Both the position numbers and the translations under genes were made by a program. From an uncultured Bacteroidales bacterium (GTDB lineage Bacteria; Bacteroidota; Bacteroidia; Bacteroidales; Paludibacteraceae), in assembly GCA_900317885.1 (NCBI GenBank), contig ONIM01000001.1, positions 51,813 through 115,812 on the forward strand: a stretch of DNA of 64,000 bases, given 5' to 3'. The notes beneath the pieces were generated by a model. The model saw only the letters and a list, made by a program, of their open reading frames with translations. It had not been told where the DNA came from and did no database searches. Of this stretch, positions 1-64,000 are shown piece by piece (the stretch's first letter is position 1; every line of letters begins with the position of its first letter).

Positions 1-197
1 TCTCGACCTTCGCGATTGCCGAGCTGCTGACGCATAATAATATCAAGTTGTTCGGTAGCCTCATTCAGGATTATATCACTACGACCGACCTGCTGAACTA
101 CGGTGCGGTACTGTCGCTCGTGCTGCTGATCATCATCGCCCTGACGTCGTTCTTCGGCGACAATAACGATGACGGAGAGAAAGGAGGGATGATATGA
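1..197 (+). CDS. potB: PotB-like polyamine ABC transporter permease, 3' end only
   Basis: The window opens inside this gene; the readable frame starts at base 3 and stops at TGA 195-197. The 64 visible residues hold a helix-loop region and one strongly hydrophobic last helix (SLVLLIIIALTSFF), followed by a short charged tail (GDNNDDGEKGG). This fits the C-terminus of a PotB/PotH-type inner-membrane permease. The assignment rests mainly on context: a PotC-like permease and a PotD-like binding protein follow directly. The stop overlaps the next start in ATGA, which indicates translational coupling. The ATPase (PotA) would be expected upstream, outside the window. Confidence 0.75.
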   Translation, partial: STFAIAELLTHNNIKLFGSLIQDYITTTDLLNYGAVLSLVLLIIIALTSFFGDNNDDGEKGGMI

Positions 198-1582
198 TGG
201 AAAGTCAAAAGTCGAAAGTCGAAAGTCGAAAGACATCGGTATTTCGGTATATCGGTATATCGATTGCGATGCTATGTAGCGTGATCGCCTTTGCGCAATC
301 GAACCTGACGTACGAGCTGAAAGTCGGCGCAACAGGAGATGTACAAGTGCTGAAAGCTTTCCCGGAGAGTTATGCCGGGGAGAAGGTAAATATCAGGGTG
401 GAGACCGCTTCGCTCAAAGTAGAAAGTCAAAAGACCGCTGCGCTCAAAGACTTGGATTTCGTCTTTGTGAACGAGGGTCCGGTAGAAGGGTTCGACAGCA
501 TCTATAGTTATACGGACGAAGCGGACGTACGATGGGTCGTTTGGAAGAACGGCAAGGAGATCAAGAACCGCGCGCAGCGGGTATTGGTTGGCAACGCGTA
601 TAACACCTTCGAGGCGTACCTGCATGAGCAGTTGGACAAGAAAAAGAACCGCGGATGGATCTGGTGGGTCTTTGCGGGGCTGCTGCTGGTAGGCACCGCC
701 ATTTATGGCGGCTACATCTTCTATAGCCGCCGCAAAGAGCGCTACTTGACTCCCGTGGAGCAAGAGACGCTTCGCCGCCAGCGGATGGGTCTGCGGCGTC
801 ATTACGGTTCGCAGCTCTATCTATGGCTGCTGCTGATGGTGCTGTACGCGCCGATTGCGCTGATCGCTGTATTCTCATTCACGAAGAGCAAGGTCTTGGG
901 TAACTGGACGGGCTTCTCGATGGAGCTGTACGCGAACCTCTTTACAGGCCAGGCCGACGCGGGTCTGAACAGCGCCATCTGGTACACCGTAGTGATTGCA
1001 CTTGTGGCGGCTACGTGTGCTACAATACTCGGTACGCTCGCGGCAATCGGTATCTATAACATGCGCGCCAGAAGCCGCAAGGTGGTGAGTCTGCTGAACT
1101 CCGTGCCGATGATCAACCCGGATATCATTACCGGTATTTCGCTCTTCCTGCTGTTTGTCGCATTGGGCATGAGTCAGGGCTTAGGAACCGTGTGCATCGC
1201 CCATGTAGTGTTCTGTACGCCGTACGTGGTACTGAGCGTGCTGCCGCGGTTGAGCCGCATGAACCCCAACACCTACGAGGCAGCTTTGGACTTAGGCGCT
1301 ACGCCGGGACAAGCGCTGCGAATGGTCATGTTGCCGGAGTTATGGCCTGGCATGTTGAGCGGATTCATCCTGGCGCTGACGCTCTCCGTCGATGACTTCG
1401 GCGTGACGTTCTTCACCAAAGGTTCAGGCGGCTTGGAGACGCTCAGTACGTTCATCTACTCCGACGCCCGCAAAGGCGGTCTGACGCCGGAGTTGCGACC
1501 GCTTTTCACCATCATCCTGTTAGTAATGCTAACCGTTTTAATTTATATCAATATACGTAATTCTAAACAAGAAGAGAAATGA
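194..1582 (+). CDS. potC: PotC-like permease with an extra N-terminal exported domain
   Basis: Inner-membrane permease of a spermidine/putrescine-type ABC importer. Residues from about 198 to 462 have normal PotC size, with about six hydrophobic helices and the EAA loop near residues 361-395 (EAALDLGATPGQALRMVMLP), the contact for the ATPase. In front are about 197 extra residues: a signal-peptide-like segment (FRYIGISIAMLCSVIAFAQ), about 115 polar residues, and a transmembrane helix near 155-177 followed by a basic stretch. The start at 194 has a strong Shine-Dalgarno sequence (AAAGGAGGG, 180-188) and overlaps the previous stop, so the extension appears to be translated. An internal ATG at 785 would give an ordinary PotC. 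The extension contains two short DNA repeat families read in frame (see findings). Confidence 0.85.
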   Translation: MMESQKSKVESRKTSVFRYIGISIAMLCSVIAFAQSNLTYELKVGATGDVQVLKAFPESYAGEKVNIRVETASLKVESQKTAALKDLDFVFVNEGPVEGFDSIYSYTDEADVRWVVWKNGKEIKNRAQRVLVGNAYNTFEAYLHEQLDKKKNRGWIWWVFAGLLLVGTAIYGGYIFYSRRKERYLTPVEQETLRRQRMGLRRHYGSQLYLWLLLMVLYAPIALIAVFSFTKSKVLGNWTGFSMELYANLFTGQADAGLNSAIWYTVVIALVAATCATILGTLAAIGIYNMRARSRKVVSLLNSVPMINPDIITGISLFLLFVALGMSQGLGTVCIAHVVFCTPYVVLSVLPRLSRMNPNTYEAALDLGATPGQALRMVMLPELWPGMLSGFILALTLSVDDFGVTFFTKGSGGLETLSTFIYSDARKGGLTPELRPLFTIILLVMLTVLIYINIRNSKQEEK

Positions 1583-2829
1583 AAAAATCATTCTTTGGTA
1601 CTTTGTACCTTGTGGCTTTGTCCCTTATCATGGTTTCCTGCGGCGGTTCGGACCGCGCACATCAACTCAAAGTGCTGAACTGGGCGGACTACATCGACGA
1701 GAACGTCAAGACGAACTTCGAGACCTGGTACTACGAGCAGACAGGTGAGAAAGTGGAGCTGGTTTATGAGACCTTCGACATCAACGAGACCGCGCTGACG
1801 AAGATCGAAGTCGGTCACGAGGACTACGATGTGTTCTGCCCGTCAGAGTATATCATCGAGCGAATGTTGAAGAAAGGTCTGGTACAGCCGATCCGGAAAG
1901 AGCTGATCGCTGACAGCATCTGGTATTTCGACAATATCTCCCCGTTCGTGACGGAGAAATTCCAGCAGATGGCTCCGAGTGCGGACATCAAAGTGAGCGA
2001 CTACACGGCCGGTTACATGTGGGGCACAACGGGCTTCATCTACAACCCGCAGTTTGTGAACCGCGAGGACCTGAAGAGCTGGGCAGCGGTACTGGATCCG
2101 AAATTCGAGAACAAGATCCTCATGAAGGACGCTTTCCGCGACGTATATTCGGTATTGGTACTGTACGCTTTTGCAGATCAGATCGAGGCAGGCGAAGTGA
2201 CGCGTGACGAACTCGTTCGCGACATCACCCCGGAGCGCGTAGCTGCGGTCAAAGACATTCTGCTGAAGGCGAAGAAACAGATCTGCGGATGGGAGGTTGA
2301 CTTCGGTAAGGAGGAGATGACCAAAGGCAAAGCGTGGATGAACCTCAGCTGGTCCGGCGATGCGCAGTTCGCTATCGAAGAGGCAGCCGAGATGGGCGTC
2401 ATGCTCGATTATATCGTACCGCAAGAGGGGTCGAACGTGTGGTTCGACGGATGGGTAATCCCGAAATACGCAAAGAACGTGAAAGCCGCTACGTACTTCA
2501 TCGACTATATGTGCCGTGCAGACAATGCGTTGGCAAACATGGACGAGATCGGCTATGTATCCTGCGCCGGAGGTCCGTTGGCTGCCGCAGAGGTGCTGGA
2601 GGAGCAGAACGACGAAGAGGAGTGGCCCGAGACGGTGGACGCTTCTTATTTCTTCGGCAATGATCCGATTGAGGTGGACGGCGAGATGTTAGACCCCCAC
2701 GCGTTGCACCTCAACCCCGTTTATTATGCAGACAAGAGTATCATCGACCGCTGCGCACTGATGCACGATGCCGGTGACGCACAGGAGATGCTGCTCGAGA
2801 TGTGGAACGAAATCAAATTAGCACGCTAA
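1579..2829 (+). CDS. potD: PotD-like polyamine-binding lipoprotein
   Basis: Extracytoplasmic substrate-binding protein of the same ABC transporter, 416 aa, normal for PotD/PotF. It begins with a lipoprotein signal (LSLIMVSC, lipid-attachment Cys21) and then the typical family opening KVLNWADYIDENV. Later segments such as YDVFCPSEYIIERML, WMNLSWSGDAQFAIEE and NVWFDGWVIPKYAKN match the spermidine/putrescine-binding fold. The start overlaps the permease stop (ATGA, 1579-1582), so the permeases and binding protein form one operon. The exact ligand cannot be read from the sequence. Confidence 0.9.
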   Translation: MKKSFFGTLYLVALSLIMVSCGGSDRAHQLKVLNWADYIDENVKTNFETWYYEQTGEKVELVYETFDINETALTKIEVGHEDYDVFCPSEYIIERMLKKGLVQPIRKELIADSIWYFDNISPFVTEKFQQMAPSADIKVSDYTAGYMWGTTGFIYNPQFVNREDLKSWAAVLDPKFENKILMKDAFRDVYSVLVLYAFADQIEAGEVTRDELVRDITPERVAAVKDILLKAKKQICGWEVDFGKEEMTKGKAWMNLSWSGDAQFAIEEAAEMGVMLDYIVPQEGSNVWFDGWVIPKYAKNVKAATYFIDYMCRADNALANMDEIGYVSCAGGPLAAAEVLEEQNDEEEWPETVDASYFFGNDPIEVDGEMLDPHALHLNPVYYADKSIIDRCALMHDAGDAQEMLLEMWNEIKLAR

Positions 2830-5819
2830 TGGACCGCTGCGCTCAAAGAAGAAAGACCGCTGCGCTCAAAGAGCAAAGACTTGCTTCTATCGGCAGAACC
2901 ATTTGTGTCTTTATTCTTTATTCCTTATTCCTTACTCCGCTCTCTGCCCAGACGACGGAGATGGAGACGCAATACAATGCCTTATCCGCACGCTTCGACG
3001 GACGCGATAAGTTATTGCAACGCGACCTGAAGGCATACCTGCAGGCTTATCCGTACACCACGTTTCTGGATGAGATCCATTTCATGCAGGGCGTGCTGCA
3101 GGTAGAGAAAGGACACTACAAACAGGCGCTGAAGATCCTGGAGCCTATCGACATCCACGCCCTGACGCGGCCGCACCAACAGGACTACTCCTTCTATCGC
3201 GGGTACGCGTACCTGATGATGCAGGAGTACCAGCGGGCGTCGATATACTTCAGTCAGCTCTCCAAAGGCGAGAGCCGCTACAAGACCCGCGGTACGTATT
3301 ACTACGCGTACTGCATGTACAAGCAGGAGAAATACGACAAAGCGCTGCCGGCGTTGAAGGCGATTGAGAACGAACCGACGTACGCCAAGACCGTGCCGTA
3401 CTACATCGTCCAGATCGAATATACGCAGGGCAACTACGAGGAAGTAGAGAGCCGTGCAGAGACCCTGCTGCGCGAGCACCCCGAGAGCCTCAACAACGGC
3501 GAGCTCCACCGCCTCTTAGGCGAGATAGCGTACCATAAAGGCGAGAACGAGGCGGCAACAGAGCACCTGAAGCAGTACGCGCGGATGGCGGCAGAACAAG
3601 AGGAAGAGCCTGTGCGAAACGATCTGTACATGCTCGGTATGGCGCAGTATAAGTTAGGCCGCTACGACGAGGCGGTACAAGCGCTCAAGAAGGTGAAGCA
3701 GGAGAGAGACACCCTCTCCGAGGCAACCTGTCTGACGATGGGTAACGCCTATGTCCAACTCAACCAGCCTGAGCAGGCGAAGTTGTCCTACCAGGCCGCA
3801 GCGAACTATGGTCTGACACCGGCTATCAAGGAGGAGGCGTCGTATAACTATACCCTCTGTACCTATCAGTCCTCGTCGGCTCTGGGAGAGTCCGTACGGG
3901 CGTTTAACGACTTCCTGCACCAGTTCCCGGATTCCAAATACGAGAACCGCATCTATCAGCTGCTCTCCGACGCGCTGATGCAGAGCAAGAACTACGCCGC
4001 GGCTATCTCAACGCTGGATTCGATACCGAACCCCACGCCGAAGATGAAGGAGACCAAGCAGTACCTGCGGTACCAGTTAGGTGCCGATAACTTCATGCAA
4101 GGTAAGATGCAGCAGTCGGTAGAATGGATGAGCGAAGTGCTGGCGCACCGTGCGGAGTCGGATAAGTACACCTCCGAAGCCTACTACGTTCGCGCGGAAG
4201 CGAACTATCGCTTACGCCACTACGAAGAGTGTACCAAGGATCTGGATGCCTTCTTCGCGCGCCCCGATGCAAAGCGCTCGCAGAACTACTCCATCGCCCG
4301 GTATCTGCAGGGTTACACCTATTTCTCCATGGCCAAATATGACAGGGCACGAGAGGCCTTCTCTATCTATCTGGATGCTGCCTTGGCTACCGAACCGACC
4401 TACGCCGACGCGCTCAACCGAATCGGCGACTGCTATTTCAATGCCCGTCAGTTCCCGCAGGCCATCACCTATTATACGCAGGTGGCTAACCTTCAGGCGG
4501 CGGGTACCGATTATGCCCTCTTCCAGAGAGGTTACGCGCTTGGTTTGCAGCATAAGTACGACGAGAAGATCAGCGTGCTGCGCGACTTGGTAAAACGCTT
4601 TCCCAAGTCCGACTACGCCGATGACGGCATCTATGAGATCGCCCGTGCGCAGTTGCAGCAGGACGACGAGCGCGGGGCAATCGTGACCTACGAGCAGTTG
4701 CTCTCTTCGTACCCGCATTCGTCGGTAGCGCGCAAGGCTTCGCTGGAGCGCGCGATGCTCTACCGCAACCTCTCTCAGAACGACCAGGCTATCGCGGCGT
4801 ATCGCAAGACGATAGAGACCTACCCTGCTACCGAAGAGGCTTACACAGCGCTCGATGCGCTGCAAGCTCTGTATGTCGAGACCGGAAACGTGAACGAGTA
4901 CCTCGCTTACACCAAGAATCTGGCGAAGGTCAATATGACCGTCACGACGAAGGAGGACTCGCTCCTCTACGCCGCAGCAGAGATGCAATACATGCAGGCA
5001 GCATACCAGAAAGCAACCGTCTCGCTCTCCAACTACCTCACCCAATACTGCGCCGGCGGACGTTACTGCACGGCTGCGAGGTATTACCTGGCGGACTCCT
5101 ACTACCGCTTAGGCAAGAGTTCGGAGGCGTTGGCGCAATATGTGGTATTAGCGGAGATGAACGCTAACCCCTATCAGGAAGAGGCTGCTACCCGCGTAGC
5201 GGAGATTTGTTACGACAAGGGCGATTACGCTTGTGCGCTGGAAGGCTTCTATAGGATGCACGCCTTGGCCTCGACCCGCGAGAACACGACAATCGCGCGG
5301 TTAGGTATTCTGCGATGCTCCCAGGCGCTCGGTCGTCACCAGGCGGCTATCGACATCGCAGACCAGATTCTGAGTGACCCGCCGCTGACGGAGGAGACCA
5401 AAGCCGAAGCGCTATACGGCAGAGCGAAAGCACGCGTGGCACTCGGTCAATGGGGCAAAGCGCAGCCGGATCTCACGGCGCTCGCAGCCGAAGTGCGTAC
5501 CGCGCAAGGAGCCGAAGCAAAATTCCTGCTGGCGGAGAGTTATTACGAGCAAAAAGACCTGGATGCCGCCGAAGCGCAAGTGATGGAGTTCACCCAGATG
5601 AACACCCAGCAGCAGTATTGGCTGGCACGGGCATTAGTACTGCTGAGCGACATCAACAAAGACCGCGGTGAGTTATTCCAGGCGCGGCAGTACCTGCTTG
5701 TGCTGCAGCAGAACTACACCGTACGGACGGATGACATCCACACGATGATTGACCAACGGCTGGCAGAACTCGATAAGTTAGACCAACCCGTAGAAAAGGA
5801 GGAAGAAAATGAAGAATAG
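2829..5819 (+). CDS. Large TPR protein, exported
   Basis: About 996 aa made almost entirely of tetratricopeptide-type helical repeats (for example YKQALKILEPI, YDEAVQALKKV, YDRAREAFSIYLDAAL, FPQAITYYTQVANL) after an N-terminal signal segment (ICVFILYSLFLTPLSAQ). The start at 2829 is preferred because TAATG couples it to the potD stop; an in-frame ATG at 2802 is also open. The first residues come from two copies of a short DNA repeat that is also present in the permease extension. TPR arrays of this size normally scaffold protein complexes. The overlap with the downstream barrel gene suggests the pair works together at the envelope. The charged tail ends KEEENEE. The specific role is not known. 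Confidence 0.85.
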   Translation: MDRCAQRRKTAALKEQRLASIGRTICVFILYSLFLTPLSAQTTEMETQYNALSARFDGRDKLLQRDLKAYLQAYPYTTFLDEIHFMQGVLQVEKGHYKQALKILEPIDIHALTRPHQQDYSFYRGYAYLMMQEYQRASIYFSQLSKGESRYKTRGTYYYAYCMYKQEKYDKALPALKAIENEPTYAKTVPYYIVQIEYTQGNYEEVESRAETLLREHPESLNNGELHRLLGEIAYHKGENEAATEHLKQYARMAAEQEEEPVRNDLYMLGMAQYKLGRYDEAVQALKKVKQERDTLSEATCLTMGNAYVQLNQPEQAKLSYQAAANYGLTPAIKEEASYNYTLCTYQSSSALGESVRAFNDFLHQFPDSKYENRIYQLLSDALMQSKNYAAAISTLDSIPNPTPKMKETKQYLRYQLGADNFMQGKMQQSVEWMSEVLAHRAESDKYTSEAYYVRAEANYRLRHYEECTKDLDAFFARPDAKRSQNYSIARYLQGYTYFSMAKYDRAREAFSIYLDAALATEPTYADALNRIGDCYFNARQFPQAITYYTQVANLQAAGTDYALFQRGYALGLQHKYDEKISVLRDLVKRFPKSDYADDGIYEIARAQLQQDDERGAIVTYEQLLSSYPHSSVARKASLERAMLYRNLSQNDQAIAAYRKTIETYPATEEAYTALDALQALYVETGNVNEYLAYTKNLAKVNMTVTTKEDSLLYAAAEMQYMQAAYQKATVSLSNYLTQYCAGGRYCTAARYYLADSYYRLGKSSEALAQYVVLAEMNANPYQEEAATRVAEICYDKGDYACALEGFYRMHALASTRENTTIARLGILRCSQALGRHQAAIDIADQILSDPPLTEETKAEALYGRAKARVALGQWGKAQPDLTALAAEVRTAQGAEAKFLLAESYYEQKDLDAAEAQVMEFTQMNTQQQYWLARALVLLSDINKDRGELFQARQYLLVLQQNYTVRTDDIHTMIDQRLAELDKLDQPVEKEEENEE

Positions 5820-7650
5820 ATTCGATATAGCGGTATATCGGTATATCGGTATATCGATAATAACGCTCTTTAGTATCGGCGTTTCCGCGCAGCAGGACTC
5901 CGCTCTGAACCGGTCGGTAACCGTGGAGCGCGATTTTCAGCCGGTGATTCAGGCGGCAGGCAAAGTATCTACCAAGCCTGCAGTCGTGGAGACCACTATT
6001 GAACCGGCACCCGTAGAGTACTCGGAGTTCAGCGCGGATGTACAGCCTTCGGCTACCTTCCATCCGCTGCTCTCGCAACCGACGCGGTTTGAAGCCGCTA
6101 AGCCTTACAACGGCTATATCCGCGGCGCGCTCGGCCATCCGAATACGCTCTTTGACTTCGGCTACCATCTGGATGACGGTAAGAAATCCATCCTCGATGT
6201 GTACGCCCATCATAAGGCGGAATGGGGCCTCGCAACGCTCAGTAAGACCAAGGTAGGGCTGAATTTCACCCATACCTTCTCTACCTGCGACCTCTACTTC
6301 GGCGTTAACGGCGGAAATATTTATTACCATAAGTACAGCCATTTCTACGACTACGCTACCTTCGCTACCACGAACCATGATTTCGGGATGTGGGAGAAGA
6401 ACAAGGTAGCGTACGCTAACCGTCAGCCCCTGACCGACCGCGATAAGACTGCGCTCTGGACGGCGGAGGTGTTTGTGGGTGTGAAGTCGAATCCCAAGCA
6501 GGATGTCCAGTACCGCGTGCAGACCGGGTATGCGATCTTTGCCAAACCCGGCGCAGTAGCAGAGCACCAATTGCGGACGCACGGCTCGTTTGATTGGCAC
6601 GCCGAGGAGCACCATGTAGGTACTAACATTAACATGCAGAATAACTTCCTGCAGCTGAGCGGCAATCTCGCAGCCATTCCCGATTCGCTCTATCGCAGCC
6701 GCCATAGTTTCCGCATCGAGCCCTACTATCAATATGAAGGAAAGCGCGTGCGCGTGCACGTAGGCGTGAACCTGGATGTCAACCTCGGTCACGGTCAGAT
6801 GCTCTCCGGCGCAGAGAACGTCTCGTTCGCTCCCTCGCCGCATATCAACCTCGAGGCGCAGATTGCCAAACAATGGCTCACTATCTACGCCGACGTCGAG
6901 GGGCACCATGGCTTGGGTAGTTTGCAGGAGTATATGGAGGAGAACCGCTACCGCATCATTCATGCGGGTATCATCGAGCCGCATTGCGCGGAATATACGC
7001 CGGTGGACGCAGAGTTAGGATTCCACATCCGTCCGTACCGCGACCTGCTCATTGAGATCCACGGAGGTTACGCCTATATGATGCACCAGGATGTATGGAT
7101 TGCTTCAACTACGGACTCCGTCCTCTTCGCGCCCCTCAACCTCAAGCTGATGCAGGGTGATTTCACGTACTTCCATGCCGATTATCAGCGCGGAAAAGTA
7201 GGTGGTCAGATCAACTACCATCTTCAGGACGTACTACGCATCAACCTCTCCGGCGACTACTACTTCTGGTCGGGCGACACGACGGTTTATGACCGCCCGA
7301 ATTGGGAGGTGGGTCTGCGTATCGACGGACGGATCGACAAGCACTGGTCGGTTTATTCGGATAACTATTTTGCCGGAAACCGCCTCGCGCTCTCGTACGA
7401 CGGTACGACCTACACGGAGCACCACCTGCGTCCGACGGTTGAGTTGAACGCCGGTGTGGAATATAACATGTGGGTAGGAAAAGCAGCGCGTAAGGCGAAA
7501 GGCGACGGCATGACGCTCCGTCCGGAGCCGAAACCGAACCTGACGCTCTTCCTCCAGCTCAATAACTGGCTCCACCGGAAGAACGATATCTACTACGGCT
7601 ACCGCTCGCAGGGCATTAACTTCCTGCTCGGAGCTACCTTCCGGTTCTAA
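5809..7650 (+). CDS. Outer-membrane beta-barrel protein
   Basis: 613 aa with a signal segment (YRYIGISIITLFSIGVSAQ), a short conserved N-terminal stretch (NRSVTVERDFQPVI) and alternating amphipathic strands rich in Tyr/Trp/His, ending in the terminal strand motif GINFLLGATFRF. The final Phe is typical of outer-membrane barrels. The start overlaps the TPR gene by 11 bases and is preceded by AAGGAGGAAG. The pairing of a large TPR gene with a TonB-receptor-like barrel gene is, from general knowledge, recurrent in Bacteroidota. No plug domain or TonB box is evident, so it is not called a TonB-dependent receptor. The signal-peptide codons contain the repeat also seen at 237-262. Confidence 0.8.
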   Translation: MKNRFDIAVYRYIGISIITLFSIGVSAQQDSALNRSVTVERDFQPVIQAAGKVSTKPAVVETTIEPAPVEYSEFSADVQPSATFHPLLSQPTRFEAAKPYNGYIRGALGHPNTLFDFGYHLDDGKKSILDVYAHHKAEWGLATLSKTKVGLNFTHTFSTCDLYFGVNGGNIYYHKYSHFYDYATFATTNHDFGMWEKNKVAYANRQPLTDRDKTALWTAEVFVGVKSNPKQDVQYRVQTGYAIFAKPGAVAEHQLRTHGSFDWHAEEHHVGTNINMQNNFLQLSGNLAAIPDSLYRSRHSFRIEPYYQYEGKRVRVHVGVNLDVNLGHGQMLSGAENVSFAPSPHINLEAQIAKQWLTIYADVEGHHGLGSLQEYMEENRYRIIHAGIIEPHCAEYTPVDAELGFHIRPYRDLLIEIHGGYAYMMHQDVWIASTTDSVLFAPLNLKLMQGDFTYFHADYQRGKVGGQINYHLQDVLRINLSGDYYFWSGDTTVYDRPNWEVGLRIDGRIDKHWSVYSDNYFAGNRLALSYDGTTYTEHHLRPTVELNAGVEYNMWVGKAARKAKGDGMTLRPEPKPNLTLFLQLNNWLHRKNDIYYGYRSQGINFLLGATFRF

Positions 7651-7652
7651 CG

Positions 7653-7686
7653 AAAAAAAGACTCGCTCACGCAGCGAGTCTTTTTC
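7653..7686. terminator. Bidirectional rho-independent terminator
   Basis: The arms GACTCGCT (7660-7667) and AGCGAGTC (7673-7680) enclose a 5-base loop, with an A run on the left and a T run on the right, so it can terminate from both sides. It serves the plus-strand barrel gene and the convergent minus-strand small gene. The last codons of the minus gene lie inside the hairpin. Confidence 0.9.
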
Positions 7687-8320
7687 TTCTATATACGATA
7701 TATCCGATTGCGAAGAGGAGCAGCGGAATCGCTGTACTGCCCACTGGCGTCTCTACCAATTGGTGGTTCTCCTGTCCTTCTTCCAGGTCAGTGATGGTAG
7801 GCGGTCCCGGTGCGCGTCTCGGCGAAGCCATCCGCGCCATCTGCGGCGCTTCCTGTGCTTCCGGTTGGGCTATCTGACGCGTCGAGGCAACGGCTAAGAA
7901 ACTCGTCATCGGCATCGTTACCCCACCGCCTTGCGTATAACTGATCCCCCGCGAAGAACCCGATCCGGAGGAGGTGGCAAGACCGATAGTCCCGCTTCCT
8001 CCGCCGCCTACCGAGTGCACCTCGGCGCTACTATGCAGATAAAGCCCTCTGCCTGCCGGCATCGACGAAGCAGAGGAACTCGCATGATACGAATAAGTAT
8101 AGCCGTAACCCGCATGGCGGAACGGGGAATAAGAAACAGCCGTGTGGTAGGACGTAATCGGTGATACAGGGCTCGCCGTCGGCGCAGGAGAACTTACTAC
8201 AATACCCGGATTGATATACACCTCCGGCTTATTGAAGAGCAGATAGACCGCTGCCATCAGCGATACGCCGCATATCAGAACGATCGCTGCCCAAACCAAC
8301 TGAATGCGGAATCGTTTCAT
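7667..8320 (-). CDS. Small CTERM-like partner protein of giant 1
   Basis: 217 aa. An N-terminal hydrophobic helix (LVWAAIVLICGVSLMAAVYLLF) is followed by a low-complexity Ser/Gly/Pro region and a C-terminus with three parts: TPVGS, the helix AIPLLLFAIGYIVY and the basic tail RRKRLAA. The small proteins at 16698-17216 and 29906-30430 share the last feature (PLGDVVWPLM plus helix plus basic tail). Such three-part ends are characteristic of sorting signals cut by exosortase-type enzymes in other groups; that parallel is inference. The start ATG overlaps the giant's TGA in ATGA, so translation is coupled. The middle has no recognisable domain. Confidence 0.75.
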   Translation of the reverse strand: MKRFRIQLVWAAIVLICGVSLMAAVYLLFNKPEVYINPGIVVSSPAPTASPVSPITSYHTAVSYSPFRHAGYGYTYSYHASSSASSMPAGRGLYLHSSAEVHSVGGGGSGTIGLATSSGSGSSRGISYTQGGGVTMPMTSFLAVASTRQIAQPEAQEAPQMARMASPRRAPGPPTITDLEEGQENHQLVETPVGSTAIPLLLFAIGYIVYRRKRLAA

Positions 8321-11300
8321 CGCTGAGCCTCCTTTCTGATGCTCGTGCGCGTTCCGAGGGCGTCGTATGCCGCACCCTGATAGAGGATCATCAGTTTGCC
8401 CTCATGGATGATCTTCTCCGGATCTTCGCGGTGCGGCTCTACGCCGATGGTCTCTATCTGTGTCGGCGTCCGCGGAGGCGTAGCGGTGATTAAGAACCGT
8501 TCTGCTGCGGTTTTGTTCGTCGCACGGAAGGTATAAGTGTTTCCGGTACGGATCTCCGCGGCCTCATCTGCCAGACGGTCGTAAAGATAGATCGTCTCGC
8601 CCTCGTAGTCGAACGAGAAGGTATAGATACTGTCCTCACCTGCGCGGAACGACAGGTATTGGCCTTCCGGCGTCTCTATCGCCGCTACCGCCATCTCGCC
8701 GCAGTCTTTGACTACAGCCAGCTTTGGAGCTATCGCATCGCCCTCTATCTTCCGTCCGTCCCATCCGTCCTCGTAGGACTGCGAGAAATCGCCGCGCGAG
8801 AGGATATGTACGCGATCGGCGCCAAGGCTGTCGCCTACTACCGTCAGTACCATTACCTCCGGTTCGCCGCTCTGCGCTGCACGCCGGGGCGCACGCATCG
8901 GCTGAGTAGAAGTCTTGAAGTACTTGGAGTCATATACCACGCGGTTGTACGCCAGTTTCAGACTCGCTCCGGCAGCTGTTGTTTTCACAAAGAATCCCTG
9001 CATGGCAGGAATCACCGAGTCGGCACCTGCCAGATACGGCGAAGAATGAATCGGCACTACGGCGTACTGACCCGGCAAGGTAGCGGCTGTACCGGAGTGG
9101 GCGTCAACCGGTGTACCATGAACGGTCCAGTTGTCATAAGTTCCGGAATGGTAGATATAGATAGCTGTCTCCGCGTTCGTGAAATCATCATCCTGCATCT
9201 CCTGAATCTTGATAGGTGCAGTCCAGCTATTCGCCGCGAAAGCGTAACCATCCGCATCGCAGTTATCCAGCTCGATGGTCGTCGTTACCGGAGCGTTCAG
9301 TTTGCCGGTGAAGGTATAGGTCTTCTTTGCCTTCTGGGTAATACAATAGCCCTCAAACGGCACCAGTACATCATTATTATCCACCCATTGCCATAATCCT
9401 CCCAAGCCATCCGTCGAGCCCTCCGTCCAGCGGCACATCCATGCGGCATAATAGAGCGACATCGCGGTCTTTGCGGCCTGGAAAGGAATACCTATATATT
9501 GCCAAACGGGATTAGGGGAAGTGGCATTCTCACCGCGGCTGTAATACTGCACCGTTGCCCGAACGTCAGACTCCTTATTACCATAGACGAATGAGCCGTT
9601 TCCTGTATCATCCGCTTTGATCAGCAGATCCTCCGCTTTGATGGTGGTCGGTGAAGCGTAACGGGTGTCATTCACCTTGGCTACCATACCCGCTACCGTC
9701 AGTCCTCCGTTCGGCTCTACGATAAGAATACCATCTACCGGATTACCCAGGGCGTCTTTTCCTTGGTTGACCTTCACACTACCGGCATGCGCATAGTCGT
9801 TATCTACATGACACTCCGCGATGATACGCGTCGGATGGTATGGCGTCGGCACGATGTTATAGCCGGGGAACCAATTGGCAGCCGTACTCCATTTGCCGTC
9901 ACCCTTGGTTCCCGTACCGCTATAAGCGGAAGGATTAAACCCGTGATTACCGGCGCCGTTATCAAATACCAGCGAGCAGTCGGCTATCTTCGACTCATCC
10001 GTCATGAGCAGGTAGTCAATCATCTGATGCATCACCACGCGCCCGGCGTCGGATAGATTGTCCATCTCATAGAAGTTAATGCCGTATAGCATCAATCGCG
10101 CAGGGAATACTATCTGCCGTTCGCAGCAGACAATCAGGTCGCGTTTATTATCCGTATCTTTTATGGTAGCTAAGAAGATATAATCCGGCGCCTCATTAAT
10201 CACGAATCCCTGCAGACCTTTCGCGTCTCCTTCCGTACTCAAACTGCTGAGTACATGTACCGTCGTATCCGCCTCATTGAGCACATCGACTCCTTCCGCA
10301 TCGCCGAAGATAGCGTGACCTGCGCAAAGAATCTTCATGTCCTGTACCTTCGGACTCGGATCCTTCGGGTTGGAATCGATATGCCAGTTCTTTCCGTTCT
10401 CTCCGGCTACGTATGCCTCGAAACTGAGAATCGGTTTCTTGTCTATCAGCGTACCGATAGCATTCGTATAACCCTTGGGGGTTGACAAGAAGTCTGTTAC
10501 TACCAATAAGTCATATTGCTCGTAATAGGCCGCTATCTCCGCTTCATCCTTCGTGGCGTAGCCGTTTACGCAAGTCACGTCATAGAAGCCGTTCAGATAG
10601 GTTAACAGATCTTTACAACTGGTCGAATCACTCGTTTCATAATCCGTAAAACTACCACCTTCGGCTATGCTTTCTTTCTCTGTACCGGTAATGATGAAAG
10701 CTATCTTTGACCGCTGACTTGCCGGATAAATACGGATAGTAGCATCTATAGTATAGGTGCGGGCAGGGCTGCAAGTATTCGCTACCGTGAAAGTAATCGT
10801 TTTCGTTAACGTTGAGGTATTTTTCAAATCAGGTACACCCTGAATATAGATGCGTTCATTCTCGTATTTGTAGGTACATCCGGGTATAGCCTCCGATGCC
10901 AATTGGAGAACATACTGAATACCGGTGGTATCAAAATCGCAGGACAGGCGCACCAGCGCCATATCTACATCTTGCCCGTCGCGGATAGTGATGGTAGGCA
11001 CTGTCGTTTTCAGCGTCGGAGCTATATCACAGGGCGCTATCCAATGGGCATACAAGGTGGCTGTTGCTACATCCTTGTCCCAGTTGCGCACGCCTGCTCC
11101 CAAGCCGTTGTAATACTGCGTTCCGGCTCCGTTCGGCGCGTCGTAGTAGCCGCCAAACACATACCCTGAACGCATCGGAAGGGTACGGATCTCCGGCATC
11201 TCATTGCCAAGAATAGCCGTCTCTGTAGTGGTATAACTATTGTACGCTCCGGGAGCGCTTAGGGTAATTTGGGACGAAGATACTATCTGTAAAGAAGTAA

Positions 11301-13482
11301 CGTATAGATTGCTTCCACTAGGCACTATGTAGTGCGTGCCGGCAGCCACCGAGACGGTGTATATCGCGTCGCCGTCAGTACTCTTTTTAGGAATCGTAAT
11401 CGGATTCAAAGTACCTTCTTTATTATCTGCCACATAGAATACCGGATTCTTCTGAACCCCGATTTTTACTGCTGATGGTTGATCCGTACGGAACTGGATA
11501 TAGTTGGTTCCCTTAGTGCCAACTTGTATTCTTTCGCTGTTTCCGGCTACAGCATTGGAACTGGGAGCATACTCAAAATCCGAGTCGTCCAACCATGCCT
11601 TCGCCCCTGAGCGAACACCTATACGCGGTTTGTTAAAGTTCAATGTATAGCCTACGCTACCGGGAGTAGGCAGAGGAGTTCCTGTTTCATTAGCAATGAC
11701 TTGCACGATTTTTACATCGATACTCTCTACCGTGATATACAATGACGCCGGAGTCAGTTTGTCATTGTCAATGGTATAGGTCTGAGTCAACGGGGAATTG
11801 CCGGAAACACTATAGTTTGATAAAGAAGATACAGAATTGGCAGTCCCGATTGGGTTCTCTTTAATGTCACCGATATAGATTTTTTTAGCGGAACCGTTCG
11901 TGTTATATACGACAATAGTGAATTCTGTATGAGTGGTCTTGCAATCATACCGAACCATTCGGTCATGATAACTCATATTAGACCATCCTGTTACACCTCC
12001 CCCTAACTGAACTCCCTTGGTATAACTCACGCCATCGTAAGAGGTGGAAGAAACAGAAGCCATCGTTGTAGCCCCGGTATAGAAATCGCCGGTAAGCGTA
12101 CCGGTTCCGGATGTACCGGAGATACCTTGTAAGTAATACGCCGTGCTTGCTATTACCATGACAGCTTCGTCCGAAACAACCGATACCGGCGAATGCCCCG
12201 CCTCTGTATTCGTCACGACGCAAACATATGTGCCCGATGTAGTGGGAGTATATGTATCTGCTGTAGCACCGGAAATATCTACTCCGTCTTTTTTCCACTG
12301 ATAGGACAGCGTGCCGCTACCCGTAGCCGTTACGCTCAGCGGAGTCACCGTTTCGCCGGCATCATAGCTTGCTCCAACAGGCTGGGTCGTGATCACCGGA
12401 GCTGCAGATGGCTCATAGAAATCCTCAGCGGTTACCACCACCGAAGTGGCGGCACTCCAGCAACCGTCGGAATGGTACGACCTGATATAATAGGTGCCTG
12501 CCGTAGTCACATTCTTCGTATTACCGGACTTGGTGGTAGCCGTACCGTCTGCTGCATCCTGCCAATACCAAGTCTCCCCTGTCCCCGGAGTTCCACCCGC
12601 CGTCAGCGTAATCTCTCCACCGCTCACTGTTCCTTTGCTAATCGCCCCCGGCGCCGTGGCTGTACAGGTTGCTTCCAACTCAACGCTGATGCCTACTATT
12701 ATAGCATTCGAACCGGAAGATGTAAATGTAACTGTTTTGGTATCAGCTCCGGCTGTCCACGCATTACTGCCATAGGTTCCTGTATTAGCGGACAAGTTGG
12801 ACATAGTATTATGCGATTCACATACAAAATTAACTTTCTTAATATTATGTCCACTAGAAGTTATTACCAGATTTTTTGTATTGGCTAAAGAGATTCCGTT
12901 ATTAGAAATACTTCCTGTTGATGTCATTGATACATCCGAAGTTGCATTAGACTTTGTATAAGATACGGTACCGGAAGAAATCGTAAAATTCTTGGAAAAA
13001 TATTCCTTATTTGAAGTCAGATTAACGACAATTGGGGCTACGCGCACCTTTTTACTACTCTGAGCAGAGATGCTAAACGTAGCAGAAGTTAGTGTCGTTG
13101 AGTTTGGGATAAAAGTATACACATTTGAAACCGGTCCGGTAATAGTTCCTTCTTCTGATGTTAGGGTATTTATAGGATAACTTGATTGTGATGTGAAAGC
13201 TATGCTTGAGATATAGGAACCATCTTTGGATGCTACCACAAAGGTTCCTGAGCCTCCGTTTGTTCCTATTTGCAACGCACTATTTCCAAAACTAACATCT
13301 CCTGTTACAGAGCCTATTACAGAAAACGCTCCCATACCATTGGCTCGTGCGGCGGGATTAGAGCCGGTTGGGTTGGTGTATGTGTCTACAAAATTATCAC
13401 CCCAAGCCTCTCCGGCACAGAGTACCAGACTGATAAAAAGTATCGAAAGTGGTTTAATGGATTCAAGACTAAAGCGCTTCAT
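8317..13482 (-). CDS. Giant secreted multidomain protein 1 (1721 aa)
   Basis: Signal peptide (LSILFISLVLCAGEAWG), then a Ser/Thr-rich beta region. An Ig-like domain lies near residues 355-445 (LSYQWKKDGVDISGA...TYVCVVTN) and an InlB-type repeat near 737-818 (GYVFGGYYD...LYAHW). A Rossmann-like domain near 925-1165 is shared with giants 2 and 3 (KIAFIITG, YDLLVVTD, AIGTLIDKKPILSFEAYV). A beta-strand repeat region follows (KWSTAANW...LIVEPNGGLTVAG). The C-terminal tail (KLMILYQGAAYDALG) is of a type common in Bacteroidales secreted proteins and probably a secretion or sorting tail. A consensus promoter lies directly upstream. It is likely a surface or extracellular protein; the ligand is unknown. 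The first 230 codons are clearly richer in A+T than the rest. Confidence 0.85.
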   Translation of the reverse strand: MKRFSLESIKPLSILFISLVLCAGEAWGDNFVDTYTNPTGSNPAARANGMGAFSVIGSVTGDVSFGNSALQIGTNGGSGTFVVASKDGSYISSIAFTSQSSYPINTLTSEEGTITGPVSNVYTFIPNSTTLTSATFSISAQSSKKVRVAPIVVNLTSNKEYFSKNFTISSGTVSYTKSNATSDVSMTSTGSISNNGISLANTKNLVITSSGHNIKKVNFVCESHNTMSNLSANTGTYGSNAWTAGADTKTVTFTSSGSNAIIVGISVELEATCTATAPGAISKGTVSGGEITLTAGGTPGTGETWYWQDAADGTATTKSGNTKNVTTAGTYYIRSYHSDGCWSAATSVVVTAEDFYEPSAAPVITTQPVGASYDAGETVTPLSVTATGSGTLSYQWKKDGVDISGATADTYTPTTSGTYVCVVTNTEAGHSPVSVVSDEAVMVIASTAYYLQGISGTSGTGTLTGDFYTGATTMASVSSTSYDGVSYTKGVQLGGGVTGWSNMSYHDRMVRYDCKTTHTEFTIVVYNTNGSAKKIYIGDIKENPIGTANSVSSLSNYSVSGNSPLTQTYTIDNDKLTPASLYITVESIDVKIVQVIANETGTPLPTPGSVGYTLNFNKPRIGVRSGAKAWLDDSDFEYAPSSNAVAGNSERIQVGTKGTNYIQFRTDQPSAVKIGVQKNPVFYVADNKEGTLNPITIPKKSTDGDAIYTVSVAAGTHYIVPSGSNLYVTSLQIVSSSQITLSAPGAYNSYTTTETAILGNEMPEIRTLPMRSGYVFGGYYDAPNGAGTQYYNGLGAGVRNWDKDVATATLYAHWIAPCDIAPTLKTTVPTITIRDGQDVDMALVRLSCDFDTTGIQYVLQLASEAIPGCTYKYENERIYIQGVPDLKNTSTLTKTITFTVANTCSPARTYTIDATIRIYPASQRSKIAFIITGTEKESIAEGGSFTDYETSDSTSCKDLLTYLNGFYDVTCVNGYATKDEAEIAAYYEQYDLLVVTDFLSTPKGYTNAIGTLIDKKPILSFEAYVAGENGKNWHIDSNPKDPSPKVQDMKILCAGHAIFGDAEGVDVLNEADTTVHVLSSLSTEGDAKGLQGFVINEAPDYIFLATIKDTDNKRDLIVCCERQIVFPARLMLYGINFYEMDNLSDAGRVVMHQMIDYLLMTDESKIADCSLVFDNGAGNHGFNPSAYSGTGTKGDGKWSTAANWFPGYNIVPTPYHPTRIIAECHVDNDYAHAGSVKVNQGKDALGNPVDGILIVEPNGGLTVAGMVAKVNDTRYASPTTIKAEDLLIKADDTGNGSFVYGNKESDVRATVQYYSRGENATSPNPVWQYIGIPFQAAKTAMSLYYAAWMCRWTEGSTDGLGGLWQWVDNNDVLVPFEGYCITQKAKKTYTFTGKLNAPVTTTIELDNCDADGYAFAANSWTAPIKIQEMQDDDFTNAETAIYIYHSGTYDNWTVHGTPVDAHSGTAATLPGQYAVVPIHSSPYLAGADSVIPAMQGFFVKTTAAGASLKLAYNRVVYDSKYFKTSTQPMRAPRRAAQSGEPEVMVLTVVGDSLGADRVHILSRGDFSQSYEDGWDGRKIEGDAIAPKLAVVKDCGEMAVAAIETPEGQYLSFRAGEDSIYTFSFDYEGETIYLYDRLADEAAEIRTGNTYTFRATNKTAAERFLITATPPRTPTQIETIGVEPHREDPEKIIHEGKLMILYQGAAYDALGTRTSIRKEAQR

Positions 13483-13508
13483 TTTTCAGATATATTTAAA
13501 ATTTGGCA

Positions 13509-13540
13509 CAAAGTTAATCAATTCCATTGATTTATGCAAA
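13509..13540 (-). promoter_or_regulatory. Bacteroidota-type promoter for giant 1
   Basis: On the minus strand the -33 box TTTG (13537-13540) and the -7 box TAACTTTG (13509-13516) are separated by exactly 20 bases. This places the transcript start near 13502, about 20 bases before the ATG. The promoter overlaps the T run of the terminator that ends the upstream gene. Confidence 0.8.
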
Positions 13541-13576
13541 TAAAAAAAGGAAAGTGCGCCGTTATTTGCGCACTTT
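13541..13576 (-). terminator. Terminator of the GH88/GH105 gene
   Basis: The inverted repeat AAAGTGCGC (13551-13559) / GCGCACTTT (13568-13576) has an 8-base loop and, read on the minus strand, is followed by a T run. It lies 29 bases after the stop of the hydrolase gene. Confidence 0.85.
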
Positions 13577-13604
13577 ACACAATTTTCGTCAATTAATCTC
13601 CCTC

Positions 13605-15155
13605 CTACAGCCGCTCATACTCTGCGGCAGCCATCAGGAAGGCTCCGAGCACCTTTCCTTCCGTATTATCCTGGATGGGTACATCCTTGCCTATCAGGTA
13701 GTATGCCGCGTTACCCCAACGGTCTTTACTCAAGCCTGCGGACTGACAGGAAGAAGTGATGGTCAGTATCCCCTTGGTACTTTGTACTTTGTCACTTGGT
13801 ACTTTGTTGTCACTTTGTACTTTGTCGTCACTTGGTACTTGGCGGACGAAAGTACGCAAGATCCCCTCGTATCCTCTCTTTCCCGCCTCCGCATGGTCAA
13901 TCAGCCCCAGCCGACTACCCTTCAGCAATGCCGCGGTAATGAGGCACGAAGCCGAAGACTCTAAATAATTACATTGTGTACCGCCTTCGCTGACGTTCGT
14001 ATATTTCTCCGAACCTGTCTCATCGATGCCTTGCGTAGCACATTTCTCCGGTCCGTATTGCAGCAACTGATACCAACATCCCGTCTCTTTATCCTGCCGC
14101 GCTACCAGACCGTCCGCCAGCAGCTGCAGCATCTCCCGTAACTCGTCGAAATGCTGCGCCGAAGGAAGAGGATCTCCCTCTAACCTCTCACCACTAACCT
14201 CTAACCCTTTAAGGTATGCCTCCAGCACATCCACCAGCGCTAAGATATACCATCCTGCCGCACGACCCCAATACTCCTCCGAGTGATAGACGGTACTATC
14301 CGCCCTGCACGGATACGCATGTCCGGCCTCGTAGATTGCCTTCGCATTCTTATTCACCGTCACGTCCGTAAACAGCACGTGGTACGGCAGTTGCTTCTCT
14401 TCGTCCCAGAGGTACGGCCACGAGGCGTAGAACTGGTCATAGACGTCGTTCCATCCTAAGTTCGTTCCCTCGCAGGCACCGACGACTAACAGTTGCGCTA
14501 ACAACGCCGGACCCATATACGCGCCGTCGCACCACATCTGACCCCAATAGCTCTTCGTCGGGTCATCCGTCGCTTTGTGCATCCATCCACCGTTGGGCAG
14601 CGAGTATTTCTCTTTGTGTTCCTCTAATCCTCTTGCCGCACGCCGCATCTGCTCCATGTAGAACGCAGCCCGTTCGGCGTTCTCGAATTTCCCGCCGGGT
14701 TTGGCGCCTTCGTATAAGCCCAGATACACCTTCGCGCAGTTCAGGTCGTCGAGGATGCCGCCTTTCATCATCTGGGCCGCATGCGCCACGCACGCGTCGC
14801 TCTCTGCCCATTCCGCCAGCCCTTCATACCAGGCATCCGCCCATGCGGAGTCGCGGTACAGGCTCCATACGTCCAAGATGCCTTTGGCTACCACGCCGGG
14901 CACGTAATCCCATGTAGCCGCTGTCTCAGGCTGCACGACACCGTTGGTGCTATTCGCATTCGGGAAACCGACAAGATTGTCCTTGTTGTACCACCCGCTC
15001 ATGCGATCGTTGATCATCGCACGGCTGTATCCCGTACGCATCTCGTTCGCATTACGGACGTCACTGTCGCGTCCTTTCCCGGTCGCCCCTCCGCATCCCG
15101 CGAGCACCACTCCCGCGGCGCATAACGCCAGAATAATCCGGTTTTTCATAATCAT
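13605..15155 (-). CDS. GH88/GH105-type unsaturated glucuronyl hydrolase, lipoprotein
   Basis: 516 aa with a lipoprotein signal (GVVLAGC, Cys21), so probably membrane-anchored. The (alpha/alpha)6-barrel motifs of the YteR/GH105 family are visible: GILDDLNCAKVYL, QMWCDGAYMGPALLA (the Asp is in the expected active-site position) and EEYWGRAAGWYILALVDVLE. Members remove unsaturated uronic acids from pectin or similar fragments by a hydration mechanism. Two loops carry low-complexity insertions encoded by short DNA repeats: GLEVSGERLEG (from about 14179-14213) and VPSDDKVQSDNKVPSDKVQS (from about 13775-13845). The gene has its own promoter and terminator and no other carbohydrate genes beside it. 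The start could also be the ATG six bases in. Confidence 0.85.
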   Translation of the reverse strand: MIMKNRIILALCAAGVVLAGCGGATGKGRDSDVRNANEMRTGYSRAMINDRMSGWYNKDNLVGFPNANSTNGVVQPETAATWDYVPGVVAKGILDVWSLYRDSAWADAWYEGLAEWAESDACVAHAAQMMKGGILDDLNCAKVYLGLYEGAKPGGKFENAERAAFYMEQMRRAARGLEEHKEKYSLPNGGWMHKATDDPTKSYWGQMWCDGAYMGPALLAQLLVVGACEGTNLGWNDVYDQFYASWPYLWDEEKQLPYHVLFTDVTVNKNAKAIYEAGHAYPCRADSTVYHSEEYWGRAAGWYILALVDVLEAYLKGLEVSGERLEGDPLPSAQHFDELREMLQLLADGLVARQDKETGCWYQLLQYGPEKCATQGIDETGSEKYTNVSEGGTQCNYLESSASCLITAALLKGSRLGLIDHAEAGKRGYEGILRTFVRQVPSDDKVQSDNKVPSDKVQSTKGILTITSSCQSAGLSKDRWGNAAYYLIGKDVPIQDNTEGKVLGAFLMAAAEYERL

Positions 15156-15202
15156 TTATTTTCTAGTATCCTAGTACACTAATATCCTTTCAAAATCCTC
15201 CG

Positions 15203-15234
15203 CAAAGGTACGGCTTTTTTTTGAATTATGCAAA
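15203..15234 (-). promoter_or_regulatory. Promoter of the GH88/GH105 gene
   Basis: Minus-strand TTTG (15231-15234), a 20-base spacer and TACCTTTG (15203-15210). The box-plus-spacer sequence is almost identical to the promoters at 29001-29032 and 29827-29858. The leader is about 45 bases. Confidence 0.85.
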
Positions 15235-15284
15235 TTAAATTATTCAATTTCAATAATTCAATTTCAATAATTGTTCTTTTTTGC

Positions 15285-15355
15285 CTCTCTGTGCATTTTT
15301 GTCGCATCATTACGACAACTCTCTCTGTGCATTTTTGTCGCATCATTGCGACAAC
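15285..15355. repeat. REP-type palindromic repeats, two tandem copies
   Basis: Two copies of a 35-base unit with 36-base period (15285-15319, 15321-15355). Each has a conserved head (CTCTCTGTGCATTTT) and a palindrome (TTGTCGCATCATTGCGACAA, one base changed in the first copy). The second copy overlaps the 3' end of the transposase gene and supplies its last codons and stop. They belong to the same family as 16014-16046 and 16515-16636. Confidence 0.85.
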
Positions 15356-16446
15356 CTCTCCGCTATCTCATTCATCGCCATAAACCGCCAACGCTTCGTT
15401 TCGCGTGGGACATCTCCAATTTTCGCGGTTACTCGCTCTATGATCTCCGGCATTTCGAATGCCTCCTCATCTACCTCCAATAACAATAACCTCCCCTCTG
15501 CACACGCCGCAAAATAGACTCCGCTCGGCTTATAATATGCATAATGCGGGCTTTCGGGCTTCGGGAATCCCTCCACCAATAGCAAAATCATCGGATACTC
15601 GGCTTCTCTTATGGCTCGGCAGATTTGTTTTTCTCCCTCTGATATAGCTGCACTGACAAACACTGTTCCCATAGCCGCCTCTTCCAAGCAAGCCGCCTTA
15701 CGGTTCCCTATCTCCTCTTGTGTCATACTCCGCGAGCAGCGTAGTACTTCTTTTTGCGGATAGCCCAATAAGAATCGGTTTCCCATAACCCTCATCTTTA
15801 TTCCACAGTGTGCAATATCTTCTTGTACTCGGAACAGCTCCGGGTTTGCTTTTTTCATTGCCAGCCTCCGAGGGTTATCATGTACGTAGTCTATCATAGC
15901 CTGTAGCGATACGTCTTTATGAAGTATTCGCTCATGGTAATGCACCGGCGTTTGCTCCCATATAGTTCCCGTTCTCGTAAAGATACGAGAAAATTGCACA
16001 ATGCTCTCCTCTACTCCGTGCATTTTTGTCCCATCATTGCGACAACAATACTCCCGCTTATAGATCGACGTACACGCGCTCTTGAATCCGCGTATTACCG
16101 TACCGATGCTCCGTGGTAACTGGTCAGTCGCTTGTATTACCAGATGTATATGGTCTGGCATTACCTACGTCGCAAGTATTTTGAGGGCATATCCCTTTTC
16201 TTCATACATCCGAGGAGTCTCTAATAGCCGTTCAAGAACCAATCTCCCATATTCATTCAGCTCTATATAAGCATTCTCTGGCTTCTCTCCGGCTAAATGC
16301 CCAAATAACGGATAGTGCTCTGCTACTACAAGAGTAATATGATATATCCCCCTACCTTTATAGTCCCAATGCCTCTCCTTATGATGTCGTATGGGGTCTA
16401 AAGGTCTTATCCATCCGTTTGGTGTTTTTATGGGTTTGTTATCCAT
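15343..16446 (-). pseudogene. REP-associated tyrosine transposase (IS200/Y1 family) interrupted by TAG
   Basis: One reading frame from ATG 16446 to 15343 encodes an HUH-type transposase with a single in-frame amber codon at 16165-16167, just before the metal-binding motif VMPDHIHLVI. Upstream is the family's N-terminal part (HHKERHWDYKGRGIYHITLVV). Downstream are the region expected to hold the catalytic Tyr and RILHKDVSLQAMIDYVHDNPRR. The last 130 residues (GTVFVSAAISEGEKQICRAI, MILLLVEGF, AEGRLLLLE) resemble a DprA-like Rossmann domain. Internal ATG 16161 could restart translation but would lack the N-terminus. Copies of its probable target repeat flank the gene, and one lies within it (16014-16046). 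Other genes here end in TAG, so codon reassignment is unlikely. Confidence 0.8.
16014..16046. repeat. REP copy inside the transposase gene
   Basis: A single copy of the 35-base REP unit lies in frame within the transposase, where it encodes CRNDGTKMHGVE. The palindrome has one arm mismatch (GTCCCA / TGCGAC). Confidence 0.75.
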
Positions 16447-16463
16447 ATAAAATAAATTTGCCG

Positions 16464-16495
16464 CAAAATTACAACAAAAAATCGACATACACAAA
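16464..16495 (-). promoter_or_regulatory. Promoter of the transposase gene
   Basis: Minus-strand TTTG (16492-16495), a 20-base spacer and TAATTTTG (16464-16471). The start site would fall about 10 bases before ATG 16446. This supports the start at 16446 rather than the in-frame ATG at 16494, which would lie upstream of transcription. Confidence 0.75.
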
Positions 16496-16512
16496 TGATA
16501 TGTCGATTTTTT
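16476..16512. terminator. Hairpin terminator overlapping the transposase promoter
   Basis: The 14-base arms with core ATCGACATA / TATGTCGAT enclose a 9-base loop and have A/T runs on both sides. On the minus strand it would end the transcript of the giant 2 module after it passes the REP array. The transposase promoter lies within the hairpin. Confidence 0.65.
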
Positions 16513-16514
16513 GC

Positions 16515-16636
16515 CTCTCTGTGCACTTTTGTCGCATCATTGCGGCAACCCTCTCTGTGCATTTTTGTCCCATCATTGCGACAATCCTCTCTGTGCACTT
16601 TTGTCCCATCATTGGGACAACCCTCTCTGTGCACTT
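16515..16636. repeat. REP array, three full copies and one partial copy
   Basis: Units start at 16515, 16551, 16587 and 16623, an exact 36-base period. Each has the CTCTCTGTGCA head and a TTGTC-type palindrome with small changes (GTCGCA/TGCGGC, GTCCCA/TGCGAC, GTCCCA/TGGGAC). The last copy stops after the head. The array lies between the transposase and the giant 2 module. Confidence 0.85.
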
Positions 16637-16697
16637 TTTAACTTTAGGGCTCCCGCAGATTTGTAATCTGTGGGAAGAGCGGAGGCAATGGTCGCAC

Positions 16698-17216
16698 CTA
16701 CGATTTAGCGGAGCGGTATCGTTCTTGCGATCCATTTGCCGAACGCGACCGCGCACGTGCCTTTTTATATCCCGCGTACGCGCAAAGGAGCAGCATCAGC
16801 GGCCAGACGACATCGCCGAGGGGATTCTCTTCGGTATCCTCCGGGTTGTTAATCCTACGGATTTGCCCCGGACGCCCTGATGCATTACTCTGGCCTACTC
16901 CATAAGCCTCGTCATTCACCGTTCCGTCGCTATTGAGCATCGGCTGTTCTTCAGTACTTAACTGGGAGGAATAAGCGCTGGTGGATTGGAAACCCATCGT
17001 CGGAGCAGTAGCCGTTGCGGCTACTTTATACTCCGCGTGTTGGTACGGTTGCTCGTATCTGACTCCTTTGTACGTACTCTTATAGTCCACGGCTTGAGCC
17101 TGCGCGGCGCTAAGCAGCGCCGGCAGGAAAGCCAGGATCATCACTAATTTTGTATTACGCATGATAGTTTTCATAATGCTTTTCATAATTCTTTCCTCTT
17201 TAATTCTTTCACTCAT
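16698..17216 (-). CDS. Small CTERM-like partner protein of giant 2
   Basis: 172 aa. Signal peptide (LVMILAFLPALLSAAQAQA), a conserved region (DYKSTYKGVRYEQPYQHAEY), then the C-terminal end NPLGD, helix VVWPLMLLLCAYAGY and basic tail KKARARSR. It is the paralogue of 29906-30430; the 5' halves are nearly identical in DNA. ATG 17216 overlaps the giant's stop (TAATG). A second start at 17186 (MKSIMK) has a better Shine-Dalgarno (AAAGAGGAAAG) and gives a more normal signal peptide, so the real start may be there. No enzymatic domain is seen. It is exported and probably held in the membrane by its C-terminal helix, or sorted through it. Confidence 0.75.
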   Translation of the reverse strand: MSERIKEERIMKSIMKTIMRNTKLVMILAFLPALLSAAQAQAVDYKSTYKGVRYEQPYQHAEYKVAATATAPTMGFQSTSAYSSQLSTEEQPMLNSDGTVNDEAYGVGQSNASGRPGQIRRINNPEDTEENPLGDVVWPLMLLLCAYAGYKKARARSRSANGSQERYRSAKS

Positions 17217-20200
17217 TACTTAACTACCTTTCCTGTTGCGTCGAAGACGCGTCCGTTATACAATATATACATCTTATCTTTATAAATGAATTTACGTGGT
17301 TTAGCCTCCTCGCGCGGATTCTCCATACCTGTAGCTACAGCCGGTGCACCCAGCGGCTGACGGCTGATATAGAAGCGGTTGGTATCGCCTTCCTCGTACG
17401 TGAACAAGTAATTATTCTCGTTACTAATCAGCGTCGCGGTGGTCAACTTCAAGTCATTGAGGTAATACTCGTCATCGCCTACGTAATGGAACGTGAACAG
17501 ATATTGATTTCCGTCTTTGCTCGGAGCGAAACCAAGTACTGTGCCCTCGATATCCGGTTTTGCCAAGAAGGACATATTACCTGTTTCGCTTTGCGCATAG
17601 AGTTGAGCGGAGCGGTCATCGCATTCTGCGTATTTTGCTTCCCATCCATTATCAAACTCATCGCTGAAACGGTCATCCTCAAGCAGCCATACATCGGTGC
17701 GGGTCTTCACGCCACTGACGCGCACACGCATTGTGGACATCAGGCTCTTCTTTGCACCCGAGGAACGGCGAGCCGGAGCATGTTGTTTCTCCGTCAGGTT
17801 ATCGGATATAATATTCACGTCGCGAACCAACTTGTCGTAATTCAGCGTCAGCGAGGTCTCTGTACCTGTTGTCACTTGGAAGGCTTGCATTGCCGGAATG
17901 ACTTTCAATCCGTCATAGCCATCCAGAGAGGGCACATTGATAGGAATAGATACCCATTGACCGGCGCTTACATTTCCATCGTTATCTGCCGTAGCCGTCA
18001 CATATACAGCATTCTCTCTCACTCCATCCTGCGTTCCGTCGCGGCCGGTGCAATAGATCATTACGTTTGGAGTTGCACTGCCGAAGTCGCTTGCCTCAAA
18101 GTTCGCAATCTGAATCGGCGCCGTCCAGGAGTTACCGATGAGGTTCTCTCCGTCACCGCCGGAGGTTGTTTTCGTCAGCGTGACTGTTCTGTCCTCCGTA
18201 GGAGCCAGAGGTCCATAGAATGTCTCAGTATGACCTTCCGGCAGCGAGAGACCGATACCCTCAAAGGCATGCAGATGAGTACCGATTCTCTTTCTGATCC
18301 AACCTTCTGTCTCATCATAGAGATACGTTACTGCACCATAGAAGAACTCCCCGACATATGCATCCTGAATAGGAATTGCCACATACGACCAGTATGATTT
18401 CTTCTTGTTGGTTCCTTCCATGATTTCCCAGTACGACGGGCTGTACATCTGTACCGTAGCTTGCGTCTCGCCCTCGGAGTTATCGAAGATCAGCGCACCT
18501 TGAGCGTCTGCAGAAGCCAGAATTGTCAAGTTTCCTGCCGATGTAGGACGTGCCTCATAATAGTTAGGAGCGGTTGCCGCCTGTACTTTTCCATCGACTA
18601 CCAGCGCACCGCCGGCTGCGATAGTCAGACTACCTCCTGTTACCGGTACTGATTTATAGTTACCGTCAGGCACAATCTTTACTCTGGCGACATGGGCTTT
18701 TTGCCCATTTCTAATCTCACATGGTGCGAGGATACGGACTTCCTGGGTCTTATCCGGTAATGTTGCTCCTGACCAGTTGGCAACATTATGCCAGTTCCTC
18801 GCATCACCGCTTGCGCCGCCTAAGAAGTAGTTGGAGCAGTCCTCTATATCTTCCGCGTTCTTCTTCATCAGGTAGTTGAGGGCATTGATTACAACGGTCT
18901 CACCGTCCTCCGACAGACGCTCCATCGCGTAACTGTTGATTCCCAATACCATCATACGGGCTTTCATGTTTGTCTGGCGTTCGGCACCGACTTGCAGGTC
19001 TGTTCCGGAACCGTTGTCTATCAGACCTAATGCCAGCAGATCCATTTCGCCGGTTGTGAAACCTTGGAGCGCTGCTGTATCCGAAGCATGACTGCTTTTG
19101 CCCACTGCATCCAATTCGGCATATCTGGATCGGGTACTGTCTACCATGTTCACGCGGTACATGATATCATCCCCTTCGCCTAATGTCTCGGGCGAAGTGC
19201 CGGAGAAAATCTCATGGTCCTTACATTGCAGCAGCATGTTGTACTGACGTCTGGTAGGCGTAGTCCGGGTACCTACAACACCTTTGGAGCGCCAGTTAGC
19301 CAGACCGCTCACATAGGCCTCCATCGTCAGTATCGGACGGATGTCTATCAGCGAACCGATGGCGTCCACATAACTCTTGCCGTTCACACCCTTCGTACCC
19401 GTATTCGGATAGTCAGTGATGCAGAGGATATCGTACTGCGAGTAGTACTCTTTCAGTTTCTTCTCGTCGTCGGTAGAGTAGATATTGGTCGGTTGAACGG
19501 CGAAGTTATTCGCGATGGCGTTGTACAACGGGACTTTGGTTGTCTGGTTAGCGGAAATGCCTTCCGTCCAGCCGCCTTTGCCTTTTCCTGTTACCACGAA
19601 TGCCAGCACGTGCTTGTCGGTATTCTTCTGGTGAACGATGGTGATTGTTTTTCCGCTCATCACTGTTTCCGAACCGCAAGAGTTGTACACCGTCAGCGTC
19701 AGCGTGTAGGATTTATCCTCGCCGGTCTCGTTAGCCGAAGGCTCTTTGCCTGTCAGATAAACGATGCCTTCCTGCTCATATATATCGCCGGCCGCCGTCA
19801 AACCGGTTGTGTTGGTAGGACTCCAAGCTACACTCTTGAGACTTGTTCCCTCGCCTAATTGCCAGAGGGCGATATCCGGCGTCGGACGACCGTTCTTGAT
19901 ATACCATTTCTCTATGATTGGCGTAACGTCCACTTCGGATGCGGCGCTGACCACCTTGATGGTGTTCGAGCGTTTGGCGGCCGCCTTTTCGCAATCCTTA
20001 TACGCTTTCGCGGAATAGTTACCCGGAGTGGTGGTTGATAGCACGCTGGTGGTTGTCGTCGGGTTGGTGATGGTATAACTGCCGCCGTTGCTGATTTCCG
20101 CATCGCCGTTGTACCATTGTACGGTTGCTCCCTCTATATGGGTCAATGTCAGTCCAACCGGAACCGAACATACCTCGGTACTACCGCTCGTCACTGCAAT

Positions 20201-23200
20201 CACGCCGGCGGGTTCCTCGCAGGTCACTTCTGTTACATTGATAGTATAGCTTGCCGTTGCGCTTTTGTAGCATCCCGAGCGGGAAAGAGTAGCTGTAATA
20301 ACCGCCGTACCTGCCGCAACGAGCGTTACCTCGCCCGTCGCAGTATTGACAGATGCAATCTCCGGATGGTTGCTGCTATACGTAATGGTTCCTAACGTAT
20401 TGCTGTTCGCTCCGGTAACAGAGGCTGTATTGGTAAAGTTAGCATCTGATGTCTGCTTGTTAAGCGGTCCTGCCGATGCAAAGGCCAAAGTGGTGGTCAG
20501 AGTTCCTCCTCCGCTGGCGGGAACTAATTCGATAAGTACGTTAAGCTCTTTCGTTCCTCCGGAGATAACAACACCTTTTTCACTACCTGCTACGAAGTCC
20601 ATCACTACCTCTTTAGTCTGGATGATGGAGCTTCCGGATTCAAAGGTAAATGTCTTTTCCGTTGTCCCGTTAGAGACGGTGAATGTACTACTCTCGTCAC
20701 TGGAGGTATTACGACCTATAATGCGTATCTTCGTGAACGACAAAGCTTCATTGGTCCAACGGATAGTAGCCCCGTTGTTTTTCGCTAATTTGAGCGTTAT
20801 TAAACGGTTGTCACTGGAACCGCTTGTTGTGAAAGAGCCGTCATTTTTCCAATAGTAACCGCTCTTATTTGTAGCGGAAATGCTGAATCCGTCCGTTGAA
20901 GTCATATCCGTAAAGGTCGTATTGCCGGCCGAGTACCAATTGGATGCAGTATTGTAAGCACGGAAAGCAGCGGAACTGGATACATTGGTAGCGTCGGCAT
21001 TGGAATATCCGATTACATAGGAGTTATCGCTATCTCCACCTCCCGCGCAGGCGCTATATGTCAAGTCCTTCTCGGAAACCAACTCGTTGTAGTTAGTCGT
21101 CTCCGGGAGTGAAAGAACGAACGGGATAGTCGAGCCATACGTTTCCGTATCAAACGAGGTCAGGACATCAAATTTCACCTCGATATATTTCTTGCCGGCG
21201 TCTGCACCTATGGTTACTTTCGTTATGGCTATGCCCGTTGGCGCGGTGAGCATAGATGCGGTTAATGTACCGTCCCATGTCGTTTGATCCACCGTTGCAC
21301 GGATAGAATAACCGCCACCACCGTAGTTCACACTGCTCGGATTGGTCCATGTGACGGTTGGATTGGACTTGGAAGCACGGACGGTGATACCTACCGTCGG
21401 GGTCTTAACCGTTCCGCAGTCGTTCGTCAACTCGCACCAGTAATAGCGTATAGCGAAGGCGGCAGTCGTGCTCGGCGTAAAGCTGGCACTGGTTGCGCCG
21501 GTCTCTTCTGTCTTGGTTGCATCCGAACGATCATTCACGGTGTTGTAATACCATTGATAACTATCCGCATTCTCTGGGTTGGTCACAGTGATAGCACTTG
21601 CCGAGGCACCTACCGTGTACTCTGTTTCATCATAACTCATGCCTTCAAATGTCGCCGGTGAGCAGTCCTTACAGCGCTCTACAGCGAAAGCGTAGATATA
21701 GTGGTTCTGCTCGGTAGTGCCCGAACTACGATGGATAGTCAGACTGCGGTTGCCGCTCGTCACACCGCTTAACGTAGCTTCGTTCCAACCAAGAACAGGA
21801 GTCTCTACGGTAGCTACTTCTGTTCCGGCTGCGGTGGTTCCTTGGAAGATATGCAGCTTGCTGTCGCCTTGGTCGGAAAGGTTGGTGATATATACTTTCA
21901 CCTTGTCACCGTTCTGGAACTGCTCAACGCTTGCCAACTGCAGATAGACATAATTGTTGCTACCAATCTTGTATCCGGTGTTGCCACCATGGGAAGCTGT
22001 CGTGTTTTCGAGTTTCACGCCGTAACCGCCTGTCTCGGCAATCTTCGTTCCCGAGTCGGTTCCGGTGCTTGTACCCGAAACAATCACTTTGGCTATCTCC
22101 GTACAACCGGAGCTCGCGGTTACTACTACTGTGAAGACTGCCGAATTAGCCGACTGGCTGTCGCCACCGCCGCAGTCATTTGTTACGGTGCACTTGAAGG
22201 TATAGGTACCTGCTGCGGGCTCTGTCAGCGTCAGACGGGATGTATTGGCTCCTGTTGCCTTAGCCGCATCAGCAATAGTCGTACCATCAGAATTGGTCCA
22301 TGCGTACGATACCGTACCGGTCAATGCGTCTGGATTACCCAAGGTCACATTCAGCGACTTGGTCTCCGCCGTCGTCATATTCGTCGTGCTGGCGATATTG
22401 GTGATATTCGGCGTCTTGCACTCTTCTTCATCCTCTTCACACGGACGGGTGATAGTAATAGAGCGAATTTCCACTGCACTACTGTTTTTCCAGAAATACA
22501 GGGTTCCGCCGCCTATAATATCTTTACCGGAAGCAGCATTGGTATTTGCCAGCGTGATCGAATAGGTATAAGGATCGGAAGAACCGGTCTTTGTCATTGT
22601 TGGTGTGGTAGTACGGGTGGTCGTCTTGGTTATATAAGGCTGGTAAGCTGTTCTTGTGGTTATAGTTATCACATCACCCGCTTGCAATGTGTTACCTCCG
22701 GAAAGAACTACCTTTAAATACACGTCATTACTTCCTAAATAGATAGTATTGTTCTTGATAACATCTTTATTAGAAGAAGCAGTAGTATTATAGATGGATG
22801 GCGTTCCCCCAGAATACGAAGTCAAGCGGCTCGTCAGTTCAGAAGTCATTTCTGTGCTTGCGCTTAATTTATAATCCGCTGCAGACGGATTTACTACCAT
22901 CGAGAACAGTGTTGTCGGTGTGCACTCATCATCTGCCGCTTCCGTAGTGAAACTTGTCTGCGTACCATAAGCCGTTCCAAAACCGTTGGTCGCGTACGGG
23001 CGGACATAATATGTGGTCTCTGCCGTCAGACCCGTCAGGTCTTTGCTAAATGATGTGCCTGTGCTCGCATAGGATGTACCTACCTCATGCTGCGTTACGC
23101 CGCTACCACCAATTTCAGGATTAGCACTCTCACTTATTACAAATCCGTATTCGGTTATCGTACAACTGCCTGTGCCCAAAGAAGAAATACCGCCCGTACA

Positions 23201-26200
23201 ACTTACTGTCGCCGTCGTAGAGCCTACGCTGCTGTTCGATCCCGCCGTAACCGTCGGAGCGGTAGTACAAGCTACTGCTGCATCGAATTTAACAGCGTAT
23301 AATGTTGTTGAGCCTGCTGTAGCATATAAATAATAGGTTCCAGCTGTTACATCTAATGTATAATTATAATATTCATTTGTTTGAGATGCTACAAGAGCTG
23401 TTCCGGCAACACCCTCTTTACCTAATTTTATATCCTTTCCGTTTCGTACCCAAACTGTAAGTGTTCCTGTAGAGGGAATTATGAACTTAATAGCATAATT
23501 GGTTGGAGTATTACTTGATAAAGATGCTCCCGTGCCAAAATAGTAGGAGTTTGCAAAGTCAATCCCATTTACAGTTTTAGCATCACTTTTTACTTTCATT
23601 GTTGTACCAGTTGCACCGCTACCCGTTCCTATTAATTCGAATTTTGAGTTAGCAGAGATACCATCAACAAACTGATCGGAACTTGTAATGGTTGTTCCAT
23701 TCGGCACCATAACTGCCACATCATACCTCGTCCCACTGACCAATGCCGTCAGACTTGCTGCAGCCTTAGTGGTGAAACTGATATTGCTCAATGCTGCACT
23801 GCTGTTACCCACGGCGTCGGTGACTGCTCCCGCTGCTGTAGCCAGAGTAACCGTCGTGGAGTTGGATGCCCCCGAATATGCGATATTCACCTTGGTATTG
23901 TTCGAACCATCTATAGCCACTGCGCCCTTGGTAGCGTTAGTCAGGGTAAACTTAGTCGCATCCACAGAAGCTATCGCCTCGCTGAATGTCAGCACAATCG
24001 TACCGCTCGTATTCACGTTGGTTGCACTATTGGCAGGAACAGACGAACTCAAAGTAGGAGCCGTGTCATCGATTGTATAACTTGCCGAACTAACCGCACT
24101 GTTTACTCCACCATTCGAAGCCACTACGTAGAGGTAAGTAGCCGAACTGGATATACCGCTTGTTGTTACTGTGGCTGCTCCGCTTGTTCCTGCTGTACCA
24201 CTGGACACTATAGTTGCAGCAGCCGGAGCCGATGAAGAACTACTCCATTGATAATAAACCGTACTACCAGTCGATCCGGTTACCGTTACAGTTGTTCCGC
24301 TCTTGACTGTCGATCCTGAAGCCGGAGAGAATGTCCCTACCGTCGGTGCAGCCGAGACCGTAATCGCTTTGCTTACTTGCACCTCGCAACCGGTGCCGTT
24401 ACTGATGTTACACCAATAAGTGCCGGCATCGCCTACGACACAGGAAGCCTTAGTGAACGTTGCGCTGGATCCGACAGACGAACCGGCAGATGCCGTTGCC
24501 CAATCTGCACCCTTGTACCAAGTATAAGTCGTACTTCCGCTTGTTCCTGTTGCTGAAGCCGTCAGGCTTATCGTATTCCCTGCCGTATATGCAGTAGTAC
24601 CACTAATATTCGGCGAAGTTGGCGCGGAACAAGAAGGCGCTGCAGCTGTTACCGTTATTGCTCCGGAAACGGCGGAAGTAGTAGAGTTACAACCCGTTTC
24701 CGAAACGACGCAGTAGTAATACTTAGTACCAGCCGAAGTTGTTGGCGGAGTATAAGAAGCACTCGTAGCGCCACCAATAATCGTTCCACCCGTATTACTT
24801 GCTGTTGTATTACTATACCACTGATAACTCAAGGTCGTTCCACTCGATACCAATTTTGTTGCCGTTACCGACAATGGAGTTGCAGATGCACCTTGAGCAT
24901 ATTCTGCTCCACTTAAACTCGATGAAGTAATCGTCGGTGTCCCAGGCTTAAGAGAAAAACCCCAGAATTGCGACTCCTGATTACTCAAAGATGTAATTTG
25001 AATAGTATACGCTGTACCAGGTGTTAGGGTGTAACGACGAATTGTTTTATCCGTAGAAAGATCTTTCGTGTCATCAGAACCATTTATCTTAACTTGCAGA
25101 TATTTTTTATTACCTTTTGTACTATTATTATCTTTGCCGACTATCGCTAATTCAGAATAGCCTTTGACGTAAAGTAATAATCCTTGCCCTTCAGCAGTAA
25201 GTTTAAGTCCATCTACAGTTCCACATGATGCGAATTCAGTGCCTGTAAAATCTTGAGATCCACTACCGTTATTTCCTATAGCGGTTCCAGATAGCCACTC
25301 TCCTCCAGAATCAAAATTACCAGTCGCTGTTGCATAACTCAATACACATGCCGATCCTTTTGATGTAACTCTAGCTGCTGCTCCTACATACACTTTACTA
25401 CTAGATATACCAAATAAATATCTCTCATATCCGATTCCGCTAACATCTGTTAAAGTCTTACCATATCCGCCCGAACCCGTCGCTGTCACATACTTGCCCG
25501 GCTCGTGCGCGGAAAGCCATTTTGCATATAGTACTTTATTTCCCGTAGAGCCGGAGGGAATAGAGGTAACTCGAGTTTTGCAATCTTCATCAGAGCACCA
25601 ACCTGCAAATACATAACCGTCTTTTGTCGGAGCTTGTAACGTTATAGTAGATGAAGTTACACCATAACTGCTTGGGTTGCTAGGATGATTCGTAGCACCC
25701 GTCATATTATTGTAGGTTATGGTGTACGAATTTGCCTCAAAATAGGCATAAACAGTCGTTTCCTTGGGGGAATAAGTTCTATATGGACTAGTTTCGGATA
25801 ATCTGGATCCATCTGCATACCAACCCCTAAATGTATATCCATCTACCACATTAGCAACTGTAAGAGTACACCTTGTGCTAACATATCCCATAGTATAAGT
25901 ACCTGATGTCCCTCCAACTGCCAATACACCATCCTTGCTCGAACTACTATTACAAGCAGTCGCACTTCCATAACTATAACGATTCACGCTAACTTTACCC
26001 TTACTTGCACCCTCTTCATACGAATCTTCTCCAAAAGCTTTTATTTTGGCTTTAAATGTTATGTCCCAGTTGAGCCCGCCATAAGCATCATATCTATCAC
26101 GATTTAGTTCCATGCCATTACTCGATGAAACAGGTCTGTATAAATAGAACTTACCGGAAAGAATGGAATTAGAATAATTAACAGGAAAAGTAGCAGTATA

Positions 26201-27046
26201 TTTAGAAGCAGTTGACACATTACCAGGTCCCCATTCACCATCACTCCAGGAAGAATTACTTCCAATAAATGCACAATAAGTTGCATCTTCCCATACATGA
26301 TTGGCTTTACCATCTAGATAAACATACCACAAATTGGTATTGGATATTTGTGTCAATGGATATACGCGAGAATAACTATTATGACCAATTACAAGGTACT
26401 TATATGTATTAGACCACTGCGTTGCGGAATTATCAAAATACACATAACCACCATTGACAACCTGATCTTTGGATAATGCTTGCCAACTACCATAGTAAAA
26501 AGTATTGGTTGAGTTATACATCATCCATCCATCATACACTTGGTTAGACCATTCTTGATAATTATTACTTTTCAGTTTGCGCAAGAATTGTATCTGTTGT
26601 GCTCCGTCTTTACATAAATTTGTGGGATTTCCTTTCCAAATAGCCTTTCCATCTTTAGTCCAAGCTGTTTTAGTCATACTATAGGTTTCCCATGCGTCAT
26701 TGCCATCGCACCGCTTATTTAAATTAAGTTGGCAGTATTTCGTAGACTCATCCCAATATTCGCCCCATAAATCCTCTGGACAAAAGTATATTTCCATGGA
26801 ATACGCCCACGCCATACCGATATTAGCCATACTCATCACAAGTACAGCAAAAATCATGGCAACGTGCTTCCATGCGCGCGCAGTGAAAACGGCAGAGAAT
26901 ACCCGGGGGGTAGCCAAATCACGGCAACGACACGGATTCGACACGGAATCGGGTTGGGGGCAATACCTACTCATTTGCACATTTCGAGGTACTTGACCGT
27001 CATTCTTCGACGCATTTTGATTTAAGTTAAAGTAATTGTGTTTCAT
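17216..27046 (-). CDS. Giant secreted multidomain protein 2 (3276 aa)
   Basis: Has an unusually long signal region: about 60 polar residues beginning MKHNYFNLNQ, then VAMIFAVLVMSMANIGMAWA (62-81). A possible starch-binding-like module follows (YVYFDNSATQWSNTYKYLV, about 195-270). Two InlB-type repeats lie near 390-510, then several Ig-like and Fn3-like domains and an SbsA-type Ig domain near 995-1100 (DDTAPTLSSSVPANSATNV). The Rossmann-like domain shared with giants 1 and 3 is near 2475-2737 (VLAFVVTG, YDILCITD, AIGSLIDIRPILTMEAYV), followed by a beta-strand repeat region (GSLTIAAGGALVVDGKV). The tail MYILYNGRVFDATGKVVK is nearly the same as in giant 3. Probably extracellular and surface-linked; the repeat domains suggest adhesion or glycan binding. 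No consensus promoter is visible upstream. Confidence 0.85.
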   Translation of the reverse strand: MKHNYFNLNQNASKNDGQVPRNVQMSRYCPQPDSVSNPCRCRDLATPRVFSAVFTARAWKHVAMIFAVLVMSMANIGMAWAYSMEIYFCPEDLWGEYWDESTKYCQLNLNKRCDGNDAWETYSMTKTAWTKDGKAIWKGNPTNLCKDGAQQIQFLRKLKSNNYQEWSNQVYDGWMMYNSTNTFYYGSWQALSKDQVVNGGYVYFDNSATQWSNTYKYLVIGHNSYSRVYPLTQISNTNLWYVYLDGKANHVWEDATYCAFIGSNSSWSDGEWGPGNVSTASKYTATFPVNYSNSILSGKFYLYRPVSSSNGMELNRDRYDAYGGLNWDITFKAKIKAFGEDSYEEGASKGKVSVNRYSYGSATACNSSSSKDGVLAVGGTSGTYTMGYVSTRCTLTVANVVDGYTFRGWYADGSRLSETSPYRTYSPKETTVYAYFEANSYTITYNNMTGATNHPSNPSSYGVTSSTITLQAPTKDGYVFAGWCSDEDCKTRVTSIPSGSTGNKVLYAKWLSAHEPGKYVTATGSGGYGKTLTDVSGIGYERYLFGISSSKVYVGAAARVTSKGSACVLSYATATGNFDSGGEWLSGTAIGNNGSGSQDFTGTEFASCGTVDGLKLTAEGQGLLLYVKGYSELAIVGKDNNSTKGNKKYLQVKINGSDDTKDLSTDKTIRRYTLTPGTAYTIQITSLSNQESQFWGFSLKPGTPTITSSSLSGAEYAQGASATPLSVTATKLVSSGTTLSYQWYSNTTASNTGGTIIGGATSASYTPPTTSAGTKYYYCVVSETGCNSTTSAVSGAITVTAAAPSCSAPTSPNISGTTAYTAGNTISLTASATGTSGSTTYTWYKGADWATASAGSSVGSSATFTKASCVVGDAGTYWCNISNGTGCEVQVSKAITVSAAPTVGTFSPASGSTVKSGTTVTVTGSTGSTVYYQWSSSSSAPAAATIVSSGTAGTSGAATVTTSGISSSATYLYVVASNGGVNSAVSSASYTIDDTAPTLSSSVPANSATNVNTSGTIVLTFSEAIASVDATKFTLTNATKGAVAIDGSNNTKVNIAYSGASNSTTVTLATAAGAVTDAVGNSSAALSNISFTTKAAASLTALVSGTRYDVAVMVPNGTTITSSDQFVDGISANSKFELIGTGSGATGTTMKVKSDAKTVNGIDFANSYYFGTGASLSSNTPTNYAIKFIIPSTGTLTVWVRNGKDIKLGKEGVAGTALVASQTNEYYNYTLDVTAGTYYLYATAGSTTLYAVKFDAAVACTTAPTVTAGSNSSVGSTTATVSCTGGISSLGTGSCTITEYGFVISESANPEIGGSGVTQHEVGTSYASTGTSFSKDLTGLTAETTYYVRPYATNGFGTAYGTQTSFTTEAADDECTPTTLFSMVVNPSAADYKLSASTEMTSELTSRLTSYSGGTPSIYNTTASSNKDVIKNNTIYLGSNDVYLKVVLSGGNTLQAGDVITITTRTAYQPYITKTTTRTTTPTMTKTGSSDPYTYSITLANTNAASGKDIIGGGTLYFWKNSSAVEIRSITITRPCEEDEEECKTPNITNIASTTNMTTAETKSLNVTLGNPDALTGTVSYAWTNSDGTTIADAAKATGANTSRLTLTEPAAGTYTFKCTVTNDCGGGDSQSANSAVFTVVVTASSGCTEIAKVIVSGTSTGTDSGTKIAETGGYGVKLENTTASHGGNTGYKIGSNNYVYLQLASVEQFQNGDKVKVYITNLSDQGDSKLHIFQGTTAAGTEVATVETPVLGWNEATLSGVTSGNRSLTIHRSSGTTEQNHYIYAFAVERCKDCSPATFEGMSYDETEYTVGASASAITVTNPENADSYQWYYNTVNDRSDATKTEETGATSASFTPSTTAAFAIRYYWCELTNDCGTVKTPTVGITVRASKSNPTVTWTNPSSVNYGGGGYSIRATVDQTTWDGTLTASMLTAPTGIAITKVTIGADAGKKYIEVKFDVLTSFDTETYGSTIPFVLSLPETTNYNELVSEKDLTYSACAGGGDSDNSYVIGYSNADATNVSSSAAFRAYNTASNWYSAGNTTFTDMTSTDGFSISATNKSGYYWKNDGSFTTSGSSDNRLITLKLAKNNGATIRWTNEALSFTKIRIIGRNTSSDESSTFTVSNGTTEKTFTFESGSSIIQTKEVVMDFVAGSEKGVVISGGTKELNVLIELVPASGGGTLTTTLAFASAGPLNKQTSDANFTNTASVTGANSNTLGTITYSSNHPEIASVNTATGEVTLVAAGTAVITATLSRSGCYKSATASYTINVTEVTCEEPAGVIAVTSGSTEVCSVPVGLTLTHIEGATVQWYNGDAEISNGGSYTITNPTTTTSVLSTTTPGNYSAKAYKDCEKAAAKRSNTIKVVSAASEVDVTPIIEKWYIKNGRPTPDIALWQLGEGTSLKSVAWSPTNTTGLTAAGDIYEQEGIVYLTGKEPSANETGEDKSYTLTLTVYNSCGSETVMSGKTITIVHQKNTDKHVLAFVVTGKGKGGWTEGISANQTTKVPLYNAIANNFAVQPTNIYSTDDEKKLKEYYSQYDILCITDYPNTGTKGVNGKSYVDAIGSLIDIRPILTMEAYVSGLANWRSKGVVGTRTTPTRRQYNMLLQCKDHEIFSGTSPETLGEGDDIMYRVNMVDSTRSRYAELDAVGKSSHASDTAALQGFTTGEMDLLALGLIDNGSGTDLQVGAERQTNMKARMMVLGINSYAMERLSEDGETVVINALNYLMKKNAEDIEDCSNYFLGGASGDARNWHNVANWSGATLPDKTQEVRILAPCEIRNGQKAHVARVKIVPDGNYKSVPVTGGSLTIAAGGALVVDGKVQAATAPNYYEARPTSAGNLTILASADAQGALIFDNSEGETQATVQMYSPSYWEIMEGTNKKKSYWSYVAIPIQDAYVGEFFYGAVTYLYDETEGWIRKRIGTHLHAFEGIGLSLPEGHTETFYGPLAPTEDRTVTLTKTTSGGDGENLIGNSWTAPIQIANFEASDFGSATPNVMIYCTGRDGTQDGVRENAVYVTATADNDGNVSAGQWVSIPINVPSLDGYDGLKVIPAMQAFQVTTGTETSLTLNYDKLVRDVNIISDNLTEKQHAPARRSSGAKKSLMSTMRVRVSGVKTRTDVWLLEDDRFSDEFDNGWEAKYAECDDRSAQLYAQSETGNMSFLAKPDIEGTVLGFAPSKDGNQYLFTFHYVGDDEYYLNDLKLTTATLISNENNYLFTYEEGDTNRFYISRQPLGAPAVATGMENPREEAKPRKFIYKDKMYILYNGRVFDATGKVVK

Positions 27047-27116
27047 TGTATTTTTGTGTTTTTATTATTATTCTGGTGTTTTTATGTTATTCAATTCAGC
27101 CTGTTCCTTTTTTTCA

Positions 27117-27200
27117 GCTTGTATCTTTTTTGAGCTTGTATTTTTAGCTTGTATCTTTTTTGAGCTTGTATTTTAGCTTGTATCTTTTTGCCGGACATAC
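27117..27200. repeat. Tandem AGCTTGTATCTTTTT repeats
   Basis: Five imperfect copies of AGCTTGTATYTTTT(TTG) lie one after another between giant 2 and the toxin terminator. The last copy runs into a 71-base block (27175-27246) that recurs almost exactly at 40865-40935. Confidence 0.8.
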
Positions 27201-27210
27201 ACGCACAAAA

Positions 27211-27245
27211 AAAGCGGTAAGTCCGCATACTGGATTTACCGCTTT
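27211..27245 (-). terminator. Terminator after the first RelE/ParE module
   Basis: AAAGCGGTAA (27211-27220) pairs with TTACCGCTTT (27236-27245); on the minus strand a T run follows. It is located 26 bases after the toxin stop. A nearly identical copy follows the second RelE/ParE toxin at 40900-40934. Confidence 0.85.
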
Positions 27246-27270
27246 GAAATAAATGTATATGATTTGGATG

Positions 27271-27573
27271 TTAGTAAATTATCATGCTTTGAGGAACGAC
27301 TCTTTCTATTACTACGAGATCATCCTCTATGGAATATAATATCGCTAATTTCTTATAGTTGATACGCCTAATAGGTACTCCGTATCGGGCAGAAAGAGCC
27401 ATATCTATCGCCAAGGCGTCAGCTCCTCGCTCCAAACTACGCATCTTGCTGAGCAACCCTTGGTAATAAAGCGCAGCAGTCATAGGAGCTAACACTTGAT
27501 TACAGATAAAGTCATATACTCTATCCGCATCATCCAAGGCTTGATCACTTAATTTGACGGAAAAGTGCCTCAT
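27271..27573 (-). CDS. RelE/ParE-family toxin
   Basis: 100 aa, usual length for the ParE/RelE fold. The N-terminal pattern (FSVKLSDQALDDADRVYDFI) and the C-terminal strands (YGVPIRRINYKKLAILYSIEDDLVVIERVV) fit plasmid-stabilisation-type toxins. RelE members cleave mRNA on the ribosome and ParE members poison gyrase; which applies here cannot be decided. The start overlaps the antitoxin stop by four bases (ATGA). Confidence 0.8.
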   Translation of the reverse strand: MRHFSVKLSDQALDDADRVYDFICNQVLAPMTAALYYQGLLSKMRSLERGADALAIDMALSARYGVPIRRINYKKLAILYSIEDDLVVIERVVPQSMIIY

Positions 27574-27740
27574 TGCAACAATTCCCGAATATCATTCACC
27601 CCGTAATGTTGTCCGAGTTTCTTGCCTAATCTATCAGCGAACTCATCAATAGAATGCAATGCTCTTCCTGTACTAACTGAAAGCATCGGCTCATGCATTT
27701 TGCCAAAATTTCTTTCTGATGTCGGTTGTGTGGTTACCAT
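27570..27740 (-). CDS. Antitoxin of the first RelE/ParE module
   Basis: 56 aa from ATG 27740 (MVTTQPTSERNF...). The start is chosen because a consensus promoter ends just before it and because the second module's antitoxin begins almost the same way (MVATQPTFNQVF). The acidic C-terminal part (SIDEFADRLGKKLGQHYG) probably wraps the toxin. The family is not recognised; the call rests on size, coupling and the neighbouring toxin. Confidence 0.7.
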   Translation of the reverse strand: MVTTQPTSERNFGKMHEPMLSVSTGRALHSIDEFADRLGKKLGQHYGVNDIRELLQ

Positions 27741-27768
27741 AATTGTATTGGTTTTGCGTTTTGCGACG

Positions 27769-27800
27769 CAAAAGTACAACAAATTTTTGGAATACGCAAA
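27769..27800 (-). promoter_or_regulatory. Promoter of the first RelE/ParE module
   Basis: Minus-strand TTTG (27797-27800), a 20-base spacer and TACTTTTG (27769-27776). The sequence between it and the start (GACGCAAAA, TTTTGCGTTTTGCG) is an imperfect palindrome shared with the second module and could be the autoregulatory operator; that is inference. Confidence 0.8.
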
Positions 27801-28232
27801 CTTTCAGCAAAAAAAAAGTAAATTTATTTGGCTTTTTATTGATTATAGTTTGTAATTCGCGCAAAAGTGCGATTGTACCTTCGAGGTGGGACGGTAAGCC
27901 GTGTCGGTGCCCTTGAAGTACTTTCCTAATTTCACATGTGCAAGTTTTTTGTGCAAAAAGTGCAAACTTTCTGCATTTTTGCGGTAAATCCATAATGTCA
28001 AAGACCAAAGACACCAAAAACACCCGGTGCGGTTAAATTAACCGAGGGAATTTTTGGTGCGTTTGGACTGAGACTAATAAATAAAATTTGCGAAATTTTT
28101 GGGAGTCCCAAACGGCATTTTTACAAAATGCGCGGCAAAGGTACAACTTTTTTCTCACACGCGCAAGTTTTTCTTTGAAAAAAGGACAGAATTGTTGAAA
28201 TTTACACTCTTTCCGTCATTTTGTTGCATAAA
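27801..28232. other. Non-coding stretch with one orphan promoter and a long hairpin
   Basis: No convincing gene. It contains an imperfect 45-base palindrome (27876-27920), the inverted repeat GGTTAAATTAACC (28031-28043) and a minus-strand promoter (28136-28167) whose transcript would run as a leader of about 390 bases toward the first TA module. The 110-aa frame at 27691-28023 overlaps the antitoxin and is not believed. Confidence 0.6.
28136..28167 (-). promoter_or_regulatory. Orphan consensus promoter
   Basis: Minus-strand CTTG (28164-28167), a 20-base spacer and TACCTTTG (28136-28143). No ORF follows within 100 bases. It may drive a small RNA or a long leader. Confidence 0.6.
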
Positions 28233-28266
28233 AAAAGTGCAGATTGTGGATCAAACCTGCACTTTT
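28233..28266 (-). terminator. Terminator of the first PIN module
   Basis: AAAAGTGCAG (28233-28242) pairs with CTGCACTTTT (28257-28266) around a 14-base loop; a T run follows on the minus strand. It lies 27 bases after the PIN gene stop. The arms are identical to the terminators at 29035-29068 and 29861-29894. Confidence 0.85.
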
Positions 28267-28293
28267 AAAGTTCACCTCCAACGGGCGGAGAGA

Positions 28294-28731
28294 CTATAAT
28301 CTTTGGAAAATCTCTTGTTCAAACTGCTTGACCGTCATTATTCGGCAATCTCCGATAGTTTCCATCTCTAACAAATCACTATCGCCGGACACGAGATATA
28401 TAGCTTTCGACTGTATTGCTAATTCTAACAAATAGTCGTCCTTTGGGTCTCTACACCGAGCGGAAATATCACCTAACGGTACATTAACCATATTCTTCTC
28501 CATCCAGTTTCGTAGCATCTCCACATCCTCCGGGCGGAAATACTTTGCAAATTTAGGACGCTGTGCGACTAAAATCACCTCTTGCATCAGCCGCTCAGTC
28601 ACCACCAACTCAATCTGAGGATAACTCAACAATTCTCTTAAGGAAAGTAATTGCCGACCAATAAGAGAACTGATCCAAATATTTGTATCTACGATGACGC
28701 GTATCTTATTTGCGGGCATAGCTTTGCTCAT
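28294..28731 (-). CDS. PIN-domain toxin 1
   Basis: 145 aa from ATG 28731 (MSKAMPANKIRVIVDTN); another start at 28719 is possible. The acidic residues of the PIN nuclease site are visible: VDTN (Asp15), TERLMQEV, DPKDDYLLELA and SGDSDLL. Such toxins are Mg-dependent ribonucleases of the VapC or related putative-toxin group. The gene overlaps the upstream antitoxin by 26 bases, the usual arrangement. Function is inferred from fold and context. Confidence 0.85.
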   Translation of the reverse strand: MSKAMPANKIRVIVDTNIWISSLIGRQLLSLRELLSYPQIELVVTERLMQEVILVAQRPKFAKYFRPEDVEMLRNWMEKNMVNVPLGDISARCRDPKDDYLLELAIQSKAIYLVSGDSDLLEMETIGDCRIMTVKQFEQEIFQRL

Positions 28732-28975
28732 AAATCTGCTTACGAACGGCATCTACTTCTGCTTGGATTTCCTCGTCCGTCAAATCACATTCGGGGAAAT
28801 TCTCTTGCATTTGAATAAACGACTTGACGCGATTTTGCGCCTCTTTCTCTTCCCGATTAAGCAGAGTCTCCACATTCAAAGGAACGATAACATAAGGCAC
28901 ACTCACACGCTTGGCAAAATCAGTTAAGAATGCCATTTGCGATTGGTCTTGAGGTTGAAAAACTATCGTACTCAT
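28706..28975 (-). CDS. Antitoxin of PIN module 1
   Basis: 89 aa. Residues 1-35 (MSTIVFQPQDQSQMAFLTDFAKRV) look like a small DNA-binding or dimerisation part. The C-terminal half is acidic and helical (PECDLTDEEIQAEVDAVRKQIYEQ), typical for toxin-binding segments. It is first in the pair, has a strong promoter and overlaps the PIN gene. No named antitoxin family is recognised. Confidence 0.75.
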   Translation of the reverse strand: MSTIVFQPQDQSQMAFLTDFAKRVSVPYVIVPLNVETLLNREEKEAQNRVKSFIQMQENFPECDLTDEEIQAEVDAVRKQIYEQSYARK

Positions 28976-29000
28976 AATACTCTCCTTTCAATTTCCGCTG

Positions 29001-29032
29001 CAAAGGTACGGCTTTTTTTTGAATTATGCAAA
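29001..29032 (-). promoter_or_regulatory. Promoter of PIN module 1
   Basis: Minus-strand TTTG (29029-29032), a 20-base spacer and TACCTTTG (29001-29008). It is the same sequence, spacer included, as at 29827-29858 and nearly the same as at 15203-15234. It directly abuts the terminator of the upstream module. Confidence 0.85.
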
Positions 29033-29034
29033 TA

Positions 29035-29068
29035 AAAAGTGCAGATTATGGTTTGAACCTGCACTTTT
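29035..29068 (-). terminator. Terminator of PIN module 2
   Basis: AAAAGTGCAG (29035-29044) / CTGCACTTTT (29059-29068) with a 14-base loop and a T run on the minus strand, 87 bases after the PIN 2 stop. The promoter of the next module starts three bases further on. Confidence 0.85.
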
Positions 29069-29154
29069 GGGGAGTAAAAGCACTCAAAGCAATAAACCTA
29101 TAAAACATGTTCGTCTCAAATCCGTTCGCTCATAGCTCTTTCCGCGAGCGGAAT

Positions 29155-29565
29155 TTATAGATTGCGTACGATAGGAAGAAAATCTTCAAGTTTGATAACT
29201 TCTATAGGAGGGTAATCGATGCCCTTCAAGACATCATAATGATGATCATTGGAAACAATAAACCGGGCACCTGCAGCTATCGCGCAATCCACAAACTTAT
29301 TATCATCCGGATCCTGAACTATCAGTTCAAACGCATAATAGGGAGTAACGAACTCAACAAAAGGACTATTTATGATTGTTTTAATGACCGTCTCCGCTGT
29401 ATCATGATCCGTCAGTCGCTGAAGTATTTCCAGATACTCCATGATGATTTCGTTAGATACGCAAAGTGTATTCTTTCCGTCCACAAACGACAGCCACACT
29501 TCGTAGTAACGACCACGAGGTGCAATGCTTTGAATCAAACAATTTGTATCCAGGACTATACGCAT
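29155..29565 (-). CDS. PIN-domain toxin 2
   Basis: 136 aa. It opens with the PIN signature MRIVLDTNCLIQSI (Asp6), continues with EIIMEYLEIL and QDPDDNKFVDCAIA, and ends with the nuclease-site segment FIVSNDHHYDVL. The lengths and order match the putative PIN toxin family of bacterial TA modules; activity would be RNA cleavage. It starts two bases after the antitoxin stop. It is only distantly similar to PIN toxin 1, so the two are not a recent duplication even though their promoters and terminators are copies. Confidence 0.87.
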   Translation of the reverse strand: MRIVLDTNCLIQSIAPRGRYYEVWLSFVDGKNTLCVSNEIIMEYLEILQRLTDHDTAETVIKTIINSPFVEFVTPYYAFELIVQDPDDNKFVDCAIAAGARFIVSNDHHYDVLKGIDYPPIEVIKLEDFLPIVRNL

Positions 29566-29567
29566 AA

Positions 29568-29798
29568 TCAGTCAAGGTGATGCAAGTCCATTTGATTGAT
29601 TTCATCCAGACGAGCCTGATCTAACTCTCCGTTATCCCACAGCTCATTCAGACGATTCTGCATTTTCGACGAATAGTACTTATACAAGACGTCCTTCAGT
29701 TCTATCAATCCTTGCTCTGCCCTATCTACTGAGAACATCTTCAGCAGGTGAAGCTGAATCGGATTAAAAACCGGTTTCTGTTGTACAGTTGCTTCCAT
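29568..29798 (-). CDS. Antitoxin of PIN module 2
   Basis: 76 aa. It starts MEATVQQKPVFNPIQLHLL, has a central helical part (LIELKDVLYKYYSSKMQNRL) and an acidic end (LDQARLDEINQMDLHHLD). Position, size and coupling to the PIN gene support the antitoxin role. Similar 70-80 aa proteins ahead of PIN genes are common in Bacteroidota. Confidence 0.78.
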   Translation of the reverse strand: MEATVQQKPVFNPIQLHLLKMFSVDRAEQGLIELKDVLYKYYSSKMQNRLNELWDNGELDQARLDEINQMDLHHLD

Positions 29799-29826
29799 AA
29801 TTCTTGTTTATTTATCTTTTCCGCTG

Positions 29827-29858
29827 CAAAGGTACGGCTTTTTTTTGAATTATGCAAA
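29827..29858 (-). promoter_or_regulatory. Promoter of PIN module 2
   Basis: Minus-strand TTTG (29855-29858), a 20-base spacer and TACCTTTG (29827-29834). It abuts the terminator of the giant 3 module. Confidence 0.85.
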
Positions 29859-29860
29859 TA

Positions 29861-29894
29861 AAAAGTGCAGATTGTGGATTAAACCTGCACTTTT
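29861..29894 (-). terminator. Terminator of the giant 3 module
   Basis: AAAAGTGCAG (29861-29870) / CTGCACTTTT (29885-29894) with a 14-base loop; 11 bases after the stop of the small partner gene. Confidence 0.85.
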
Positions 29895-29905
29895 TGACCT
29901 TGGGG

Positions 29906-30430
29906 TCACGCCTCTTTGCGCGCACGAACCTTTTTATATCCCGCGTACGCGCAAAGGAGCATCATCAGCGGCCAAACGACATCGCCCAGAGGTACGTTAC
30001 CCGGATCATTAGGATCAACAATTGGATTGACCGGTAGTCCGGTTACGTCATCGTAGCCATCATTATTACCATCTACTCTTCGGATACTTCCCGGATGATG
30101 TCCTGAACCTACTCCGTAAGCCTCGTTATTTACCGTTCCGTCGCTATTGAGCATGGATTGCTCTCCATTCCCGAATTGGTCAGGGAAAGCGCTGGTAGAC
30201 TGGAAACCCATCGTCGGAGCAGAAGCCGTCGAGGCTACTTTGTACTCCGCGTGTTGGTACGGTTGCTCATATCTAACTCCTTTGTACGTACTCTTATAGT
30301 CCACGGCTTGCGCCTGCGCGGCGCTAAGCAGCGCCGGCAGGAAAGCCAGGATCATCACTAATTTTGTATTACGCATGATAGTTTTCATAACGTTTTTCAT
30401 AATTCTTTCCTCTTTAATTCTTTCACTCAT
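29906..30430 (-). CDS. Small CTERM-like partner protein of giant 3
   Basis: 174 aa from ATG 30430 (MSERIKEERIMKNVMK). The signal peptide and first 60 residues are almost the same as in 16698-17216. The middle is variable, and the end again has VPLGD, helix VVWPLMMLLCAYAGY and basic tail KKVRARKEA. Upstream in-frame codons (ATG 30442, TTG 30454) come from a short direct repeat (ATTAATTCATTC) after the giant's stop and are less likely starts; MKNVMK at 30400 also has a good Shine-Dalgarno. The near-identity with the giant 2 partner points to recent duplication or gene conversion. Function unknown; the conserved end suggests membrane sorting or anchoring. Confidence 0.75.
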   Translation of the reverse strand: MSERIKEERIMKNVMKTIMRNTKLVMILAFLPALLSAAQAQAVDYKSTYKGVRYEQPYQHAEYKVASTASAPTMGFQSTSAFPDQFGNGEQSMLNSDGTVNNEAYGVGSGHHPGSIRRVDGNNDGYDDVTGLPVNPIVDPNDPGNVPLGDVVWPLMMLLCAYAGYKKVRARKEA

Positions 30431-30457
30431 TAATTCATTCATTAATTCATTCAACCA

Positions 30458-33400
30458 TTACTTAACTACCTTTCCTGTTGCGTCATACAATCTTCCTCCT
30501 CGGATGATATACAACTTGTCGTTATAAATGATTTTCTGTACTCTCGGAGCGGCAGCATCCAGATTCTCCATGCCTGTAGCCACTTCCGGCGCATTGATTG
30601 CCGTGCGGCTGATGTAGAAGCGGTTGGCAGCGTCACCTTCCTCGAAAGTGAAGGTATAACTATTCTCCGCACTCATCAGCGTAGAGTTTTTCAATTTCAG
30701 GTCATTGAGGTAGTACTCTTCGTTGCCTCCAAGGAATGTAAACGTATATTCCGTTTCCTTACCCGGAGCAAAGCCAAGTACCGTTCCTTCAAGTTCCGGA
30801 AGCGCAGCTACAGCCATCTGTCCGGCTTCGGTCTCGGCGTACAATGTAGCTGTACGCCCATCGCAAGGCAGATATTCTGCTTCCCATCCATTATCGAACT
30901 CCTCGTCGAAACGTTTTCCTTCAAACAGCCGGAGGTCAGCATATGTCTTACTATCTGCTACGTGGATAGTAGTCATCGTAATATCCTTATCCGCGGCCGC
31001 ACGCCTCGGTGCACGCAGCGGCTCATTCAGATTCTCCGTTGCTGTCTTGCGAACTACTTCTTTGTAGTTGAGTTCCAGACTCGTCTCTGCGCTTACACGG
31101 ATCAAGAACGCCTGCATTGCAGGAATAACCTTCAATCCGCTCCATCCGCTCCAACCGGAACCCTCAATAGGTATGGCTAACCATTGACCTGCAGATCCGG
31201 AAGTTCCGGAAGACGCTCCGCCGTCACCATCGTTACCTGTTACATAGATATAAATTGTCTTCTGAACATTATTATCGTTACCGATTGCCGTCTTGAGAGA
31301 CGCAATGTCTATCGGAGCAGTCCATGAGTTACCGATGATGTTGTTGGCAAATTCAGCGCCGGAGCCGTTAGTAAGTGCTATTTCCTTCTGACTTGTTGAA
31401 GCCAAATTACCTTTCATCGTGTAATTCATTGCTGATGTAGAATTGGTAGTAATTCCGACACATTCGAATGCTCTAAGGTCTTCATAATAACCGCGACGCT
31501 CCCATCCGCCATTTTCCTTCCATACATAGGTTAGAATCATCTTGCCATCATGCTTCTCATTCGCGAAACTCGGGTACACGGACACTACTTCCATCGGCAC
31601 TGCCATATACTGGAACTGATATGTCGAAGAAACTATTCGTCCCAAACTATACAGGTTCACCGTAGCCTGGGTCTCAGCCTCTTCGTTATCGAAGATCAAG
31701 GCAGCCTGTCCGGAACCATCCGTATTGATGATTAGGTCTTCCGGAGTGGTCGGCTTGAGGTCGTTGGCTGCGAAATACGGAGCTTCTGCTCTACGTATCT
31801 TACCGCCTACGATCAACGCGCCGCCGGCTTCGATGGTCAGGGAGCCGTTAGCTGCACTGCCGGTCTTTTTACTACTGGTTCCTTTCGTAGCAATATCTAC
31901 TTGTGCGACATGGAAGGTATTTCCGTTCTTTACCACACACGGCGCCAAGATACGTACTTTCGCTTCGTTGGAGGGAAGACCACCCTTTGACCAGTTGGTA
32001 GCTTTATTCCAGTCGTCATCAGTTGCTCCTGTGAAGTAGTTCGAGCAGTCATCCACCTCCTCCATGTTGGTCTTCAGGAGGTAGGTCAAGATGTTTCGAA
32101 TAACGATCTTTCCTTCAGGAGTCAGTGCACTTGTCGGGCGAAGCGCCTTGGCGTTAACACCCATTACCAGCAGACGGGCAGCAGGTTCTTCCTGGCGCTC
32201 AATAGCAGCTTGCAGCGTTCCATCGAGAATACGTCCAAGGCCCAACAGACTACCTGCCGCACTTCCGTTAAAGCCTTGCAGTGCCGGTTTCTTGTCACCA
32301 GCCGTCTCTACATTGTACGCCACACCATTATAGATACCTTTCGTGGAATCGACTAAGATCACATGACGGAAAATATCGTCACCAATTACTTCGTCCCAAA
32401 CATTCGTACCATCCTCTGCTTCCGGTAGACCTGATTTATAAATCTCATGGTCTTTACATTCCAGACGAATCTCGTACTGACGCGGATTCGGCGAAGACGG
32501 GTTACCGGCAATACCCTTGGCGCTCCAGTTCTTCAAGGCACTCACGTAAGCCTCCATGGTGAGAATCGGGCGCACATCCACCATCGTACCGAAGGCGTTG
32601 ACATAACCCTTGGTCTTGTAATCGCCGCTTGGAGTGGTGTTTGTACTCGGGTCATCAGTAATGAGAATAGCATCGTATTGCGAATACTCTTCGCGAATAT
32701 CCTTCTCATTAGTCGTATGATAGATATTCCGCTCCGTCAGATCAAATGCACCTGTCGGGTTCGTAGATTCGTTATAATTTAGATAGTCGTAGAGGTCCGT
32801 ACCGCTGGCGTGTCCGGATGTCACAGCATCCCATGCGCCGTCTTTCGTACCATCTACCACAAAGGCAATGCTCGGACGGTCCGTTTTTGCCTGCTTATGG
32901 ATAATGATACTTAACTCGCTTGCACTGTTTCCACAACCATCGTTTGCTGTAATCTTCAGCGTTACGTCGCCGGCAGCCCATGTACCATCGTCATGAGCCG
33001 GAGCATCACCATTATCTTTCGTTCCGTTCAGATAGATGATACCATTCTCGCCCATGTGGAAGCCACAGCCGGCAAAACCGGTCGTTGTTGTGCTGTCGCT
33101 ATTCCAGATCTCGGTACTGCCAATCTTCACGGTAAAGCCTGTAGCACCTTTTGTCTGAACTAATTCTACATCCGGCGTACGACGATCTTTCTTCACGTAC
33201 CATTGATCAACAATTTTCGTAGCGTTCATCAGCTCCGAAGCCTTTATTGTTATGGTATTTTTCGATGCCATTGCGCAGTGACCATAACCGGCAACCGTGT
33301 TATCGACTACTACGTAGTATTCGCCGGCTACTGAGGTGGTATAGGTTGCTGTCTGCGCGCCATCAGCAGAACCCAGCGAAGCACCATCCTTGAACCATTG

Positions 33401-36400
33401 ATAACTTACACCATCCAGAGCCGTGTGACCGGTTACTGTCATTTGGATATTTCCGCAACCAACATCTGTCGTACTGATAGTACCCTGTTCGTCGATACAA
33501 TTATCTTCTACATGGATGTTATACGTAGCTGTTGCCTCTTCGAAACAACCGCTGGCTGCCAAGGTTGCCGTGATAGTAGCGTCACCTTCGGAGCCGACGA
33601 TATGCACGGTTCCGGCGGCATTCACAGTAGCAACAGCAGGGTCGCTACTCTCATACGTGATTGCACCCAGACTGTTCTTATCTTGACCTGCAACAAACGT
33701 AAAGTCCACATCACCGGTTTCTTTTTCAAGACGGGTATTCGCGGGTTTCCAATCCTCATCCGTGTTCAACGCCGGATCCCAACTCAGGGTCGGAGTAACC
33801 GGACCGCCGCCTCCGGCTCCGCCATCTACATCGAAGCCATAGAGATAACCATCGCTACTTCCTATAAATACATAATATCCGGCCGCCAATGAAGCATATG
33901 TTGCCTTAATACCGCCGGCTGTCGAGATATTCACAACTCCGCTGGAAACCGTTGCGGCACCTGCAGTTGTACTCTTGCCGGAAGAAGCGAATGCAGCTCC
34001 AACGGCTGTTACGCTGGTTATCTTCGTCTTTGACGAATAGTCAGATGTTTCTATTGCACTCAATTCTTTGGCAGAACTGAACGAATATAACGTGAATGAC
34101 TTACCCGTAGAACCTGCATTGAAATAAACATCCAATGCTGAAGTCGCTGTCAATTTAAATACTACGTTCAATCGATCTGCGCGATATCCTATCTTTTTGT
34201 CTGCATCATTCAATCCTGACGATCCGGTAGCAATTAACTTGGCTAATCCGCTTCCGACATATTGCGTTGTATTGGAAGAAGTGGACATATCCGCAAATTT
34301 CTCACCGGCATCATTCTTCTCGGATGACAAGAACCGAACTTCTACTACACCTCCGCTACAATCCGTTAAGGCCTCGTCGTGCGTCAACTCCGCCGGGGCA
34401 TACGTTCCGTCAGCAGGGACAGAGAGCGTGAAGGTGATCTGTGTTGCATTAGCCGGAACAACCGTTGTGATGTCAAAGTCTGCCGTTACATAGGTCTTTC
34501 CGTTGTCCGAACCAGAGGTATATTCATCTTTCACAATATTCTTCAGCGTCACGCCTTCAGTAGCCGTCAGTTCCAATTGATCTTTGTATGCGTTATCCCA
34601 TGCCGCTTGGTCAATGACTGCCTTCACTTTATAACCGCTACCGCCGCGATAGAGAGCATCATCCACTTTAGTGATAGTCCAAGTAGCCGTTACTGCCGTA
34701 CCCCACTTAGCCCAGTATTGTTTGTCTCCTACCGAACCGGACTCCAAGATTACAGCCGGTACACCCGAGAAATCGCTCGCCTCATACCAACCGGCAAAGA
34801 TTGCATCTGCCTTAGTCGGGATAGGCAAGGTGTAGTCCTCATCAAACTGGGTATAAGAGGCTTTCGGTGCCGGATCAACCGGGTTGGTTCCTCCATCTAG
34901 ATTATATGTAATAGTATAAGTAGGATATACTATAATATTATATCCTTCACTATTATGCGCGTTACACGTACCATTAGCCACCTCACACCAGTACTTTCCG
35001 GCATCACCTGCCGCACAAGAAGCCTTGGTGAAAGTATAACCTGCTGAACCGGTAGCCGCAGCCTGTACTTGGGATTTACCGCCCCACGTGTCTCCCTTAT
35101 ACCATGTATAGGTAGTCAAGTTGTCGTAGTTCTCGCCGTCATGCGAAGCTGTTAAGGTAATCGTCTGACCCGGCACGTATTCCGATACACCACTGATTGT
35201 CGGTGCGGAAGGCGTTGCACAAGCGTAGTCCTGTACCGCTCCGTAGAACTTCACATCCGGACCCATACGGAAGTCCGTCGGAGAACCGGAGGTCTTCCAT
35301 GCATAAATGCGGATAGTTACTGCACCGCGCAGAATCTTTCCGCTACCGAATACAAACGATGCGTCTGTCAAGGAAGCCTCTGCAGAAACGGCTACGGTAT
35401 TGGTACTGTTATATACATTGCCTGCCGCATCGGAGATCTGCGCCTTGTAGGTGCGGTTTCCACTATTTACGTTGAAGACTTTGCAATCAAACTTGCTGAT
35501 TTCTACTTGCTTGGTAGCGCCGATAGTGAAGGTGAACCGGGCACTCTTGTCAGGAGCCGCTGTACTCGATACTTCGCCTGATGCCATTGCGGTTTTCGCG
35601 GTAGCAGAATTCTTGGCTTTATTGTCGCCTTCGTCGTGTGAAGTGCCTATTGAACTAATATTCGTTCCATCCGTGGTACCTGTGCCTGTCGTAGTAGCCC
35701 ACGCTTCATTATCAGCGGTCTTCATTTTCCATGTTACCAACGCCGTACTTGCAGGTGCCCATTTTGCATAGAGGTGAACATCTGCGCCGTCAATCGTAAT
35801 CTTCTGGCCGTCCGAGTATGCCGCACTTCCTTCGGCAGTAGTAGCCCAACCTTGGAAATCATAGCTATCTTTCGTTAACGGATAGCGGCTGTCGTTATAA
35901 CTCAGTACGGTTGCTTTTGCGCCATCGGAATAAGAGGTGGTATCGCTCACGAATCCGCTCTCAGCACCATTACCATGGTAATAGACATGATAGCAGGTAC
36001 CGCCACTGGAAGTTGAACTATACACCTTCAGCGAGTCCATGTAACACGTCTTACCGGATCCATCTGCGGTGAAACGGAATTTGAACCGCAGCGCACTGGC
36101 TTTCTTGCCCGAAGAAATAGCTATTACTTTCCGAGTAAACTCTTTATTGCCATTCGGAGAAGCAACCGCTGTAGCAGAAAGCAACTGGGTAGAGTCGGCA
36201 GAGAAATCATCAGTCGAACACCATACTGCCACTTTACAACCGGCCTTATCACTTCCCGCAAAATAGAACGAAATAGAATCTACATTGCTGTATGCGCTGT
36301 TCGTTTTTATCGATCCCTTATTTGAACTACTCGATTTAATCTGACACGAATACGCATTATTGCGCACTACAGCTGTTGTGGAGTTGTTAATTGTATTTCC

Positions 36401-39400
36401 ATCTGCGTCTTTATACTTGAATCCTAATGACGGAGCACTGGTGAATACTAAGTTCGAACCACCTACTTCCTGATAAGTCGTATATCCTGTTGCAGGTACG
36501 TCAGCTGTGCTCTTTGCCACGCCGCCAGCGTCGCACTCTTCCTCCCAACGAGCATAGAGCGTGATGTCTGCAGTCAGAGGATAAGTTGCTCCGCCGTTGC
36601 CTACTTTCTCTCCGGCTGTAGTGTACCAGCCGTCTAACACATAACCCGTTCTCTTCGGGTTAGGTAATGTCACGCTTGCGCCGGTTGCGCTTGGCGGAGT
36701 TGCACCGCTTGTTGCACCATTGTAGTTGTAGGTTACAGTGTGACCGGAAGCCGCGCTGACGGTGATGGTTGCATCCATCACTTTTTCGCAGTAGGTAGCA
36801 TCAGCGGCTTGGGTGGCAGTCACGGTAGCTGTTCCTGCTGAGGTAGCTGTGAATGATGTACCGGCAATAGTAGCACCCGTACCGTTAGCGTTCTTTACGG
36901 TATAGGTCACGGCTCCACTACTATTACTGGTCCATAATGTACTCAAATTCAATGCACTACCGCCTACGGTATATGCACCATTATTGAAAGTCGCGGTAGG
37001 CTCGGTGCAAGAAGCCGGACGAGTGATAGTGAGGGCTGTAATATTACGACTATTAGAACTCGAACTTCGCCATGCATAGATTACATTTTTACCTATTAAG
37101 CTGCTTTCAGCGGGTACAACGTAATATTTATGATAGTTATCACCTAAATTACTTGTAGCCGGGGAGGTCGCATATATATTGGTAGTGGTGATACTAATTT
37201 GATTGGTATTATTGTCGGCAACTATAAACTTAATAGTATCCCCTTCTGCTAAAGTACATCCAAACTCCAGTTTCAACATTGCGTCATTACCATTCAATAT
37301 AATCTTCCCTGGATTCGCATTACCTATTTTAGCCTTTGTTGCATCAGAAGCATGTTTATTACCTAACGTTGCTGTTCCATTCACAATAGTAGCGTACGTT
37401 TCTAACGACACAGAATCTCCAGCTGTTATATTCGATGCCTCGCCAACATTACCCATTGTCAGTGAGTACATTGTACCAGAAGATGGACAACTTATAGTAC
37501 GCCATTGAGCATAAAGCGTTACATTGGCATCGACAATCGTCACTTTTTGGCCAACAGCATACCATTTACCAGAAGATGCTGCCGTCCTCCAACCAATGAA
37601 CATACTTCCATCCTTAGCCAGCGTGTTCCTGCCCAATACGGTTGCTACATCGTCAGCAGCATAAGTATTTCCATCCGTCGGAACAAGTCCTGATCCTCCA
37701 TTGGCATTATAGGTTATGGTATATGCAGCCGCAGCAGTAACGGTGATCGACTTATTTACAGACGCCGTGCTACAATAACTGTCTGCGCCGGTTACGGTAG
37801 CCGTGATAGTGGTCGTTCCGGCTTTGAGATAACTGATAGCACCTGAAGTCTCATTCACGCTTGCAACAGTTGCATCGCTACTGCTGAAACGCAAACCTGC
37901 TGAATAATTAGTAGTCACAGAAGCAGTCATACTTCCGCCTACTGTTCCATCTGCCGGAGCTGTATTCCATGCAGCCGTAACGGCGGTACGTACGGTAGCA
38001 GATTTAGTTGCGGCATCACTCCATGAACCGCAAACCGTATTCTTCGCACGGAGATAAATCGTTTTGCTGCCTGCCGTAGCGTCCGTCGTGTAATCTATGG
38101 AAGCCGGATTGCTTGTACTGGTACCACCTGCTGCATCCTGCCAATACCAAGTTACGTAACTCGGCAAACCGGCTATATCTGCGCTGAATGTAGCACCTGC
38201 ACTACAACCATCCGTTGCCGTAATGGCAGAAGCCGTCGGTGCATCCGGAGTAATGCAATCCCAAACGGCATAGAGGGTTACATTGCCTGTCATAGCGTGT
38301 GTATCACCCGGATCCCATGCACCATCAGGAGAAGCTGCAGAGGATGATGTATTCCAACCAAGGAAATCATATCCCTCTCTTGTCGGTTGCGTAGAAGAAA
38401 CCGTCAGTTGGCATGGACTTGCCTCCACGGAAACATAATCCGCAGCAGGAGCGCCACTACCTCCGTTGGCATTGTAGGTAAGTTTATAATGAGGTACGAA
38501 AGTGACATACCAGTTATTATCTCCCGAATTGGCATAGATGCGGAACTTACCTGTTTTATTTGCATAGGAAGTACTCATACCTCCATCCAACCAAGTTGAA
38601 GGTCCTGTTTTTGTACGAAGTCCCGATACATTCACTTTTTCGCTATATGGAGAACACCACACATAACCCAATTCCGTTTTCAGACCGACAAAGATTTTCC
38701 TTCCTATTGCGGCATTGGTTAAGGTTGTTATCGGTGTGTACCACTCTGTCTCATCCCAATTTTCTGTTTTGGGAGAAAATACCAATGTCGAGTCATGAGT
38801 CCAGTCTCCAGTTCCAAAATTCAACGTGTATCCTGTCGGTACAAAACTTACATATTTGTTTTCGTCTCCACTATCAGAATAAACATGGAATCTACCCAAA
38901 CCTCCTCCTAAATTACCTTCTTGAGGATTCGCGCCAAACTTTTTGTCTCTTTTGTGATAGAATGGCATAGGTACATTATCTGTAGTACCTGTGAACCCTC
39001 GTGTTTGTGTTTTTGCTCCAGAACCATCCCAAGTTACATTATACCACTCTGCGTAAGGCAAAGGCATTTCGTCTGTTAAATAGCTTGTAGTTGAGCCTAC
39101 TTGAGAGAAACAAATTGGAGTGGTATTCCAGTCTCTTCCATGCTGGTAATGGAATTCATATGAATCACAGCCAGAAGCTACAGGTTCTACCGTAAGTACA
39201 ACTTGACCCAAAAATGCGGTGTTCGCGTTTCCCACGATATTTGTGTATGTTCCGTCTGTAGAACCTTGCAGTTTACATTGGAAAGATGCATATTTAGTAT
39301 TTCCTGAACTATAGGTTGTAGCATTATAGGTCATAATACGCACAAACATCACATCCCTAGCATTATGCGAAGCAGAGATAGCAAAATTATGGCCATCATT

Positions 39401-39937
39401 ACAATTTGTCATTCCTGAGTTTGCTATTACATCTGATATCACATAACCGCCATTTGTTGCAGTTACAACTGCATTACTAGGCTCAGAAACGGTTTGACCA
39501 AAAATAGCAATTATTCTTTGACTATTTGCGCTTGACCTCCATTTTACATTTGCATTGGTGATTCGATAACCTTCAGGAACCGAGAACTTTATATATGTAG
39601 TATTTCCATTTAAGGATGGATACGACACCGAGCTTCCACTTACGCAATATATTTGTACGCTTGAATTAGAAATAGATTTATCTACCGTTACAATAGGAGT
39701 AGTTGACGTTGTCGTATTCCAACTGCCATTTCCTGTACCATCATAAGCTCCACTAAAAGTAAACTCCGTTCCCCACGCCATACCGATATTAGCCACACTC
39801 AGCATGAGTACAGCAAAAATCATGGCAAGATTTCTGAGGTTACCTCGGTGTAACATTAGCCTTGACTGTCGCTTCACCGTCGGCTCACCGTCGGGATTAG
39901 ACTTAATTTGATTTAAGTTAATGTAAAAGTTTTTCAT
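30458..39937 (-). CDS. Giant secreted multidomain protein 3 (3159 aa)
   Basis: Starts MKNFYINLNQ, has a long polar lead and the signal helix LAMIFAVLMLSVANIGMAW (37-55), closely like giant 2. An N-terminal region rich in Ser/Thr/Tyr is followed by five InlB-type repeats near residues 484, 741, 1066, 1316 and 1672 (each with TYNxxG...FxGW...LYAxW), mixed with Ig-like domains. The shared Rossmann-like domain lies near 2352-2632 (SIAFVVDG, YDAILITD, AFGTMVDVRPILTMEAYV), followed by the beta-strand repeat region (GSLTIEAGGALIVGGKI) and the tail LYIIRGGRLYDATGKVVK. It is likely an extracellular surface protein. The first 300 codons are A+T-rich compared with the remainder. It may be co-transcribed with the membrane protein gene 51 bases upstream. 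Confidence 0.85.
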   Translation of the reverse strand: MKNFYINLNQIKSNPDGEPTVKRQSRLMLHRGNLRNLAMIFAVLMLSVANIGMAWGTEFTFSGAYDGTGNGSWNTTTSTTPIVTVDKSISNSSVQIYCVSGSSVSYPSLNGNTTYIKFSVPEGYRITNANVKWRSSANSQRIIAIFGQTVSEPSNAVVTATNGGYVISDVIANSGMTNCNDGHNFAISASHNARDVMFVRIMTYNATTYSSGNTKYASFQCKLQGSTDGTYTNIVGNANTAFLGQVVLTVEPVASGCDSYEFHYQHGRDWNTTPICFSQVGSTTSYLTDEMPLPYAEWYNVTWDGSGAKTQTRGFTGTTDNVPMPFYHKRDKKFGANPQEGNLGGGLGRFHVYSDSGDENKYVSFVPTGYTLNFGTGDWTHDSTLVFSPKTENWDETEWYTPITTLTNAAIGRKIFVGLKTELGYVWCSPYSEKVNVSGLRTKTGPSTWLDGGMSTSYANKTGKFRIYANSGDNNWYVTFVPHYKLTYNANGGSGAPAADYVSVEASPCQLTVSSTQPTREGYDFLGWNTSSSAASPDGAWDPGDTHAMTGNVTLYAVWDCITPDAPTASAITATDGCSAGATFSADIAGLPSYVTWYWQDAAGGTSTSNPASIDYTTDATAGSKTIYLRAKNTVCGSWSDAATKSATVRTAVTAAWNTAPADGTVGGSMTASVTTNYSAGLRFSSSDATVASVNETSGAISYLKAGTTTITATVTGADSYCSTASVNKSITVTAAAAYTITYNANGGSGLVPTDGNTYAADDVATVLGRNTLAKDGSMFIGWRTAASSGKWYAVGQKVTIVDANVTLYAQWRTISCPSSGTMYSLTMGNVGEASNITAGDSVSLETYATIVNGTATLGNKHASDATKAKIGNANPGKIILNGNDAMLKLEFGCTLAEGDTIKFIVADNNTNQISITTTNIYATSPATSNLGDNYHKYYVVPAESSLIGKNVIYAWRSSSSNSRNITALTITRPASCTEPTATFNNGAYTVGGSALNLSTLWTSNSSGAVTYTVKNANGTGATIAGTSFTATSAGTATVTATQAADATYCEKVMDATITVSAASGHTVTYNYNGATSGATPPSATGASVTLPNPKRTGYVLDGWYTTAGEKVGNGGATYPLTADITLYARWEEECDAGGVAKSTADVPATGYTTYQEVGGSNLVFTSAPSLGFKYKDADGNTINNSTTAVVRNNAYSCQIKSSSSNKGSIKTNSAYSNVDSISFYFAGSDKAGCKVAVWCSTDDFSADSTQLLSATAVASPNGNKEFTRKVIAISSGKKASALRFKFRFTADGSGKTCYMDSLKVYSSTSSGGTCYHVYYHGNGAESGFVSDTTSYSDGAKATVLSYNDSRYPLTKDSYDFQGWATTAEGSAAYSDGQKITIDGADVHLYAKWAPASTALVTWKMKTADNEAWATTTGTGTTDGTNISSIGTSHDEGDNKAKNSATAKTAMASGEVSSTAAPDKSARFTFTIGATKQVEISKFDCKVFNVNSGNRTYKAQISDAAGNVYNSTNTVAVSAEASLTDASFVFGSGKILRGAVTIRIYAWKTSGSPTDFRMGPDVKFYGAVQDYACATPSAPTISGVSEYVPGQTITLTASHDGENYDNLTTYTWYKGDTWGGKSQVQAAATGSAGYTFTKASCAAGDAGKYWCEVANGTCNAHNSEGYNIIVYPTYTITYNLDGGTNPVDPAPKASYTQFDEDYTLPIPTKADAIFAGWYEASDFSGVPAVILESGSVGDKQYWAKWGTAVTATWTITKVDDALYRGGSGYKVKAVIDQAAWDNAYKDQLELTATEGVTLKNIVKDEYTSGSDNGKTYVTADFDITTVVPANATQITFTLSVPADGTYAPAELTHDEALTDCSGGVVEVRFLSSEKNDAGEKFADMSTSSNTTQYVGSGLAKLIATGSSGLNDADKKIGYRADRLNVVFKLTATSALDVYFNAGSTGKSFTLYSFSSAKELSAIETSDYSSKTKITSVTAVGAAFASSGKSTTAGAATVSSGVVNISTAGGIKATYASLAAGYYVFIGSSDGYLYGFDVDGGAGGGGPVTPTLSWDPALNTDEDWKPANTRLEKETGDVDFTFVAGQDKNSLGAITYESSDPAVATVNAAGTVHIVGSEGDATITATLAASGCFEEATATYNIHVEDNCIDEQGTISTTDVGCGNIQMTVTGHTALDGVSYQWFKDGASLGSADGAQTATYTTSVAGEYYVVVDNTVAGYGHCAMASKNTITIKASELMNATKIVDQWYVKKDRRTPDVELVQTKGATGFTVKIGSTEIWNSDSTTTTGFAGCGFHMGENGIIYLNGTKDNGDAPAHDDGTWAAGDVTLKITANDGCGNSASELSIIIHKQAKTDRPSIAFVVDGTKDGAWDAVTSGHASGTDLYDYLNYNESTNPTGAFDLTERNIYHTTNEKDIREEYSQYDAILITDDPSTNTTPSGDYKTKGYVNAFGTMVDVRPILTMEAYVSALKNWSAKGIAGNPSSPNPRQYEIRLECKDHEIYKSGLPEAEDGTNVWDEVIGDDIFRHVILVDSTKGIYNGVAYNVETAGDKKPALQGFNGSAAGSLLGLGRILDGTLQAAIERQEEPAARLLVMGVNAKALRPTSALTPEGKIVIRNILTYLLKTNMEEVDDCSNYFTGATDDDWNKATNWSKGGLPSNEAKVRILAPCVVKNGNTFHVAQVDIATKGTSSKKTGSAANGSLTIEAGGALIVGGKIRRAEAPYFAANDLKPTTPEDLIINTDGSGQAALIFDNEEAETQATVNLYSLGRIVSSTYQFQYMAVPMEVVSVYPSFANEKHDGKMILTYVWKENGGWERRGYYEDLRAFECVGITTNSTSAMNYTMKGNLASTSQKEIALTNGSGAEFANNIIGNSWTAPIDIASLKTAIGNDNNVQKTIYIYVTGNDGDGGASSGTSGSAGQWLAIPIEGSGWSGWSGLKVIPAMQAFLIRVSAETSLELNYKEVVRKTATENLNEPLRAPRRAAADKDITMTTIHVADSKTYADLRLFEGKRFDEEFDNGWEAEYLPCDGRTATLYAETEAGQMAVAALPELEGTVLGFAPGKETEYTFTFLGGNEEYYLNDLKLKNSTLMSAENSYTFTFEEGDAANRFYISRTAINAPEVATGMENLDAAAPRVQKIIYNDKLYIIRGGRLYDATGKVVK

Positions 39938-39988
39938 TGTGTATTATGTTTTTATGTTAATATTTCCTTTTATGCATAGCACCAAGCC

Positions 39989-40624
39989 TCAATCTATTGG
40001 TAACTCTAAATCATCGAGGTCTCTTAGGTCGCTTTGGAGACAATCTGTCTTCTTTAACAGCCATTTTGTTGTTCCGTACGATACTCCTACGGACGCCAAT
40101 CCTACTAATAATTCACAGCACAATTTCAACGGATCACCACCGCAACAATATTCCTGCAGCAACATACATGCTCCAAAGAAAAACGCCATTGCTCCCCACA
40201 CGATTGCAATAACCCAAGTTGTGATAAGTGCTACTTTTGAGGTGGAGATATTAGCTCCGGATGTGATTTTATTTTTATCGTTGTTAGCATTTTTGTTTGC
40301 AAACACGGAATAAACTCGATAGTCATCTTTGCCTTCTTCCGAACATTTCTTCTCAAAATTATGAATCAGCATTATCCAGCTAGTTTCCCAATAGTAATAT
40401 CCTTTGCCAGAAAGGTACGCAGCGATACTTACAATATAACCGACGAACGCTACACAAAGGACCAGCATTCGACACTCCTCTCCTTTGCTATGCAAAGAAT
40501 ACAAAGCCACAAACAGTGCGCCTATAATCACATAGAACGACATCAACCACTTGTTGAGGTTGTCGTAGTGATAATTGCGGGCTGCAATTAGCTTTTCATA
40601 CTGATATTTTTGATCGTCGGTCAT
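39989..40624 (-). CDS. Four-helix membrane protein of unknown function
   Basis: 211 aa with hydrophobic helices near residues 27-45, 53-71, 131-156 and 168-190, a polar loop of about 60 residues between helices 2 and 3, and an acidic C-terminus (SDLRDLDDLELPID). No signal peptide. I do not recognise the family. The two pairs of helices with a soluble loop resemble small membrane proteins often found near defence or TA genes, but nothing here proves such a role. It lies 51 bases upstream of giant 3 on the same strand and shares the leader motif TAACATAAAAACA with giants 2 and 3. Confidence 0.6.
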   Translation of the reverse strand: MTDDQKYQYEKLIAARNYHYDNLNKWLMSFYVIIGALFVALYSLHSKGEECRMLVLCVAFVGYIVSIAAYLSGKGYYYWETSWIMLIHNFEKKCSEEGKDDYRVYSVFANKNANNDKNKITSGANISTSKVALITTWVIAIVWGAMAFFFGACMLLQEYCCGGDPLKLCCELLVGLASVGVSYGTTKWLLKKTDCLQSDLRDLDDLELPID

Positions 40625-40662
40625 TTTCTGTCGTTGTGTGTTTTTATGTTATTCTATTTTGG

Positions 40663-40695
40663 GTTCTCGCAAGGATGCGAGAAAAATGCACGGCG
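40663..40695. repeat. REP copy with changed stem
   Basis: TTCTCGCAAGGATGCGAGAA followed by AAATGCACGG. It belongs to the same family as the repeats at the transposase, but the stem pair is CTCGCA/TGCGAG rather than GTCGCA/TGCGAC, so pairing is kept. Confidence 0.7.
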
Positions 40696-40705
40696 TTTTT
40701 TGGGT

Positions 40706-40817
40706 GTCGGATGGGATCCGACGAAATAAACGAAGGCCTTATATTGTTCTTATTGTACTGTTCTTAGATTGTTGTCGGGACATGGTCCCGTGATGGTCCT
40801 GTTCTATATCGTGTTTT
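40706..40817. repeat. Direct repeat, left copy, flanking the second RelE/ParE module
   Basis: Begins with the palindrome GTCGGATGGGATCCGAC, then a core from 40735 that is the same as 41786-41870 except for three bases, including the palindrome GGGACATGGTCCC. The region 40625-40899 otherwise holds no gene. Confidence 0.85.
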
Positions 40818-40899
40818 TTTGTTATTCAATTCAGCTTGTATCTTTTTTGCTCAAATAAATACAAGCTTGTATCTTTTTGCCGGACATACACGCACAAAA

Positions 40900-40934
40900 A
40901 AGCGGTAAGTCCGCATACTGGATTTACCGCTTTG
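40900..40934 (-). terminator. Terminator of the second RelE/ParE module
   Basis: AAAGCGGTAA / TTACCGCTTT with a 15-base loop and a T run on the minus strand, 29 bases after the toxin stop. It is part of the 71-base block shared with 27175-27246. Confidence 0.85.
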
Positions 40935-40962
40935 TAATTTGTTAGGTCGATAGTAATTGAGA

Positions 40963-41250
40963 TTACTTATTCTTCCTCACATCCCAGAAATCAGCTATAA
41001 AGATTATATCTCCATCTACATAGTATAGCATCTTACTCCGGCGATTGATTGTTACATATCTATAAACAACCCCTTCTTGTGTATCGCTCCATTCAACAGA
41101 GCCAATATTTGGCAATAAGGAAATTATACCTTCTGCTTCCTCGGTACGCTCAATGAATGCTTGCATTGCTTGAGCTCCGAAATCAGCAAGAATATAATCG
41201 GCAACTTCCCGCCAACCGGCGATTGCTTTCTTCGTCCAAAGAACTCTCAT
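40963..41250 (-). CDS. RelE/ParE-family toxin 2
   Basis: 95 aa with typical ParE/RelE-fold features: N-terminal MRVLWTKKAIAGWREVADYILADFG, a central helix, and the C-terminal strands YRYVTINRRSKMLYYVDGDIIFIADFWDVRKN. The C-terminal W-D-x-R motif is characteristic of this branch in Bacteroidota. The ATG overlaps the antitoxin stop by four bases. Target (mRNA or gyrase) not known. A truncated relative lies at 41958-42083. Confidence 0.85.
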   Translation of the reverse strand: MRVLWTKKAIAGWREVADYILADFGAQAMQAFIERTEEAEGIISLLPNIGSVEWSDTQEGVVYRYVTINRRSKMLYYVDGDIIFIADFWDVRKNK

Positions 41251-41507
41251 GCACTATGAAGCAAGCGTTGTTTAACATATTCACGCATTAAGTCATGCGC
41301 CTCTTCCTGAGAGTATATTTCTCCGGCTATAGCTTGCCGATGGGCCTCGCGCAAACGAGCTTTCAACTCATCCGGGGTTTCTTCTACACGGTGCAGATGC
41401 TCGAACAGATTTCCCTGTACGTGGTCAATCAACTGCTGCTGCTCGCTATAAGGAAGCATACAAGCTAAATCGAATACCTGATTAAATGTCGGTTGTGTTG
41501 CTACCAT
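41247..41507 (-). CDS. Antitoxin of the second RelE/ParE module
   Basis: 86 aa from ATG 41507 (MVATQPTFNQVFDLACMLPYSEQQQLIDHV). The C-terminal segment (AIAGEIYSQEEAHDLMREYVKQRL) is the toxin-binding type of helix. The start is set by the promoter immediately upstream and by similarity to the first module. Longer readings to 41615 would include promoter sequence. Confidence 0.8.
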   Translation of the reverse strand: MVATQPTFNQVFDLACMLPYSEQQQLIDHVQGNLFEHLHRVEETPDELKARLREAHRQAIAGEIYSQEEAHDLMREYVKQRLLHSA

Positions 41508-41534
41508 AATTGTGTTGTTTTGCGTTTTGCGACG

Positions 41535-41566
41535 CAAAAGTACAACAATTTTTCGATATATGCAAG
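41535..41566 (-). promoter_or_regulatory. Promoter of the second RelE/ParE module
   Basis: Minus-strand CTTG (41563-41566), a 20-base spacer and TACTTTTG (41535-41542), followed by the same GCGTTTTGCGACGC-type palindrome as in the first module. Confidence 0.8.
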
Positions 41567-41663
41567 TTTTTGAACTTAAAAATGCAATTTGCGTGCATTT
41601 TTGCGGTAAATCCAATATGTCAAAGATCGTTTGCCTCGGTTTTTGAGCCCTGAGGCGGGGCTA

Positions 41664-41870
41664 TTGTCGGATGGCATCCGACGTAAGGGACAAAATGTTG
41701 TTTATATTTTATTGTCGGATAGTATCCGACCTAATTGACAAAATGTTGTTTCTATTGTCGGATGGCATCCGACGATTATGGACAGAGGCCTTATATTGTT
41801 CTTATTGTACTGTTCTCAGGTTGTTGTCGGGACATGGTCCCGTGATGGTCCTGTTCTATATCGTGTTTTT
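41664..41870. repeat. Tandem GTCGGAT palindromes and right direct-repeat copy
   Basis: Palindromes GTCGGATGGCATCCGAC (41666-41682), GTCGGATAGTATCCGAC (41714-41730) and GTCGGATGGCATCCGAC (41757-41773) are separated by GACAAAATGTTGTTT. The last one begins the right copy of the direct repeat (41757-41870). The middle bases vary symmetrically (GGC, AGT), so the stems are kept. No gene lies in 41567-41957. Confidence 0.85.
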
Positions 41871-41957
41871 ATGCTTCTTTACAACAAATAGTGTCATAAA
41901 AAAACAAATTCTCAATCTTTGTGATCAAGAATTTGTAGAGTATAAAAATATGGAAAG

Positions 41958-42177
41958 TTATTTGTCTATCCTACTGAGAACACGAGAGATAAGTGTCCAA
42001 GGTTTCATTCGGATGTCCCAAAAGTCAACAACATAAATGGTATCATCCTCTATAAGATAAATGATTTTGCTGCGCGTACTCACGAATGAAATCCATCGAG
42101 TCTTCATGGCTGATGTATCTACCTTCTTTCATCTCATGAAAGCGTTTCTCCGCACGCTCGTATAAGTACTGCTCCAT
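41958..42177 (-). pseudogene. Decayed RelE/ParE TA module
   Basis: Reading from ATG 42177, an antitoxin-like start (MEQYLYERAEKRFHEMKEG...DSMDFIREYAQQ) runs out of frame into stop TGA 42043-42045 (44 codons). From about 42083 another frame reads the C-terminal end of a RelE-type toxin (RSKIIYLIEDDTIYVVDFWDIRMKPW) to TAA 41958-41960. In the intact module at 40963-41507 the matching parts are HDLMREYVKQ and RSKMLYYVDGDIIFIADFWDVRKN. So the end of the antitoxin and about two thirds of the toxin have been deleted. The promoter is still intact. The 44-aa peptide could still be made. Confidence 0.75.
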
Positions 42178-42214
42178 AATCCTAAAATTTAGTAGTTATT
42201 AACCTTTGCGACTG

Positions 42215-42246
42215 CAAAGGTACAAAAAACATTTCGTTTGAGCAAA
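42215..42246 (-). promoter_or_regulatory. Promoter of the decayed TA module
   Basis: Minus-strand TTTG (42243-42246), a 20-base spacer and TACCTTTG (42215-42222). All conserved bases are kept although the module behind it is broken. Confidence 0.75.
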
Positions 42247-42376
42247 TATTTTTACTATAAATTGCTGTAATCAGTTATTTTTTATGGTTTTTCAGCATTT
42301 TATAGTGCAATATCCATGCGATTATATGAGTTTTACTCTACAAATTCTTTAATCTTTCAAAGATCGCAAAGACACA

Positions 42377-42411
42377 CAAAAAAAGCGTGAAGTTCGTCTG
42401 TCCTCACGCTC
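42377..42411 (-). terminator. Terminator of the ORF-less transcript
   Basis: AGCGTGA (42384-42390) pairs with TCACGCT (42404-42410); on the minus strand a T run follows. No protein gene on the minus strand ends here, so it most likely closes the RNA started at 42670-42701. Confidence 0.75.
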
Positions 42412-42664
42412 CCAAAGGCCTTCGCAATGCCCGTCATCAGAGTCAGTAACAACCGAAATCCACGCCGCAGCTATGTACGCGTAGGGGTGCGCATCTGCGC
42501 ACCCTCACGGGAATACATAAACCCGGACATTCATTTCCTATTGTTCGGCCTGATGACAAAAAGTTGCGAAGTTTTTGAGAGCCGCAAACAACGTTAATAA
42601 ACGTCTTTTTAATATGTCTTCATCTCCACCCCAAAAAATAGAGACACTTCCCTCGGCGTGGATT
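42384..42664 (-). ncRNA. Candidate structured small RNA
   Basis: A consensus promoter (42670-42701) and a terminator (42377-42411) bracket about 280 bases with no ORF. The predicted 5' end begins with AATCCACGCCG (42664-42654), exactly complementary to CGGCGTGGATT (42467-42457). This would close a domain of about 208 nt, which is the size and shape of 6S RNA, but I cannot confirm that family. A strong hairpin GGGTGCGC-AGAT-GCGCACCC lies inside. A second long-range pairing (TTCGCAA...GTCATCAG with CTGATGAC...TTGCGAA) crosses the first, so either a pseudoknot or two alternative folds exist. An alternative is a palindromic repeat element that happens to sit after a promoter. Confidence 0.5.
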
Positions 42665-42669
42665 GGGTG

Positions 42670-42701
42670 CAAAATTACAACATTTATTTGAAATACGCAA
42701 A
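42670..42701 (-). promoter_or_regulatory. Promoter of the candidate RNA
   Basis: Minus-strand TTTG (42698-42701), a 20-base spacer and TAATTTTG (42670-42677). The expected transcript start (about 42664) coincides with the first base of the closing helix. Confidence 0.75.
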
Positions 42702-42785
42702 TTAAATTATACAATTTATTGAAATTGGCGTTAATTTACACAATTTTTGTCAATTTGTACACCATACACAGAAGGGGATATTGTT

Positions 42786-42826
42786 GGGTTCTCGCAATGA
42801 TGCGAGAAAAATGCACAGTGTTTTTT
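42786..42826. repeat. REP copy upstream of the DUF4421 gene
   Basis: TTCTCGCAATGATGCGAGAA followed by AAATGCACAGTG and a T run. It has the same stem type as 40663-40695 and the same head as the transposase REPs. On the plus strand the T run makes it terminator-like. Confidence 0.75.
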
Positions 42827-42845
42827 GAAGCATTTTTGCTAAATA

Positions 42846-42877
42846 TTTGCGTAATCAAAAATTTTATAGTAATTTTG
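42846..42877 (+). promoter_or_regulatory. Promoter of the DUF4421 gene
   Basis: TTTG (42846-42849), a 20-base spacer and TAATTTTG (42870-42877). It ends four bases before the GTG start, so the mRNA would be leaderless or almost so. Confidence 0.8.
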
Positions 42878-42881
42878 CAGC

Positions 42882-44240
42882 GTGAAACGAAAGATACTAA
42901 TCATAGTAGCGCTGGTAAGTGTATTTTCTGCCGCTCAGGCGGAGGAAATGAAGGCGGCGGAGAAGACCGAGAAGGCGGTGGAGCAGAGCCAGGCGGCAAA
43001 GGCGGAGAAGAAGCCGAGCAAGGGTTTGCTATTCTTCTACCGCACGGGAAGATGGGTAGATAACTACCTGACCAGGGGTATAGACACGAGCTATATCGAG
43101 CTGCCGGAACACAGCTGGCGGTTGGCGTACACGAACGCCATGGTAGGCGTCCATTCGACGCTGAGTTCGTCATTTCTCGCCATTATACCAGGCAGTTCCG
43201 GCCCGGAGGAGATGTCATTCTCTTTGCTGAACCGGACCACTCCATCTGTGGATTTAGGATTCTACGCAGGTTACCGCGGGTTCGGCTTCGGCTACAGCTG
43301 GGACGCCCTCAACGCCTACGCCCAGCGGCTGAGTTTCTCCTTCGGCAGTAAGTTTATCGGCCTCGATTTTAGTATCCAGACCAGTACGAACATCACCACC
43401 CGAATCATTTTAGACAATCAATATAATTGGGATCAAGGTAAAACCAATATCGTCATCACGAACGCGAGCCTGAATATCTGGTACGCGCTCAACGCGGCGC
43501 ATTATTCCCACCAGGCGGCCGTCAAACAATCGTATATCCAGAAGAAGACAGCAGGTTCACTCCTGGTTCATTTAGCGTATCAATCGAGCCAGGTGGATTT
43601 GCGGGATACCGTGAAGATTCCCGATGGCGAAAGGCCTTTAATCCCTTCGATTATGTCCAATGTAACCGCGATTCGCACAAGGCAGATAGCGATCGGAATC
43701 GGCTACGGCATCAACTATACGCCTAACAAAGGCAAAGTGATACTACATGCCTCTGCGGCGGCGATGCTTGTGACGTATTCGGTCAATCTGATCTCCTATT
43801 ATTTCCCGGACACGATAGCCAGCGAGCTGCCGAGTAACCCGATGTTCAACTTAGAGCCTGCGACCCCTGTTCACGTAACGGGCAACATGCGCGCCGCGGT
43901 GAGCTGGGAGATTAACAAATGGGTACACCTCAACGCCTGGGCGACGGCGGAGCACATCCGTTTCCGCTCCAAACCGACGGTTCAGGAGAACGTGATGAGT
44001 CTGAAGAACTGGAACTGGAAAGTACAGGCCTCCGTGGGCGTACGTTTCGGCGCGGGCAAGGATCGGTTGCAGAGGGCGTTGGAAGCCCCCCAACCCCCTG
44101 AAGGGGGAGAGGTTAGAGGGTTAGAGGTTAGAGGATTAGAGGAGAAAGGATTAGAGGTTAGAGGGGTAGAGGCGAAAGAGGTAAAGAAAAGCCGGATACC
44201 CAAATGGATAACCGGCTATTTCTGGAGTCCGAAGTACTAG
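42882..44240 (+). CDS. DUF4421-family envelope protein
   Basis: 452 aa from GTG 42882, which is needed to give the signal peptide KRKILIIVALVSVFSAAQA. After a charged linker the family features appear: DTSYIELPEHSWRLAYTNA, FYAGYRGFGFGYSWDALN and SFGSKFIGLDFSIQ. The alternating strands suggest an outer-membrane barrel; the family's function is not known. Near the C-terminus about 20 residues (EVRGLEVRGLEEKGLEVRG) come from a GTTAGAGG DNA repeat that is also found in the GH88/GH105 gene. The protein then ends with KWITGYFWSPKY, so the repeat is an in-frame insertion. No ATG start is available before the signal peptide. Confidence 0.8.
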   Translation: MKRKILIIVALVSVFSAAQAEEMKAAEKTEKAVEQSQAAKAEKKPSKGLLFFYRTGRWVDNYLTRGIDTSYIELPEHSWRLAYTNAMVGVHSTLSSSFLAIIPGSSGPEEMSFSLLNRTTPSVDLGFYAGYRGFGFGYSWDALNAYAQRLSFSFGSKFIGLDFSIQTSTNITTRIILDNQYNWDQGKTNIVITNASLNIWYALNAAHYSHQAAVKQSYIQKKTAGSLLVHLAYQSSQVDLRDTVKIPDGERPLIPSIMSNVTAIRTRQIAIGIGYGINYTPNKGKVILHASAAAMLVTYSVNLISYYFPDTIASELPSNPMFNLEPATPVHVTGNMRAAVSWEINKWVHLNAWATAEHIRFRSKPTVQENVMSLKNWNWKVQASVGVRFGAGKDRLQRALEAPQPPEGGEVRGLEVRGLEEKGLEVRGVEAKEVKKSRIPKWITGYFWSPKY

Positions 44241-44281
44241 GAGCCTAGGGTACTAGAGTCCTAGGGCCCTAGGGTACTAGT
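44241..44281. repeat. CTAGGGTACTAG repeats between convergent genes
   Basis: Two copies of CCTAGGGTACTAG and a palindrome CCTAGGGCCCTAGG fill the gap between the DUF4421 gene and the converging secreted-protein gene. A similar CTAGTATCCTAGTACACT lies at 15163-15180. No ordinary terminator is seen. Confidence 0.65.
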
Positions 44282-47200
44282 TATTTCACAACAATATGAT
44301 GCGCGGAGCGGGCGTCCTCCGATTGGAGGATGAGCAGGTAGCTGCCTGCGGACGCCGGGGCATGGATATCGGAGTTATTGAAAGCTTCGGTATGATGCGT
44401 ACGTCCTAACATATCCACCCATTGCGCCACACCCTGTCCCTGTACAGGAATAGGCTGCGCCATCGGCACAAGCGATGGCATATCCATCACCTCTGCGGGA
44501 ACCTGAGCCGGAACAAAGGCACAGGTGAAGAGTTTGACACCATCCTCACGGGTCAGCAGCGCCTGATACTCCTCGCCGAAGCGGAGCTGTTTGCCCTCTC
44601 CGACATAGTAGTTGAACTCCGTAGCGCCCTCGATAGGAGCACCGGAAACGAACCACTGCACGGAATCAAAGCGGTAACCGCCGTTGAAATCCGCATTCTT
44701 AATCGCCAGGACGTCATTCCAACGCTGAGCAATAACCGTAGAGGCATACTGCAGCGTGAGGACGAACGGCAAGCGTACGTTACACTGCGGGAGAGAGTCC
44801 TCCAAGAGGATGAAACCATTATAGACATCCGGGATGACGGACTCATCCAGCGGAATAGCGATCGCATAATCGCCCTTCTTCTGCATATCCGAAACGGGCG
44901 CGAGAGACGGCATACCCTCCTCGTCGAAACCGTACGAATAACGCAAGCTTCGTCCGCGCGAGATGGAGTAAACCAGCCTCAGCGAGTCTTCTCCCTCGCA
45001 GAGGACATATACCTCCGGCATGGTAGCCTGGAGCGGCTCATAGACCTCGAGGTTGAGGACGTATGTCGAGTCGCAATTCGTAGGCGAAGGTACGGTATCA
45101 ATCATCGAGACTGTCCCTTCGGGATAGACGCGGCCGTGATACGTAAAGGGCAGCGAAGTCTGCATAACCATCGTATCCTCGAAGATTCGCACCGGCTCAA
45201 TGAGCTGGAGATAGATGATCGAGTCGCACGAGGTGATCTCATTGAAGAGGACAATCGAATCCAGCCCGTACTCATGATAGAGCGTATCGGGTTTCTCCGG
45301 CCATACATAACCTGTCTTGCGGACATCGTCGCAGAGGACGTCCACGATGGTATCACGTGTCTCGGAGAGCGGATCCATGAAGAGATGATAGGTCAGGACA
45401 TCCTCGCAGGTACCGCACTGGGTACGGAGGTTGACTACGAAATGACCTCCCTCAATCGGGAAATTAAAGGTCGGCTTGACTTCGTCGGACCAATTGGAGT
45501 ATCCGGCCGGCATACCCTCGATATTCCACTCGTAATGCTCGATATGGTAGTTCTCGGAAACGAGTGTATCTTCGGTGACGTGGTCGATCTCCTGCACCCA
45601 AGAGGGCGAAGCATCGAACTCGACCTTATAGATATTATCGCGGCAGGAGCGGATGATCTTCGGTTCGTTCATAACCGAGATAGGGTTGGTAGCGAGGGTC
45701 GAAGCATAGAGGGAGAAGAAGCAGGTACTATCCTGGACGAACATACAATCCACTACATAGAGACTATCGTCCTCCATACCAGCCACGAACTTCTGGTTGC
45801 GCCCCAAGACATACTGCTCGGGGAAGGAACCGTCCGCACGACGGTAGCGCTCATTATAGGCGTACGCCCAGCGGTACTCAAATCCATCGGGCGCCATGAA
45901 ATCCGGGTTGATCTGACCGCACTTCATATCCTTGAACTTACCATCGGAGCAAGACAAAGCGAAATAGGCATAACCGAAGTGTCCTCCCAATGTACAGTCA
46001 TGAGTAGTCAGACGCGCCGTGATCGTAGCCCCCTGCGTAGCGTATTTCTTGAGGTTGACACCTACGGTAGTCCATTCCTTCCACACGATCGGCTCGGCAT
46101 AGGAGACATCCTGCGGGGTATAGACATGCCATCCCTGCTCAGCAGCTCCGGGCTTGAGTTGGCTTCCCGTCCATACATCGAGACAAGTGAAGTCCGCCTG
46201 GCCGCAAGAACCGATAGTTTGATTATTCACCAAGAGATCCAGTTTGAAGCGCGGATCCTCGGTAGGCCCATGTCCCGGAGCCTCCAGGACAGGAAGGTAT
46301 TTGAGGAGCAAGACAGGATGCTTGATCGTATCGACCTGGAAGGAGAACTCGATACGCTCCGCATCGTTGCCGCTCTCCCAGTTACCGAGACGCACAGACG
46401 CGAACTCACCCTCCGGAACGGTTTTTGCCAGACCGCCGGTACGAGGATCGGTTTCCTGGCGGTTAAAATGCACCACGTGGCGGCTTTGAGAATTCGACGG
46501 ACCTAAATCCACCGGATCATCCACTTTGCGGAAATCATTAAACGTCTGCGCATCCGACGGCGAGGAGTTATTGACATAGCAAACCGCATTCGTGAGCGTC
46601 AGATAATCCACGCACATCTCATCGGGATAATAGATGAGTTTGGACTCAATCGCCTTGAGGCTATAGTGGTACTCATCGCACTTCGCGCGAACGATGATAT
46701 CCGTCTGGCCGGAAGCGAGATTAGAGAAAGTAGTACTATTCCCCTGTACGATCTTCGGTCCTGCCCATGAACCCGCATCATAGGAATAGGCGCTGACCTC
46801 ATACTCCGCCGCCGTTCCGGTCCAGGATATATTGACCGTCTTGCCGTTCTGGTTAATGACGATATTGGTAGGAGCGGGACAAGGCTTATTGTCGGAGATA
46901 TTGATATTATCGACCACACCACTGGGTTGCTTGGGAACCAAGGAACCGTTGGTCCAGACAAAGGCGAGATAGTGGGGCGTACCGTCGCAATCGGAGCCTT
47001 TGATCGTAGCCGCGCATTGGCGCCAAGAAGCCACTCCGTTCAGGTTATCGATATTCGCACCCGGCTGGAGACGGATGATATATTCGTCAAAGCCGGAAGG
47101 AATACTACCTCCGTTAGGACTGGAGAGCACCTTGATCGGCGTCACACCGTCTTCCTTATACATCGGAATCCAGAGCAGATAGAGGCCATCAAACCCCTCG

Positions 47201-47556
47201 TTCGCCATCGCCATGTAGTCAAAATAGACGGTATAATTGCCCGTGATAGGATCCAGCGAGACGGTATCATAGGCGTAAACCCAACAACCGGTAGCCTGGT
47301 ATTGCGCCGTAGTACCTCCATCATTGGAGATATACAGACCATTGTGACCGTTTCGGTCATTATTACCCGGAGCTCCGATATACCACTTATTCTTGATCTG
47401 GTTGGCAATCGATTGATTCGCCACCGGATTCAGCACCCATCTATCGCGATCCGCCTGCGTCTCGAAATCGCAAGAATAGTTTGTAACAGCATGGATAGGA
47501 GCCGCCAAGGAAAGGGCAGCTACCATCAGGACACTAACTAATCGATTCATATTCAT
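44281..47556 (-). CDS. T9SS-type secreted protein B (about 1091 aa)
   Basis: Signal peptide MNRLVSVLMVAALSLAAPIHA from ATG 47550 or 47556. A jelly-roll-like region follows (GLYISNDGG...VVDNINI), then an Fn3 domain (CPAPTNIVINQNGKTVNISW). A conserved domain near residues 310-470 (SRHVVHF, DPRTGGL, KTVPEGEFASVRLGNW, PRFKLDLLV) is shared with the upstream paralogue. The C-terminus is a typical type A sorting domain (AQWVDMLGRTHHTEAF, GSYLLILQSE, HHIVVK), so secretion through T9SS and surface attachment are expected. The frame stays open upstream through the end of the paralogue; the start is placed at the signal peptide. Last gene of the operon beginning at 53891. Confidence 0.8.
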   Translation of the reverse strand: MNMNRLVSVLMVAALSLAAPIHAVTNYSCDFETQADRDRWVLNPVANQSIANQIKNKWYIGAPGNNDRNGHNGLYISNDGGTTAQYQATGCWVYAYDTVSLDPITGNYTVYFDYMAMANEGFDGLYLLWIPMYKEDGVTPIKVLSSPNGGSIPSGFDEYIIRLQPGANIDNLNGVASWRQCAATIKGSDCDGTPHYLAFVWTNGSLVPKQPSGVVDNINISDNKPCPAPTNIVINQNGKTVNISWTGTAAEYEVSAYSYDAGSWAGPKIVQGNSTTFSNLASGQTDIIVRAKCDEYHYSLKAIESKLIYYPDEMCVDYLTLTNAVCYVNNSSPSDAQTFNDFRKVDDPVDLGPSNSQSRHVVHFNRQETDPRTGGLAKTVPEGEFASVRLGNWESGNDAERIEFSFQVDTIKHPVLLLKYLPVLEAPGHGPTEDPRFKLDLLVNNQTIGSCGQADFTCLDVWTGSQLKPGAAEQGWHVYTPQDVSYAEPIVWKEWTTVGVNLKKYATQGATITARLTTHDCTLGGHFGYAYFALSCSDGKFKDMKCGQINPDFMAPDGFEYRWAYAYNERYRRADGSFPEQYVLGRNQKFVAGMEDDSLYVVDCMFVQDSTCFFSLYASTLATNPISVMNEPKIIRSCRDNIYKVEFDASPSWVQEIDHVTEDTLVSENYHIEHYEWNIEGMPAGYSNWSDEVKPTFNFPIEGGHFVVNLRTQCGTCEDVLTYHLFMDPLSETRDTIVDVLCDDVRKTGYVWPEKPDTLYHEYGLDSIVLFNEITSCDSIIYLQLIEPVRIFEDTMVMQTSLPFTYHGRVYPEGTVSMIDTVPSPTNCDSTYVLNLEVYEPLQATMPEVYVLCEGEDSLRLVYSISRGRSLRYSYGFDEEGMPSLAPVSDMQKKGDYAIAIPLDESVIPDVYNGFILLEDSLPQCNVRLPFVLTLQYASTVIAQRWNDVLAIKNADFNGGYRFDSVQWFVSGAPIEGATEFNYYVGEGKQLRFGEEYQALLTREDGVKLFTCAFVPAQVPAEVMDMPSLVPMAQPIPVQGQGVAQWVDMLGRTHHTEAFNNSDIHAPASAGSYLLILQSEDARSAHHIVVK

Positions 47557-50500
47557 TTTGAGGATATAGACACCGGGTTGCGAGGGTACCTCGAGGGTGT
47601 TATATCCCTCCATGAGGGAGGTAGTGGAATAGAGTTGGCCGGAGACGGTATAATACCATATATCCGCCGGTTTGGCCATGTACATCGGTACGCGCTGGCC
47701 TACCTTCACGATCGAGGGATACTCCGACTGCTGCTCCCTATAGACAGGCTGGATAGGACAGGTAGCGATAGAGACGCCATCCTTGCGGGTAGCTACTACG
47801 TAGTACTCCGACTCGTAATCCAGCGGCTGGTAGAGATAGGAGTGGGTCTCTCCCTCCAGCGGCATGTTATTCTTATACCACTGGAACGCGGTGAACTCAT
47901 ATCCGCCGTTGTATTTCGGCGAGAGCATGGTCAGGACGTCATTCCACTTCTGCTCGACGATCGAGCTGCTATAACGTACCTCAATCATCCGCTCTTCCTT
48001 GCGTACGCCGCAGCAGAACTGGTAGAAATAGAGGGAAGCCGTATATTGACCCGGAGTAATGGTCTCCGGATAAGGGATAGCGACGGAGCTGACGTAGGGG
48101 TCATAGATCGTCGTATCGCGCAGTTGTCCGCACACGCATAAGGCGGCTGCAGGATCGTAGCGTCCAGACGGGTATTGACCGTCAGGGTCAGATATACAGC
48201 GCTGTCGCACCCGCTCGCCGTCTTGAGCATGATGAGGTAGTCGTCGAGAGGCTGATTATAGCGAACACCATTGATGATCACCGCCTGGTCGGAGCAGATG
48301 GAGTCATGGATATAAACATCCTGCGGCTTATCCGTCACGGTCAGATGGAGAGTAACGGTAGAGTCACATCCCGCGAAATTGGGGAAGGTACGGACAATCG
48401 TCGTATCCTTGTCTAACCACTCATCGCCGAACTTATACGGCGCTTCCGGACAGGTGGTATAATTATACTCCACATTCGTCGGAATAATATTCGGCACGAT
48501 AATCGTATCCACGCGGGTACTATCGCAGGTATTATCCGCGCCGATATAGGTAGTCATGGTCACCTCAATCGTATCTCCCTCCTGGCGGCAGACATAGTAT
48601 GGCGCCCAGGTAGTCATCTCTCTCTCCGCACCCGTCACCAGACTCCGGAAGAACCAGCGGGATTCGTTCGCCGGCTCGGATGTATGCTGCTGGACGCTAT
48701 CCACAACCACCATCACATGGGAGGTATTGGTGAACTTCAACGCGCTTGAGCATTCGCCGTAAACACGCTCGAAGGAATATTCCGGCACAGGGAAACGCGG
48801 CGCAGAAACCGTGCTGATATCGAAGTAGCAATCGGGTTGCTCAATGAAACTAACGCGGCAGGTATATTCCTGTTTACTAGGCTCCGTAATGAGCTCGCGC
48901 TCGTTCGAGACGGGTTGGTTACCCGGATCATCGGGATTACCTTTATACCACGCGTAGGCGAAGCCTTCCGGCGCGATACAAGTCACGGACGCGTCATTAC
49001 CGCAGTTCTCGGTCTCGATATGCGCGTTCGCACAATCGACGGTGAAGTAGGCATATGCGTAGTGGCCGGACCAACCGCAGTCCATGGTAGTGAACCGTAC
49101 TTTGATCGTTTGCCCGTGGTAAGGCATGAGGTTAACACCGATGGTGGTCCAGTCTTTCCAAGCCGCTTTCTCGTCGTGCGTCGTGTGCCAACCGGAAGCC
49201 ACGCCGGACTCATAGGTAAACTCGGCGTGTCCGCATGTCTGGTCGATGAGTTGACCGTTCTGGTCCAGCACCTCCAGATTGAAGCGCGGCTGACCATCCT
49301 CGTCGTGTCCGGGAGGATTCTCAAAGACAATCGCATATTTCACAATCAAGATACCCTGATAGACCGAATCTACCAGAATATCATAGGTGATGGACTCCGC
49401 CTCACCTCCCCAGTTCCAGTTACCGAGTCGAACCGACGCGAGGGCTCCATCGGGTACCGTCTTCAAGAGACTATCCGTACGCGGATCGTACTCCGTAGGA
49501 TCGACATGCAGCGTATGGCGGCTCTCGATAGCATCGGGTCCGAAGTCCACTACGCCGATATTCGCATATGGCGAGGAGGAAGCTTGCGCATTCGGGTTCA
49601 TACCATAGGTACAGACCACATTCGGGCCATAGAGGTCCACATAGTTGACACAGTGGTTCTCCGGGCAATAGACGAGGATATTCGTCGCGTACACATATCC
49701 GGAACGCATCTCTCCGTAAACGGGGTCGCTATATCTGGACCTTATGCGGACGTCATAACTACCCTCCAATATCCTCTTAAAGGAATAGGAGTGCACATTA
49801 CTACCCGGCGCAGGAGGCGTATATCCCTCCGTACCGTTCATAATACCGCTCATACCACGTACCCACTCCAGTTCACCGACCTTGCGGTACTGGATATCAA
49901 ACTCATTGGCTGCGCCTTCGCACTGCCACGTAACGATCAGCGTAGAGTCCTCGCAATGGGGGTAAACCACCACATTGGAAGGCTTCTGGATCTCTCTGGA
50001 GTTGATCTGGAAATTATCTATCGCGACAGAAGAGAGTCCTAAGGAATCGGTAGTATTATTATTCGCCCAGATGAAGACGAAGACCCAGTTTTGCTGCGAG
50101 TAGGCAGCGCTGATATTAACCGGCCGGGTCAGCACGGAGACATTCTGCCAGCTACCACTACCGCAGAGGAATTTCTCTCCGGCGGGGGTCATCTGGGCAC
50201 ACGCATTGCTTTCTATTTTAGGCGAAAGCACGCCGTCCGTAGAAGAAACGATCTTATTGATATCGAAGTAGTTATTCGTCGCCGTATTATTGATAAAATC
50301 CGACTCGGGACAATACATGAAGTAGAGTTTGGAATTCGTAGAATCACCCATACCCTTCCAATCAAAGCTGACGTCGTAGTGGCGGGTAATCGTATCGGTA
50401 GGGAACTTATATCGCAGATAGCTGACTACGACATTGGGTTTGCCACCGAAATCCGGGTTCGTACCATAGGCGGAAACATACATAGAGCGTTTGCCGGCGC

Positions 50501-50681
50501 TATGCGTTGCCGTACCATACATCCATTTATCCTTCGCAGAAGCGGTACGAGCGTTAAGCGTCCATGCCGAGAGGTCATCGGACTCCTCAAAGCCACACTC
50601 GTACGGAACTCCGGTCGCAACGCTCTGCGCCCAGGAGAGGGTGCAGAACAGCAGGAATATGTAAGTGAGGATTTTCCTCAT
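47557..50681 (-). pseudogene. T9SS-type secreted protein A, frameshifted
   Basis: Paralogue of protein B with signal peptide MRKILTYIFLLFCTLSWAQ, a jelly-roll region, Fn3, and the shared domain (ESRHTLHVDPTEYDPRTDSLLKTVP, ASVRLGNWNW). The first frame is good to about 48125 (LDATILQPPYACAD), then becomes nonsense. The other frame picks up the expected sequence (LRDTTIYDPYVSSVAIPYP...) to the sorting domain (YYTVSGQLYSTTSL, PGVYILK). Adding one base near 48118-48131 (for example CC for C in AACTGCGC) repairs it. At the 3' end there is no stop before protein B; one A fewer in CAAAATGA at about 47557 would give a stop overlapping B's ATG. Either two small frameshifts or sequencing errors. Confidence 0.75.
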
Positions 50682-50682
50682 A

Positions 50683-50714
50683 AGTATTCAGTATTCAGTG
50701 TTCAGTATTCAGTG
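50683..50714. repeat. AGTATTCAGTGTTCAG repeats between operon genes
   Basis: Four close copies of (A)GT(A/G)TTCAGT fill the 33-base gap between the OmpA-family gene and protein A. It belongs to the same class of simple repeats that appear in and between genes across the window. Confidence 0.7.
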
Positions 50715-52928
50715 TCAAAAGACTTGTTGTATATCTTCATCTCCGGTACCGGTGATGGTGAACTCTACACGACGGTTGAGCTGACGTCCCTCTTCGGTAT
50801 CGTTGTCGGCTACGTGCTCACGCTCACCCTTACCTTCGGCGGTCATACGCTCAGCGGCTACGCCACGCTTGATCAAGTCAGCGCGTACGGCGTTAGCACG
50901 ACCCTCGGAGAGGATCTGGTTCGCCTCATCCGAGCCGACAGCGTCGGTATGTCCGGTGATATGAATGGTGACAGAGGGGTTCTGGATGAGGAAGGCAGCC
51001 AGGTCAGACATCGCTTGCTCGGAAGTAGGCAGGATGACTGTCTTGTTGGTCGCGAAGAAGAGGTTCTCGATCTTGACCTTGATACCCTCCTTGATATGAC
51101 GGAGGTAGATATCCGCGGTATCGCGAACGAAACGGATCGTATCGTCCTTCGGCATATATCCGGTAGCGGTAAGGTGGGCAATATAATCTCCTTCGGTAAG
51201 CGGTGTCTCGATGAATCCGTCATCGGAAGCCTGGGCGGCATAGAGCACGACAGTATCGGTGAGGGCGGTGAGACGCGCTGCAGCCTCTACCGGCTCATGC
51301 GACTCCTCGTCGTAGATATTCATACAGAGGGTGTAGATGATCGGCGCAGGGATGCGACGCAGCGGCAGCCGGAGGGTATCGAAAGTAAACTCCTCCACAG
51401 CCTGCAGAACGGTATCCGAAGGATAGTAGCCGTTCTTGGTAGCAGAGATACGATACTCACCCGGCGCAAAACGGCCTTGGAGGAGACCCTGGCGGTTGGT
51501 ATTCTTCTGCATCTGCTTGCCGGACTCGGTATTGGTGATCTCCACAGCGACACCACCGAGGGCGAGGGCAGAGTTCTCATCATACATATAGACGCCCATA
51601 CGGGGAGTCGGTTTCTTCGGATAATCGCGGGTATATTTCTTCGGGCGAGGCAGATCGAACCAAACGGCGATCTTTGCTCCCACGAGGAAAGGATTGACTT
51701 TCGCGGACTCAGCAGATGTAGTAGCCAGCGCCGAGTTCGTCGGGAAATCCAGAGGATTAGCCGTTGCTAACAACTGGGTCGGTATATCCGTCTCAGCCGT
51801 AGGCGAAGCCGGAGCGGCAGGCTTATACGAGAGGGCATTGAGGAAGCCGTAGTCCGCAAAGAGGGACACCCGCAGACGCGGAGAAGCGTTGATCCACTGA
51901 TCGAGGTTCACACCGATCTCTGCCGAAGCCGCCACGTTGAGTCCCCACTTGAAGGAAGTAGAAGGACGGTCAAAGTCCTGATCAGTAACCAAGGAGTGGT
52001 TATACATATCCGTGAGACCGGAGATGAGCTCCAAGTCACGGATAGAGGTAGTCAGCGTACCGGAGATGGTCGAGGAGCTCCAGATACCCATACCTACTTT
52101 CAAACCCGCCTGCCAGAAGAGCGGCAGTTTCTTGAGCTCCATACCGAAGAGGAGGGGCACCTGTACAAATCCGCCGATAAGTTTATCCTGCATCTTTGCG
52201 AAAGAATAAGTATAGGTCATCGTGGTAGCGTACGGCTGCATGCCGAACGTACGGATGAGCGAACCGTCAGGCTGGTTAGAGATCGCCATGATCGAGTTAT
52301 AGGTATTGAACTCCGCGCCGACGGTCATGAGGAACTGCTTGTAACGGAGCTGGTATCCCAGACCGAGACCGCCGCCTACGAATCCTTTGTCTTTATTTTG
52401 GAAACCGGTGAGCGCCTGATCGTCAAAAGCAATACCGGAGGTAAAGAGATTGGAATAACCAACCTGGCCCCAGAAGCCCAGGCGATGCGCGATGTCGCGG
52501 TTATTATAGGCTTCGGCTTTCGCATTCGCCTTATCGATCTCGGCTACCTGCGCCATGTATTGGGCTTTCTCCTCCGCAGCCGAGAGGGAATTATCTACCT
52601 TCGGCGCAGCGGGCTTGGAAGCATACTGCTTGGAGGAAGCAGAGGAAGATTTCGTCTGCTTTGCTTTCGCCTTCTCGCGTGCTTTCTGCTTCTGGGCAGC
52701 CACTTTAGCTTGCTGTTTCTTCTTCTTATCGCGTTCCTTAGCGGCTTTCGCTTTCGCTTTCTCGCGCTCCTTCTGCAGCTTAGCTTTCTCTTTCTCGCGT
52801 TGCGCTTTCGCTTTCGCACGAGGATCCGCAGCGTACAGAGCCGCTATATTGTTGTCCACCAAGGAAGCCATAGGAGCTACAGCTGCCAAACCCATTGCCA
52901 ACAGGATAATATAGATAATACGTTTCAT
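50715..52928 (-). CDS. OmpA-family protein with barrel and Lys/Ala-rich coiled coil
   Basis: 737 aa. Signal peptide (IIYIILLAMGLAAVAPMAS), then about 70 residues almost only of Lys/Ala/Glu/Arg/Gln (KEREKAKAKAAKERDKKKKQ), a probable coiled coil. Next come a beta-barrel-like region (about 140-430), two carboxypeptidase-regulatory-like beta domains (about 440-610) and a C-terminal OmpA domain. The latter has the peptidoglycan-binding pattern ITGHTDAVGSDEANQILSEGRA and ends NRRVEFTITG. It anchors the outer membrane to the cell wall. It is second in the operon, three bases after the barrel gene, and precedes two T9SS cargo proteins, which suggests that it helps display or transport them. Confidence 0.85.
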   Translation of the reverse strand: MKRIIYIILLAMGLAAVAPMASLVDNNIAALYAADPRAKAKAQREKEKAKLQKEREKAKAKAAKERDKKKKQQAKVAAQKQKAREKAKAKQTKSSSASSKQYASKPAAPKVDNSLSAAEEKAQYMAQVAEIDKANAKAEAYNNRDIAHRLGFWGQVGYSNLFTSGIAFDDQALTGFQNKDKGFVGGGLGLGYQLRYKQFLMTVGAEFNTYNSIMAISNQPDGSLIRTFGMQPYATTMTYTYSFAKMQDKLIGGFVQVPLLFGMELKKLPLFWQAGLKVGMGIWSSSTISGTLTTSIRDLELISGLTDMYNHSLVTDQDFDRPSTSFKWGLNVAASAEIGVNLDQWINASPRLRVSLFADYGFLNALSYKPAAPASPTAETDIPTQLLATANPLDFPTNSALATTSAESAKVNPFLVGAKIAVWFDLPRPKKYTRDYPKKPTPRMGVYMYDENSALALGGVAVEITNTESGKQMQKNTNRQGLLQGRFAPGEYRISATKNGYYPSDTVLQAVEEFTFDTLRLPLRRIPAPIIYTLCMNIYDEESHEPVEAAARLTALTDTVVLYAAQASDDGFIETPLTEGDYIAHLTATGYMPKDDTIRFVRDTADIYLRHIKEGIKVKIENLFFATNKTVILPTSEQAMSDLAAFLIQNPSVTIHITGHTDAVGSDEANQILSEGRANAVRADLIKRGVAAERMTAEGKGEREHVADNDTEEGRQLNRRVEFTITGTGDEDIQQVF

Positions 52929-52931
52929 CGA

Positions 52932-53891
52932 TTAATGAATATTTTGGTTTCCTCCGCGCTTACGGTAGTTACGCTCTACGCGGTGATAATCGTAAATATA
53001 AGATTTCTGACGATTCTTGCCCTCAAAGGCTATCGTATATTTGATACCAATATTGAGATTACGGAAGATTACTCCGTCCGCCAGGTTGCTGAGCAGCAGG
53101 GGTTGGGAGTAGAACTGGACTCCGTGGTCGGTCTCCTGATATCCGAAGACGGGCTCTCCGCCTTTACCGGTATGGAGATTGAGCACGCCGAAATCCACAT
53201 ACGCCGCCAGATACATACGCACCTTATCGGGGTTAAGGCGGAACTGCTTATGCTTGAACATGTGTCCTATACGTCCGCCGATCTCCGCATGCGCCAGGAT
53301 ATTAAAGTTCCACTTCATAGGCAGGGGCTTGCTCGTCACGGGCAGTCCGGTCACAAACTGGTGGTTCGGCATGTTGTAGAAATCGTCGTAGTAGCGCTCG
53401 TACTCACCGTAGGTAGTCACCATCGAAGAAGAGGAGGTAGCTCCATATACATTGATAGAGAACTTCGGACCGATGAGGAAATAGAACCTTCCCCACTCGC
53501 CTCCCATGAGCAGCGGGATATTGATATTGACCATATGGGAGATGTCTTTGGACTTATCCACATGGAGGTGCATATTGAAGAAATCGCCCTCCGTATCAAT
53601 CATCGGGATTGCCTCGTCGTGATCCTCCATACGGTTGGCATTCAGCTCATACATCCCCTCCGCACCGATGGAGAAAAGGAAGTTATTATGATAGAGCCGG
53701 TAGTCTATACCGAGGTTGGTATTCATACCTGCAGACGGGGCATGTCCGGCAATCGAATGCAGTAGCGCAGAGTATCCCGCGTCGGCATGAAGAGACACGA
53801 AATGGTAGGTCTCCGGCGTGAGCGGGGTATGCGCCTTCGCCCACACGCTCAAGAGCGCCAAACATACTATGAATACTACCTTTTTCACCAC
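52932..53891 (-). CDS. Outer-membrane beta-barrel protein, operon head
   Basis: 319 aa from GTG 53891 or 53888; no ATG is possible because an in-frame stop lies just upstream. Signal peptide VVFIVCLALLSVWAKA, then regular amphipathic strands (YSALLHSIAGH, NFLFSIGAEGMYELN, FYFLIGPKFSINVYG, LNIGIKYTIAFEG). It resembles Bacteroidota barrel families of the PorT or OMP_b-brl type, without certainty which. It starts the operon barrel - OmpA protein - secreted protein A - secreted protein B. A consensus promoter lies 30 bases upstream. Likely role: outer-membrane partner of the OmpA protein or the secreted pair. Confidence 0.75.
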   Translation of the reverse strand: MVKKVVFIVCLALLSVWAKAHTPLTPETYHFVSLHADAGYSALLHSIAGHAPSAGMNTNLGIDYRLYHNNFLFSIGAEGMYELNANRMEDHDEAIPMIDTEGDFFNMHLHVDKSKDISHMVNINIPLLMGGEWGRFYFLIGPKFSINVYGATSSSSMVTTYGEYERYYDDFYNMPNHQFVTGLPVTSKPLPMKWNFNILAHAEIGGRIGHMFKHKQFRLNPDKVRMYLAAYVDFGVLNLHTGKGGEPVFGYQETDHGVQFYSQPLLLSNLADGVIFRNLNIGIKYTIAFEGKNRQKSYIYDYHRVERNYRKRGGNQNIH

Positions 53892-53921
53892 TACTTACTG
53901 CAAATAAACAGATTCGGGCGG

Positions 53922-53953
53922 CAAAATTACAAAAAAATTCCCACTTACACAAG
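53922..53953 (-). promoter_or_regulatory. Promoter of the barrel-OmpA-secreted protein operon
   Basis: Minus-strand CTTG (53950-53953), a 20-base spacer and TAATTTTG (53922-53929), giving a leader of roughly 25 bases before the GTG. Confidence 0.75.
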
Positions 53954-54035
53954 TTTTTTGTTACTTTTTTGCCATTTTTTCTTCTTTTTGCTATATTTTC
54001 TTTACAAAAAATAGAAAAAGGTTAGGGGGAGAAAC

Positions 54036-54066
54036 AAAAAGGGCCGCCGAAATGGCAGCCCCTTTT
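54036..54066 (-). terminator. Terminator of giant 4
   Basis: GGGCCGCC (54041-54048) pairs with GGCAGCCC with one mismatch and a short loop; on the minus strand a T run follows. It lies 16 bases after the stop and separates giant 4 from the operon below. Confidence 0.75.
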
Positions 54067-54081
54067 GCGAGAGTTATCGAC

Positions 54082-57000
54082 TTATTTTACGACTTCGACC
54101 TTGCGTCCGGTAGCATCGTAGATGACGCCGTTAACAAGGATGAAGACCTTATTGTCGCGGAGGAACTTGAATGCCTCGCCGTTATTGAAGATACCGGCGT
54201 TGCCGTTGATCAGTCCGGTCTCCTGACCCTTCTCCTGGATGCTGATGTTATCGATAGCAGCCGGAGTGTCGTCACCGAGCTGTTCATCGTTGAACCAAGC
54301 GAATACCAGTTTGTACTGGCCTGCTTCGATCTGAGCGTCGGAGCTATGGTGTTGCCATTCGGTAGCGCCATAGAGTCCGCCGTTGTCGAGCGCGATATAG
54401 TCCGCAGGCAGAGCCGGGTTACCAGCTACGAGCGTAGCGGAAGCAGGAACGAGTACTACACGCAGGTAGTCGTACAACTCACTTCCATCGGGTTCATAGT
54501 CACCATTAGCCTTCCAATCGTAAGCGAAGGTGTATTCACCTGCCTGAGCGAATTCTAAGAGGATCGTAGCGTAGGAAGCGGATGCAGCATCCTTGGTGTA
54601 AGAGTTGGAATCACCGCCATCGTTGGAGATGTAGAGTGCTTTCTCTCCTTCCTTAGCCGCATTACCGATTACCCATGCGTTCGGCTCAGTACCGTTGACG
54701 AACTTCCAAGCGCCGTCGGCCTCGAAGTCCTCAGCGAACGGAACAGCCTCTACATGAACCTCCGTCGTGAAGGCAACAGAGATGACATCGCTATAGCCAT
54801 CCACGCCACAAGCTCTACGGAGGTAGAAGGTGTAGTCAGTAGATTCAGCCAGGTTGCTGAGCACGAGCGGATTCTCAGCCGCAGCTAAGAACTCAATCGG
54901 TTCTACAGCGCCCTCAACGAGTGCATACTCATAATCAGCGCCTTCCACAGCCGTCCACGAGAAGGTAGCCTCGCTATCGGTGGTACCCGATACAGCCAGG
55001 TTCTTCGGAGCCGGACAAGCCGGAGCCACACCCGGAACGTAGTTGATCAACATCTTCGGCGAGAAGTTACGCTGCGTGAGGCTGGTACCATGTCCACCGA
55101 AGGAAGCACCCGAAGCAGCAACACCGAACCAGTTCACATTCGCATAATCGCCAATCTGTACAGTCTTTATACCGATCATGAGGTTACCTCCCTGATACTG
55201 GTAAGGATCGCTGAAGGAAACAACCATCTTGCCGTCCACCAGCGCGAGGGATGCTTCGTTCATGACTTTCGTCATCGAAGCCCAATCCTGCTCAGCAGCG
55301 AGGGTAGCGTCCTCAATCTCCAATACGTAAGCCTCGAAGGTAGCACCCTCCCAAGACGTTCTCGCAGTAGAAGTAAACGAACCGAAGAAGGTCAGCGTAG
55401 TAATCGAATCCCATTCGAGCGACTCGAGCTGAGCAGCCGGAATGACGAACTGGCTACGCTGCGTAGCGTTATCTACATAGTTACCCTCTACCGGTACATA
55501 CGAGTTAGTAGAAGTACCATCGTTAACGAGGAGCTCGTATGCGTCGGTCGGTTTGAAGGAGATGATTGCGCTATAGAGGCTCTCACCATCCAGCTCACCG
55601 CAGTCTGCTTTAACGCGAGCGTAGTAGGTAGCCTCAGCGGTCAGACCGGTCAGGTTGATCGTAGGCTCGGAAACTACGACTGCAGTCGAGTCAGAGAGAT
55701 TCGCATTGAGCGAGTACTCAACCTGCCATGCCTGTGCTTCACCTGCATTCCAGTTCAGCGTAGCGATCGAACCATTACCCGGGGTCAGGACAGCAGCCAG
55801 ACCGGTCGGAGCAGGACAAGCGATGGTCGTCAAGAAGGACTTAACCGTACTCCAATCACTTGCTCCATCTTCACCACAGTTAGCACGTACGTAAGCATAG
55901 TAACGTGTGGTCGGGTTGAGATTCGTGAAGATATACGAAGTATCCGTTACGTCGATCAGGTTCGAGAGGGTATCCGGATTGAATGCCGCAATCGTATCCA
56001 GAGCGATCTGCCATGCGTTTTGACCTTCCTCACCTGCACTCCAGGTCAGTTTAGCCGAGTGTGCAAGGACATCGGAAGTGTTCAGGTTGGTCGGTTTCAG
56101 ACAGGTCAGCTTCTTGATGGAGATGTTATCCACAGCAGCAGGAGTCTGAGAGCCACCCGAATTATCGTTTCTCCAGAGAAGAACCACTTTGTAGAGACCT
56201 GCCTCAACAGCCAAGTCAAACGACTCCGTAGTCCATGAAGAAGACAGATTCAGCTTGATACCATTATGCAAGGTAGTCCAACCTGTAGGCAACGAGAACA
56301 TACCCGTAGCAGAAGCGGATAACTCCAGCGAATCCGGAACGAGCGCAACGCAGAGCAAGTCGTAGTTGCCTTCTCCGTAAGCCTTCCAATCGTACTTGAA
56401 GTTATAAACACCATCTTCAAACTGGAACAACTTCGTTGCGTACACAGCAGCCGAGGAACCCACACTATATGCGTTCGCCGCACCTCCGTTATTGGAGATA
56501 TAGAGTGCGTGAGTACCCTCACCGTTGTGAGCAGCCTCGCCGTAAGCCCAAGCGTTCGTATAAGAGCTATTGATGAATGACCAGCCATTCTTGCTCTCAA
56601 AGTCGTTTGCATACGGGATAGTAGCCGGCGCCTGAAGGGTTACAAAGTGCAGAGCCTCAGACCAGTCCTCATCACAAGATACCTGTACCTGAACATAATA
56701 GTCGGTAGCATCCTCCAAGTCGGTCAATGCATACGGGCTCTCTACGTTCGGAACCGGTACGGTATCGTTACCCTGGATGTAACGGAGGTTGAATCCGGTC
56801 TGTCCATAGGAATTCCAGCTAATCGAAGCAGAGTTGATCGTGATGTCAGCAGCTGCGAGATCATCCGGCGTCTGGCAATCTTTTGCCGTACGGAAGGAGA
56901 TCTGACTCCAAACGCTAACACCGTCTTCGCTACCGCAGTTCGCACGTACGTACACGTTATATAAGGTGTCTGTCAAGAGCTCAGCCAACGCATGCGTGGT

Positions 57001-60000
57001 AGAAGCGACGTCAATCGGAGTAGCCTCAGCGATGTCGAAGTTCGGATCAGCCGAGTAAGCGAGTTGCCAAGCCTCCTGTCCTTCCGGAGCGGTCCATGAG
57101 ATCGTAGCGGAAGAAGAGGTGATACCGGAAACAGCCAATTCGGATACCGGCAGACAGGTGATCTTCGAAATAGAGAAGTTATCGATAGCAGCCGGAGTTT
57201 GATTTGCCGTAGAAGTATCATCTCTCCAGAGGAATACTACCTTGTAAGCACCGGCAGAGATAGCGATCTCTGATGATTGGAAAGTCTGCCATGAGGTAAC
57301 TCCATTCATTGCCGATCCGCCATCCAACGCAATTGCATTCCAAGCAGCGGGGAGAGCAGTAGCCGTAAGACCGGTAGGCAGCGAAGTACCCGGAACTAAC
57401 TCAACGGACTCCGGAACGATAAATACGCGCAGGTAGTCATACATCGTCGAGGTACCTTCACCATTTGCTTTCCAATCATACTTGAAGGTATAAACACCCT
57501 CCTCGAAGTCGAAGGACTTCACTGCATAAACCACAGCAGGAGCGCTACCGCTATATGCGTTCGAAGCGCCGCCATCATTAGAGATGTAGATCGCGTGCGT
57601 GCCCTCACCATTGTGAGCAGCCTCGCCATACGCCCATGCGTTAGTCAGGCTACCATTGATGAACATCCAGTTGTTGCCATCCTCGAAGTCATCCGCATAC
57701 GGAGCCGTAGCCGGCGCCATCAAGGTATGGAAAGCAGCAGAGATGCTCGGGCTGTAGTTGCCAGCGCAGTTCTTACGCAGATAGAGGATATAATCCTTAT
57801 TATCCGCCAAACCACTAACCTGCATCGAATCGGCAGCAGCAACGAATGCGTCCTCAGCCGGTTCACCTGCCGAAGCGAGAGCAACGGCGTACACATACGA
57901 CTCACCTTCCTCAACGGTCCAGGTGAATTTAGCCGAATGCTCCTCGATATCGAATACTGCCAGACCTTCCGGCTCGAAGCAGCTCGGGAGCTCATCTACT
58001 ACGATATCATCGAGGTAGAGTCCACGCGAAGAGTTCGAAGCGTTAGCCGCCTCCAACTTCAAAGCGATATACCGGCCTTCGCCTGCATAGTTATTGAAGC
58101 GAACCTCGAACGGCTCATAGCTTGCGGCAGCAGGCTTGATAACCTGGATAGCCTCGAAGGTAGAGATATCCTCCGGATCGGTCATGATACCGACTATAAT
58201 GGAGTCGCCGCTATTATAACTACTATATTTACGCGCGTTGAACTTCAGACGCAAGCCGCTGATACCGTCCATCTGCGGCAAGATAGCATATTGATCTTGC
58301 GGATCGTAGTCGGTAGAAGAGCTATAGTACGAATAGAAGCGCAGTGAATTAGGTGCCGAATTCGAATAAGTCGAATAGCCATCCGCATAAATAGTAGGAT
58401 AGAAGTTATACGAACTATGGGTGCTCGTATTGATTGCACTCCAGCAGATCGGCAGTACTCTCGAATTGTTCGTTGCCGTATGTGTGTCGAAGTTCTCGGT
58501 ATACGGGAGGGTTGAGATTGCGCCACATGCGGTAGTGAAGAAGCTGGAAGCACTGAACGGACTAACCGCCTCTTCGTCTGTCAGATCACACCAAGCAGCA
58601 ATCTGTACCTCATAGGTCGTGATAGATGCAAGGCCCTCGAGTAACAAGGTGTCGTTGGTCGCATGAATCGTATCTGCCCAGTCCTCAGCACCGCTGATGC
58701 GGTAGCGAACGAGCCAATCGGATTCCGTACCTTGCGGCGCCCAAGCGAGGAGAGCGGAAGAGGAAGCGATACTATCTGCGATAGCATGGATACCTTGCGG
58801 TTCTGCACACGCCGGAATATCCTCCACTACTACATCATCGATGATCAGCGAAGCATAATCCACCGTCGAAGCCGGCATCTTGATAGCTACATACTTACCG
58901 GCACCCGCGTATGCATCGAGCGATACGAACCGCTGGGAGTACACGTTAGCATCTACCAGCAGAGAATCCAGCGCCTCGAAGGAAGTAGAATCCGCCGGAT
59001 TGGTCATCACGCCGACAATAGCATACGTATCCTCATCCGAGTCATCTTCTTTACGAACGTTGAACTTGATACGCTTGTTGTCCAGACTGATCAACTCAGG
59101 CAGGATCGCATATTGATCAATAGCATTTGCGCCAGAAATCGACAAGAAGTACAATGCATTTGTACCTGACGCAGCCTTACCTTCACCCATGATATATGCA
59201 TTCGGGAAGGTTCCAGTAGAGTTTGTCTCCTGGATATACGACCAGCAAAGCACAGCGCTTTCGAAATTCTGGTTGATCGAAGCAACGGCAGCACACTTGG
59301 TGAGCGCATAGATCGATGCAGAATATTTACCGATAGCCGTTTCGTCAGCAGGATCGCACCACGCAGCTACTTGCAGCTCATAAGCCGTACCCGGAACGAG
59401 TCCAGTCAGCGTAGTCGAATCGTCATTGTGTACAAAGATAGAATCAGCGAATGCTTCTTCACCATATACTTTGTAGCGAATAACGAAGTTGTTCTCCTCA
59501 CTCATCGGCGTCCATTTGAGTACTACAGAAGTCGTAGTAGCCAAGGAATCTACCGCATGGAAGTCAGCCGGCGTAGCGCAAGCGACCTTCGTGAAGCTGA
59601 AGTTATCAATAGCAGCCGGAGGATTCGTACCAGTGGAGGTATCGTCTCTCCACATGATCACGATATTGTATGTACCCGCAGGAACCGCAATCTCCGAAGA
59701 AGTGAAGGTAGCCCAAGAGGTACTGAGGTTCATAGCCATACCTCCATCCAAAGCGATGCATCCGGCAGGCAGGGCTGTTGCACTAACACCCGTCGGCAGC
59801 GACGTACCCGGAACCAACTCAACGTCAGCCGGTACGAGAGCTACACGCAGGTAGTCGAAAAGGGTAGAAGATCCTTCACCATTACACAACCAGTCATATG
59901 AGAATACGTAGTTGCCGGCAGCGAAGTTAAATGCCTTTTGCGCAAATACAACACAAGCAGCATCGTTCGTATAGGCGTGCGTTGCACCACCGTCGTTAGA

Positions 60001-63000
60001 GATATAGAGCGCGTGCGTGCCTTCACCGTTGTGAGCAGCCGTACCGATTACCCAAGCATTGACGAGATTGCCGTTATTGAGTAACCATTTTACTTCACCC
60101 TCGAAGTCCTCAGAATAGGAATTACCTGCGTCCGCAGGGTTTTGCTTCGTCTGGAAGGCAATCGAGATACTCTCGCTGAACGCCTCACCACATTTCTTAC
60201 GCAGGTAGAACTTATAGCTCGTGCAATCCCCAAGTCCCTCCAACTCAATGGAGTTGACATCGATATCGATGAATGCGTCATCAGCCGGTTCCGGTTCAGA
60301 AGCCGGAGCATACGCATATACCCATGGTAAACCATCGGTCTCGGAGTTCCAAACGAGGGTAGCCGAAGTAGCCGTAATTTCCGAAATAGCCAAACCGGTC
60401 GGTTTTGCACAATTCAGATGCGCGATACTGAAGTTGTCGATAGCAGCAGGAGGATTATTACCACCGGATCCATCGTTCTTCCAAATCAACGCAATTTTAT
60501 AGTAACCGATTTGGTCGATTGCGTAATCCAAGGAGATGTGCTGCCACTCTGTCTGCTTGCTGAGCTGCGCACCGCCATCCAAAGCGATCCATCCCTCAGG
60601 CAGCGCCGAATAGGAATAGCCGGAAGGAGAAGTACCCGGTGTAAACTCAGTAGAAAGAGGAACAAGCGCTACACGCAAGTAGTCCCAGTTATTCTCTCCG
60701 TCACCTTTCCAATCGAAGGAGAAGGAATACATACCGGTCTCATCGAAGTAGAAGGTCTTGGTAGCGAATACGACCGCTGCAGATTGCGCATAATCGTTGG
60801 TTACTCCGTTATCACTTGAGATATAGAGCGCGTGCGTACCGCCATTAGAGGTAGCAGTGCCCCAAGCCCATTTATTCGGCTGAGCACCGTTGTAGAACAA
60901 CCATCCGCCGTTATTCTCCTCGAAGTCCGCGGAATACGGCAGAGCAGCGGGAGTCTGGATAGTCGTGAACTCCTTATAGAGGATTTCGCTGGTGCTTTCG
61001 CCGCAGGATTTGCGGAGGAAGAAGATATAGGTAGTCGTCTCTTGGAGGCCCGTCAAATTCACGGTCAGTTCCTCGGTCGAACCGGTGAACTGCTCGTCGG
61101 TCGGAGTGAATTCACCTTCGGGTTTAACGACATAACCATATTGCCATGTGCCAGCCTCATCAGCCTCCCATACAGCGGTTGCAGAGGAACCGGTGATATC
61201 AGTAACTATCAGGCTGTTTGCCTTCTCGCAAGCCGGGATCTCAGCGATCTTGAAGTTCGCGATATGGAGGTAATTGCTGCTCTGGCTATCCGCGTCTGTC
61301 GATTCGCCGTAGAAAGCGATCTGGATAGATTGACCTGCATAAGCAGAAAGGTTGAACTTAGCAAGCTGTCCATCCGGCTTGATTTGATCATACACTTGGC
61401 CTTCTCCACTATTCGTCCAAGTCAGGGTCGGGATCGAGTTCCAGTTCTCACCGCCGTCACTAGTGATGAAGACAATGAACTTATCATCATTCTGCTCACC
61501 CGGCGTAACCGCTGTCGGAGTAGAACCGGCAGCTTTGGTGAGCGCGAGATCGAAGGTCAGCTGGCAACCAGCATCCATGACGATGGTCGGACTGACGATC
61601 CAGTATTTGCAGTCAGCGCCGGTGATATTAAGGCGCAAGTGACGATTAGCAGACGGGAAGACGCCGTTTGCTGCAGCTACATTCCAACCGGCAGAAACGG
61701 GCTCCATCGGAGAACTGTTCTGCAGGTCTTCAAGAAGCACCTCATAGCGTTTCCACTCACCCGGCAGGGCGGTAGTATCGAAGGTCTCCTCAAACGGAAC
61801 GCCCGCAGCGGTCTTGATAGTAATCGCTTTACCATAATCCGTGAAATCGGTCACGGAGCAAACAGCTGCTACGCGAACGTCATAGTTGGTGAACGGCTGT
61901 AAGCCGCTGATCGTCGTGTACGGATTCGTGTAGACATCGGATGTGATCCACTCTGCCGTGGTATCATTGCTCACTTTGTGTTGAACGCGCCAATCAGTCT
62001 CACCGCTGTTCGCGGTCCAAGCTACCTGAAGCGAGTTCTTGGTAGTCATGCCTTCTACCTCGTGGAGATCCGTCGGCTTCAAGCAAGTGGGGATACGATC
62101 TACGAGAACATCGTCGATGTGGAGATAGTTATCACCGGCACCTGAATATGGGCCAGAGGTAGATTCTCCATAGAAAGCCAACTGAATCGACTGACCTGCA
62201 TACGCCGAGATGTCAATTGAGACCTCTTCGCCTACTGCAGAGCAAGCAATATTATCGTACACATACTCAGAGCCGGTGTTGTTCCATTCCTGAAGAATAT
62301 TCCAGGTGGCACCTCCATCCAAAGAAGCGAGTACGATGAACCGATCATCACTTTGCGCGCCCTTCGTAGCCGGTTGTAAAGTTCCGGAGTACGCAGTTAA
62401 TGCAACATTGAAGGTCAGCTGATAACCCAGGTCACCTTCTTCCATCGTCGGAATAAGGAGCTCCGGCAAGATGAGCCATTTATAGCAACTGGTAGAGTAA
62501 ATCTCTGCTTTCGCGTGTTTGTCAAACACACCATTTCCGGTCGTATAAGACCAACCAGAACCAGACGACAGCGTAGCCGAGCCATCTGCGTTTAACTTAC
62601 CGGACTTAACACTCCATCCGTCCGGTGCAGAAGAACCATTAAAATTCTCTCCAAAAGGCAGACCGATGAGGGTCTTAAAGTTAGCCGACTTAGGGCTACT
62701 GGTGTTGTCACCACAAACGCTCGTTACGCGCACCTGATAGGAGGTGTTCGGCGTGAGATCGGAGAGCGTGTAAGAGGTAAGGTTGGTGTTCTTGATAGCG
62801 AACGTCCAATCTGCATACGCACCGCCTTTGATCTCTACGTTGTAAACACCGCTACCGCCTGCGAAGTTCACCGTAGCACCATTCGTGGAGATGTCGGTAA
62901 TGTCGCAAGACTCGGGTTTGTCGCAAGTCGGACCACCGCCACCGGTGGTGTAGCAGAACTGCATGTTACAACGGTACGAAGAAGACGTTCCGTTGATACC

Positions 63001-63609
63001 AGTGTAACTGTTCGAGTTACCCGTCAATACACCATCCACAACAGTAAGTTCCGTTGCTGATGATGTGTAGTCGTTAGTGGTGTAACGCGCCATTCCTGTA
63101 GCCGAGGTGTAAGCAAAACGACTGTCGCTGTTGTAGTGCGTTTCCTCAGCAGACGAATAACTCATGTACACAACTACCAGCAGGTTACTGCTACCATCGT
63201 ACGCAAACGGAGTCTCCAAATCAATAACGAACCAATCATTACTGTTGTCAAACTCCACAACCGATTGAGATAATACTTCTGTAAACTCAGCATCGGTTAC
63301 ATAAGCGCTTGATAAGCTTGCAGCATCAGTATTTGCCATAAAGATGGAAATCATGCGCTTGGTTGACGAAGCATCGGTGTATTTGAACGCAATACTCGTA
63401 ATGTTTCCAGCAGAGATTTCCAACTCGTCTGCCAAATAAAGCTGCTGAGTGTAACTGCTGTGATAATAGCTACAAATCGGCAATTGATTGTTGGAGTTTG
63501 CTCCATCTCCAATCTCAACGCAGGTCTGAGCCTTTACCACTTGTGGCATAGCTACACAACACAACAGCGTCATGAGCAGAAATGCCAACTTTTGAGTAAA
63601 TGTTCTCAT
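54082..63609 (-). CDS. Giant 4: T9SS-type protein with nine jelly-roll modules and Fn3 domains
   Basis: 3175 aa from ATG 63609 (MRTFTQKLAFLLMTLLCC, signal ends VVKAQ); a longer reading begins at a TTG and is less likely. Nine cleaved-adhesin/MAM-like jelly-roll modules start near residues 320, 605, 891, 1165, 1443, 1701, 1970, 2333 and 2956. Five of them carry the pattern NAWxxGxAxxxGxxALYISNDGG and end PPAAIDNFSI or similar. Between them are Fn3 domains (SATLVWNSE, TSYQVRVTSVCG). The tail VFILVNGVIYDATGRKVEVVK matches the tails of giants 1-3. These modules in Bacteroidota bind glycans or proteins at the cell surface, so an adhesin role is likely. It lacks the Rossmann-like domain and has no small partner gene. 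Confidence 0.85.
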   Translation of the reverse strand: MRTFTQKLAFLLMTLLCCVAMPQVVKAQTCVEIGDGANSNNQLPICSYYHSSYTQQLYLADELEISAGNITSIAFKYTDASSTKRMISIFMANTDAASLSSAYVTDAEFTEVLSQSVVEFDNSNDWFVIDLETPFAYDGSSNLLVVVYMSYSSAEETHYNSDSRFAYTSATGMARYTTNDYTSSATELTVVDGVLTGNSNSYTGINGTSSSYRCNMQFCYTTGGGGPTCDKPESCDITDISTNGATVNFAGGSGVYNVEIKGGAYADWTFAIKNTNLTSYTLSDLTPNTSYQVRVTSVCGDNTSSPKSANFKTLIGLPFGENFNGSSAPDGWSVKSGKLNADGSATLSSGSGWSYTTGNGVFDKHAKAEIYSTSCYKWLILPELLIPTMEEGDLGYQLTFNVALTAYSGTLQPATKGAQSDDRFIVLASLDGGATWNILQEWNNTGSEYVYDNIACSAVGEEVSIDISAYAGQSIQLAFYGESTSGPYSGAGDNYLHIDDVLVDRIPTCLKPTDLHEVEGMTTKNSLQVAWTANSGETDWRVQHKVSNDTTAEWITSDVYTNPYTTISGLQPFTNYDVRVAAVCSVTDFTDYGKAITIKTAAGVPFEETFDTTALPGEWKRYEVLLEDLQNSSPMEPVSAGWNVAAANGVFPSANRHLRLNITGADCKYWIVSPTIVMDAGCQLTFDLALTKAAGSTPTAVTPGEQNDDKFIVFITSDGGENWNSIPTLTWTNSGEGQVYDQIKPDGQLAKFNLSAYAGQSIQIAFYGESTDADSQSSNYLHIANFKIAEIPACEKANSLIVTDITGSSATAVWEADEAGTWQYGYVVKPEGEFTPTDEQFTGSTEELTVNLTGLQETTTYIFFLRKSCGESTSEILYKEFTTIQTPAALPYSADFEENNGGWLFYNGAQPNKWAWGTATSNGGTHALYISSDNGVTNDYAQSAAVVFATKTFYFDETGMYSFSFDWKGDGENNWDYLRVALVPLSTEFTPGTSPSGYSYSALPEGWIALDGGAQLSKQTEWQHISLDYAIDQIGYYKIALIWKNDGSGGNNPPAAIDNFSIAHLNCAKPTGLAISEITATSATLVWNSETDGLPWVYAYAPASEPEPADDAFIDIDVNSIELEGLGDCTSYKFYLRKKCGEAFSESISIAFQTKQNPADAGNSYSEDFEGEVKWLLNNGNLVNAWVIGTAAHNGEGTHALYISNDGGATHAYTNDAACVVFAQKAFNFAAGNYVFSYDWLCNGEGSSTLFDYLRVALVPADVELVPGTSLPTGVSATALPAGCIALDGGMAMNLSTSWATFTSSEIAVPAGTYNIVIMWRDDTSTGTNPPAAIDNFSFTKVACATPADFHAVDSLATTTSVVLKWTPMSEENNFVIRYKVYGEEAFADSIFVHNDDSTTLTGLVPGTAYELQVAAWCDPADETAIGKYSASIYALTKCAAVASINQNFESAVLCWSYIQETNSTGTFPNAYIMGEGKAASGTNALYFLSISGANAIDQYAILPELISLDNKRIKFNVRKEDDSDEDTYAIVGVMTNPADSTSFEALDSLLVDANVYSQRFVSLDAYAGAGKYVAIKMPASTVDYASLIIDDVVVEDIPACAEPQGIHAIADSIASSSALLAWAPQGTESDWLVRYRISGAEDWADTIHATNDTLLLEGLASITTYEVQIAAWCDLTDEEAVSPFSASSFFTTACGAISTLPYTENFDTHTATNNSRVLPICWSAINTSTHSSYNFYPTIYADGYSTYSNSAPNSLRFYSYYSSSTDYDPQDQYAILPQMDGISGLRLKFNARKYSSYNSGDSIIVGIMTDPEDISTFEAIQVIKPAAASYEPFEVRFNNYAGEGRYIALKLEAANASNSSRGLYLDDIVVDELPSCFEPEGLAVFDIEEHSAKFTWTVEEGESYVYAVALASAGEPAEDAFVAAADSMQVSGLADNKDYILYLRKNCAGNYSPSISAAFHTLMAPATAPYADDFEDGNNWMFINGSLTNAWAYGEAAHNGEGTHAIYISNDGGASNAYSGSAPAVVYAVKSFDFEEGVYTFKYDWKANGEGTSTMYDYLRVFIVPESVELVPGTSLPTGLTATALPAAWNAIALDGGSAMNGVTSWQTFQSSEIAISAGAYKVVFLWRDDTSTANQTPAAIDNFSISKITCLPVSELAVSGITSSSATISWTAPEGQEAWQLAYSADPNFDIAEATPIDVASTTHALAELLTDTLYNVYVRANCGSEDGVSVWSQISFRTAKDCQTPDDLAAADITINSASISWNSYGQTGFNLRYIQGNDTVPVPNVESPYALTDLEDATDYYVQVQVSCDEDWSEALHFVTLQAPATIPYANDFESKNGWSFINSSYTNAWAYGEAAHNGEGTHALYISNNGGAANAYSVGSSAAVYATKLFQFEDGVYNFKYDWKAYGEGNYDLLCVALVPDSLELSASATGMFSLPTGWTTLHNGIKLNLSSSWTTESFDLAVEAGLYKVVLLWRNDNSGGSQTPAAVDNISIKKLTCLKPTNLNTSDVLAHSAKLTWSAGEEGQNAWQIALDTIAAFNPDTLSNLIDVTDTSYIFTNLNPTTRYYAYVRANCGEDGASDWSTVKSFLTTIACPAPTGLAAVLTPGNGSIATLNWNAGEAQAWQVEYSLNANLSDSTAVVVSEPTINLTGLTAEATYYARVKADCGELDGESLYSAIISFKPTDAYELLVNDGTSTNSYVPVEGNYVDNATQRSQFVIPAAQLESLEWDSITTLTFFGSFTSTARTSWEGATFEAYVLEIEDATLAAEQDWASMTKVMNEASLALVDGKMVVSFSDPYQYQGGNLMIGIKTVQIGDYANVNWFGVAASGASFGGHGTSLTQRNFSPKMLINYVPGVAPACPAPKNLAVSGTTDSEATFSWTAVEGADYEYALVEGAVEPIEFLAAAENPLVLSNLAESTDYTFYLRRACGVDGYSDVISVAFTTEVHVEAVPFAEDFEADGAWKFVNGTEPNAWVIGNAAKEGEKALYISNDGGDSNSYTKDAASASYATILLEFAQAGEYTFAYDWKANGDYEPDGSELYDYLRVVLVPASATLVAGNPALPADYIALDNGGLYGATEWQHHSSDAQIEAGQYKLVFAWFNDEQLGDDTPAAIDNISIQEKGQETGLINGNAGIFNNGEAFKFLRDNKVFILVNGVIYDATGRKVEVVK

Positions 63610-64000
63610 AAGCTTTTTTTTTAAGTTAAACAATAAAATATCAAACTATCAGTATAGTTATCTTTCAAAAAGCAAATCGGGCACAAAAGTAGTAAAAAAG
63701 TTTGACATGTGCAAGTATTTTCTAAAAATTTGCATCAAAATGTCATAAAAAACTTGATTTTACCACAAAATGTTTATTTTTGCCCGTGATAATTGGTGTA
63801 TCGTCGGGGGGTTGTCGTAGGCTTGTCGTTATATCAACCACCTACGAATCCCCAACGAATAACCAACTTATAACCAACTTATAACTAACGGTTCGACCTA
63901 TTTTGACTAAAACTGAAAAAGGTTGACTCGATAACTGAGATGGAATCTTAAAAATCGTAAACTTTTGACTCGATACCTAAAAAGGTTGACCGGAGTACGA
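63610..64000. other. Non-coding right end with promoter and repeats
   Basis: No ORF of note. It holds the giant 4 promoter, a possible plus-strand promoter (TTG 63755-63757 and TATTTTTG 63775-63782), an imperfect inverted repeat (about 63803-63860: TCGTCGGGG..CGTAGG / CCTACG..CCCCAACGA), tandem AACCAACTTAT units (63861-63887) and two copies of GACTCGATA next to AAAAAGGTTGAC (about 63918-63995). Confidence 0.6.
63684..63715 (-). promoter_or_regulatory. Promoter of giant 4
   Basis: Minus-strand CTTG (63712-63715), a 20-base spacer and TACTTTTG (63684-63691). The leader would be about 70 bases. Confidence 0.75.

Follow-up and report, generated by a model that had tools for sequence, protein, structure and literature searches.

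Gene pairs for giant Mfa5-like proteins and small proteins with exosortase-type ends: a candidate two-gene surface system in rumen Bacteroidales

Three giant and small gene pairs and their products

The window, a 64,000-nucleotide stretch of the genome of an uncultured Bacteroidales bacterium, contains three minus-strand gene pairs in which a giant gene is followed by a small one. All six ORFs were located where the original prediction had placed them, with the following features (positions in the window):

8317..13482, minus strand: giant 1, 1721 aa; N-terminal signal sequence, Ig-like domains, and shared C-terminal module (approximately aa 860-1710)
7667..8320, minus strand: small partner 1, 217 aa; N-terminal membrane helix, low-complexity stalk, and PVGS-TM-basic end; ATGA overlap with giant 1
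17216..27046, minus strand: giant 2, 3276 aa; signal sequence, List_Bact_rpt (Flg_new), Ig-like, and Big_5 domains, and shared C-terminal module
16698..17216, minus strand: small partner 2, 172 aa; signal peptide, FQSTSA motif, RR motif, and PLGD-TM-basic end; one-base overlap (TAATG) with giant 2
30458..39937, minus strand: giant 3, 3159 aa; signal sequence, List_Bact_rpt repeats, and shared C-terminal module
29906..30430, minus strand: small partner 3, 174 aa; signal peptide, FQSTSA motif, RR motif, and PLGD-TM-basic end; 27 bases 3′ of giant 3
32051..32905, minus strand: Rossmann-like domain of giant 3, a predicted fold (AF2); equivalents at about 18800-19639 in giant 2 and about 10006-10752 in giant 1
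30905..32038 (approximate), minus strand: Mfa5-homologous region of giant 3, comprising an NW-strand region and an NSWTAPI/VIPAMQAF region; matches residues 645-1026 of P. gingivalis Mfa5
30461..30550, minus strand: C-terminal tail of giant 3 (KIIYNDKLYIIRGGRLYDATGKVVK), T9SS-CTD-like

The predicted overlaps in pairs 1 and 2 were found as listed, and the gap in pair 3 was one base shorter than the 28 originally counted. In pair 3, the small gene could also begin further upstream, at a TTG at 30454. Pairwise comparison bore out the predicted architecture of the giants: their C-terminal ~860 residues are common to all three (40% identity over 1146 aa between giants 2 and 3, and 30-31% over ~900 aa against giant 1), while their N-terminal parts are dissimilar except for short local matches. 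Identity between small proteins 2 and 3 is 72%; small protein 1 is far more distant from both, yet ends with the same P-[LV]-G-[DS]-TM-basic arrangement. Of the two features predicted for the small proteins, this end is present in all three; the export signal was recognized as a signal peptide in pairs 2 and 3, whereas small protein 1 begins, by eye, with a membrane helix, unlike a cleavable signal peptide.

Positions 338-727 of the giants' module align with residues 645-1026 of Mfa5, the T9SS-dependent fimbrial tip adhesin of P. gingivalis (6to1_A, E 1.3e-26; also 2.7e-22), which is described as a CTD-bearing T9SS protein (PMC7835359). Relative to Mfa5 (construct 21-1044; PMC7835359), giants 2 and 3 are far longer (>3100 aa) and differ in having a GATase-like domain, other N-terminal parts, and a private CTERM-like partner. 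The predicted fold of the Rossmann-like domain of giant 3 (AF2 mean pLDDT 89.5) is nearest to class-I glutamine amidotransferases, with low TM-scores, and a Pfam scan of giants 1 and 2 gave no match to a von Willebrand factor domain.

Tails similar to that of giant 3 end other proteins of the same genome, which also encodes PorV above cut-off (C28:1927-3045, E 5e-127). The T9SS models TIGR04183, NF033708, and PF18962 matched neither giants 1 and 3 (NCBIfam), nor giants 1 and 2 (Pfam), nor the modules, and a fold search of the PDB with a model of the giants' tail gave no significant match (best E 0.32). Among 79 tails upstream of small genes in the genus, however, these models matched 22, 13, and 18, respectively, at E<=0.1, and some of the 77 giants fetched from other records have, by eye, a tail resembling that of type A cargo (TIGR04183/PF18962; PorU sorting) at the same place. 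Many small genes of the genus follow ORFs with type A-like tails, whereas the IYDATGK-type tail of the window giants is of another type, unrecognized by those models. Judged by sequence, the giants are Mfa5-like proteins with T9SS-style tails. SprB, a type B cargo, is a giant T9SS protein that likewise has a dedicated partner gene, PorP/SprF; that partner is an outer-membrane barrel, whereas in the window the partner is small, is exported, and carries its helix at the C-terminus.

Conservation of the pairing in other genomes

Adjacency was surveyed in other genomes from both sides. Among 77 giant loci matching the module either in full or in its C-terminal half (those retained from 119 stretches), a small gene lies directly downstream in 76; by comparison, the detection script found a match behind only 4 of 224 other long ORFs. 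The script missed 8 of the 77, among which the small gene was evident on inspection in seven and absent in one (L297). In two of these seven cases the small gene was itself incomplete or altered, being cut by the contig end in one and fused to the next gene in the other. From the opposite side, 89 of 99 small-protein matches outside the window's own genome were taken in, the 10 weakest (E 4.9e-4 to 0.007) being left out; by eye, 79 stand behind a T9SS-tailed gene, five do not, four lie at contig edges, and one is ambiguous. These two sets overlap in genomes and are therefore not independent. Neither orphan small genes nor partnerless giants, the two findings named beforehand as counting against the original proposal, are common, so that the proposal of a dedicated partner holds at the level of gene pairing; the physical partnership that it also implied is one that we infer. 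Some small ORFs run in frame into their neighbors (L039, L074, L250, and one on contig C38 of the window's own genome).

Giant and small genes overlap in 17 of 69 pairs and are 0-60 nt apart in 49. An ATGA overlap was found for 10 of the 18 long small proteins (at least 185 aa) as opposed to 3 of the 51 shorter ones, showing that small and giant classes co-vary.

The Rossmann-like domain, originally taken as a mark of the pair, was rejected as its defining feature, since T9SS-tailed giants without this domain are followed by small genes too. It occurs in 50 of the 77 fetched giants. In the window's own genome, the full module is confined to the three window giants; two further small genes stand behind giants without the Rossmann-like domain, and a third behind a giant without a full-module match. 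A T9SS-like tail alone was also discarded as the pairing determinant: this genome has 23 tail-only matches besides L012, of which 16 were inspected, and after removal of two at contig ends and one that was not tail-like, a small gene was present behind only 1 of the 13 usable ORFs.

Small-protein ends, exosortases, and PID-CTERM relatives

By eye and by script, the small proteins share a layout of export signal, low-complexity stalk, P-[ILV]-G-[DE] motif, membrane helix, and basic end; a subclass has an N-terminal membrane helix and could therefore span the membrane twice. The stalk, which is rich in Pro, Gly, and acidic residues and of low complexity by eye, varies among members. PxG is retained in all 63 aligned small proteins, a set pre-filtered for PxG, and the PxG-TM-basic end is seen by eye in nearly all 89 unfiltered matches. 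This order of motifs makes an exosortase-type sorting tag a better reading of the end than an undefined helix. The same three-part C-terminal tag and many-substrates-one-enzyme logic are found in the PEP-CTERM/EpsH exosortase and GlyGly-CTERM/rhombosortase systems (described in part in PMC7468200), while here the gene for each candidate substrate goes with that of a T9SS-type giant. No curated Pfam or NCBIfam label fits the small proteins. No CTERM model matched those of the window, or the others scanned from its genome, above cut-off, and PID_CTERM had no match in this genome at E<=0.001. Among the 63 aligned members, weak matches at E<=1 were obtained with JDVT-CTERM (8/63; best E 0.0044) and PID_CTERM (4/63; best E 3e-4).

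The window's own genome encodes one XrtX-like exosortase (C85:3290-3883; genus-profile match E 7.8e-83), which retains the Cys, Arg, and His that we take to be catalytic residues and is presumably the cognate enzyme of the small proteins. Five scanned exosortases of the genus score 55.8-66.6 bits with TIGR04178, against a cut-off of 23, and 65-83 bits with the XrtX equivalog NF046081, below its cut-off of 170; a PDB sequence search with the exosortase profile gave nothing at E<=1. An exosortase was found in 73 of 81 genus genomes. The eight without a clear one include G034 (97% complete) and G012 (92%), which have five small proteins each, and the reverse case, an exosortase without small proteins, occurs in G004, G399, and G412. 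Both parts are near-universal within the genus, and their co-occurrence there therefore says little. Of 49 exosortase loci scanned, only two (L161 and L163), and none of the 16 from the genus, have a CTERM-like gene beside the enzyme.

A related arrangement is that of PID-CTERM proteins (NF046080) and XrtX-type exosortases (NF046081), two models that in our reading belong together. PID-CTERM proteins are small exported Bacteroidales proteins with a P-[IL]-[DG]-x motif, a helix, and a basic end, whose genes either adjoin an exosortase or, as in the window, stand behind a T9SS-type gene, the latter also with type A-like tails. The window small proteins, by contrast, are unmatched by PID_CTERM, and the genus exosortases fall short of the XrtX cut-off. 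In an order-wide sample, an exosortase was present in 67 of 75 PID_CTERM genomes, compared to 136 of 344 overall (p 4e-24); in the remaining eight, relaxing the threshold to E<=1 left seven with none and G321 with a match at only E 0.29. Likewise, 16 of 17 genomes with small-profile matches outside the genus have an exosortase (p 1.9e-6). Among the 150 PID_CTERM places listed, 15 have a listed exosortase downstream on the same strand, no more than 700 bases away, and these enzymes are mostly more distant ones (E 1e-9 to 1e-19; only G374 at 3e-28). By eye, a T9SS-type ORF precedes the PID_CTERM gene at 12 of 30 and 27 of 40 places in two sets (the latter including three with <220 bases upstream and leaving out G053, a known exosortase neighbor), and precedes 16 of 24 small-protein matches outside the genus. 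At two loci, L163 and L213, a T9SS-type ORF, a CTERM gene, and an exosortase stand in a row. PID-CTERM is not mentioned in the literature searched.

A possible joint T9SS and exosortase system

These results suggest that the T9SS and exosortase sorting systems cooperate in assembling a single surface structure in rumen Bacteroidales. With somewhat more confidence than doubt, we interpret each pair as a two-gene surface system, in which an exosortase-processed small protein serves as the attachment or assembly partner of a T9SS-exported Mfa5-like giant. The giant would be exported by Sec and cross the outer membrane via the T9SS to display its Mfa5-like adhesin. The small protein would also be exported by Sec and, through its C-terminal helix, stay in the inner membrane until the single XrtX-like exosortase cuts it at P-[ILV]-G-[DE] and passes the Pro/Gly/acid-rich stalk on to a carrier; after this processing, the stalk would reach the outer membrane or surface as the giant's dedicated partner. 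Cleavage, transfer to a carrier, and the association of the two proteins are steps that we infer.

A simpler role, which we regard as rather unlikely but worth weighing, is that of an inner-membrane-anchored periplasmic chaperone or escort of the giant, its helix serving as an anchor only, with no exosortase action. Such a role is consistent with one closely spaced small gene per giant, with the subclass that has a second, N-terminal membrane helix, with the two fairly complete genus genomes that have small proteins and no clear exosortase, and with the position of the genus exosortase gene away from the small gene. A plain anchor, however, needs no PxG kept before the helix while the stalk varies (as in the 63 pre-filtered and 89 unfiltered sequences), and it leaves the exosortase link in relatives unneeded; moreover, the low-complexity stalk does not, by eye, resemble a folded chaperone.

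It is less probable still that the small protein is an exosortase substrate independent of the giant, the two genes sharing an operon for joint expression only. Twelve of the 14 exosortase-adjacent CTERM genes inspected upstream are not preceded by a T9SS-type ORF, and the five small genes of the genus, among 89, that stand alone point the same way, but a private copy behind 76 of 77 giants and the co-variation of small and giant classes (ATGA overlap in 10/18 long versus 3/51 shorter proteins) argue for a link to the giant. An artefactual pairing, produced by gene calling or by a common repetitive region, is very improbable: the in-frame runs of four small ORFs into their neighbors would fit such an origin, but the same layout and strand recur in 79 of 89 matches of other genus genomes, and control ORFs gave only 4 of 224.

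No description of a T9SS giant coupled to an exosortase substrate was found in the literature searched. In F. johnsoniae, xrtF and its neighbor are reported to be required for surface colonization and biofilm formation, as are T9SS genes, and that study names exosortase substrates as future work (PMC10936215). For the substrates of Bacteroidota exosortases, the gene pairs offer a concrete candidate set, as well as a possible reason for the phenotype shared by exosortase and T9SS. How T9SS adhesins attach is otherwise put down to PorU and the adhesins' own C-terminal domain (PMC7468200); the pairs would add a partner.

More tentatively, with the balance leaning against it, T9SS and exosortase may be coupled gene by gene across Bacteroidales, each such giant having a private exosortase substrate whose processed form anchors or assembles it on the surface. 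If so, such small proteins would be a main substrate class of Bacteroidota exosortases, and the coupling would account for the surface-colonization defects common to exosortase and T9SS mutants.

Paired genes and the shared C-terminal module of the giants

The three gene pairs comprise six ORFs, for which the coordinates of the original prediction were borne out:

Window 8317-13482, minus strand: giant 1
Window 7667-8320, minus strand: small protein 1, partner of giant 1
Window 17216-27046, minus strand: giant 2
Window 16698-17216, minus strand: small protein 2, partner of giant 2
Window 30458-39937, minus strand: giant 3
Window 29906-30430, minus strand: small protein 3, partner of giant 3

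Two pairs overlap by ATGA and TAATG, as had been noticed, and the gap in the third is 27 bases rather than 28. The Rossmann-like domain, strand-rich region and tail previously ascribed to all three giants are indeed common to them, forming a C-terminal module of ~860 residues (identity of 40% between giants 2 and 3, and 30-31% between giant 1 and those two). Its four parts are the Rossmann-like domain, a strand-rich region that opens with NW, a region bearing the sequences NSWTAPI and VIPAMQAF, and a KIIYxDKLYIIxxGRxYDATGKVVK-type tail. A module search of the own genome (the source assembly of the window) found it in full only in giants 1-3; 24 additional matches at E ≤ 1 (nine at E ≤ 0.001) cover the C-terminal part only, mostly the tail.

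The module profile matches residues 645-1026 of Porphyromonas gingivalis Mfa5 (PDB 6to1; E 1.3e-26), which the consulted parts of PMC7835359 describe as a fimbrial tip protein with export dependent on type IX secretion (T9SS); the model published there spans residues 99-664, and the matched part lies beyond it. For the predicted structure of the Rossmann-like domain (mean pLDDT 89.5), the nearest folds are class-I glutamine amidotransferases (1i7q_B; E 2.4e-4, TM 0.37/0.52), followed at lower rank by IFT52 (E 0.004) and an oligosaccharyltransferase subunit (E 0.1); the domain is expected to be non-catalytic. PorV was found in the own genome, and the tail of the window giants gave no match to T9SS models. 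Among 79 scanned upstream ORFs (each of at least 150 codons; 75 from the paired set), tail matches at E ≤ 0.1 were to TIGR04183 (22), PF18962 (18) and NF033708 (13). Since type A-like tails were seen by eye at the equivalent place in some of 77 fetched giants, the two kinds of tail are taken as interchangeable, which is an assumption and not proof.

Conservation of the pairing

In the own genome, a profile of the three small proteins detected two additional ones (E 5.7e-9 and 0.07), and a third was spotted by inspection. Both genes found by profile overlap the stop codon of giants without the Rossmann-like domain, and this domain was rejected as the mark of paired giants. With a profile of five sequences, matches came from 34 of 61 genomes, every one within the genus (34 of 37 genus genomes). 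Neighborhoods were inspected for 89 of 99 matches from genomes other than the own one, and 79 of these small genes follow a same-strand ORF ending in a T9SS-like tail, including one (G006:C31) in which the frame of the giant continues into the small gene and its usual tail is lost. The rest comprise four genes at contig edges, one ambiguous case and five without such an upstream gene. Small genes standing mostly alone and giants regularly lacking a partner had been named in the original prediction as outcomes that would speak against it; the former describes these 5 of 89 genes, which count against it.

The reverse search covered 77 loci with the whole module or its C-terminal half, retained from 119 stretches of named genomes, mostly rumen Bacteroidales/Paludibacteraceae MAGs and partly the same as in the small-gene set. 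Behind 69 of these giants, a script detected a small ORF combining PxG, a helix and a basic end; inspection of its eight misses revealed a small gene behind seven, so that 76 of 77 module-bearing giants have a partner. The same script found such an ORF behind 4 of 224 control ORFs in these loci, the controls being other stop-to-stop ORFs of at least 250 codons on either strand, some of them not real genes. Gaps (n = 69) comprised 17 overlaps, 49 of 0-60 nt and three longer. A T9SS-like tail in general is no predictor of a partner: of 13 further tail genes in the own genome that were informative, one is followed by a small gene.

The window also contains a fourth giant (54082-63633, minus strand) of 3183 aa, which has a T9SS-like tail and four stretches of choice-of-anchor J type. 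It did not match giants 1-3, and the first ORF of at least 100 aa behind it encodes a protein of 319 aa rather than a small partner. At 44281-50681 (minus strand), ORFs 44281-48210 and 47985-50681 overlap and, by eye, look like a single giant whose reading frame changes near 48 kb.

Small proteins and the exosortase

The small proteins carry an export signal, a low-complexity stalk, a P-x-G motif, a membrane helix and a basic end. The P and G are invariant in 63 aligned sequences, a set pre-filtered for P-x-G; by eye, the motif is present in nearly all of 89 unfiltered matches, and its commonest forms are P-[ILV]-G-[DE]. A long class (at least 185 aa) accounts for 18 of 69 small proteins, and 10 of these 18 overlap the giant by ATGA; an N-terminal membrane helix is frequent in this class, and the short class, judged by eye, has an ordinary signal peptide. 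At E ≤ 1, the 63 proteins gave weak matches to the NCBIfam CTERM-type models JDVT-CTERM (8), PID_CTERM (4; best E 3e-4), GVDTG (4), PGAP (3), MYXO (3) and Loki (3), as well as unrelated matches to DLW-39 (4), Pal (2) and some singles.

PF09721 matched 21 of 61 genomes, seven above its cut-off, and left the own genome unmatched. With a profile of ten exosortases, the own genome gave a match at E 7.8e-83, and the enzyme was found in 136 of the 344 genomes sampled from the order. The genus exosortases are compact (~190 aa), with invariant Cys, Arg and His, presumably the catalytic residues; the five scanned passed TIGR04178 and were nearest to XrtX, yet under its cut-off.

Most likely, the giant would exit through T9SS, the small protein would stay in the inner membrane until the exosortase cuts at PxG, and the processed stalk would serve as the giant's attachment or assembly partner. 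Of this scheme, the pairing, the layout, the enzyme and the gene neighborhood in relatives were observed; the cutting, a carrier and the giant-small contact are putative steps. The main rival is a membrane-anchored escort without processing. Of the 81 genus genomes sampled, 73 encode the exosortase (30 of the 31 better ones) and 78 encode small proteins. In the order sample, the enzyme is encoded by 16 of the 17 genomes outside the genus with small-protein matches (p 1.9e-6) and by 67 of the 75 genomes with PID_CTERM (NF046080) matches (p 4e-24), the p values assuming an independence that these genomes lack. By eye, a T9SS-type ORF precedes 16 of 24 outside-genus small-protein loci, and a T9SS type A-like ORF precedes 12 of 30 and 27 of 40 PID_CTERM genes in two inspected sets. 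In the 30-gene set, 13 adjoin an exosortase, one of them also behind a type A-like ORF; T9SS-type ORF, CTERM gene and exosortase are consecutive in two loci (L163 and L213). Among the 150 PID_CTERM matches listed, 15 have a listed same-strand exosortase at most 700 bases downstream.

Other results count against the exosortase link. Those 15 adjacent exosortases are mostly more distant ones, and PID_CTERM left the own genome unmatched. A CTERM-like gene adjoins the exosortase in 2 of 49 scanned loci (L161 and L163; the enzyme itself accounted for a third flag) and in none of the 16 genus loci among them. Eight genus genomes are without a clear exosortase, including G034 (97% complete, five small proteins, a fragment-like match at E 0.03) and G012 (92% complete, five small proteins); in G004, G399 and G412, the enzyme is present and no small protein reached the threshold.

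Because NCBIfam already has models for PID-CTERM and XrtX (NF046081), the parts belong to a known kind. The portions of the literature searched on PID-CTERM, XrtX and T9SS with exosortase/CTERM yielded no description of the giant-small gene pairing. In the sections consulted, PMC7468200 speculates on linking-sugar chemistry common to T9SS and PEP-CTERM systems, and PMC10936215 describes surface defects alike in exosortase and T9SS mutants, leaving the exosortase substrates open.

Fusions and neighboring genes

In the own genome (C38, ~159946-166389) and at G281:C31:51298-51744, a small CTERM-like protein is in frame with the following giant, giving ORFs of 2180 and 1927 aa; the following giant has its own signal sequence. 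In two loci (L039 and L250), the small protein continues in frame into an enzyme gene, which we take to be GH88/GH105-like; its window relative (13605-15155) had no NCBIfam match. At L161 (G251:C52), a presumably glycosyltransferase-like ORF, a CTERM-like gene (PLDGG) and an exosortase gene are consecutive. Window 50715-53891 (minus strand) encodes a protein whose C-terminal part is OmpA-like (weak PorE-like match), and a shorter relative adjoins it.
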